Shown: positions 1 to 37,622 of the stretch, one piece after another
How the letters are laid out: every line of letters begins with the position of its first letter
How positions within the stretch are numbered: position 1 is the first letter of the stretch
Source: Rhodocyclaceae bacterium
GTDB taxonomy: Bacteria; Pseudomonadota; Gammaproteobacteria; Burkholderiales; Rhodocyclaceae
Assembly (NCBI GenBank): GCA_024709955.1
Contig: JANJVS010000121.1
Span: forward strand, 1 to 37,622
DNA length: 37,622 bases
Direction: 5' to 3'
The notes under the pieces: model-generated
What the model was told of the DNA's origin: nothing
The model's input: the letters and a program-made list of their open reading frames with translations, nothing else
Databases searched by the model: none
Program-made: the position numbers and the translations under genes

Positions 1-300
1 CTCGGGATCGTAGTCGAGCGGCAGCAGACGGTGGCGCTTGGCGACCTCGTGCGGCACCAGGCGCAGGGCGACCGGATCGACGGTGGCGCGGCTCAGGTCG
101 ACGGATTTCTGGCCGAGGGACTCGCCGAGCGCGTCGCGCAGCGTAGCCTCGGAGACGAAGCCCAGGCTGACCAGCAGCTTGCCCACCGGCTGGTTGGACT
201 TCATCTGCTCCAGCAGGGCGATGCGCAGCTGGTCCTCGCTGATGACGCCCTGGGCGATCAGGACCTGGCCGATCGGCTGACGATTGCTGGTGGCGTTCAT
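1..300 (-). CDS. mshE: MshE/GspE-type assembly ATPase, N-terminal part (runs off window)
   Basis: Reading from the ATG at 298-300 leftwards gives 100 open codons with no stop before the window edge. The protein starts MNATSNRQPIGQVLIAQGVI and continues with EDQLRIALLEQMK and a GKLLVSLGFVSE segment. That is the MshEN (GspE N-terminal) fold seen at the front of type II secretion and type IV/MSHA pilus assembly ATPases. The ATPase core lies outside the window, so nucleotide-binding motifs cannot be checked. It sits 70 bp downstream of mshN in the same direction, so it is probably the next gene of the operon. The MshE name rests on the MshM-MshL-MshN context; GspE or PilB are alternatives. Confidence 0.8.
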   Translation of the reverse strand, partial: MNATSNRQPIGQVLIAQGVISEDQLRIALLEQMKSNQPVGKLLVSLGFVSEATLRDALGESLGQKSVDLSRATVDPVALRLVPHEVAKRHRLLPLDYDPE

Positions 301-370
301 CGCTGGGTCGCGTCGTTCCTGCTGGATTCCTGTTGGGCCGCCGGCATCGGGACAGCAGGGCTTGCCTGGG

Positions 371-1762
371 TCAGGGTTGCAGCGCCTTCAGCCGCGTGGC
401 GGCGAGGGCCGGATCGAATCCGGCGGGCCGTTGCGACGCTGCGCTGATGGCTTGATTGTAATACTGGGCCGCCAGGCGCGCCTGGCGCAGCTGGTCCAGG
501 CTCACGGCGAGGTTGAACAGATAGTCGGGGTTGCCGGGATCGGCGACGTGGGCCTTGAAATAGGCCTGCTGGGCGTCGGCCCAGCGGCCGTCGCGGGCCA
601 ACAGGTTGCCGAGCACGAAGTTGAGGGGCGGCGAGTCGGGCTGCTCGGCCAGCAGGGTCTTGAGCCGGCTCTCGGTCTGTTGCGGATCGGCCTGGCCGCG
701 CAGGGCGATCAGGCCGGAAAGGGCATGCGCGTCCTTCGGGTCGGCCTCGATGGCGCGCAGATAGTAGTCGGCGGCGCGCTCCGGCTGGCCGCGCCGCTGG
801 GCAACGGCGGCGAGGCCGTGCAGGGCGTCGGCGTTCTTCGGGTCGGCCTGCAGGATCTTCTGCCAGGCGGCCTGCGCCAGATCGGCGTTGCCCTCGTTGA
901 AGGCCTGGAACGCCTGCTCGAACAAGGGGTTCGGTTTCCGCGGGGCGCTGCTGATGCGGATCGGCCCTTCCTTGCGCGGTTGCGTCGCGGCGGGAGGCGG
1001 CGCGGGCGGCTTCTCCGCGCGCCGGGGCGGCGGCGGAGCCTCCTCGTCTTCGCCCTCCGGGCCGGGCGGGGACGTCGCGGACGGGGCGACCGGCGGCGCA
1101 AAAGTCGGCGTGACCGCAGGGACTCCCTGTGGGACTGGCGGGACGGTGGCGGCCGGCGGCGTCGGGGCGGCCGCGACGGGTGCGGGGGCCGCAGCGGACG
1201 GCGCCGGCCGGCCGGGCGCGGGCGGGACGACGAGGCTGCTCCTGGGCTGCAGTTGCCACCAGAAATAGCCGCCGATGCCGGCGACGGCGAGGAGGGTCGC
1301 CAGGCCGGCCGCGATGGCGAAGCTGCGGCGGCCGCGCTCGCGCGGCTGCTTGGCGGAAAAGACCTGGCGCGCGGCGGCGCGGGAGGCCTCGCCGTCACCG
1401 TCCGGGGCGAGCGAGAGTCCTGCCGGCTGTCTGGCGGCCGGGGCGGGGCGCGCGTCCGCCGCGGCGGGAGGCTCCGGGGCCGGCGCGCCGCGCGCGGGGG
1501 CCGCCCGGGCGGCTGCCTTGGCCTCCGCGGCGTGGGCCATGAACTGCTCGTCGAGTTCCTCGAGGCGGCTTGGCAGTTCGGGAAGGCGGCTGGCGCCGGA
1601 CTTGGCGGCGGGCGGGATGGGCGTTTCCGCGCCGTCGGGTGGCGTGGCCATGGGTTCGAGGGCCAGCCCCGCGCCCGGCGTTTCCGGCGTTCCCGCTCCG
1701 GCCGCGGCGGCTTGCTGCTTCTGCTGCTCGGCCTTGCGCAGCGCGTCCATCAGCAGGCTCAC
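371..1762 (-). CDS. mshN: MshN-like TPR protein of the MSHA/T2SS locus
   Basis: 463 residues. The start MSLLMDALRKAEQQKQQ is characteristic of the MshN/GspB-type inner-membrane partner. A long Ala/Pro-rich cytoplasmic stretch is followed by one membrane helix (about 147-169, ending GGYFWWQL), a very Pro-rich periplasmic linker (about 175-260), and TPR repeats from about 280 to the end (for example AFNEGNADLAQAAWQKILQ and GQPERAADYYLRAIEADP). The start is GTG and overlaps the mshL stop in a GTGA tetranucleotide (1759-1762), which indicates translational coupling. Residues 206-223 of the linker carry a split copy of the dispersed repeat described elsewhere. Role inferred from family and context: a scaffold connecting the ATPase platform to the secretin. 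Confidence 0.85.
   Translation of the reverse strand: MSLLMDALRKAEQQKQQAAAAGAGTPETPGAGLALEPMATPPDGAETPIPPAAKSGASRLPELPSRLEELDEQFMAHAAEAKAAARAAPARGAPAPEPPAAADARPAPAARQPAGLSLAPDGDGEASRAAARQVFSAKQPRERGRRSFAIAAGLATLLAVAGIGGYFWWQLQPRSSLVVPPAPGRPAPSAAAPAPVAAAPTPPAATVPPVPQGVPAVTPTFAPPVAPSATSPPGPEGEDEEAPPPPRRAEKPPAPPPAATQPRKEGPIRISSAPRKPNPLFEQAFQAFNEGNADLAQAAWQKILQADPKNADALHGLAAVAQRRGQPERAADYYLRAIEADPKDAHALSGLIALRGQADPQQTESRLKTLLAEQPDSPPLNFVLGNLLARDGRWADAQQAYFKAHVADPGNPDYLFNLAVSLDQLRQARLAAQYYNQAISAASQRPAGFDPALAATRLKALQP
1098..1149 (-). repeat. Dispersed repeat copy 1, interrupted by 24 bp
   Basis: On the plus strand GCAAAAGTCGGCG (1098-1110) and CTGGCGGGACGGTGG (1135-1149) are the two halves of the dispersed repeat in minus orientation. 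They join exactly if the 24 bp at 1111-1134 are removed. The extra 24 bp keep the mshN frame and contain the palindrome CAGGGAcTCCCTG (1117-1129). Confidence 0.7.
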
Positions 1763-3573
1763 CGCTTGGCGCTCCCGAAATCGAAGACCTGGCGCGGCTG
1801 GCCGACCGCGTCCTTGGCGAAGAAGTCCTGGCCGGGTATCTGGTCGCGGTATTCGGCGTAGTCGCCCTGGATGCTCGGATCCTTGATGATCACCGGCCGC
1901 AGGAAGACGACCAGCTCGGTCTTGGTGTGGGTGTCGTTGCGGTTCTGGAACAGGTTGCCGATCAGCGGGATGCCGGCCAGGCCGGGCACGCCTTGGTCGC
2001 TGTTGTCGACGCTGTCTTCCATCAGGCCGCCCATCACCGCGACGCTGCCGTTATCGACGCGCAGGATCGACTCCATCTCGCGCGTGCGGATCACCGGGAT
2101 CTCGTTCTTGATGCCGAGCTTCTGCAGCTCGGGGTGGGGATCGACGACGGTGCCGTACTTGCGCGAGATGCTCGGGCGGATGTTGAGCAGCACGGAATCG
2201 TTGCCGCTGATCTGCGGCGTGACGTTCATCACCAGGCCGACCGGCACGGAGTAGAGGTTGGTGGTGTAGGTGGTGGTGGTCGAGGTGTTGCTGGTCGCCG
2301 TGTCCGCCTTGATGGTGAAGTAGGCGAGGTTGTCCACCACCTTGAGCATGGCGGTTTGGTTGTTGAGCACCGAGAGCTTGGGGCTCGACAGTACCTTGAC
2401 GTTGCCATAGTTCTCCAGCAGCTTGAGGGTCGCCGAGAACACGCCGCCCGAGGACGAGACGTCGCGGATGCCGAGGGTGAACAGGCCGGCGCCGGTGATG
2501 CTGGAGCCCGCCTGGATCAGGCTCAGCCCGGAGGCGAGCGAGTCGGCGCGCACGCGGCTCCAGTCGATGCCCTGCTGGTAGTTCTGCGACAGGGTGACCT
2601 CGGCGACCGTGGCCTCGATCAGTACCTGGCGGCGCGCCGAGGCCATCACCTGGTCGAGGAATTCCTGGATTTTCTCGTGCTGGCGGGCGGTGGCGCGCAC
2701 ATTGAGGATGCCGGTCTCGGGATTGACGATCACCGATGCGGCTTCGCGGAAGGTGGAGCGGCGCGTCACCGTGGTGCCGCTCTGCTGCAGGGTGGCGGGG
2801 TTGGGGCTGACGGCGATGCCCTGGGCGGCGCTGCCGGCGTTGCGCCCGCTCGCGGCGGGCGGCGGCACGCCGGTGCCGGTGGTGGCCTGCTGGTCCTGAC
2901 GCTCGACGGTGGTTTCGCTGGAGCCCTCGGGCAGCACCTTGTCGGTCTCGCGCAGGATGTCCTTGATGTTCTTTTCGAGGGTTTCCCAGAAGCGGTTCTG
3001 CGCCTTGTTCTCGATCTTCGTCAATGAATTGTTGCCGCCGCCGGTGCCGCCGCCGGTGCCGCCGGCGGCGGCACCGGTCGAGGCGATCTGGGTGGTGACC
3101 GCGACGGTGCCGCTGGTGTCGCGCGACATGTTGACGTAATCGACCTTGTAGGTGCGCAGGAAGGGCGAATCGGGCATCACGGCGAGGTTCGGTCCGTCGA
3201 GCTCCCAGCGCAGGTCGGCCTGCTTGGCGATGCGGGCGAGCAGCTGCTGCAGGGTCTGGTCGATCGCGTTGAGGGTGATGCGGCCGCCGATGTTGGGGTG
3301 GATATCCACGTTCAGCTTGGCGTCGCGGGCGAGGGCGAACAGCAGTTCCTTGACCGGCACGTCATTGACGACGACGCTGTAGGTTTCCGTCTTCGGCGCG
3401 GCCCTGGGCTTGGGCGGGGCGAGCACCTGCTGTACCGGCGCGGGAATGTCCACCGTCCCGCCGGCGCCGACTTTTTCGGCCCGCAGGTGGCTGTTGCCGG
3501 GCGCCTGGACCGGGGCGTTGCTGCAGGCGGACAGGAGCAGAGCGAGCGCCGGGATGAGTAGCTGTCTTTTCAT
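1759..3573 (-). CDS. mshL: MshL-type outer-membrane secretin (lipoprotein)
   Basis: 604 residues. The N-terminus MKRQLLIPALALLLSAC has a type II signal with lipobox ending at Cys17. An STN/N0-like region (VVVNDVPVKELLFALARDA) is followed by a Gly/Thr-rich low-complexity linker (GGTGGGTGGGNN, from a CCGGTGCCGC-type microsatellite at about 3030-3078) and a C-terminal secretin domain with VPGLAGIPLIGNLFQNR and VAVMGGLMEDS, both hallmark secretin motifs. It forms the outer-membrane channel through which the pilus or substrate passes. It has the usual length for MshL. The dispersed repeat sits in frame just after the lipobox, encoding [10 protein letters not shown] 117-bp AT-richer gap separates it from mshM, so it may have its own promoter. 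Confidence 0.9.
   Translation of the reverse strand: MKRQLLIPALALLLSACSNAPVQAPGNSHLRAEKVGAGGTVDIPAPVQQVLAPPKPRAAPKTETYSVVVNDVPVKELLFALARDAKLNVDIHPNIGGRITLNAIDQTLQQLLARIAKQADLRWELDGPNLAVMPDSPFLRTYKVDYVNMSRDTSGTVAVTTQIASTGAAAGGTGGGTGGGNNSLTKIENKAQNRFWETLEKNIKDILRETDKVLPEGSSETTVERQDQQATTGTGVPPPAASGRNAGSAAQGIAVSPNPATLQQSGTTVTRRSTFREAASVIVNPETGILNVRATARQHEKIQEFLDQVMASARRQVLIEATVAEVTLSQNYQQGIDWSRVRADSLASGLSLIQAGSSITGAGLFTLGIRDVSSSGGVFSATLKLLENYGNVKVLSSPKLSVLNNQTAMLKVVDNLAYFTIKADTATSNTSTTTTYTTNLYSVPVGLVMNVTPQISGNDSVLLNIRPSISRKYGTVVDPHPELQKLGIKNEIPVIRTREMESILRVDNGSVAVMGGLMEDSVDNSDQGVPGLAGIPLIGNLFQNRNDTHTKTELVVFLRPVIIKDPSIQGDYAEYRDQIPGQDFFAKDAVGQPRQVFDFGSAKR
3451..3480 (+). repeat. Dispersed repeat copy 2 (inside mshL)
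   Basis: CACCGTCCC followed by GCCGGCGCCGACTTTTT in plus orientation. It is read antisense by mshL as EKVGAGGTV in the linker after the lipoprotein cysteine. Confidence 0.85.
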
Positions 3574-3615
3574 GTCGTGTCCGTGGGGTGGCCCGGGGAA
3601 TTGACGGTCAAGTTG

Positions 3616-3643
3616 ATCGTAGCACGTGAGGTTTTCGGTGCAA
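3616..3643 (-). promoter_or_regulatory. Candidate sigma70 promoter for mshL
   Basis: On the minus strand TTGCAC (3638-3643) and TACGAT (3616-3621) are separated by 16 bp, in the only AT-richer gap of the locus. The -10 lies about 43 bp upstream of the mshL ATG. No sigma54 GG/GC element was seen here, although the locus encodes a sigma54 activator. Predicted by eye only. Confidence 0.35.
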
Positions 3644-3690
3644 CCAATTGATATTTCTGGCGTTGGTTTTGTTGAAATTGTGTTGCGAAC

Positions 3691-5160
3691 TTACCTCAAC
3701 CGGACCGTGGAGCGGGCGTAGGGGCGGCTCGACTTGAGCGCGGCCGGCAAGCTTTCCAGTGCCTTAACGGCATCCCGGCGCGAAGCATAATCCCCGTAAA
3801 TGATGCCGTAGCGCGCCGACCCGCTCAGGTTCGAATGGTAGGCCCTGAGCTCGGACATGTCCGCCCCGGCGTCGCGGAGACGGACGAGGTGGGCCTCGGC
3901 CCGTTCGGGGCGGGTGCCATCCAGGGTGTAGAGCTGGATGAACCAGCGGTCGGCGGCCACCGACTCCAGCCACTGCCGGCTGGCGGCGAGCGTCCGGTCG
4001 AGCAGCGGCGTGGCGGTCGGCGGGGCGGTCGGCGGGGCGGCGGAGGCCGCGGGCCGGTCGGGAGCGGGCGGGGCGGTGGCGGACTCCTCCGGGGCGGCCA
4101 GGGCCGGTTCCCGTGCCGCGGGCGGCGGCGCCGGGGGCGCGGCCGCGGCCTGGTCCGGTGCGGGCGGAGGCGGGCTTGCCGCCGCCGCTGCTACCGGGCC
4201 GATGGCGCTGTCGGGGGCCGGAGCCGGCGCGTGGGCCGCGGGCTCGGCCAGCAGGCGCCAGGCGCCGATCAGCGCCAGCACGGCCAGCGCCCCGCCGCCC
4301 GCCCAGAATGCACCCGCCGGCACGGCGGCGCGGCCGGCGCGGACGGCGGAGAATTCTGAGTCCTGGATCGCCGCCTTGACCTCCTTGAGGCCTACCTGGT
4401 GGCCGCCGGCCGCGAAGGAGGCCAGCAGGGCCTTGTCGGCGAGGATGTTGATGCGCCGCGTGAGCCCCAGCGAGACGTCGGCGATCAGCTTGACGGCGGC
4501 GGGGGCGAAGACGCTCGGGCCGCGGTAGCCGGCCGCGCGCATGCGGAAGTCGAGGTACTGGGCGATGTCGTCGCGCACCAGCGGTTCGAGGTTGAAGTTG
4601 TGCGTGATGCGCTCGCGCAGCTGACGCATGTCGGGGCGCGCGAGGGTGTCGTTGATCTCGGGCTGGCCGAACAGCACCAGCTGCAGCAGCTTGTGGCGGC
4701 TCGATTCGAGGTTGGAGAGCAGGCGGATTTCCTCCAGCGTCTCCTTCGGCATCGCGTGCGCCTCGTCGATCAGGACGACGACCTGCTTGCCCTCGGCGTA
4801 GAGCGCCACCAGCTTCTCCTGCAGCAGGCGCAGCACGGCGCTGGCGCGGCCGTGGTCGGGCACGGCGATGCCGAGTTCGTCCGCGAGGGCGTAGAGGATG
4901 TCGTCGCGCGAGAGCGAGGGGTTGGCCAGATAGACGATCACCACGTTGTCCGGCAGGCGCTCCATGAGCACGCGGCAGAGCATGGTCTTGCCGCTGCCGA
5001 CCTCGCCGCTGACCTTGACGATGCCTTCGTCGTGGGTGATCGCGTAGACCAGGGCCTCCAGCGTCGTGCCGCGGTTCGCCCCGGCGAAGAAGAAGTCGGT
5101 GTGCGGCGTGATGCGGAAGGGGGCTTCCGCCAGGCCGTAGTGTTCCAGGTACATGGACAT
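3691..5160 (-). CDS. mshM: MshM/ExeA-like AAA ATPase with C-terminal SPOR-like domain
   Basis: 489 residues. The start MSMYLEHYGLAEAPFRITP is typical of ExeA/MshM ATPases. Walker A is GEVGSGKT (52-59), Walker B VVVLIDEA (127-134), followed by arginine-rich sensor segments (QLRERITHNF). A single membrane helix (about 283-303) is followed by a long Pro/Ala-rich periplasmic linker and a SPOR-like domain (WFIQLYTLDG ... YGIIYGDYASRRDAVKAL), which would bind denuded peptidoglycan. The likely role is energised placement of the secretin in the cell wall. It starts 7 bp after the regulator stop, so the two are co-transcribed. An in-frame ATG two codons downstream is an alternative start. Confidence 0.85.
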   Translation of the reverse strand: MSMYLEHYGLAEAPFRITPHTDFFFAGANRGTTLEALVYAITHDEGIVKVSGEVGSGKTMLCRVLMERLPDNVVIVYLANPSLSRDDILYALADELGIAVPDHGRASAVLRLLQEKLVALYAEGKQVVVLIDEAHAMPKETLEEIRLLSNLESSRHKLLQLVLFGQPEINDTLARPDMRQLRERITHNFNLEPLVRDDIAQYLDFRMRAAGYRGPSVFAPAAVKLIADVSLGLTRRINILADKALLASFAAGGHQVGLKEVKAAIQDSEFSAVRAGRAAVPAGAFWAGGGALAVLALIGAWRLLAEPAAHAPAPAPDSAIGPVAAAAASPPPPAPDQAAAAPPAPPPAAREPALAAPEESATAPPAPDRPAASAAPPTAPPTATPLLDRTLAASRQWLESVAADRWFIQLYTLDGTRPERAEAHLVRLRDAGADMSELRAYHSNLSGSARYGIIYGDYASRRDAVKALESLPAALKSSRPYARSTVRLR

Positions 5161-5167
5161 GATGGGC

Positions 5168-6673
5168 CTACCTCGGTGGCTCGTGGCTGCCCGGCTCGCC
5201 CGTCCGGCCGCGGGCGAGGCTGTCCAGGCGGTTGTAGAGCGTGGTGCGGTTGATGCCGAGCAGACGCGCGGCCTGGCTGATGTTGCCGTGGGCGAGACGG
5301 CGCGCCGCCTCGATATAGGCGTCCTCCCAGCGCAGCAGCGTGGCGTCGAGGCTGAATTCGGCGCTCTCGGACAGCTGGCGGCGGGCGCATTCGATCAGGC
5401 TTTCCCGGTCGCCGGCGGCGGGGCCGGGCAGGGCCGCCGGGCCGGCGTCGGCGGGCATGGCGGGATCGAATTCCTCGCGCAGGTCGGCGGCGGAAACCGT
5501 TGCGCCGGCGTGGCGCGTCGCCAGGCGGATGACGATGTTGCGCAGCTCGCGCACGTTGCCGGGGAAGCCGTAGGCGAGCCAGAGCGCCTCCGCCTCCGGC
5601 GTCAGGCGGAAGGGCGGCTGGTGGAACTGGGCGGCGATCTGCTGGCGGAAGTGCTCCAGCAGGCGTAGCCGGTCCTCGCCGAGCTCGCGCAGGGGCGGCA
5701 CGGCGACGCTGAACACCGAGAGCCGGTGGTAGAGGTCGGCGCGGAAGCGGCCGGCGCGCACCTCCTGCTTGAGGTCGCGGTTGGTCGCCGCGACGACGCG
5801 CGCCCGCGACTGGCGCGGCTGGGTTTCGCCGACGCGCTGGTATTCGCCGTTTTCCAGCACGCGCAGCAGCTTGGGCTGCAGTTCGAGGGGCAGTTCGCCG
5901 ATCTCGTCGAGCAGCAGCGTGCCTTCGCCGGCCTCCTCGAAATAGCCGGCACGGCTGCCGCTGGCGCCGGTGAAGGCGCCCTTGGCGTGGCCGAACAGCG
6001 TCGGCTCGACCAGCGTCGGGGCGATCGCGGCGCAGTTGAGGGTCAGATAGGGATGCGCGCGGCGCAGCGACAGCTGGTGCAGCGCGGCGGCGGCGAGTTC
6101 CTTGCCGCTGCCCGACTCTCCTTCGATGAGTACCGGGAAGGGCGAATCGGCGTACTGCCGGAGTTGGGCACGCAGCTTCTGCAGTGCCAGGCTTTCGCCC
6201 AGCATCGGCAGCACAGCAGCGGGCGCCGCCTGGCCGCCGAGGTCGAGCAGGCGCAACAGCAGTTCGCGCAGCTGGCCCGGAGCGGCCGGTTTGGCGACGA
6301 ACTCGACGGCGCCGAGGGCGCGGGCGTGACGGGCGTTGGCTTCGTCGTTCTGGCCCGAAAGGACGACGATGCGGATCGCCGGAGCGCTCGCCAGCAGCTC
6401 GCTGACGAGGGCGAATCCCTCCTGGGGGCGGTGCGGCGTGGGCGGCAGGCCAAGGTCGATCAGGGCCAGCGGCGGCGGTTCGCCTTGGGCGCGCAGCCAT
6501 GCGATCGCCGCCGGCCGGCTGCCGGCCGTCGCCACCTGGAAGTCCTCCCCGAGGTAATAGCTCAGGGTGTCGGTGATCAGGGGGTCGTCGTCAACGACGA
6601 GGAGCGCCGGCTTGCCGGCGGCAGGCGCGGGATCGGGCGGCTCGGGGACGGTGCTGCCATCGTCGCAGTGCAT
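5168..6673 (-). CDS. Sigma54-dependent response regulator (NtrC family)
   Basis: 501 residues in three domains. The receiver domain (about 22-140) has the acidic pair in VVDDDP, phosphoacceptor Asp73 in LIDLGLP and Lys128 in FVAKP. The AAA+ sigma54-interaction domain has Walker A GESGSGKE (185-192), a complete GAFTGA loop (232-237) and Walker [11 protein letters not shown] (251-260). The C-terminal Fis-type helix-turn-helix reads [21 protein letters not shown]. An intact GAFTGA means it should activate sigma54 promoters. No partner histidine kinase is in the window. It heads the mshM operon and is divergent from mlaF. A TATGAT box at 6682-6687 would put the transcript start almost at the ATG, so the leader is very short or the promoter is elsewhere. 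The PrsR-type (exopolysaccharide) regulator family is an alternative assignment. Confidence 0.85.
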
Positions 6674-6786
6674 AACGCGCGATCATAGTCGATGCACCTG
6701 GCCTCCTGGGTCTGAAAAAAGGGCTATCCCCGGCCCATTTGACTCCCTGCCATCGGGTGGGACCGCGGAGCGGCGATCGGCTTGGG

Positions 6787-6792
6787 TATAAT
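6787..6792 (+). promoter_or_regulatory. -10 element of the mla operon promoter
   Basis: A perfect TATAAT preceded by GGG lies 29 bp upstream of the mlaF GTG. The region 17 bp upstream has no good -35. TTGACT at 6739-6744 is too far away to pair with it. The divergent gap (6674-6821) holds nothing else recognisable. Confidence 0.5.
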
Positions 6793-6821
6793 GCCCGGTC
6801 CGATTTCCAGCCGTCATCCCC

Positions 6822-7649
6822 GTGTCAGCAGAACCCCTGGTCCAGATCCGCGACCTCAACTTCGCCTACGACAACCGCGCCATCCTGTCCGGAATCAACA
6901 TCACGATTCCGCGCGGCAAGGTGGTGGCCATCATGGGGCCGAGCGGCTGCGGCAAGACCACCACCCTGCGCCTGATCGGCGGCCAGCTGCGGCCGACGTC
7001 CGGCGAGGTGCGCGTCGCCGGCAAGGCGGTGCATGAGCTCGACGACGCCGGCCTCTACCACATGCGGCGGCGCATGGGCATGCTGTTCCAGTTCGGCGCC
7101 CTGTTCACCGACATGTCGGTGTACGACAACGTCGCCTTCCAGATGCGCGAGCACACCAATCTGCCGGAGGAGCTGATCCACGACCTGGTGCTGATGAAGC
7201 TGCACGCCGTCGGCCTGCGCGGCGCCCACCGGCTGATGCCCGCCGAGCTTTCCGGCGGCATGGCGCGGCGCGTCGCGCTGGCGCGCGCGATCGCCCTCGA
7301 CCCGATGCTGATCATGTACGACGAGCCCTTCGCCGGCCTCGATCCGATCTCGCTGTCCATCGTCGGCGAACTGATCCGCCGGCTCAACGACGCCCTCGGC
7401 GCCAGTTCCATCGTCGTCACCCACGACGTGCAGGAATCGCTGAAGATCGTCGATTACGTCTATTTCGTCTCCGAGGGCAAGATCGTCGCCGAGGGCACGG
7501 CCGAGGAAATCCGCGGCTCGAAGGCGCCCTATGTCCATCAGTTCGTCTGGGGGGAGGCGGACGGGCCGGTGCCCTTCCAGTACCCGGCGCGCCCCTACGG
7601 CGACGAAATGATGGAACAGCCGTCCAAACCGAAGGCGTGGTGGGCATGA
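6822..7649 (+). CDS. mlaF: MlaF, phospholipid ABC transporter ATPase
   Basis: 275 residues starting at GTG ([20 protein letters not shown]). Walker A is GPSGCGKTT (39-47), the Q-loop is in MLFQFGAL, the signature is LSGGM (143-147) and Walker B is [13 protein letters not shown] (163-175), followed by the switch His in VVTHDVQ. It powers retrograde or anterograde glycerophospholipid movement between inner and outer membranes as the MlaFEDB complex. First gene of the operon. No clear Shine-Dalgarno precedes the GTG. Its stop overlaps mlaE in an ATGA (7646-7649). Confidence 0.95.
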
Positions 7650-8431
7650 TGACTCCAAAAATTCTGCGCGCCCTCGGGCATTGGGTGACGGACCGCATCT
7701 GGCGCCTCGGCTTCGCCGCCCGCTTCCTGCTGATGACGCTGGTGTACTCGGGAACCGCGCTGCGGCGCCTGCAGCTGACCATCCGCGAGACCTACTTCAC
7801 CGGCGTGCTGTCCCTCGTCATCATTTTGGTGTCTGGCCTGTTCGTCGGCATGGTGCTCGGCCTGCAGGGCTACGAGACCCTGCAGCGCTACGGCTCGTCG
7901 GAGGCGCTCGGCGTGCTGGTGGCGCTGTCGCTGGTGCGCGAGCTGGGTCCGGTGGTCGCCGCCCTGTTGTTCGCCAGCCGCGCCGGCTCGGCGATCACTG
8001 CCGAGATCGGCCTGATGAAGGCCACCGAGCAGCTGTCGGCGATGGAGATGATGGCGGTCAACCCGATCGCCCGCGTCGTCGCCCCGCGCTTCTGGGCCGG
8101 CGTGATCTCGATGCCGCTGCTGGCGGCGCTGTTCTCGGCGATGGGCGTGTTCGGCGGCTACCTGGTCGGCGTGCAGCTGATCGGCGTGGACGAGGGCGCC
8201 TTCTGGTCGCAGATGCAGGCGGCCGTGGATTTTCGCCAGGACATCGTGAACGGCGTGATCAAGAGCTGCGTGTTCGGCCTGATCGTGTCCTGGATCGCCG
8301 TGTTCGAGGGCTATGACGCCGACCCGACCGCCGAGGGCGTGTCGCGCGCGACGACGCGCACGGTGGTGACCTCGTCGCTGGCGATCCTGGCCGCCGACTT
8401 TGTTTTGACCGCATTCATGTTCAGGGGATAG
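7646..8431 (+). CDS. mlaE: MlaE, phospholipid ABC transporter permease
   Basis: 261 residues from the ATG at 7646, which overlaps the mlaF stop. A start at the upstream GTG 7637 would add three residues but lacks the coupling geometry. It is a MlaE-family integral membrane protein with a conserved core ([21 protein letters not shown]-like segment, [14 protein letters not shown]) and about five hydrophobic segments. It forms the membrane channel of the Mla complex with MlaF and MlaD. Confidence 0.95.
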
Positions 8432-8433
8432 TG

Positions 8434-8901
8434 ATGAATCGTGCCGCAATCGATCTCTGGGTGGGATTTTTCGTCGCGCTCGGCTTGGCCGCGCTGTTGT
8501 TTCTCGCCCTCAAGGTTGGCAACCTGAGCTCGACCGCCGTCGGCGAGACGTATGCCCTCCAGGCGCGTTTTGATAACATCGGTGGCCTGAAGGTGCGCGC
8601 GCCGGTGAAGAGCGCGGGCGTGGTGGTGGGGCGGGTCGGCGAGATTCGCTTCGACGCCGAGAATTATGTCGCCCTGGTGTCGATGCAGATCGACAAGCGC
8701 TATCAGTTTCCGCGCGATACTTTCGCCACCATCAACACCTCGGGCCTGCTCGGCGAGCAGTACGTGGGTTTCGAGGTCGGCGGCGACACGGAGATGCTCA
8801 AGGCCGGCGACCAGGTGAAGAAGACGCAGTCGGCGGTCGTGCTGGAGAAGCTGATCAGCCAGTTCATGTTCGACAAGGCCGCGGCGGACGAAGGCAAGTA
8901 A
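8434..8901 (+). CDS. mlaD: MlaD, MCE-domain substrate-binding subunit
   Basis: 155 residues. One N-terminal membrane helix (LWVGFFVALGLAALLFLAL) is followed by an MCE domain (LQARFDNIGGLKVRAPVKSA). The ATG at 8434 is chosen over the GTG at 8431 because AGGGG (8423-8427) is correctly spaced for it. MlaD forms the periplasmic hexameric ring that receives lipid from MlaC. The protein ends shortly after the MCE domain, as is usual for the family. Confidence 0.95.
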   Translation: MNRAAIDLWVGFFVALGLAALLFLALKVGNLSSTAVGETYALQARFDNIGGLKVRAPVKSAGVVVGRVGEIRFDAENYVALVSMQIDKRYQFPRDTFATINTSGLLGEQYVGFEVGGDTEMLKAGDQVKKTQSAVVLEKLISQFMFDKAAADEGK

Positions 8902-8920
8902 CAAGGAAAAGGCGCAAGCG

Positions 8921-9637
8921 ATGAAAACGAAAAAAACGGCAACTCGTCTCAAGTCCGCGGTCCTCGCCCTGACGCTGACCGGCCTGCTGGGCGGCTGCGC
9001 GACCTCGGGCAATCCCAAGGACCCGATCGAAGGCTTCAACCGCGCCATCTACGCCTTCAACGAAGGCCTCGACACGGTGCTCATCAAGCCGGTGGCCAAG
9101 GGTTACGATGCCGTGCTGCCCACGCCGGTGCGCACCGGCGTCACCAACTTCTTCGGCAACATCGCCGATTTCTTCATCGGCGTGAACAACCTGCTGCAGG
9201 GCAAGCCGGACCAGGCGGCCAGCGATCTCGGTCGCGTGCTGGTCAACAGCACGGTCGGCATCCTCGGCATCTTCGACGTGGCGACCAGCGCCGGACTGGA
9301 AAAGCACGAGGAGGATTTCGGCCAGACCTTCGGCCGCTGGGGCGTCGGCGACGGTGCCTATGTCGTCATCCCGGTGTTCGGTCCGCGCACGGTGCGCGAT
9401 ACGGTCGGCCTGGTGCTCGACGTCGCCGCCGACCCGGTTTCCAACATCGATTACGTGCCGACGCGCAACAGCGCCCTGGCGCTGCGCCTCATCGATACCC
9501 GCGCCGACTTGCTGCCCGCCGACAAGGTGATCGAGGAAGCCGCCCTCGACAAGTATGCCTACGTGCGCGACGGCTATCTGCAGCGCCGCCGCAGCCTGGT
9601 CCATGACGGCAACGCGCCGCGCGAGCAGTTCGATTGA
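8921..9637 (+). CDS. mlaA: MlaA (VacJ) outer-membrane lipoprotein
   Basis: 238 residues with a type II signal peptide and lipobox LLGGC (Cys26), then the VacJ domain (DPIEGFNRAIYAFNEGLD, GWGVGDGAYVVIPVFGP-type loop, DPVSNIDYVPTRNSA). It extracts phospholipid from the outer leaflet and passes it to MlaC. AAGGAAAAGG upstream of the ATG serves as ribosome-binding site. In E. coli mlaA is elsewhere; placement inside the mla operon is common in betaproteobacteria. Confidence 0.95.
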   Translation: MKTKKTATRLKSAVLALTLTGLLGGCATSGNPKDPIEGFNRAIYAFNEGLDTVLIKPVAKGYDAVLPTPVRTGVTNFFGNIADFFIGVNNLLQGKPDQAASDLGRVLVNSTVGILGIFDVATSAGLEKHEEDFGQTFGRWGVGDGAYVVIPVFGPRTVRDTVGLVLDVAADPVSNIDYVPTRNSALALRLIDTRADLLPADKVIEEAALDKYAYVRDGYLQRRRSLVHDGNAPREQFD

Positions 9638-9671
9638 TCTCCCCGCAATTCCCGCCGAAGAAAGAAACGAC

Positions 9672-10289
9672 ATGAAGCGTCTGATTGGCCTGTTCGCCGC
9701 CCTGCTGTTCGCCGTTGGCGCCGGTGCCGCCGACATCGCCCCCGATGTGCTGGTCAAGGATGTCACCACCGAGGTGCTCGACATCGTCCGCAAGGACAAG
9801 GACATCCAGTCCGGCAATACGAAGAAGACCCTCGACCTGGTGGAAACCAAGGTGCTGCCGCACTTCAACTTCCAGCGCATGACCCAGCTGGCGCTCGGGC
9901 GCGAATGGCGCCAGGCCACGCCCGAGCAGGGCAAGGTGCTGGTGGACGAATTCCGCGAGCTGCTGGTGCGCACCTATTCGAAGGCGCTCACCGAATACCG
10001 CGACCAGGTGATCGTCTTCAAGCCGTTCAAGATGGCTCCCACCGATACCGACGTCAAGGTGCGCACCGAGATCAAGCAGAGCGGCGGCAAGCCGATTCCC
10101 CTCGACTACTATCTCGAAAAGAATGACAACGGCTGGAAGGTCTACGATCTCGAGGTCGGCGGCATCAGCCTGGTGACCAACTACCGCAGCTCCTTCGCCC
10201 AAGAGGTACGCGCCGGCGGCATCGACGGCCTGATCCGCAACCTGCAGGCGAAGAACAAGTCCGGCGAAGCCTCGACCAAGGCCAAATGA
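9672..10289 (+). CDS. mlaC: MlaC, periplasmic phospholipid carrier
   Basis: 205 residues from the ATG at 9672. A cleavable signal peptide (MKRLIGLFAALLFAVGAGAA) precedes the Ttg2D/MlaC fold (VLPHFNFQRMTQLALGREWR, YDLEVGGISLVTNYRSSF). It shuttles lipid between MlaA in the outer membrane and MlaD. The open frame continues upstream of this ATG, but only this start gives a signal peptide. It overlaps mlaB in ATGA. Confidence 0.95.
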   Translation: MKRLIGLFAALLFAVGAGAADIAPDVLVKDVTTEVLDIVRKDKDIQSGNTKKTLDLVETKVLPHFNFQRMTQLALGREWRQATPEQGKVLVDEFRELLVRTYSKALTEYRDQVIVFKPFKMAPTDTDVKVRTEIKQSGGKPIPLDYYLEKNDNGWKVYDLEVGGISLVTNYRSSFAQEVRAGGIDGLIRNLQAKNKSGEASTKAK

Positions 10290-10576
10290 GCGGACTGACT
10301 CGCGCCGCCGACGGCCGCCTGGCGGTCACCGGCGACATGACTCTCGAAACCGCGCGCGCCCTGCTCGCCGAAGGCACGGCGGCGCTGACCCAGGGCGAGA
10401 CCACCTTCGATCTGGCCGCGGTGGGCGAAATCGACTCCTCCGGCCTCGCCGTGCTGTTCGGCTGGCTGCGCGCCGCCCGCGCCCAGGGCATGGCCCTGCG
10501 CATCGCCAATCCCCCGAGCAATCTCCTGAGCCTGGCCGAGGTCTACGGCGTCGGCGAACTGCTGCCGCTGTCCTGA
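10286..10576 (+). CDS. mlaB: MlaB, STAS-domain subunit
   Basis: 96 residues forming a single STAS domain. The conserved segment FDLAAVGEIDSSGLAVLFGW includes the DSSG motif. MlaB binds the cytoplasmic ATPase MlaF and supports assembly and activity of the complex. Translationally coupled to mlaC by a 4-bp overlap. Last mla gene of the run. Confidence 0.9.
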   Translation: MSGLTRAADGRLAVTGDMTLETARALLAEGTAALTQGETTFDLAAVGEIDSSGLAVLFGWLRAARAQGMALRIANPPSNLLSLAEVYGVGELLPLS

Positions 10577-10598
10577 ACGGACGCCGGGCGCGTCCCTC

Positions 10599-11500
<902 letters not shown>

Positions 11501-11504
<4 letters not shown>

Positions 11505-12256
11505 GCGGCCTGGGCACGCTGCTGTACAAGGAGGTGCTGCGTTTCTGGAAGGTCAGCTTCCAGACCATCGCCGCGCCGGTGCTCACGTCGCTGCTGTACC
11601 TGCTGATCTTTTCCCACGTGCTCGAAGCGCATGTGCGGGTGTATGAGAACGTCGGCTACGTCGCCTTCCTCGTGCCGGGCTTGGTGATCATGGCGGTGCT
11701 GCAGAATGCCTTCGCCAACTCCTCGTCCTCGCTGATCCAGTCCAAGGTCACCGGCAGCCTCGTCTTCGTGCTGCTGACGCCGATCACCTACGGCGAGTTC
11801 TGGCTTGCCTACGTGCTCGCCGCCGTGCTGCGCGGGCTGGCGGTCGGCGTGGCGATGCTGCTGGCGACCCTGCCCTGGGGCATGCCGCAGATGGCCGAAC
11901 CGGGCTGGATCCTCGCCTTCGCCGCGCTCGGCGGCGCGGTGTTCGGCACCCTCGGCGTGATCGCCGGCATCTGGGCCGACAAGTACGACCAGCTCGCCGC
12001 CTTCCAGAATTTTCTCGTCCTGCCGCTGACCTTCCTGTCCGGCGTGTTCTATTCGATCCATTCGCTGCCGCCGTTCTGGCAGGTGCTTTCCCACTGGAAC
12101 CCGGTGTTCTATATGATCGATGGCTTTCGCCACGGTTTTTTCGGCATTTCCGACGTTTCGCCCTGGCTCGGCATCGCGGTGACGGGCGCGACCTTCGTCG
12201 CGCTCGCCCTGCTGACGCTGGCCATGCTGCGTAGCGGCTACAAGTTAAGGAGTTGA
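11501..12256 (+). CDS. ABC-2 type exporter permease (YadH-like)
   Basis: 251 residues, with six hydrophobic segments of the ABC2_membrane family (starting ALYKEVLRFWK-like amphipathic helix, TIAAPVLTSLLYLLIFSHVL, and a late FLSGVFYSIHSLPPFWQ motif typical of the family). The start overlaps the ATPase stop. Partner of the preceding ATPase. Substrate unknown. Confidence 0.88.
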
Positions 12257-12259
12257 TCG

Positions 12260-13781
<1,522 letters not shown>

Positions 13782-13785
13782 GGCC

Positions 13786-14430
13786 ATGAACGCCATGATC
13801 ACCATCGCCCTCTCGAAGGGCCGCATCTTCGAGGAGACCCTGCCGCTCCTCGCCGCCGCCGGCATCGTGCCCGACGAGAACCCCGAGAAGTCGCGCAAGC
13901 TCATCATCGGCACCTCGCGTCCCGACGTGCGCGTTGTCATCGTGCGCGCCTCCGACGTGCCGACCTATGTGCAGTACGGCGCCGCCGACCTGGGCATCGC
14001 CGGCAAGGACGTGCTGATCGAGCACGGCGGCGCCGGGCTCTACCAGCCGCTGGACCTCAAGATCGCCAAGTGCCGCATGTGCGTCGCCACGCCGGCGGGC
14101 TTCGACTACGCCGCCGCCGTGCGCCGCGGCGCGCGCCTGCGCGTCGCCACCAAGTACATCGCCACCGCCCGCGAGCACTTCGCCGCCAAGGGCGTACACG
14201 TCGATCTCATCAAGCTCTACGGCTCGATGGAGCTCGCGCCGCTGGCCGGCCTCGCCGACGCCATCGTCGACCTCGTCTCCTCCGGCGGCACGCTGAAGGC
14301 CAACAACCTCGTCGAGGTCGAAGAGATCATGCAGATTTCCTCGCGCCTCGTCGTCAACCAGGCCAGCCTCAAGATGAAGCGCGGCCTGCTGCAACCCGTC
14401 CTCGACGCCATCGCCGGCGCCATCCAGTAA
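13786..14430 (+). CDS. hisG: HisG, ATP phosphoribosyltransferase (short form)
   Basis: 214 residues ([22 protein letters not shown]). It condenses ATP with PRPP in the first step of histidine synthesis. The length is that of the short HisG, which lacks the C-terminal regulatory domain and needs HisZ for activity and feedback control; hisZ is not in this window. An in-frame ATG at 13795 is an equally plausible start because the GAGG upstream is only 2 nt from the first ATG and 11 nt from the second. Confidence 0.95.
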
Positions 14431-14441
14431 GCGGAATCACC

Positions 14442-15743
14442 ATGAGCCAGACCATACGCCGCCTGTCGTCGCGCGAACCCGAATTCCTCTCCACCCTCGA
14501 CGCGCTGCTCGCCTTCGACAACTCGACCGACGAGGCCATCGAGCGCACCGTCGCCGAGGTGCTGGTCAACGTGCGCACCGTCGGCGACGCCGCCGTGCTC
14601 GACTACACGCGCCGCTTCGACCATCTCGATGTCAGGACCATGGCCGAGCTGGAGCTGCCGGCGTCCGCGCTCAAGGCCGCTTTCGACGGCCTGCCCGCCG
14701 CGCAGCGCGACGCGCTCGAACAGGCCGCCGCGCGCGTGAGGAGCTACCACGAAAAACAAAAGATCGACTCGTGGGAATACACCGAAGCCGACGGTACGCG
14801 CCTCGGCCAGAAGGTCACGCCGCTCGACCGCGTCGGCCTCTACGTCCCCGGCGGCAAGGCCGCGTACCCCAGCTCCGTGTTGATGAACGCGTTGCCGGCC
14901 AAGGTGGCGGGCGTCAAGGAACTCATCATGGTGGTGCCGACCCCGCGCGGCGAGAAGAACGCGCTGGTGCTGGCCGCCGCCCATCTCTCCGGCGTGGACC
15001 GCGTCTTCTGCATCGGCGGCGCCCAGGCCGTGGCCGCGCTGGCCTACGGCACCCAGACCATCCCGCAGGTGGACAAGATCGTCGGTCCGGGCAACGCCTA
15101 CGTGGCGAGCGCCAAGCGGCGCGTCTTCGGCACCGTCGGCATCGACATGGTGGCCGGCCCCTCGGAGGTGCTGATCATCGCCGACGGTTCCGGCGATCCG
15201 GACTGGACCGCCATCGACCTGTTCGCCCAAGCCGAGCATGACGAGCTGGCCCAGTCGATCCTGCTCTGCCCCGACGCCGCCTATCTGGACAAGGTGGCGG
15301 CGAGCATCGAGAAGCTGCTGCCGACCATGCCGCGCAAGGAGGTCATCGCCGCCTCCCTCAAGGGGCGCGGCGCGCTGATCCATGTCAGCGACCTCGACGA
15401 AGCCTGCGCGATCGCCAACCGCATCGCGCCCGAGCACCTGGAATTGTCGGTGGAGAACCCGCGCGCGCTGGTGGACAAGATCCGCCACGCCGGCGCGATC
15501 TTCATGGGCCACTACTGCTCGGAATCCCTCGGCGACTACTGCGCCGGGCCGAATCACGTGCTGCCCACTTCGCGCAGCGCGCGCTTCTCTTCGCCGCTGG
15601 GCGTCTACGACTTCCAGAAACGCTCCAGCCTGATCGAGGTGTCGCAGGCTGGCGCCCAGACCCTCGGCCCGATCGCCGCCACGCTGGCGCACGGCGAGGG
15701 CCTGACGGCGCACGCCCGGGCGGCGGAACTCCGGTTGAAGTAA
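14442..15743 (+). CDS. hisD: HisD, histidinol dehydrogenase
   Basis: 433 residues from the ATG at 14442 ([19 protein letters not shown]). It oxidises L-histidinol to L-histidine in two NAD-dependent steps. Conserved segments include [39 protein letters not shown] and GPNHVLPT, which contain zinc and catalytic His/Glu residues. The frame is open far upstream, but that part overlaps hisG and is not coding. Normal length. Last plus-strand gene before the inverted hisC. Confidence 0.96.
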
Positions 15744-15750
15744 TCATCGC

Positions 15751-15767
15751 CGGCGCCTCAGGCGCCG
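15751..15767. terminator. Hairpin between convergent hisD and hisC
   Basis: CGGCGCC (15751-15757), loop TCA, GGCGCCG (15761-15767): a perfect 7-bp GC stem spanning the hisC stop codon, in a 14-bp convergent gap. There is no T-tract, so bidirectional termination is possible but unproven. Confidence 0.4.
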
Positions 15768-16822
15768 ACGATCTCCCGCAGGGCGCTCGCCAGCAGCGCG
15801 CATTGCTCGTCGGTACCGACGGTGATGCGCAGGAACTGCTCGATGCGTGGCAGCTTGAAGTGGCGCACGATGATGCCGCGCTGGCGCAAGGCCTGCGCCG
15901 TCTGGGCGGCATCATGGCGCGGATGGCGGGCGAAGACGAAATTCGCCGCCGAGGGCAGCACCTCGAAGCCGAGCGATTCCAGGTCGCGCGTCAGGGTGCC
16001 GCGGGTGCGGATCACCGCCTGGCGCGTGCGCTCGAACCACTCGCGATCCTCGATGGCGGCCGTCGCGCCGGCGATGGCGAGACGGTCGAGCGGGTAGGAA
16101 TTGAAGCTGTTCTTGACGCGGTTCAGCGCGTCGATGAGATCGACGTGACCGACGGCGAAGCCGACGCGCAGGCCGGCCAGGGAGCGCGACTTGGAGAAGG
16201 TGTGCACCACCAGCAGGTTCGGATGATGATTCACCAGCGCCACGGCTGACTCGCCGCCGAAGTCGATGTAGGCCTCATCCACCACCACGACCGAATCCGG
16301 GTTTGCCTTGAGCAGCGCCTCGATGTCGGCGAGCGGCAGGGCGCGGCCGGTCGGCGCGTTCGGATTGGGAAAGATGATGCCGCCGTTGGGCTGCGCATAG
16401 TCGGCGACGCGCAGGGCGAAGCTGTCGTCGAGCGGTACCGCGCGGAAGTCGATACCGTACAGCTTGCAATACACCGGATAGAAGCTGTAGGTGATGTCGG
16501 GAAACAGGATCGGCTGCTCGTGCTTGAGCAGCGCGAGGAAGGCGTGGGCCAGCACCTCGTCCGAGCCGTTGCCGACGAAGACCTGGGCCGGCGCGATGTC
16601 GCCGTGCAGGGCGGCGATCGCCTCGCGCAGGCGCGTGCTTTCCGGGTCGGGATAGAGCCGCAGCGAGTCGCCGATCTCGCCGCGCATGGCCTCCAGCGCG
16701 CGCGGGCTGGGCCCGTAGGGGTTCTCGTTGGTGTTGAGCTTGACGAGGTTGGGCAGTTTGGGCTGTTCGCCCGGAACGTAGGGCTGCAAGGCGCGGACGG
16801 TCGCGCTCCAGAATCGGCTCAT
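15758..16822 (-). CDS. hisC: HisC, histidinol-phosphate aminotransferase (inverted in the cluster)
   Basis: 354 residues from the ATG at 16820-16822 ([20 protein letters not shown]). PLP-dependent class II-like aminotransferase making L-histidinol phosphate from imidazole-acetol phosphate. Seen: [10 protein letters not shown] substrate segment, [20 protein letters not shown], and PLP lysine Lys211 in [16 protein letters not shown]. It is full length with all motifs, so it should be functional. It points against hisD and diverges from hisB, so it needs its own promoter in the 16823-16951 gap; none convincing was seen for this direction. Confidence 0.95.
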
Positions 16823-16896
16823 GGCGGTACGGCGTTGGGATGGGCGGCGAGAGGCCGCGGCGGGCGCGGCGGGGCTGTACAACGGATTCGAAATGG

Positions 16897-16902
16897 TATC
16901 AT
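16897..16902 (+). promoter_or_regulatory. Candidate -10 for the hisB-onward transcript
   Basis: TATCAT preceded by GG, 49 bp upstream of the hisB ATG, with a weak CTGTAC 16 bp upstream. Because hisC is inverted, hisBHAFIE cannot simply read on from hisD, so a promoter here is expected. By-eye call. Confidence 0.35.
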
Positions 16903-16951
16903 GGCCGCAATCGTCACTTCGTCGCAAACCCCCTGGTTGCAAGCCGCTCCC

Positions 16952-17542
16952 ATGACGCGCACCGCCGACATACATCGCAACACGCTGGAGACCCAGATTG
17001 GCGTCAAGCTCGATCTGGAAGGCACCGGCAAGTCCCAGCTGTCCACCGGCGTGGGCTTCTTCGACCACATGCTCGACCAGATCGCCCGCCATGGTTTGAT
17101 CGACCTGCAGGTGGATGCGCGCGGCGACCTGCACATCGACGCGCATCACACCGTCGAGGACGTCGGCGTCACCTTCGGCCAGGCGCTGGCCGCCGCGCTC
17201 GGCGACAAGAAGGGTCTGACGCGCTACGGCCACGCCTATGTGCCGCTCGACGAGGCGCTCTCGCGCGTCGTCGTCGACCTGTCCGGCCGGCCCGGCCTGT
17301 CCTTCAACGTGGCGTTCACGCGGGCGACCATCGGCGCGTTCGATGTGGACCTGATCCGCGAATTCTTCCAGGCGGTGGTCAATCACGCCGGCATCACCGT
17401 GCATATCGACAACCTGCGCGGCGACAATGCGCACCATCAGGCCGAGAGCATCTTCAAGGCCTTCGCGCGCGCGCTGCGCATGGCCATCACCCGCGATCCG
17501 CGCGCCGGGGACGTCGTGCCTTCGACCAAGGGCAGCCTCTGA
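16952..17542 (+). CDS. hisB: HisB, imidazoleglycerol-phosphate dehydratase
   Basis: 196 residues ([20 protein letters not shown]), monofunctional dehydratase without the phosphatase domain. Metal-binding histidines lie in [25 protein letters not shown] and [18 protein letters not shown]. The ATG at 16952 matches the usual family start; an upstream in-frame ATG at 16902 would add about 17 atypical residues. Confidence 0.95.
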
Positions 17543-17583
17543 GCGAGCGTCGCGCACCGCAACAATCCTTTCATGGCAGACAG

Positions 17584-18222
17584 ATGAAGACAGTCGCGAT
17601 CGTCGATTACGGCATGGGCAACCTGCGTTCCGTGGCCAAGGCCGTCGAGCACGTCGCCCCGGACCGGCGCGTGCTGGTCACGGCCGACCCAGCGGTGGTT
17701 GCCGTGGCCGATCGGGTCATCGTGCCCGGCCAGGGCGCCATGCCCGATTGCATGCGCGAGCTCAAGGGGCGCGGCCTGGCCGACGCCGTCGTGCGCGCCG
17801 CCGCGGAAAAACCCTTCCTCGGCATCTGTATCGGCCTGCAGATGCTGTTCGAGCACAGCGAGGAAGGCGACGTGCCCGGCCTCGGCCTGTTGCCGGGCCA
17901 GGTGCGGCGCTTCCCCGACGCGGCGATGGTCGATGCCGCCGGTGCCCGCCTCAAGGTGCCGCACATGGGCTGGAACGAGGTGCGCCAGGCCGAGCCGCAC
18001 CCGCTCTGGGACGGCATCGCCGACGGCGCGCGCTTTTATTTCGTGCATAGCTACTATGTCGAGCCGGCGACGCCGGGCGTGATCGCCGGGTCGACGCACT
18101 ACGGCATCGTCTTTACCAGCGCGGTGGCCCGCGCTAACATCTTCGCCGTCCAGTTCCATCCCGAAAAAAGCGCGGCGGCCGGTCTCCGGTTGCTCGCCAA
18201 TTTCATGAACTGGCAGCCCTGA
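17584..18222 (+). CDS. hisH: HisH, glutamine amidotransferase subunit of IGP synthase
   Basis: 212 residues. Class I glutaminase with oxyanion strand [13 protein letters not shown], nucleophile Cys82 in [10 protein letters not shown], and catalytic His192/Glu194 in VQFHPEKS. It supplies ammonia to HisF through the heterodimer interface. A nearby upstream ATG (17572) runs into a stop, so 17584 is the start. Confidence 0.95.
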
Positions 18223-18251
18223 ACCCACGTTTCGACTCAAGACCGACTCCC

Positions 18252-18995
18252 ATGTTGCTGATTCCCGCGATCGATCTCAAGGACGGACATTGCGTGCGCC
18301 TCAAGCAGGGCGCGATGGACGATGCCACCGTGTTTTCCGAGAACCCCGGCGCCATGGCGCGCCACTGGATCGAGCAGGGCGCGCGCCGCCTGCATCTGGT
18401 GGACCTCAACGGCGCCTTCGCCGGCAAGCCGAAGAACGAGGCGGCCATCAAGGCCATCCTCCAGGAAGTCGGCGACGAGATCCCCGTGCAGCTCGGCGGC
18501 GGCATCCGCGACCTCGACACCATCGAGCGCTGCCTCGACGACGGTATTTCCTACGTCATCATCGGCACGGCGGCGGTGAAGAATCCCGGTTTCCTGCACG
18601 ATGCCTGCACCGCCTTCCCCGGCCACATCATCGTCGGCCTCGATGCCAAGGACGGCAAGGTGGCGGTGGACGGCTGGTCGAAGATGACCGGCCACGACGT
18701 CATCGACCTGGCGAAGAAATTCGAGGACTATGGCGTCGAAAGCGTCATCTACACCGACATCGGCCGCGACGGCATGCTTTCCGGCGTGAACGTCGAGGCC
18801 ACCGTCAAGCTCGCCCAGGCCCTGCGCATCCCGGTGATCGCCAGCGGCGGCATCGCCAGCATCGACGACGTCAAGGCGCTGTGCGCCGTCGCCGACGAGG
18901 GCATCATGGGCGCCATCACCGGCCGCGCCATCTACGAAGGCAAGCTCGACTTCCGCGCGGCCCAGGCCGAAGCGGACAAGCTGTCCGCCCAGTAA
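18252..18995 (+). CDS. hisA: HisA, ProFAR isomerase
   Basis: 247 residues, (beta/alpha)8 barrel. Catalytic Asp8 is in [13 protein letters not shown] and the second acid is in [16 protein letters not shown]. Phosphate-binding segments [13 protein letters not shown] and [16 protein letters not shown] are intact. Normal length. Confidence 0.96.
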
Positions 18996-18998
18996 GTT

Positions 18999-19027
18999 CA
19001 CCGTCCCGCCAGCGCCGACTTTTGCCC
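18999..19027 (+). repeat. Dispersed repeat copy 4 (fills the hisA-hisF gap)
   Basis: CACCGTCCC then GCCAGCGCCGACTTTTGCCC, a perfect consensus copy occupying 29 of the 32 bp between the hisA stop and the hisF ATG. No Shine-Dalgarno remains for hisF. Confidence 0.9.
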
Positions 19028-19782
<755 letters not shown>

Positions 19783-19786
<4 letters not shown>

Positions 19787-20178
19787 GCACTCCCGGCAAG
19801 AAATGGCTCAACGAGGTCAAATGGGACGAGCAGGGACTCGTGCCGGCGATCGCCCAGGATGCCGTCACCGGCGAGGTGCTGATGTTCGCCTGGATGAACC
19901 GCGAGGCGCTGGAAAAGACCGCCCAGCTCGGCGAGGCCATTTATTGGTCGCGTTCGCGCCGCAAGCTCTGGCACAAGGGCGAGGAATCCGGCCACACCCA
20001 GAAGGTCGTCGAGATCCGCACCGATTGCGACAACGACGTGGTGCTGCTCAAGATCGAGCAGACCGGGGGCATCGCCTGCCACACCGGCCGGCGCAGCTGT
20101 TTTTTCAACAAGCTTGAAAAGAACGGCTGGCAGGATGTGGAGCCCGTATTGAAAGACCCCAAGGAAATCTACAAATGA
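19783..20178 (+). CDS. hisI: HisI, phosphoribosyl-AMP cyclohydrolase
   Basis: 131 residues from a GTG overlapping the hisF stop in GTGA. Metal-binding segments [12 protein letters not shown] and [11 protein letters not shown] are present, as is the conserved [13 protein letters not shown]. It opens the purine ring of PR-AMP. Separate from HisE, as usual in betaproteobacteria. ATGA overlap with hisE. Confidence 0.95.
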
Positions 20179-20534
20179 TCGACCTCGAAGTCATCCATCG
20201 CGTCCAGGAAACCCTGGTGGCGCGCAAGGGCGCGGCCCCCGATTCCTCCTACGTCGCCAGCCTCTACGCCAAGGGCACCGACGCCATTTGCAAGAAGGTG
20301 GCCGAGGAGGCCGCCGAGACGATCATGGCGGCGAAGGACGGCGACCGCCTGCATCTGGTGCGCGAGACCTGCGACCTGTGGTTCCATAGCATGGTGCTGC
20401 TGACCCACTTCGGCATCGGCGTGGACGACATCATGATGGAGTTCCGGCGCCGCGAGGGCATCTCCGGGATCGACGAAAAGCGAAGCCGCGAGGCTTCGCT
20501 TTCGGCGCAGGCTAACCCTGCGAAGCAGGGTTAA
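20175..20534 (+). CDS. hisE: HisE, phosphoribosyl-ATP pyrophosphatase with repeat-encoded tail
   Basis: 119 residues. MazG-like all-alpha pyrophosphatase with [18 protein letters not shown] and [13 protein letters not shown]. The family normally ends soon after GISGIDEK. Here about 17 further residues ([17 protein letters not shown]) are encoded by two consecutive hairpin-forming palindromes, with the stop codon in the second. The tail is probably a by-product of palindrome insertion rather than functional protein. Confidence 0.92.
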
Positions 20535-20546
20535 GGCGCTAGCGCC
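20477..20546. repeat. Triple hairpin block at the hisE-hinT junction
   Basis: Three adjacent perfect palindromes. First, an 11-bp stem AAAGCGAAGCC (20477-20487) with GCGA loop and GGCTTCGCTTT (20492-20502). Second, a 9-bp stem TAACCCTGC (20513-20521) with GAA loop and GCAGGGTTA (20525-20533). Third, GGCGCTAGCGCC (20535-20546). They lie across the end of hisE and the gap before hinT. REP-like element, mRNA stabiliser or weak terminator are all possible. Confidence 0.75.
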
Positions 20547-20573
20547 GGCCGCAGCCAAAAGGAGCAATTTGAG

Positions 20574-20930
20574 ATGAGCGCCGACTGCATTTTCTGCAAG
20601 ATCGTGCGGGGCGAGATCCCCAGCAAGAAGGTGTACGAGGACGAGGAGATCTTCGCCTTCCACGACATCAACCCGCTCGCCCAGGTGCATTTCATGATCG
20701 TGCCGAAGCAGCACATCCCGTCCCTGGCCGAGGCGGACCTGTCCCACCAGGCGGTGCTCGGCCGCATCCTCGCCAAGGCGGGCGAACTGGCGCGAGCCCA
20801 GGGCGCGACCGACGGCTTCCGCACCCTCATCAACACCGGCAGGGTGGGACAGCAGGAGGTGTATCATCTGCACGTCCATATCCTCGGCGGGCCCGATCCC
20901 CTCGGGCCGATGCTGGTCAGGAAAAAATAA
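20574..20930 (+). CDS. hinT: HinT-like histidine triad hydrolase
   Basis: 118 residues, HIT superfamily. It starts [20 protein letters not shown] and ends with the triad motif [10 protein letters not shown]. The family hydrolyses purine nucleoside phosphoramidates. AAAAGGAGC upstream is a good ribosome-binding site. Located between hisE and tatA, the usual betaproteobacterial position. Confidence 0.93.
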
Positions 20931-20940
20931 GGAGCAAGGC

Positions 20941-21162
20941 ATGGGAAGTTTCAGCATTTGGCACTGGTTGATCGTCCTGGTGATCGTGATGCTGGTGTTC
21001 GGCACCAAGAAACTGCGCAACATCGGTTCGGACCTCGGCGGCGCCGTCAAGGGCTTCAAGGAGGGCATGAAGGACGGCACGGCGGATGCCGGCGCCAAGC
21101 CGGTCGATCAGCAGCAGGTCGGCCACACCATCGAGGGCGAGGCCAAGAAGGAAAAGGTCTGA
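20941..21162 (+). CDS. tatA: TatA, twin-arginine translocase pore subunit
   Basis: 73 residues. An N-terminal membrane helix ([16 protein letters not shown]) is followed by the amphipathic helix [22 protein letters not shown]. It starts 10 bp after hinT with AAGGAG. A strong terminator-like hairpin follows, before tatB, which could make TatA much more abundant than TatB and TatC. Confidence 0.95.
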
Positions 21163-21182
21163 GGTCCGCGCGACCGCGACCG

Positions 21183-21210
21183 TGAGCGGGGCGTCCCGCT
21201 CATTTTTTTT
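21183..21210 (+). terminator. Intrinsic terminator/attenuator between tatA and tatB
   Basis: TGAGCGGG (21183-21190), loop GCGT, CCCGCTCA (21195-21202), then eight T residues (21203-21210). A textbook rho-independent structure inside what is normally one operon, 21 bp after the tatA stop and 14 bp before the tatB ATG. Confidence 0.85.
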
Positions 21211-21224
21211 CCGAACCCCAGATC

Positions 21225-21623
21225 ATGTTCGACGTCGGCTTTTCCGAACTCATACTCATCGCCCTGGTGGCCCTGATCGTCATCGGCCCGGAACGGCTGC
21301 CGAAGGTGGCGCGCACCGTCGGCCATCTGCTCGGCCGCCTGCAGCGCTACGTGAATGACGTGAAGTCGGACATCAACCGCGAGATGCAGATCGACGAACT
21401 CAAGAAGCTGCAGGAGCAGGTGGACAGCCAGGCGCGCGACATGGAGCGCCAGGTCAACGAACAGCTGTATACGGTCGAGACCTCGCTGAACGCCTCGCTC
21501 GTCCAGGGCCTCGGGGACAAGACGGAGCCGGTCGCCGACGCCACCGCCGGCACCGACGCCACCGTCCCGCCAGCGCCGACTTCTGCCGCCGCCCCGGCCG
21601 CCGCCGACAAGCCCGCCGCCTGA
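21225..21623 (+). CDS. tatB: TatB, Sec-independent translocase substrate receptor
   Basis: 132 residues starting [20 protein letters not shown], with the conserved [13 protein letters not shown] hinge, a charged amphipathic/coiled-coil region and an Ala/Pro-rich C-terminus. The dispersed repeat encodes TVPPAPTSA in that tail. It binds twin-arginine signal peptides with TatC. The stop overlaps tatC by one base. Confidence 0.95.
21560..21587 (+). repeat. Dispersed repeat copy 5 (inside tatB)
   Basis: CACCGTCCC then GCCAGCGCCGACTTCTGCC, one mismatch in the T-run. Read in frame as TVPPAPTSA in the disordered TatB tail. Confidence 0.85.
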
Positions 21624-22438
21624 TGGACGCCCAGGAAAGCTTCGTCTCCCACCTGATCGAGCTGCGCGACCGGCTGCTCAAGGCCATCGCCGCGATCCTG
21701 CTGGTGTTCCTCTGCCTGATGCCCTGGGCCGGCAGCGTCTACGACCTGCTCGCCATGCCGATGCTGGCCACCCTGCCGGCGGGCACCAAGATGATCGCCA
21801 CCGGCGTCATCACGCCCTTCATGGTGCCGGTCAAGGTAACCCTGCTGGCGGCCTTCGTGCTCGCCCTGCCGGTGGTGCTCTTCCAGGCCTGGGCCTTCGT
21901 CGCGCCGGGCCTCTACGCCCACGAGAAGAAGTTCGCCCTGCCGCTGGTGGTCGGCACCACGCTGCTGTTCCTCGCCGGCATCGCCTTCTGCTACTTCTTC
22001 GTCTTCAACACGGTATTCAAGTTCATCGCCGAGTTCGCGCCGGCGAGCATCACGCCGGCACCGGACATCGAGCAGTACCTGGCCTTCGTGATGACGATGT
22101 TCCTCGCCTTCGGCATCACCTTCGAGGTGCCGGTGGTGGTGATCCTGCTGGTGCGCTTCGGCATGGTCGAGATCGAGAAGCTGGTCGAGGCGCGGCCCTA
22201 CGTCATCGTCGGCGCCTTCGTCATCGCGGCGGTGGTGACGCCGCCCGACGTCGTGTCGCAGTTCATGCTTGCCATGCCGATGTGGCTGCTCTACGAGCTG
22301 GGCATCCTGCTGGCCAGGATGATCGGCAAGCGGCCGGCGGACGATGCCGGTGCCCACCAGCCGCTCGACGACGCGGCCATGACCGCGGAACTCGACCGCG
22401 CCGAGGCCGAGTCGCTGGCCAACCGTTCCAAGGATTGA
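21623..22438 (+). CDS. tatC: TatC, twin-arginine translocase core
   Basis: 271 residues, six membrane segments. The start [21 protein letters not shown] has the conserved HLIELRDRL motif; FQAWAFVAPGLYAHEKKFALP and FGITFEVPVVVILL are family-typical. It is the signal-peptide recognition core of the translocase. A 44-bp gap then separates it from the convergent SDR gene. Confidence 0.96.
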   Translation: MDAQESFVSHLIELRDRLLKAIAAILLVFLCLMPWAGSVYDLLAMPMLATLPAGTKMIATGVITPFMVPVKVTLLAAFVLALPVVLFQAWAFVAPGLYAHEKKFALPLVVGTTLLFLAGIAFCYFFVFNTVFKFIAEFAPASITPAPDIEQYLAFVMTMFLAFGITFEVPVVVILLVRFGMVEIEKLVEARPYVIVGAFVIAAVVTPPDVVSQFMLAMPMWLLYELGILLARMIGKRPADDAGAHQPLDDAAMTAELDRAEAESLANRSKD

Positions 22439-22482
22439 GTTAATACCGGCGACGGCGCGCAGCCGCCGCCGGAAGAGGCGCC

Positions 22483-23277
22483 TTACTTGGCGATGCCGTG
22501 CTCGTAGCAGAGACCGCCGGTGATTTCCAGCGTGGTGGCGTTGATCGCCTCGTTCTCGACGCAATGGCCGATCAGCTTGGCGATTTCCTCCGGCTCGACC
22601 AGGCGGCCCAGATGCACGTCGGCGAGGATCGCCTTCAGCGCGTCCTGGTTCATGCCGGTGAGCATCGGCGTGGCCGTGTAGCCGGGGGCGATGCCGACGC
22701 AGCGGATGTTCTTGATGCCGCGCATCATGAACTCGCCGATGATGATCTTCGGCATCAGCGCGTCGGCCACCTTGGTGGACGAATAGTTGAGCTGGCCGAC
22801 CTGGCCCGCCTTGTTCACCGACGAGATCGTCACCAGCAGGCCCGGCCAGCCGCCGTTCACCATCGCCTCGGCGGAATCGCGCAGGGTCAGGAAGGTGCCG
22901 GTGAGGTTGACGTCGATGACCGGCTGCCACTTGTCGAGGCCCATCTTGCGGGCGACCTTGCCGGTTTCCTTGTCGAGGGTCAGCATCGTGCCGTCCTTGA
23001 TGATGCCGGCGCAGGCCACGGTGACGTTGAGCTTGCCGAAGGCCTCGACGGTGGCCTTGACGAACTTGGCCGTCTCGGCCTCGCTGGTCACGTTGGCCTG
23101 CACGCCGATCGCCTCGCCGCCCATCGCCTTGACGTCGGCGACGACGCGGTCGATGTTCTTCTGCACCATGTCGACCACCGCCACCTTGGCGCCGCGCTGG
23201 GCAAAGAATTTCACCACCTGCTCGCCGATGCCGTTGCCGCCGCCGGTGACGAGTACCACGCTACCTTTGATTTCCAT
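22483..23277 (-). CDS. Short-chain dehydrogenase/reductase
   Basis: 264 residues, classical SDR. Cofactor motif TGGGNGIG (11-18), an Asp after the second strand (VVDMVQ, favouring NAD), ACAG in place of NNAG, Asn124 in DVNLTG, catalytic Ser152/153, Tyr165 and Lys169 (YSSTK). The substrate is not evident. Being in one operon with a thiolase suggests a 3-hydroxyacyl-CoA dehydrogenase in a beta-oxidation-like route, as in BbsD-type or side-chain degradation pathways. That is inference. Confidence 0.85.
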   Translation of the reverse strand: MEIKGSVVLVTGGGNGIGEQVVKFFAQRGAKVAVVDMVQKNIDRVVADVKAMGGEAIGVQANVTSEAETAKFVKATVEAFGKLNVTVACAGIIKDGTMLTLDKETGKVARKMGLDKWQPVIDVNLTGTFLTLRDSAEAMVNGGWPGLLVTISSVNKAGQVGQLNYSSTKVADALMPKIIIGEFMMRGIKNIRCVGIAPGYTATPMLTGMNQDALKAILADVHLGRLVEPEEIAKLIGHCVENEAINATTLEITGGLCYEHGIAK

Positions 23278-23304
23278 GATTGAACCTTTCTGAATGCGTT
23301 GGCG

Positions 23305-23616
23305 TTACTTGGGGCAGGACACGCTGTCCTTGTCCCAGTAGATGAAGTTCGGGTGGGTGACGTCCGGGCCGACGATCCTGAGGCCGCCGATCATGTTCGG
23401 ATGGGCGACGTCCGGGCCGACGATCTTCACGCCGACCGGGTAGATGGCCTTGACCAGCGCGCGTGCGCGCGCGGCGGCGTCGGTGGCCGTGGCACCGGGA
23501 AAGAGCCCGGTGCCGACGACCGCGCTGGCGCCGCCCGGCAGCGCGCGGACGATGTCCCAGGCCTGACCGGCCGCCGCGACGGCGAACTCCATGTCGTTGT
23601 AGGTGAACTTGTCCAT
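23305..23616 (-). CDS. Unrecognised 103-residue protein with internal repeat
   Basis: I do not recognise this family. It starts MDKFTYNDMEFAVAAAGQAW, has an Ala/Gly-rich middle and ends with two near-identical units, IVGPDVAHPNMI and IVGPDVTHPNFI, 16 residues apart, then WDKDSVSCPK. AGAGG 7 nt upstream of the ATG supports the start. It lies 10 bp after the thiolase stop and 27 bp before the SDR. It is in the place where thiolase operons often carry a small OB-fold/DUF35 partner, but no zinc-ribbon cysteines are present, so that identity is not supported. Confidence 0.75.
   Translation of the reverse strand: MDKFTYNDMEFAVAAAGQAWDIVRALPGGASAVVGTGLFPGATATDAAARARALVKAIYPVGVKIVGPDVAHPNMIGGLRIVGPDVTHPNFIYWDKDSVSCPK
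23348..23425. repeat. Tandem duplication inside the 103-residue gene
   Basis: The 30-bp unit at 23348-23377 recurs at 23396-23425 with very few differences (period 48 bp, 16 codons). It creates the duplicated IVGPDVxHPNxI peptide. Confidence 0.85.
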
Positions 23617-23626
23617 TATGTGCCTC

Positions 23627-24868
23627 TTAGAGCTTGCGCAGCACGGTCACGCAGTTGGTCACCGCCGAGCCGCCGACGTTGAAGGCGACGGCGATGTCGG
23701 CCTTCTTCGCCGCCACGCCGATCGGCTCGCCGATCAACTGCTTGTGCAGCAGCACGTGCATCGAGGCGCCGGTGGCGCCCACCGGGTGGCCCTTCGACTT
23801 GAGGCCGCCGGAGAGGTTGACGGCGATCTTGTCGTCGCGGGTGAAGCGGCCGTCGAGGTATTCGTAGCCGGCGCGGCCGTCGGCGGCGAAGCCGAGCGCC
23901 TCGGTGGACAGGATCTGGTTGATGGTGAAGCAGTCATGCACTTCGCAGAGGTCCACGTCGGCGGCGGTGATGCCCGCCTCGGCATAGGCCTTGCGCGCGG
24001 CGTCCTTGCCGGCCATCAGCTCGTGCATGTTGGGACGCACGTTCTCGGGCAAGCGCTCGACCGAATGGCCGATGCCGGCGATCTCGGAGGCGCGCGCCTT
24101 GTTGGACACGCTGCCGGTCGCGGTGATCACCAGCGCGGCGGCGCCGTCGGAGACCAGCGAGCAGTCGTGCAGGCGCAGCGGGGCGGCGATCATCATGTTC
24201 TTGCACTTGCCGCGGGCGTCGAGCTCGTTGAGCTTCATGATCTCCTCGACGCTCGCCGGGCCGTTGCGCACGTGCGCCAGCGGGTTCTCGGCGCCGTTCT
24301 TGTAGCACAGCGCGCCGGCGGTCCACAGCATCTTCTCCAGGTCCTCGTTCGGAATCTTGTACTGCGCCTGGTAGCCCTTGGCGTACTGGGCGAACAGCAT
24401 CGGGAAGGACCAGCCCAGCGCGCCCTCGGTCGGCCAGTGCGAGCAGCAGGCCAGCACGTGGGTCATCTGCGGCGTGGGCAGCAGGTTCATTTTCTCGACG
24501 CCGATCACCAGCACGTTCCTGGCGCGGCCGGCCTCGACGGCATAGACGGCGTCGTAGAGGGCGACCGAGGAGGAGGCGCAGGCGCACTCGCAGCGCGTCA
24601 TCGGCTTGAAGCGCAGCGCCGGGTCGATCTCGGCGGCGAGCGGGGCGACGTGCTCCTGGTTGAGGAAGGACGCCGGCGAGCAGGAGCCCACGTAAATTGC
24701 GTCGATATCCTTGGCGTCCAGGCCGGCGTCGGCGATGGCGCCGCGGCCGGCCTCGACCAGCAGGTCGTAATAGGACTTGGTGTCGGTGATCAGGCCCGTG
24801 GCCTTGTCTTTCACGACGAAGGCGCCGAATGCGGTGTTGTAGGCGCCGATGATGCTTGCCTTGCTCAT
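23627..24868 (-). CDS. SCP2/acetyl-CoA acetyltransferase-type thiolase
   Basis: 413 residues. Thiolase fold with probable nucleophile Cys97 in ECACASSSVAL, His311 in EVHDCFTINQ and His361 in SKGHPVGATGAS, matching the SCP-x-like subfamily rather than FadA/PhaA. It would cleave a beta-ketoacyl-CoA, or form one. First gene of the three-gene cassette, with AAGGGAG before the ATG. The cassette interrupts the usual tatC-degQ neighbourhood. The natural substrate (aromatic, steroid side chain or other) cannot be told from the sequence. Confidence 0.88.
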   Translation of the reverse strand: MSKASIIGAYNTAFGAFVVKDKATGLITDTKSYYDLLVEAGRGAIADAGLDAKDIDAIYVGSCSPASFLNQEHVAPLAAEIDPALRFKPMTRCECACASSSVALYDAVYAVEAGRARNVLVIGVEKMNLLPTPQMTHVLACCSHWPTEGALGWSFPMLFAQYAKGYQAQYKIPNEDLEKMLWTAGALCYKNGAENPLAHVRNGPASVEEIMKLNELDARGKCKNMMIAAPLRLHDCSLVSDGAAALVITATGSVSNKARASEIAGIGHSVERLPENVRPNMHELMAGKDAARKAYAEAGITAADVDLCEVHDCFTINQILSTEALGFAADGRAGYEYLDGRFTRDDKIAVNLSGGLKSKGHPVGATGASMHVLLHKQLIGEPIGVAAKKADIAVAFNVGGSAVTNCVTVLRKL

Positions 24869-24897
24869 GAAGCACTCCCTTCAGGAAATTTGATTGC

Positions 24898-24921
24898 CGG
24901 CGGCGGTCCTTGCCGCCGCCG
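24898..24921. promoter_or_regulatory. Hairpin in the thiolase leader
   Basis: CGGCGGCGG (24898-24906), loop TCCTTG, CCGCCGCCG (24913-24921). On the minus strand it lies about 30 nt upstream of the thiolase ATG. A possible -10 (CATAAT, 24944-24949) is just upstream, so the hairpin would be in the mRNA leader. The rest of the 244-bp gap to degQ shows nothing else I can name. Confidence 0.4.
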
Positions 24922-25112
24922 CGCCGGCTTGCGCGGCTAGGCCATTATGCGCGCCCTTCAAGACGGGAAGATGAAAATTTGCGGCGCCGCAGCATGGCTG
25001 CCGTTGCGCGTTTCTAACGCATAGATCGGGGGTGTCTGTCACTAGTAATCGCTAGCTATTTCGGCCTCCCACGGCGCCACGGCGCATGGCGCGCGGGGCG
25101 CGAAGCGGGGAT

Positions 25113-26267
25113 TCAGCGCGTCGGCTTGGGGCGCTTGCCGATGATGACCGCGACGTCTTTAGGCTTGCCTTCGCGGCTCAGGCCGAAGCGCGCGGTGGTG
25201 CCGGGCGTCAGGGCGGCGATCAGGTCGAGCATGACCTGGGCGTCCTTGACCGGCTGGTCGCCGACCGCCAGCAGCACGTCGCCGGGACGGATGCCGGCCT
25301 TGTCGGCCGGGCTGCCGCGCATCACGCCGGCGATCAGCGCGCCCGCGTCGGACTTGACGCCGAAGGATTCGGCGAGCTCCGGTGTCATGTCCTGCACCTC
25401 GACGCCGATCCAGCCGCGCGTCACGGCGCCGGTCTTGATGATCTGTTCCATCACGCTCCGGGCCAGCGAGACCGGGATGGCGAAGCCGATGCCCATCGAG
25501 CCGCCGCTCTGGGAATAGATCGCGGTGTTGATGCCGACCAGCTGGCCGTTGCTATCCACCAGCGCGCCGCCGGAGTTGCCCGGGTTGATCGCCGCGTCGG
25601 TCTGGATGAAGTTCTCGAAGGTGTTGATGCCCAGGTGGGTGCGGCCGAGGGCCGAGACGATGCCCGAGGTGACCGTCTGGCCGACGCCGAAGGGATTGCC
25701 GATGGCGAGCACGACGTCGCCGATGCGCAGCGATTCCGCCGGGGCGAAGGTGATCGGCGTCAGCTGGCCGGCCTCGGTTAGCCGCAGCACGGCGAGATCG
25801 GATTCGGGGTCGGCGCCGACCACCTTGGCCCTGGTCTTGCGGCCGTCGGAGAAGGCCACCTCGATCTCGTCCGCCGATTCGACCACGTGGTTGTTGGTCA
25901 GCACCAGGCCGTCGGCGGAGACCACCACGCCGCTGCCGAGCCCGGACTGGCGCTGGCTGTCGCCGCCGAAGCGGTCGCCGAAGAAGTGGCGGAACACCGG
26001 GTCGTTGATGAAGGGATGGCGCCGCACTTCCTGGCTGGTGAAGATATGCACCACGGCGGGCAGCGCGGCCTGGGCCGCGTCGGCGTAGGTGGCGACCTTG
26101 CGCGTCTCGCCGCCCGGCGCGGCCTGCTGGATGGCCACCACCGACGGGGCGCGGCCGGATTCGGCATGGCGCGCGGCGAGCCATTCCGGCTTCAGGGTCT
26201 GCACGACGAACAGCGCGGCGACGCTGACCGTGACGGCCTGGGCGAAAATGAGCCACAATCGGTGCAT
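25113..26267 (-). CDS. DegQ/DegS-type periplasmic serine protease
   Basis: 384 residues from the ATG at 26265-26267. The N-terminal hydrophobic helix (MHRLWLIFAQAVTVSVAALF) looks like a membrane anchor. The trypsin-like domain has triad His127 (LTNNHVV), Asp157 (PESDLAVL) and Ser232 (NPGNSGGAL). One PDZ domain follows (about 285-375, IAGVMRGSPADKAGIRPGDVL). With a single PDZ and an anchor it resembles DegS/AlgW or HtrA-like '2-alkenal reductase' annotated proteins more than two-PDZ DegP. The open frame extends upstream across the nif3 start and is not used. Confidence 0.9.
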   Translation of the reverse strand: MHRLWLIFAQAVTVSVAALFVVQTLKPEWLAARHAESGRAPSVVAIQQAAPGGETRKVATYADAAQAALPAVVHIFTSQEVRRHPFINDPVFRHFFGDRFGGDSQRQSGLGSGVVVSADGLVLTNNHVVESADEIEVAFSDGRKTRAKVVGADPESDLAVLRLTEAGQLTPITFAPAESLRIGDVVLAIGNPFGVGQTVTSGIVSALGRTHLGINTFENFIQTDAAINPGNSGGALVDSNGQLVGINTAIYSQSGGSMGIGFAIPVSLARSVMEQIIKTGAVTRGWIGVEVQDMTPELAESFGVKSDAGALIAGVMRGSPADKAGIRPGDVLLAVGDQPVKDAQVMLDLIAALTPGTTARFGLSREGKPKDVAVIIGKRPKPTR

Positions 26268-26296
26268 GAAAAGAATTCGGCCGGAAGGGACGGGAA

Positions 26297-27043
26297 ATGC
26301 TGCGTGAGGAATTGGTCGCGTATCTGGAGGGGGTGCTGGAACCGGCACGCTTCCGCGATTATTGCCCAAACGGGCTGCAAGTGGAAGGACGCGCGGAGAT
26401 CCGCCGCGTCGTCTGCGGCGTCACCGCGAGCCAGGCGCTGATCGAGGCGGCGGTCGCGCGCGGCGCCGATGCGTTGCTGGTGCATCACGGCTGGTTCTGG
26501 AAGGGCGAGGACGGCCGCGTCACCGGCTTCCGCAAGAAGCGCATGCAGGCGCTGCTGGCCCACGACATCAACCTGCTCGCCTACCACCTGCCCCTCGATG
26601 CCCACGCGGAATTCGGCAACAACGCCCAGCTCGGCAGCCGTCTGGGGTTCGCCGTCACCGGCCGCTTCGCCGAACAGGACATCGGCTTCGTCGGCGTCCC
26701 GCCGGCGCCGACTTTTGCCCGGGACATCGCGGCGCGCGTCGAGGCCGCCCTCGGCCGCGCCCCACTGCTGGTGGGCGACGGCGCGCGTCCGGTGGCCAGG
26801 GTGGCCTGGTGCAGCGGCGGCGCGCAGGGCTATTTCGAGCAGGCGATCCTCGCCGGCGCCGACCTGTTCGTCAGCGGCGAGATTTCGGAGCAGACGGTGC
26901 ATCTGGCGCGCGAATCCGGCGTGCCCTATCTCGCCGCCGGGCACCACGCGACGGAGCGCTACGGCGTGCAGGCCCTGGGCGCCCACCTGGCCGAACGCTT
27001 CGGCCTGGCGTGCGAATTCGTCGAGATCGACAATCCGGTTTAG
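26297..27043 (+). CDS. NIF3-like dinuclear metal-binding protein
   Basis: 248 residues, Nif3/YbgI family. Conserved metal ligands are in [27 protein letters not shown] and [14 protein letters not shown]. The biochemical role of the family is unsettled (GTP cyclohydrolase-like fold). It is divergent from the DegQ gene with only 29 bp between, as in many betaproteobacteria. The dispersed repeat encodes VPPAPTFA in a loop (about residues 134-141). The stop overlaps the stop of the convergent FimV-like gene. Confidence 0.9.
26696..26719 (+). repeat. Dispersed repeat copy 6 (inside nif3-like gene)
   Basis: GTCCC then GCCGGCGCCGACTTTTGCC, without the leading CACC. Read in frame as VPPAPTFA. Confidence 0.8.
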
Positions 27044-27951
27044 CGCGCCTGCAGCAGGGTCGTCAGCAGCAGCAACTCCTCCGCCACCGTCTGCGGGAAG
27101 CCGGCGCGGGCACCGCCGCGGTTGTCGGCGAGCAGATTGCGCAGGTAGCCGAGGCAGGCCGGCCGGCCCCAGAGTTCGGTCAGGCGCGCGGCGATGTGGG
27201 GGTAGTCCTCCAGGGTGGCGCGGGCGTCCGGGCGGGCGTTCCAGTCTTCGGGCCTGACGTTGAAATGCTGGCGCAGCTCCTCCGCCGAGCGCTCGAATTC
27301 CTCCTGCTGGCCGTTCTTGCGGTAAATCTCCAGCAGCTTGAGCCACTGCCGCAGCGCCTGCTTCGGTTCCTGGCGGATCTGCTCCAGCAGGGTCTGCGCC
27401 GCGCCATGGCCGAGCCCCATGGACAGCATGATCTCGGCGAGCTCGATCGCCTGCTCCTGCTGGGTGGGCGAGATGGCGGGCGGCGGCTCGGCGGCGGCCG
27501 GCGGCCTGGCGGGCGTTGCCGGTTGGCTGGCGGGCGGCGTGGCGGCGGGCATTCGCGGGGCGGGGCGGCGCCGGCGCAGCCAGCGCAGCGCCAGCAGGAG
27601 CAGCAAGGCCCCGGCGGCGAGCGGCGGCGCCCAGGCCGGAACAAGCTCGGCGCCGGCCGCGACCGGCGCGGGCGCCGGCGCCGCCTGCGGCAAGGGCAGG
27701 CGCTGGATCAGCCGGTGCAGTTCGGCGACCAGGATTTCGATGCGCGCGAGGCGCACCAGGATGTCGTCGAGCAGGCGATCCTGTTCCTCGAACCAGACCC
27801 GCAGCGGCTCTTCGGCCTCGACGGGAACGGCGCCGACGATCAGGCGCGCCGGGGGAGCCTCTTCCGCCGCGGCGCGGGGCGCGACGCCGCAGGCGAGCAG
27901 GACTGCGAGCGGCAGGCCGAGGCAGAGCTGGCGAAGGCGGGTGGCGGTCAA
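27040..27951 (-). CDS. FimV-like membrane protein with TPR-like C-terminus
   Basis: 303 residues. Signal peptide ([17 protein letters not shown]), a short coiled-coil region (about 51-84), one membrane helix (about 107-124) followed by RRRR, a Pro/Ala linker, and a C-terminal helical domain ([43 protein letters not shown]) typical of the cytoplasmic part of FimV-type proteins. FimV proteins organise polar type IV pilus and secretion machinery. It lacks a LysM domain and is far shorter than FimV, so function is only suggested. Confidence 0.7.
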
Positions 27952-28042
27952 GGCGATGGGCCGGGGGGCGGAATGCGCGATGGCGCATTCTGCCCAGCCC
28001 GGCCGCCGGCCGAAGCCGCAAACACCGGGGCAATGGACGGTC

Positions 28043-28582
28043 TTAGCCGGGTTTGAGCCGGTCGGCGAACTTCTGGCGCAGCTTGGCGACCTTGGGCGCG
28101 ACGACGGCCAGGCAATAGCCCTGTTCCGGGTTGCGCAGGTAGTAGTCCCGGTGGTATTCCTCGGCCGGCCAGAAAGTCGGCGCCGGCAGGACGGTGGTGA
28201 CGATGGGCGCCGGCCAGGCGCGGGAGGCGGCCAGCTCGGCGATCAGCGCGCGGGCGGCGGCTTCCTGTTCGGCGGAATGGGTGAAGATCGCCGAGCGGTA
28301 CTGGCTGCCGATGTCGTGCCCCTGGCGGTCGGGCGTGGTGGGGTCGTGGATGGCGAAAAAGACGCCGAGCAGGCTGCGGTAGTCGATGACCGCCGGATCG
28401 AACTCGACGCGCACCACCTCGGCATGGCCGGTGGCGCCGTTGCAGACCTGCTGGTAGGTGGGGTGCTCGACCGTGCCGCCGCAATAGCCGGACGTGACGG
28501 CGTGTACGCCGGCGAGCTGCTGGAAGGCGGCTTCGAGGCACCAGAAGCAGCCGCCGCCGAGGGTCGCGATTTCCCTTGCCAT
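28043..28582 (-). CDS. msrA: MsrA, peptide methionine-S-sulfoxide reductase
   Basis: 179 residues. The catalytic motif GCFWC (Cys12) is followed by GYCGGTVEHPTYQQVC and HAEVVRVEFDP. It reduces methionine-S-sulfoxide in proteins. The region before PAEEYHRDYY is encoded by the dispersed repeat (TVLPAPTFW), replacing a usually variable stretch. It starts 9 bp after the methyltransferase stop, probably the last gene of the paaK operon. Confidence 0.93.
   Translation of the reverse strand: MAREIATLGGGCFWCLEAAFQQLAGVHAVTSGYCGGTVEHPTYQQVCNGATGHAEVVRVEFDPAVIDYRSLLGVFFAIHDPTTPDRQGHDIGSQYRSAIFTHSAEQEAAARALIAELAASRAWPAPIVTTVLPAPTFWPAEEYHRDYYLRNPEQGYCLAVVAPKVAKLRQKFADRLKPG
28171..28197 (-). repeat. Dispersed repeat copy 7 (inside msrA)
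   Basis: AGAAAGTCGGCGCCGGCAGG then ACGGTGG on the plus strand. Minus-oriented copy with AGA in place of the usual CAA. msrA reads it as TVLPAPTFW. Confidence 0.75.
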
Positions 28583-28591
28583 GGCAATCTC

Positions 28592-29341
28592 CTATGCGCG
28601 GCCGGCGCGCAGCGCGATGGGCCAGACGATCTCGCGCACCGTCGCCGGTTCGCCCCAGAGGGGGCGCAGGCGGGCGAAGAGCGCGTGGGTCGGGTCCTGC
28701 CCGGTCTCGGCCAGGCAGCGCTGCACGGCGGACCAGGTGCCAATGTAATTCACCAGGTCGGCCAGCGTCCAGCGCAGGCGAATCTCGAAAGTCGGCGCCG
28801 GCGCGACGGTGGCGAAGGGAAAGGGCATGCCGACATAGCCGAGCTCGACCCAGCGCCGCTGCGGCGGCCACCAGGGCGTCAGCACCTCGGCGTAGAAGGT
28901 CTCGATGGCGGCGTTGATTTGCGGCTCGCCCCGCAGCAACGTGTAGGTCCAGGCGGCGAGCAGGCCGCCGGGCCTGAGCACGCGCCGCGCCTCGGCGTGG
29001 AACTTGTCGAAGTCGAACCAGTGGATCGCCTGCGCCACCGTGACGAGGTCGCAGCAGGCATCCGGCAGACCGCTCGCCTCGCAGGGCGCGGCGCGGTATT
29101 CGACGCGCGGATGGCGCTGCGCCTGGTCGATCTGGGCGATGGAAAGATCGGTGGCGACGACGCGCCGGAAATGCCGGGCCAGCGGCACGGCGGCCTGGCC
29201 GTTGCCGCAGCCGACGTCCCAGGCGAGCTCGCGGCCGGGCGCGCGGTCGGCGAGCCAGGAGAACAGCGCCTCGGGATAGCCGGGCCGGTATTTCGCGTAA
29301 TCGGGCGCCTGACGCGAGAAGTGGTCGGTGCCCGGCGCCAC
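28592..29341 (-). CDS. Class I SAM-dependent methyltransferase
   Basis: 249 residues, GTG start. SAM-binding motif I LAWDVGCGNGQAAVPLA, motif II acidic residue in VVATDLSIAQ, post-motif VAQAIHWFDFDKF. It resembles trans-aconitate/Crg1-like small-molecule methyltransferases (start FSRQAPDYAKYRPGYPEALF). Substrate unknown. One base separates the upstream stop from this GTG. The dispersed repeat encodes TVAPAPTFE in the C-terminal half. Confidence 0.85.
   Translation of the reverse strand: MAPGTDHFSRQAPDYAKYRPGYPEALFSWLADRAPGRELAWDVGCGNGQAAVPLARHFRRVVATDLSIAQIDQAQRHPRVEYRAAPCEASGLPDACCDLVTVAQAIHWFDFDKFHAEARRVLRPGGLLAAWTYTLLRGEPQINAAIETFYAEVLTPWWPPQRRWVELGYVGMPFPFATVAPAPTFEIRLRWTLADLVNYIGTWSAVQRCLAETGQDPTHALFARLRPLWGEPATVREIVWPIALRAGRA
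28787..28814 (-). repeat. Dispersed repeat copy 8 (inside methyltransferase gene)
   Basis: GAAAGTCGGCGCCGGC then GCGACGGTGG on the plus strand, with one difference (GCG for GGG). Read in frame as TVAPAPTFE. Confidence 0.75.
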
Positions 29342-29342
29342 C

Positions 29343-29567
29343 TTAGGCGCCCTCTTGTTCCGCGAGCCGCCGCAGCGCCAGCGGGAAGGCCCCGGTGAGG
29401 AAGCAGGCGATCGCCGAGACGATCAGTCCCCAGCCGGCCAGCGGGTCGGCGAGCAGCGGATGGACTTTCTCGAACAGGCCGGCGAAGGCGGCGATGCCGG
29501 CGAGCGTGCAGACGATGCCGAGGAAGCCGAAGAACAGGAAGGTCCAGGGCCAGTGGTGCGGTTTCAT
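29343..29567 (-). CDS. Small membrane protein, two predicted helices
   Basis: 74 residues (MKPHHWPWTFLFFGFLGIVC...). Two hydrophobic segments (about 8-30 and 43-64) joined by a short loop, ending in a charged tail. No family recognised. Its ATG overlaps the hemerythrin stop (ATGA at 29564-29567), and its stop is one base before the methyltransferase GTG. This coupling on both sides makes it a real gene of the operon. Inferred role: membrane partner of a neighbour, unknown. Confidence 0.7.
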   Translation of the reverse strand: MKPHHWPWTFLFFGFLGIVCTLAGIAAFAGLFEKVHPLLADPLAGWGLIVSAIACFLTGAFPLALRRLAEQEGA

Positions 29568-29980
29568 GGCAGGTCCCGAATGCTGGCCCGCAGATGGGGC
29601 AGGTATTCCCGGTCGTTCTTGAGGATGTGGGCCCGCAGCCAGTCCGTCAGCAGCGCCGAGATGTCCGTCTGGGTGATGGCCAGGGGCCGCGAGGCGATCA
29701 GCTTGATGTTCCGTTCGAGCGTGGCGAGAAAGCGCGCATGTTCCTCGCCGTGGCTGTCGTGGCCCGGATAGCCCGTCACGCTCAGCAGGGTTTCCTCGGC
29801 GGCGAAGTGCATCTCGGCCCAGCGCTGGAACCGCTGCAGCACGGCCTGGATTTCGCCGGCGCCGGCATGCACCGCGATCAGCCCGTTCAAGTCGGCGATG
29901 AGGTCGAACAATTGGCGATGCTGCCGGTCGATGGCGGCGATGCCCAGCCGGTAGCGGTCGTCCCACGTGGCCTCGTTCAT
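29564..29980 (-). CDS. Bacteriohemerythrin
   Basis: 138 residues from the ATG at 29978-29980, which overlaps the paaK stop. All diiron ligands of the family are present: His21, His58, Glu62, His77, His81, His118 and Asp123 (IDRQH, EMHFAAEE, HDSHGEEH, AHILKND). It binds O2 reversibly, acting in oxygen storage, delivery or sensing. Coupled translation with a phenylacetate-CoA ligase is notable because that enzyme occurs in both oxic and anoxic aromatic pathways. Confidence 0.92.
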   Translation of the reverse strand: MNEATWDDRYRLGIAAIDRQHRQLFDLIADLNGLIAVHAGAGEIQAVLQRFQRWAEMHFAAEETLLSVTGYPGHDSHGEEHARFLATLERNIKLIASRPLAITQTDISALLTDWLRAHILKNDREYLPHLRASIRDLP

Positions 29981-31269
29981 TCCCGCGGCCGCTTGTCGAC
30001 GATGCGCCTGGCCTTGCCGTCGGAGCGCGCCACGCCGCCGACGTCCAGCACCTCGACGCGGGTGTTGATGCCGATCAGCGCCTTGATGTGGTGGCGCAAC
30101 TCGCCCGCGGCCTCCTGGCGCGTCTCGGTGGCGGCGGCGGCGAATTCCGGCTTGAGCTCGACGCGCACCGTCAGGTCGTCCATGTGGCCCTTGCGGTCGA
30201 CCTCCAGCTGGTAGTGCGGCGAGAGCCTGGGCGTCTTGAGGATCAGTTCCTCCACCTGCGAGGGGAAGAGGTTCACGCCGCGGATGATCAGCATGTCGTC
30301 CGAGCGGCCGGTGATCTTGCCGATGCGGCGGAAGCTGCGCGCCGTCGGCGCCAGCAGGCGCGTCAGGTCGCGCGTGCGGTAGCGGATGACCGGCAGGGCC
30401 TCCTTGGTCAGCGAGGTGAACACCAGTTCGCCGGGCGAACCGTCGGGCAGCACCTTGCCGGTTTCGGGATCGATGATCTCCGGATAGAAATGGTCTTCCC
30501 AGATCGTCGGGCCGTCGCGGGATTCGATGCACTCGACGGCGACGCCGGGGCCGACCATCTCCGAAAGGCCGTAGAGGTCCATGGCGACGATGCCGAGGCG
30601 CGTCTCCAGCTCCTCGCGCATGCTCTCGCCCCAGGGCTCGGCGCCGAAGATGCCGCGCTGCAGCGTCGATTGCGCCGGGTCGAGCCCTTGGCGCTCGAAT
30701 TCATCCACGATGTTGAGGATGTAGGAGGGCGTGCCGACGATCATGGTCGCGCCGAAGTCGCGGATCAGCTGCACCTGGCGCTCGGTCTGGCCGCCGGAGA
30801 TCGGCACCACCGTGCAGCCCAGCCGCTCGGCGCCGTAATGCACCCCCAGGCCGCCGGTGAACAGGCCGTAGCCGTGGGTGACGTGGATGATGTCCTTCTT
30901 CGAGCCGCCCGCCGCCGCGATCGAACGCGCCATGATGCCGGCCCAGGTGTCGATGTCGTTCTGCGTGTAGGCCACGACGGTGGGCTTGCCGGTGGTGCCC
31001 GAGGAGGCGTGCAGGCGCACGATGTTCTCCAGCGGCTCGGCGAACATGCCGTAGGGGTAGGTCTGGCGCAGATCCTCCTTGCCGGTGAAGGGGAACTTCG
31101 CCAGGTCGTCGAGGGACTTGAGATCGTCGGGCTTGACGCCGGCGGCGTCGAACTTGGCGCGGTAATGCGGCACGCGCTCGTAGGCGCGCCGGAGGGTGGT
31201 CTGCAGGCGCTGCAGCTGCAGCGCGGCAATCTCGTCGCGGCTGGCGCGGGTGATGTCTGGGGCTGTCAT
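29977..31269 (-). CDS. paaK: Phenylacetate-CoA ligase (full-length copy)
   Basis: 430 residues, the usual length. Adenylate-forming enzyme that activates phenylacetate with ATP and CoA. AMP-binding motif SSGTTGKP (89-96), LYGLSEMVGPG (232-242), YRTRDLTRLL and the C-terminal AMP-binding domain (GKITGRSDDMLIIRGVNLFP). No other paa genes are beside it, so the true substrate may be a related aryl acid. A dispersed repeat copy lies 41 bp upstream of its ATG. A decayed tail and another tail of paralogous ligases follow at 34999 and 37509. Confidence 0.92.
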   Translation of the reverse strand: MTAPDITRASRDEIAALQLQRLQTTLRRAYERVPHYRAKFDAAGVKPDDLKSLDDLAKFPFTGKEDLRQTYPYGMFAEPLENIVRLHASSGTTGKPTVVAYTQNDIDTWAGIMARSIAAAGGSKKDIIHVTHGYGLFTGGLGVHYGAERLGCTVVPISGGQTERQVQLIRDFGATMIVGTPSYILNIVDEFERQGLDPAQSTLQRGIFGAEPWGESMREELETRLGIVAMDLYGLSEMVGPGVAVECIESRDGPTIWEDHFYPEIIDPETGKVLPDGSPGELVFTSLTKEALPVIRYRTRDLTRLLAPTARSFRRIGKITGRSDDMLIIRGVNLFPSQVEELILKTPRLSPHYQLEVDRKGHMDDLTVRVELKPEFAAAATETRQEAAGELRHHIKALIGINTRVEVLDVGGVARSDGKARRIVDKRPRE

Positions 31270-31614
31270 CCGCGCATTTTCGCAAAAACCGGCAATCTAC
31301 GGGTGGGTCTGGCAAAAGTCGGCGCTGGTGGGACGGTGGGCTGCGGTCTGTTGAGATGGTCCGTTGTCTTCTGGAGCCAAAGGTATGTTTCTGGGCGGAG
31401 CAGTCATGCAGCGCGGTGAATTGCGGGCAACTGTTCGGCCAATGCGGTCACCCAGTGCTTGCCGCCCGAACGGCGGCAACCTGGGGCACTGCCGCCATTT
31501 GCTCTTCTTCGTTGAGAAATAGAATCGGTGACGAGCAATCGACTGATGTTGAGACCTCATGAACGCCGACCGTACCGAGTCTGTGCAGTGGGCTCAACGT
31601 CCGTTCGACCCTGC
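31270..31614. other. Intergenic region paaK / KAP gene
   Basis: 345 bp. GC-rich sequence up to the repeat copy at 31311-31339, then lower-GC sequence belonging to the accessory segment. Short open frames on both strands have no ribosome-binding site or family resemblance. I see no terminator with a T-tract. Confidence 0.5.
31311..31339 (-). repeat. Dispersed repeat copy 9 (left edge of low-GC segment)
   Basis: GGCAAAAGTCGGCGCTGG then TGGGACGGTGG on the plus strand, one mismatch. Minus orientation. It marks the point where base composition changes. Confidence 0.85.
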
Positions 31615-34600
31615 TCAAGACGGGTTCGTCGGAAACTGATCGGGCTCCGCCTCAACCGCTGTTGCTTCGTTGGCCAATTCATCAAGTACGGCGAAAACTC
31701 CAGCCAGATGTTCGCGATACGAAGCTATGTGGTTAGATTTGACTACCTGCCTCTCTTCGACGTGCAGGACTCGTTGGCGAATGAATTCCCCGCGCTGACT
31801 CCAGTACCGTCCCATAGCCTTTGGATCAAGTCCTCCGGGAAGTTCAGCCTTGGATGCAAAGTAGCCCTCCTCGTCTCCGCCTGAAAAGAAAGAGTTGCTC
31901 AAGTGCGACAGGCAGTGGTCGAGGAAATGAAAGACATTGTCCTCGTTGATGTCGGGGTTGAAACAGTGGCCAAACGCGTACTCGTTCATCCGCTGTGCTA
32001 TTCCGCCACCGTCGCCGGTGCCAGACTCGTCGTAATACCCGCAGCCCACACCTGCCCCAGTGGGGGGCAGCGAATTGCTCAGTTGGTAAATCACGAAGGA
32101 TTTGACGACAGTGCGTGCCGAGGAAACGCTCTGAGCAAGCGAGGCGCTACCTTGCTCAGATTGATCGTCCCTTGACGCCTGCAGGGCAAGCCGAGACAAA
32201 GCTTCGCCTAGAATCGATTCAATAGGGGTATCGCAAACCTCTGAAAAGAAGTTTCGTCGTGGATCAATATAGGCTCGCTTAAAGAGTGCGAAAACCTCCT
32301 GAGACAGCCTTCTCATTCCCATCAAAGCGAGATTACTGACCAAACCATTTGTCGCAGCACTTCTATCCTGATAGACGATTAGTGCCGAATGCAGGTTGTA
32401 CAACTGTCCCTGACGATCTGCAGAGCATTGCAATCTGAACAACATGAGATCGTTCCAGCCGAGGACGCCGCGATCGTCGCTGGCAAGCCGTTGAAGTAGG
32501 CCTTTCCCCTCGTAGGAGCGTTCGCCGAAAATCCGCCATGCAATCTCTATGACATTGTCCGGAGTATTGGGGGGACGACGACCCGATGCCCGCCCCCAAC
32601 CAACTCGATCCAAGAGTCGCAGCAGCGAGTAGATCGACCTCTGCCGCAAACCTCGATCATCATTCGAAATAGTCGAGTAGCGCGGCAGATAATCGATGAG
32701 CGTATAGATGGCATCTTCGGCTACCGCGTGAGTGAAGTCATGAGACTGATTGACGAGCACCCTCCAGAACTGGTCATGTGCGTTCTCGCCGCGCTCCAAT
32801 CGAAAGTCAGACGACGTCAGAACTGAAGCAATGGCCTCTCCCTTTCGAACTCTCTCCACCGCATCCTGGTACAGAACAAATGTTTCCTGCGGCTCAGGTG
32901 TGGCAAACCGCACAATGAGCTTTAGATACCCCTCCAGATTCCTGAAGGAGTCCTGGTTGAAGCAAGCACGTGACGCCAAGACCGCCTCATCTACATTTAC
33001 CCCTCGGCCTCCAAGCTTCAGAGTTGTCACGTCGAAAAGCTGCATCAAAAGGAAATTTGCGTGTTCTTGTTGCCCTGCCACCAGAGTTGAGAACTCATCA
33101 GAGTTCTTGAACTGAAACCCATGTTCCTCGTATTTGCGACGCACCGAGAAGGTTCCGCAACGTCCCTCCGTCTCTTCGGCGTAAATGCGCCTGAACAACC
33201 CAGGGTAGTTCAGATGCAAAAGTATGAGGTTGATGAGGTCACGTTTATTGAAGTCGGTCCGACCTAAGTTGCTCCTCTCAAGCTGCATGAGCAACATGGC
33301 GTTGACGAAGCGCTTCACCTTGCGCAGATCCCCAACTAGGGGCATGTATTTAGCTGCCAAGTTACTGTCAAGAATGCTCGCCAATTCGTTGAGCACGGCG
33401 CCGAGCTTCATCATAGTGTCGGAAGGAATCGAGCCTAGTTGGTTGTCTGCGCGTTGCCAGTCCCTGACTAGGAAGTCGCGAATGCTGGAACTGTCGACGA
33501 ACAAGCTCAGCTTGACCGTCACAAACTTCTCAAGGAACTCACGCGCCCTCGAACCATCTTCCGTGCCTCCGGCAAGTATCTCCGTGTCGTAGCAGAGGAC
33601 ATAGGTAGCCTGAGAAAGCTTGAACGTGCGTCGCGTTGCGAACAGAACGTTGTTGATAGTTTTCGCGTCCAATCGATCCAGATCGTCGATGACGATAATC
33701 ACACGGCGGCCGATCCGCCTAAGCACCTCGTCTATGTCATCAAGCAGCTCATCAACGGATTCCTGCGACGGCTCCAAGGAAAGCTTGAAGCCTAGAAACG
33801 AAAAATCAGCCTTTCCTTTGATCAGCCGGGCGTACCGCGATGCCGCCGGCCGAAACTCTGGAGCAAAGACCTTTCGTTGAATCGCGGCGGACAAGTCGCG
33901 AATCAAGCGGTCCGCCAGATCAGGCTCTGATGCATATCGAAGGGGCTCGAAACGACAAACTATGGCCACGTCTTCTTCACATGCCCAGTAACGCTCAGCG
34001 AGGTTGATGAAGCTTGTCTTGCCGACACCCCACGGCCCATCGACCCCAAAGACAAGCCCCTGGTAGGCACCGCTTGCGAGAACAGTCTTCGCGAACGACT
34101 TGGCTTGCGCCTCGCTCGCAAGCAGATCTTCTTTCTCATCTCGGATTTCCTCATCCGTAATGAAGTATCTCTGTGGAGCTATTCTTTTTGGCCTCGGCAA
34201 GTATTGTTGAAACAATGGCGACAACAGTATGGTGCAGAGCAGAAGGAAGACCGCTAGCGCCCAATGAGGGTCCGCATTCTTGAGTGCTGCGTGGGCATTG
34301 GCTAGCCAGGGCAAGGCCAACTCATTTATCCAGATGCCGATGCAGATGAAGATCAGAAGTTCGAAACGGAAACTGCGACCCATTCGTGCGGCGGTGAGGT
34401 GCGCTCCCCGCTTGGCAGCATAAGCCATACATAGCAGTGCTCCGAGCAGCAACACAGATATCTGAACCCAGAGGGCTACGTCAGACAGTATCGGAGAGAA
34501 ATTCGCACCAAGGTAAAAGGCAACTCGCCAAACCTCCGCACCTACGAAGCCGACGGCGAGTAACCTACCGAAGATCAGCAACTCAGGCATCTTCATCGCT

Positions 34601-34617
34601 GGCTTGGTAGCTGTCAT
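31615..34617 (-). CDS. KAP-family P-loop NTPase, membrane-anchored, candidate defence gene
   Basis: 1000 residues. Four N-terminal hydrophobic helices (about 13-33, 44-66, 85-105 and 118-137) precede the KAP NTPase domain with Walker A GPWGVGKTS (194-202), Walker B RVIIVIDDLDRL (305-316) and DLRKVKRFVNAMLL. The C-terminal 500 residues are not recognised. GAGAGGA just upstream fixes the start at the ATG 34615-34617. KAP proteins include plasmid PifA (phage exclusion) and QatA of the Qat defence system; no QatB, C or D genes are here. Codon use and GC differ clearly from the neighbours, so recent transfer is likely. Function as anti-phage protein is inference. Confidence 0.85.
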   Translation of the reverse strand: MTATKPAMKMPELLIFGRLLAVGFVGAEVWRVAFYLGANFSPILSDVALWVQISVLLLGALLCMAYAAKRGAHLTAARMGRSFRFELLIFICIGIWINELALPWLANAHAALKNADPHWALAVFLLLCTILLSPLFQQYLPRPKRIAPQRYFITDEEIRDEKEDLLASEAQAKSFAKTVLASGAYQGLVFGVDGPWGVGKTSFINLAERYWACEEDVAIVCRFEPLRYASEPDLADRLIRDLSAAIQRKVFAPEFRPAASRYARLIKGKADFSFLGFKLSLEPSQESVDELLDDIDEVLRRIGRRVIIVIDDLDRLDAKTINNVLFATRRTFKLSQATYVLCYDTEILAGGTEDGSRAREFLEKFVTVKLSLFVDSSSIRDFLVRDWQRADNQLGSIPSDTMMKLGAVLNELASILDSNLAAKYMPLVGDLRKVKRFVNAMLLMQLERSNLGRTDFNKRDLINLILLHLNYPGLFRRIYAEETEGRCGTFSVRRKYEEHGFQFKNSDEFSTLVAGQQEHANFLLMQLFDVTTLKLGGRGVNVDEAVLASRACFNQDSFRNLEGYLKLIVRFATPEPQETFVLYQDAVERVRKGEAIASVLTSSDFRLERGENAHDQFWRVLVNQSHDFTHAVAEDAIYTLIDYLPRYSTISNDDRGLRQRSIYSLLRLLDRVGWGRASGRRPPNTPDNVIEIAWRIFGERSYEGKGLLQRLASDDRGVLGWNDLMLFRLQCSADRQGQLYNLHSALIVYQDRSAATNGLVSNLALMGMRRLSQEVFALFKRAYIDPRRNFFSEVCDTPIESILGEALSRLALQASRDDQSEQGSASLAQSVSSARTVVKSFVIYQLSNSLPPTGAGVGCGYYDESGTGDGGGIAQRMNEYAFGHCFNPDINEDNVFHFLDHCLSHLSNSFFSGGDEEGYFASKAELPGGLDPKAMGRYWSQRGEFIRQRVLHVEERQVVKSNHIASYREHLAGVFAVLDELANEATAVEAEPDQFPTNPS

Positions 34618-34918
34618 CTATTCCTCTCCCGTGGTGCGGCGCAATCTCGTCGCGCACTCGCCAAAACTGTAGCCATAGTTTGTAGCACTCTACACGAGTG
34701 CAACTGGCATACCGCCTCAACGTCGGCAACCTGCGAGACACCGGCCATTCTGCTAAGTCAGCACCAATGGCGGCAAAGGCCGAGGTGCCGAAGTAGATCA
34801 TCCGACAGGTTTCGGAGCGGGTCAGACCCTCGGCTATCGCTTGCGGACAGAGACAGGCTGCTCGGTTGTGGTTAGACGCCGCCTTCCCAACCTCCCTGGC
34901 CCACTCGCCGTACGCCAA
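34583..34918 (-). CDS. Doubtful small open frame upstream of KAP gene
   Basis: 111 codons from a TTG (MAYGEWAREVGKAASNHNRA) preceded by AGGAA, overlapping the KAP start by 35 bp. No family recognised; composition is Arg-, Cys- and Trp-rich. The ribosome-binding site and the overlap favour a real leader gene, while the TTG start and lack of homology argue against it. Confidence 0.25.
   Translation of the reverse strand: MAYGEWAREVGKAASNHNRAACLCPQAIAEGLTRSETCRMIYFGTSAFAAIGADLAEWPVSRRLPTLRRYASCTRVECYKLWLQFWRVRDEIAPHHGRGIDDSYQASDEDA
34685..34701. promoter_or_regulatory. Small inverted repeat upstream of KAP gene
   Basis: GCACTC, spacer TACAC, GAGTGC: a perfect 6-bp dyad 68 bp upstream of the KAP ATG. 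It could be an operator; there is no direct evidence. Confidence 0.3.
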
Positions 34919-34940
34919 GACGAGTTCCTGTCAGACCAAG

Positions 34941-34970
34941 CACCGTCCTGCCAGCGCCGACTTTTCCGCC
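34941..34970 (+). repeat. Dispersed repeat copy 10 (right edge of low-GC segment)
   Basis: CACCGTCCTG then CCAGCGCCGACTTTTCC, one to two mismatches. Plus orientation, inverted with respect to copy 9. It ends 28 bp before the stop of the paaK tail fragment. Confidence 0.85.
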
Positions 34971-34998
34971 GCCCTTGCTGCGTTCCCGACTTCGGCGC

Positions 34999-35245
34999 TT
35001 ATTTGGGCCGCGTGTCGATGACGCGCTTGGGCTTGCCGACCGAGCGCTCGATGGCGCCGGCGGCCTTGATCTCGACGCGGATCGAGATGCCGACGTAGGA
35101 CTTGATGTGGTACTGCAAGTCGTGGGAGACGTATTCCTCCTCGGCGGTGGCGGCGGCGGTGGCGTGTTCGGGCTTGATCTCGACATTCACCGCCATCGAG
35201 TCGAGGTGGCCTTCGCGGCTGACTTCGGCTGGCAATGCGGCGCGC
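34999..35245 (-). pseudogene. Decayed 3' fragment of a phenylacetate-CoA ligase gene
   Basis: The minus strand encodes EVSREGHLDSMAVNVEIKPE and continues to KRVIDTRPK and a stop, matching the last ~75 residues of PaaK (full copy: EVDRKGHMDDLTVRVELKPE). Nucleotide similarity continues a little upstream through a one-base deletion (cggctgg against cagctgg), then ends next to the ECF sigma stop. The rest of the gene is missing. It is more similar to the paaK tail at the window's right edge than to the full copy. Confidence 0.8.
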
Positions 35246-35267
35246 GCCAGCTTGGACACGCGATGAC

Positions 35268-35828
35268 TCAGGACTTGCGATCACATCGATATACGCCCTC
35301 GTCGTCCCGATAGAAGGCACATTGATTCCGCAGGGCCTCCTTGAGGCGCTGCCTCGCCCGGTGGATTCTGATCTTCGCGCTCCCGATCGTGCATTGGCAG
35401 ACTTCGGCGGTCTGCTCGATTGACAGCTCTTCCAGGTCATACAGGATGAGCGCGGCGCGATAGGTGTCCGGCAAGCTGTCGATCACCTGGCGCACGCATT
35501 GATTCATCTCGTCCTGGATGACACGCTTCTCGATCGGCGGTTCGGGGTCTTCCATGTCGCGGGCTTCATCGAGATCCACGATGAGCCTGCGGCGTTCCGA
35601 CTGGCGGAAATAATCGGAGGCGACACGGCTGGCGATCGCGAACGCCCACGTTTTGACCGAGGAACGCCCGTCGAAGGAGTCGAAATTCTTGCTTACCCGC
35701 AGCAGGGTTTCCTGCAGCAAATCCTCGGCCAGCGCGCGGTTCCCGACATAACGCTCGAGATAGCGCAGAACGGGCTGGCCGATCTCGGGAAGGATGGCAT
35801 CTAGGTTGGCGGACAAATTGGCCTCCAT
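35268..35828 (-). CDS. ECF-type RNA polymerase sigma factor with cysteine tail
   Basis: 186 residues. Sigma2 region (AEDLLQETLLRVSKNFDSFD, SSVKTWAFAIASRVASDYFR) and sigma4 region (LYDLEELSIEQTAEVCQCTIGSAKIRIHRARQRL-type HTH). The C-terminal tail CAFYRDDEGVYRC (Cys170 and Cys182) is an addition seen in some ECF groups and could sense metal or redox state. No anti-sigma gene is adjacent. Neighbouring AhpD-like and metallo-hydrolase genes share a promoter-like motif, so they are the likely targets. Confidence 0.9.
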   Translation of the reverse strand: MEANLSANLDAILPEIGQPVLRYLERYVGNRALAEDLLQETLLRVSKNFDSFDGRSSVKTWAFAIASRVASDYFRQSERRRLIVDLDEARDMEDPEPPIEKRVIQDEMNQCVRQVIDSLPDTYRAALILYDLEELSIEQTAEVCQCTIGSAKIRIHRARQRLKEALRNQCAFYRDDEGVYRCDRKS

Positions 35829-35933
35829 GTTTCATGTGAATTCAGCATAGCCCGAATCCGGCGAGGATCGTGGCCTTGCGCGAAGCGGATTGCAGGCAGC
35901 CGGCCGCGCCCCAGGCCGGCCCGCGCAAGACCA

Positions 35934-35965
35934 GGACCAGCGCGGCGCCGCCGCCGCGCTGGTCC
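35934..35965. terminator. 14-bp perfect hairpin between AhpD-like and sigma genes
   Basis: GGACCAGCGCGGCG (35934-35947), loop CCGC, CGCCGCGCTGGTCC (35952-35965). It lies in the 209-bp gap between the AhpD-like stop and the sigma ATG. No T-tract on either side. It may terminate or attenuate read-through into the sigma gene. Confidence 0.6.
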
Positions 35966-36037
35966 GTCGTCGGGTCGAATCGCCGCGCGGCTTTCATGGC
36001 GGCGGTGCCCGGCGCCCGGCCGTCGCCATGCCGCCGC

Positions 36038-36322
36038 TCAACAGCACCGCGCGGCTGTCCGGTGCAGGTCGGTACATTGCATGGCTTCGGGCGCCACGGC
36101 ATCCGTCCCGCCGCCCGTCGCCGCCAGGGCCGCGCGGAGCACGTTGCGCGCGGGCACCTGCCGGACCTTGTCCGCGAGCTCAAGCGCCGCGCGGATTTCA
36201 TCGTCGGTCAGTCCGGCGCGGCGTGCCTCCGGGATATGGTGATCGATGCACGGCACGCAATTGCTCGCCAGGGCCGCCGCAAGGGCGACCAGTTCCTGTT
36301 CGCGTTGCGTCAGTGGTTCCAT
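36038..36322 (-). CDS. AhpD/carboxymuconolactone decarboxylase-family protein
   Basis: 94 residues from the ATG at 36320-36322 (MEPLTQREQELVALAAALAS), with AAAGGA upstream as ribosome-binding site. The active-site motif NCVPCIDHH (Cys22, Cys25, His28/29) is that of AhpD-like peroxidase/disulfide reductases. The C-terminus ends in two cysteines (RTAARCC). A likely peroxide or redox function, matched to control by the adjacent ECF sigma factor. Confidence 0.85.
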   Translation of the reverse strand: MEPLTQREQELVALAAALASNCVPCIDHHIPEARRAGLTDDEIRAALELADKVRQVPARNVLRAALAATGGGTDAVAPEAMQCTDLHRTAARCC

Positions 36323-36381
36323 TTGTTTTCCTTTCATTCCAGTTGGGCTTGTGCAATGGGGCGCGGATCGCCCCGCCTTCC

Positions 36382-36411
36382 TTAGACGCGATCGGGGGGC
36401 GTTGGGATACA
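36382..36411 (-). promoter_or_regulatory. ECF-like promoter of the AhpD-like gene
   Basis: On the minus strand TGTATC (36406-36411), 17 bp, then CGTCTAA (36382-36388), about 60 bp upstream of the ATG. The identical pair with identical spacing precedes the metallo-hydrolase gene. CGTC-type -10 elements are typical of ECF sigma factors. Confidence 0.65.
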
Positions 36412-36428
36412 CCCCCGACAAGGGCGTG

Positions 36429-37349
36429 CTACTCGGCGAGCGCCAGGACATCCCGGGCGCTGTCGGAGAGCCCGAATCGCCCTTTGTCGTCGCGGATAAT
36501 CCGTCCCATGCCGATCGCCGGGTCGTGCGGAAACACGAGCCGGCCGTTGCGGGCCAGGAGATCGTTCAGCAGGATCGTCTTCTCGTCGATCAAGCCTTCG
36601 GCGCAACGGTCGTAGCCCATCGTGATCGGGAGGTGTACCCAGGGCGCGCCGGGAATCAAATCACCTCCGAATACGACCGGTCCGGCGGGCATCGGGATTT
36701 CCGGCAGGAGCTGCCCCGGCGTGTGCCCGTCGCTGAAGTGAAAACGCCAGTCGGCACCCAGCGTGGGCGTCTGCTGGCCGGCATCGATCAATTCGAGGCG
36801 CTGGCTTTCCTCCAGCAGGTCCAACAGTTCGGGAATGAAGGAAGCGCGGTCGCGCGAATGCGGGTTGCGGGCCCGCATCCATTGGCGCCGGCTGGTGATG
36901 AAGGTCGCGTTGGGAAACAGCAGGCGGGGCGCGGCCCCGTCTTCCCAGGCGGCGAGCAGCCCGCCCGCGTGGTCGAAGTGCAGGTGGGTGAGAATCACGA
37001 CGTCGATATCGGCGTCGCTCAAGCCCAGGTCGGCCAGGCGCTGCAGCAGGACATGCTCCGCTTCTTCAACGCCATAGCGCGCCTTCATTTCCGGGCTGAA
37101 GAACGCGCCAATGCCGGCTTCCACCAGGATGTTCCGTCCGCTTTCCCGAACCAGCAACGCCCGGCAGCCGAGGTGGATGCGGTTCTGGCTGTCGGCGTCG
37201 AACCAGCGCTGCCAGAGGCTGCGGGGAGCGTTGCCGAACATTGCCCCGCCGTCGAGCTTCTGCGTGTTGCCGTACAGGGTGGTGAGGGTCCGCCGCGGCA
37301 GGCCGTTGGCTGTCGGCGCGGTCGTATGCGTGTCTGCGTGTCGCTGCAT
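36429..37349 (-). CDS. Metallo-beta-lactamase-fold hydrolase
   Basis: 306 residues. Metal-binding motif [10 protein letters not shown] (His122, His124, Asp126, His127), later ligands in [14 protein letters not shown] and [10 protein letters not shown], and a final His in [13 protein letters not shown]. It resembles the lactonase/quorum-quenching and similar MBL subgroups. No signal peptide, so cytoplasmic. AAAGG lies 8 nt before the ATG. A large dyad and an ECF-like promoter precede it. Substrate unknown. Confidence 0.85.
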
Positions 37350-37363
37350 GGGTTGTACCTTTC

Positions 37364-37407
37364 TCTAATGATGGCGAGAAGACATTGGGAACTTCTCGAT
37401 CATTAGA
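37364..37407. promoter_or_regulatory. Bipartite dyad in the metallo-hydrolase leader
   Basis: TCTAATGAT (37364-37372), GG, CGAGAAG (37375-37381), a 10-base loop, CTTCTCG (37392-37398) and ATCATTAGA (37399-37407). This makes 16 paired bases with a GG bulge. It overlaps the CGTCTAA element and the transcript start, so it could be an operator or an mRNA hairpin next to the ribosome-binding site. Confidence 0.75.
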
Positions 37408-37432
37408 CGTGGCGACCCATGGCTGAGATACA
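37403..37432 (-). promoter_or_regulatory. ECF-like promoter of the metallo-hydrolase gene
   Basis: On the minus strand TGTATC (37427-37432), 17 bp, CGTCTAA (37403-37409), about 54 bp upstream of the ATG. Same motif and spacing as upstream of the AhpD-like gene. Confidence 0.65.
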
Positions 37433-37480
37433 GCCCGACCCGCGCCCCGGCCGGTCGCGGCGCCACCGGGCGTGCGCCGC

Positions 37481-37503
37481 TCCGCCAGCGCCGACTTTTC
37501 GGC
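37481..37503 (+). repeat. Dispersed repeat copy 11 (beside the edge paaK tail)
   Basis: TCCGCCAGCGCCGACTTTTC then GGC, lacking the CACCG part. It ends 5 bp from the stop of the paaK tail, the same arrangement as copy 10. Confidence 0.8.
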
Positions 37504-37508
37504 GGCCC

Positions 37509-37622
37509 TTACTTCGGCCGCGTGTCGATGACGCGCTTGGCCTTGCCGATCGAGCGCTCGATGGCGCCGACGGCCTTGATCTCGACGCGCGTCGAGATGC
37601 CGACGTAGGACTTGATGTGGTG
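37509..37622 (-). CDS. Phenylacetate-CoA ligase paralogue, C-terminal end (runs off window)
   Basis: 37 codons and a TAA stop (HHIKSYVGISTRVEIKAVG ... KRVIDTRPK), entering from the right edge. By eye it is roughly 94% identical in DNA to the decayed tail at 34999. It could be the end of an intact second paaK gene or another fragment; the window does not show. Confidence 0.8.
   Translation of the reverse strand, partial: HHIKSYVGISTRVEIKAVGAIERSIGKAKRVIDTRPK

Follow-up and report, generated by a model that had tools for sequence, protein, structure and literature searches.

Copies of the Element in the Window

What is the short element that recurs throughout the 37,622-nucleotide stretch of a Rhodocyclaceae genome analysed here (the window), often inside genes, and what keeps its copies alike? 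The initial annotation listed 11 occurrences, six plus and five minus, and offered a DNA-uptake tag, a nucleoid or segregation site, or a mobile repeat as explanations. All 11 are present in these orientations, and the names given to the seven host genes agree with Pfam: secretin (mshL-like), TPR (mshN-like), EPSP-synthase family (murA), TatA/B, NIF3, PMSR, and methyltransferase. The 16-mer within the element matched 11 times in the window at ≤3 mismatches, against 0.84 expected; the match at 26852 was rejected as a full copy, and the first copy of the window was not among the matches because it is split.

This split copy (1100–1148, minus strand) lies in frame in the TPR gene and consists of 14 bases, a 24-bp palindromic insert, and then 11 bases. 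Antisense copies occupy the secretin gene (3451–3475, plus; peptide KVGAGGTV) and murA (12719–12743, minus; KVGAGETV), the latter at the same place in most congeners aligned. Another is found close to the 3' end of tatB (21560–21584, plus; TVPPAPTS), and the NIF3-like gene (26692–26716, plus), msrA (28172–28196, minus; TVLPAPTF), and the methyltransferase gene (28787–28811, minus; TVAPAPTF) hold one each. The other copies are located in the hisA-hisF gap (18999–19023, plus), upstream of an AMP-binding enzyme gene (31314–31338, minus), at 34941–34965 (plus), and close to the contig end (37475–37499, plus). The last three are intergenic by our own predictor, with an unassigned ORF (34931–35440) overlapping the copy at 34941.

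Definition and Abundance of the Tag

Alignment of the copies revealed a sharply bounded, non-palindromic 25-mer, CACCGT-NNN-GCC(A/G)GCGCCGACTTTT, with an information content of ~37 bits overall and 36.0 bits in coding and in intergenic copies alike. The motif had first been given as ~28 bp, a length we shorten to 25 bp; the information in the GCC that follows is a mere ~0.1 bit per position. Allowing ≤3 mismatches in the 22 specified positions, the source genome (a 3.51 Mb MAG in 237 contigs) contains 700 matches, 365 forward and 335 reverse, or ~1 per 5 kb, while the reversed pattern gave none; the projected total of more than a thousand copies was too high. Over-representation was also evident against a Markov expectation, as a 437.6 kb sample made up of the window and 20 other stretches held 93 sites with 0–3 mismatches and ten 4th-order simulations ~0. 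Few sites above chance had 4–6 mismatches in this sample, and the mismatch distribution is bimodal. Hundreds of dispersed 25-bp copies lie near one consensus per genome. With a 31-base query of plasmid and phage records, the best matches were two Mycobacterium plasmids sharing 22 identical bases (E 0.01) and seven phage records at E 0.8, all of which we attribute to chance.

Placement of Copies Relative to Genes

Among 96 sampled copies (≤4 mismatches), 51 were coding, 41 intergenic, and 4 partly overlapping a gene, with genes called by a codon-based predictor of our own that overlooked one or more long ORFs of the window. The coding copies were read as KVGAGGTV (22), TVPPAPTF (12), KSALAGR (10), or HRPASADF (7), and none of the 51 used the remaining two of the six reading frames. 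The earlier view that coding copies keep to two peptide frames holds for the 34 read as TVPPAPTF or KVGAGGTV and fails for the 17 in the two other frames. This bias fits a tolerance of particular peptides, as would be expected for an uptake tag.

Relative to the 12% of the sequence that is non-coding, intergenic copies (41/96) are ~3.5-fold enriched. Together with the occurrence of some copies within hairpin units, this could indicate a transcription-related signal, for example a terminator or a regulator site. Such a role is very improbable, given that more than half of the copies (51/96) lie inside predicted genes in both orientations and that the 25-mer itself is non-palindromic.

Change at Orthologous Sites

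Across 294 ungapped orthologous comparisons (58 copies), identity was 91.5% in the tag and 76.1% in the flanks, with the tag above its flanks in 278 and below in 12; this contrast is inflated because only comparisons tagged on both sides were counted. In hisC, 12 genomes carry the tag and seven have other sequence of equal length, and at the nif3 copy three untagged genomes (G005, G006, and G021) align without gaps at equal length. At these two sites, the only clear coding ones, the tag is not an insertion with an empty site in relatives. Some coding sites have thus gained or lost the tag in place; separately, tags have changed in concert between lineages. Elsewhere, length changes accompany the tag in the murA and tatB linkers. 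In the hisA-hisF gap, the single gap examined, the tag accompanies extra length in several comparisons, the gap being shorter in several congeners without it, and other lengths occur in others. The tag was missing with ≤8 bp remaining in 108 of 804 ortholog comparisons. The question of insertion or point-wise conversion, raised by the initial annotation, receives a mixed answer: hisC and nif3 point to change in place, and the hisA-hisF gap resembles insertion.

The source genome also contains tag-hairpin-tag units of ~100 bp. The hairpin matched 10 times in 437.6 kb, and the six matches displayed were all flanked by tags on both sides; stretches sampled from other genomes yielded none, apart from one similar unit in L143. 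Five split copies with the 24-bp insert exactly after base 14 were present in the source-genome sample, and two copies in G011 have a 39-bp insert after the same base. All 12 pairs of tags less than 400 bp apart were direct, and none was inverted.

These structures could belong to a copy-spreading repeat, in which the 25-mer is duplicated ectopically, through recombination or template-driven overwriting of partly similar sequence, with no benefit to the cell, and in which intergenic hairpin units and split copies are products of the same activity. The tag-flanked hairpins of the source genome, the recurrent inserts after base 14, the bimodal mismatch distribution, the shorter hisA-hisF gap in several untagged genomes, and the 108 comparisons with almost nothing left at the site agree with this explanation. 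It is nonetheless unlikely: hisC and nif3 changed without gaps, neither a flank signal nor a duplicated target is visible in the alignment of copies, and genome-wide dialect replacement at shared sites is not expected from an insertion burst. The mobile repeat first proposed thus finds no support at hisC and nif3, and retains the insertion-like appearance of the hisA-hisF gap and the hairpin units.

Distribution, Dialects, and Orientation

Far from being absent in relatives, the tag is carried by 17 of 18 congeners at 105–692 copies each; G005 has none. A survey of 395 genomes of the family found 57 with at least 27 copies and 0–15 in the other 338. The 5' end of the tag is CA in the source genome and CG or TG in orthologous copies. 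CA occurs at five of the six window loci with orthologous tags, and A is found at that base in 0 of 32 orthologous copies. In G017, a CG-form query gave a single match because this genome uses TG, with which 56 of its 58 copies begin. Two other genera clearly have more divergent dialects, with more distant forms in G102 and G028. Concerted dialect change between lineages is a property that the tag shares with DNA uptake sequences (DUS/USS). Near-identical 25-base tags, hundreds per genome in some environmental bacteria, resemble the address labels by which a few other bacteria tell their own DNA apart, and may act likewise.

Gap variation between copies was below random in seven of eight genomes; significance was reached in G017 (p 0.003) and G011 (p 0.017) and in none of the remaining six. 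G017 is a complete genome, and 20 stretches of it, with 52 copies, were sampled for orientation. Plus/minus counts were 10/4 in seven stretches of positive GC skew and 10/8 in six stretches of negative skew, so orientation does not reverse; the replichore bias for which the initial annotation proposed a test is not seen in this small sample, which excludes strong polarity only. The somewhat even spacing, the presence of both orientations in coding and intergenic sequence, and the maintenance of copies in place could reflect a site for chromosome organisation or segregation, to which a nucleoid protein binds and which selection preserves at hundreds of positions. We regard this as quite unlikely, in view of the orientation data from G017 (52 copies), the zero copies of G005, and the 0–15 copies that most of the family has (338 of 395 genomes). 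Selection acting site by site would also be hard put to shift the dialect of hundreds of copies together. The nucleoid or segregation option of the initial annotation is, to this extent, unsupported.

Competence Machinery and Candidate Receptors

ComEC was detected in all 30 genomes tested, among them some that are poor in tags. With an ~800-aa S1/HHH protein set aside, HHH_3 exceeded the Pfam cut-off in just two of the 27 genomes with the tag, G121 and G203, and in neither of the single-contig genomes G017 and G126. It also did so in 8 of 21 tag-poor genomes, or nine if G105 is counted, where the cut-off is exceeded only when neighbours are included. The cut-off of the ComEA model was reached in 2 of 22 genomes with the tag and in 3 of 14 that are poor in it. 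The ~800-aa HHH proteins were rejected as ComEA, as the two matches inspected have an S1 domain; presumably, they are Tex.

No candidate receptor could be singled out by presence. The tail of the ComP-like pilin of the source genome had a match in 24 of 32 genomes with the tag and in 15 of 28 poor in it, and ComP_DUS (28/30) and GspH/FimT (27/30) were found irrespective of the tag. G102 is tag-bearing and has neither ComP_DUS nor GspH/FimT, and G005 retains ComEC and a ComP-like pilin despite its zero copies. The gene for the ComP-like pilin of the source genome is ispH-linked.

Proposed Function

In-place change at some coding sites, conservation above the flanks, and concerted dialects are DUS/USS-like behaviour and make an uptake-type tag the best reading. 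We put at just under one half (about 0.48) the probability that the element serves DNA self-recognition in the manner of uptake sequences, as a tag spread over the whole genome and specific to its lineage. Among the three options first offered, it best fits a dispersed, non-palindromic element with no strong replichore polarity, in-place change at hisC and nif3, and concerted dialects; the presence of ComEC in all 30 genomes and the rather even spacing also speak for it. Against it, most of the tag-bearing genomes tested have no ComEA above the cut-off or none at all, the presence of ComP-like pilins does not follow the tag, close pairs are direct, some intergenic copies have the look of insertions, density is low, few sites above chance have 4–6 mismatches, and G005 keeps ComEC and a ComP-like pilin with zero copies.

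In such a system, a trans-acting reader would bind the 25-mer. Most plausibly, this would be a surface-exposed minor pilin of a type IV pilus, giving tagged DNA an advantage in transformation. Tagged alleles would then be copied into the genome through homologous recombination, tags would pile up in whatever proteins and spacers can accommodate them, and the dialect would drift along with the reader. Because ComEA was undetected in most tag-bearing genomes, we tentatively raise a narrower and rather doubtful version. Here a self-recognition tag shared by several genera of the family would have fixed ends (CRCCGT...GACTTTT) around a centre that varies with the dialect; something other than the canonical competence machinery would read it, and it would be rewritten in place genome-wide.

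A third bacterial family of this kind, with some lineages rich in tags, others free of them, distinct dialects, and what looks like complete loss in G005, would permit comparative tests of where tags come from, how they spread, and how they come to be matched by a receptor. If uptake is not involved, some unrecognised process holds hundreds of 25-mers in step.

Comparison with Known Systems

REP/MITE-type repeats and the Rickettsia palindromic element are dispersed short repeats, some within genes, which the tag-hairpin-tag units resemble; the 25-mer differs in being non-palindromic, in the lack of insertion at hisC and nif3, and in its genome-wide dialects. KOPS/matS-type segregation sites are likewise many and dispersed, whereas the tag is a much longer motif with no strong polarity (one complete genome sampled).

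To our knowledge, DUS/USS have been reported only for Neisseriaceae and Pasteurellaceae. Searches of open-licence literature returned nothing on DNA uptake sequences in Rhodocyclaceae or Rhodocyclales, nothing on dispersed repeats with Sulfuritalea, and, judged by title, nothing about the motif under natural competence in Rhodocyclaceae. One of four 12–13-base motif strings occurs there, in four plant-titled papers, once each.

In-place evolution, dialects, and permissive sites are described for DUS/USS in three papers (PMC3630211, PMC1939737, PMC2397512). The DUS of Neisseriaceae resemble the tag in their hundreds to thousands of non-palindromic copies, both coding and intergenic, their lineage dialects, their permissive sites, and their conservation within more divergent flanks. 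They differ in length (10–12 bp versus 25), in density (~1 per 1.1 kb versus ~1 per 5 kb), and in having a known receptor, ComP, where the reader of the tag is putative. DUS also often form inverted pairs that act as terminators, in contrast to the 12 direct close pairs of the tag. The USS of Pasteurellaceae resemble the tag in having a long motif, ~31 bp in full around a short core, and evolve through point mutation in place, as the tag seems to have done at hisC and nif3; their core, AAGTGCGGT or ACAAGCGGT, is unlike it in sequence. USS differ further by a density of ~1 per 1 kb and by AT tracts beside the core. A reading-frame preference is common to USS and the tag. Less dense than either DUS or USS, the element is best read as a possible third uptake-type self-recognition tag, longer than both.

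Motif, Copy Number, and Reading Frames

All 11 window positions listed in the initial annotation, which described a repeat of ~28 bp, hold the element. Alignment of 93 copies with at most three mismatches, taken from 437.6 kb of this genome (G000; the window and twenty 20-kb stretches), defined a 25-bp tag, CACCGT CCC GCC(A/G)GCGCCGACTTTT, carrying ~37 bits, with abrupt edges and almost no information beyond them. In the same 437.6 kb, sites with 0, 1, 2, 3, and 4 mismatches numbered 29, 32, 23, 9, and 3 against Markov expectations of 0, 0, 0, 0, and 0.8; classes 0–3 together comprised 93 sites. Classes 5 (9 sites, 5.5 expected) and 6 (22 sites, 28 expected) were near chance. The whole genome contains 700 tags and no match to the reversed pattern.

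Among 96 copies sampled in G000, 51 were coding, 41 intergenic, and 4 partial; with 88% of the sequence called coding by a simple codon-based predictor, intergenic copies were ~3.5-fold enriched. Coding copies had been thought confined to two peptide frames, TVPPAPTF and KVGAGGTV, which holds for 34 of the 51, while 17 occupy two further frames. The last two frames, both arginine-rich, contained none of the 51 when the peptides were read directly. Since the consensus, also read directly, is stop-free in all six frames, this bias points to peptide tolerance.

Layout, Hairpin Units, and Split Copies

Across 20 stretches (52 copies) of the complete genome G017, plus/minus copies were 10/4 under positive GC skew, 10/8 under negative skew, and 9/11 near zero. 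With copies within 300 bp merged, gap variation fell below random in 7/8 genomes (p<0.05 in two). Pairs <400 bp apart lay on the same strand in 12/12 cases and mostly formed units of ~100 bp in which a hairpin (GGCCGC..CTTAACC..GGTTAGCC..CGAAAGTCGG) followed by a spacer lies between two tags, as at L352:18733-18969 on G000 contig C113, which carries two units in tandem. The hairpin matched 10 times in the G000 sample and never in the stretches sampled from other genomes; among other sampled loci it matched twice, at L143 with tags and at L176 without. The unit is possibly a mobile element with the tag as its boundary. In split copies the insert always follows base 14 exactly: a 24-bp palindromic insert occupies five places in G000, including window 1100-1148 (in frame within an mshN-like gene), L347:9200-9248, and L347:11824-11872, and a 39-bp insert occurs twice in G011 (L316, in murA, and L427).

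Distribution and Dialects

A family survey at ≤2 mismatches, using the CRCC form, found at least 27 copies (hereafter tag-bearing) in 57 of 395 genomes, G000 counted, spread over eight genera; the remaining 338 held 0–15, and the reversed pattern gave at most one match per genome throughout. Copies numbered 105–692 in 17 of 18 congeners, G005 (87% complete) being the sole one with none. Among the 80 listed of at least 119 exact-match stretches, named contigs were mostly from Rhodocyclaceae and Rhodocyclales MAGs. Of twenty genomes hand-picked from the sources of these contigs, 18 contained 243–737 copies, with counts of 737 in a Propionivibrio MAG, 580, 660, and 376 in Sulfuritalea, 482 in a Sulfurisoma, and 398 in a Rugosibacter; the other two, a Thiobacillus MAG and a Rhodoferax, had 10 and 1. 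In some tag-poor genomes leftover tags are clustered (G139:C1:1461265-1502267 and 1147696-1169448; G112:C50; G113:C104), as if segments had been gained from tag-rich donors. Exact matches also occur in 103 stretches of IMG/VR viral contigs, possibly proviruses of tag-bearing hosts.

The first bases are CA in 83/94 copies of G000, TG in 56/58 of G017, and CG in 29/31 of G026 and 20/23 of G157; G003 and G011 show a CG/TG mixture. At 5/6 shared loci G000 has CA, and 0/32 orthologous copies have A at that base. The G102 dialect is GCGTCGACTTTT and that of G028 CGCCGT...GACTGACTTTT; with patterns fitted to, and picked from, the same data, 14 sites in G102 and 13 in G028 lay within 4 mismatches (controls, 1 and 0), and likewise 11 in G040 (control, 1). 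A search for just the two ends (YRCCGT-N12-GACTTTT, ≤1 mismatch) found 12, 12, and 6 sites, compared with 0, 0, and 1. Sampled loci of G028 (L485-L488), G040 (L501-L504), and G102 (L419-L422) have constant ends and a different centre. The tag system may extend beyond what the survey pattern detects. No tag appeared in samples of G059 and G117 (80 kb each) or of G021, G033, G037, G139, and G110 (20 kb each), and two sites in 80 kb of G036 matched at the ends only. G117 (L497-L500) contains 12-mers around TGCCGTTGTGGCAG, distinct from the tag, with 13 occurrences in 80 kb.

Change at Orthologous Sites

The ortholog set around hisF (76 copies, 21 genomes) yielded 804 non-independent comparisons, one locus often being repeated. 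The tag was present (≤4 mismatches) in 481; where absent, 20–30 bp remained in 128, a near-unchanged length, ≤8 bp in 108, 9–19 bp in 26, and >30 bp in 61. At hisC, the clearest site, 12 genomes have the tag and 7 have other sequence of exactly equal length; nif3 resembles it in three genomes. Unlike these, the hisA-hisF gap is often, not always, shorter without the tag, and indels accompany the tag in the murA and tatB linkers. The comparison of insertion with point-wise conversion suggested by the initial annotation was divided, with length-neutral change at hisC and nif3 and altered length at the gap and linkers.

Where both genomes were tagged (294 comparisons, 58 copies), tag identity was 91.5%, inflated because a tag was required on both sides, versus 76.1% in flanks. 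In a protein tree of this one region, G005 falls within the genus as the neighbour of G006, a tag-bearing genome; its branch is long and the support is 0.94. On that tree the hisC pattern suggests that the tag was lost several times, a reading in which long branches can mislead.

Competence Genes and Interpretation

ComEC was found in 30/30 genomes. HHH_3 (ComEA-type) matches exceeded the cut-off in 2/27 tag-bearing versus 8/21 tag-poor genomes (9 with G105), leaving out an ~800-aa S1/HHH protein and a G037 match in a 1107-aa frame; G002 and G009 had weak matches under the cut-off. This scarcity means that the classical uptake pathway is not assured, and a divergent ComEA could have escaped the search. 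The minor pilin locus of G000 comprises ispH, pilE/ComP-like, fimT-like, and pilV genes. ComP-like pilins are present irrespective of the tag (the tail of the G000 protein was matched in 24/32 tag-bearing and 15/28 tag-poor genomes; G040 is included as tag-bearing here and for HHH_3), and tag-bearing G102 has neither a ComP_DUS nor a GspH match.

Dialects that shift in concert and tags that change in place call for both a reader and a means of copying, and transformation with biased uptake, the known precedent, would supply the two. We put the probability of an uptake-type element near one half, limited by the scarcity of ComEA and by a receptor that is putative. The tag phenomenon stands apart from that interpretation. 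The abstract of a study of Neisseria (PMC2397512), which has a section titled 'DUSs arise by recombination', describes many recent DNA uptake sequences as too different from the homologous sequence. Such divergence, as far as that statement goes, would fit the few intermediates among tags here.
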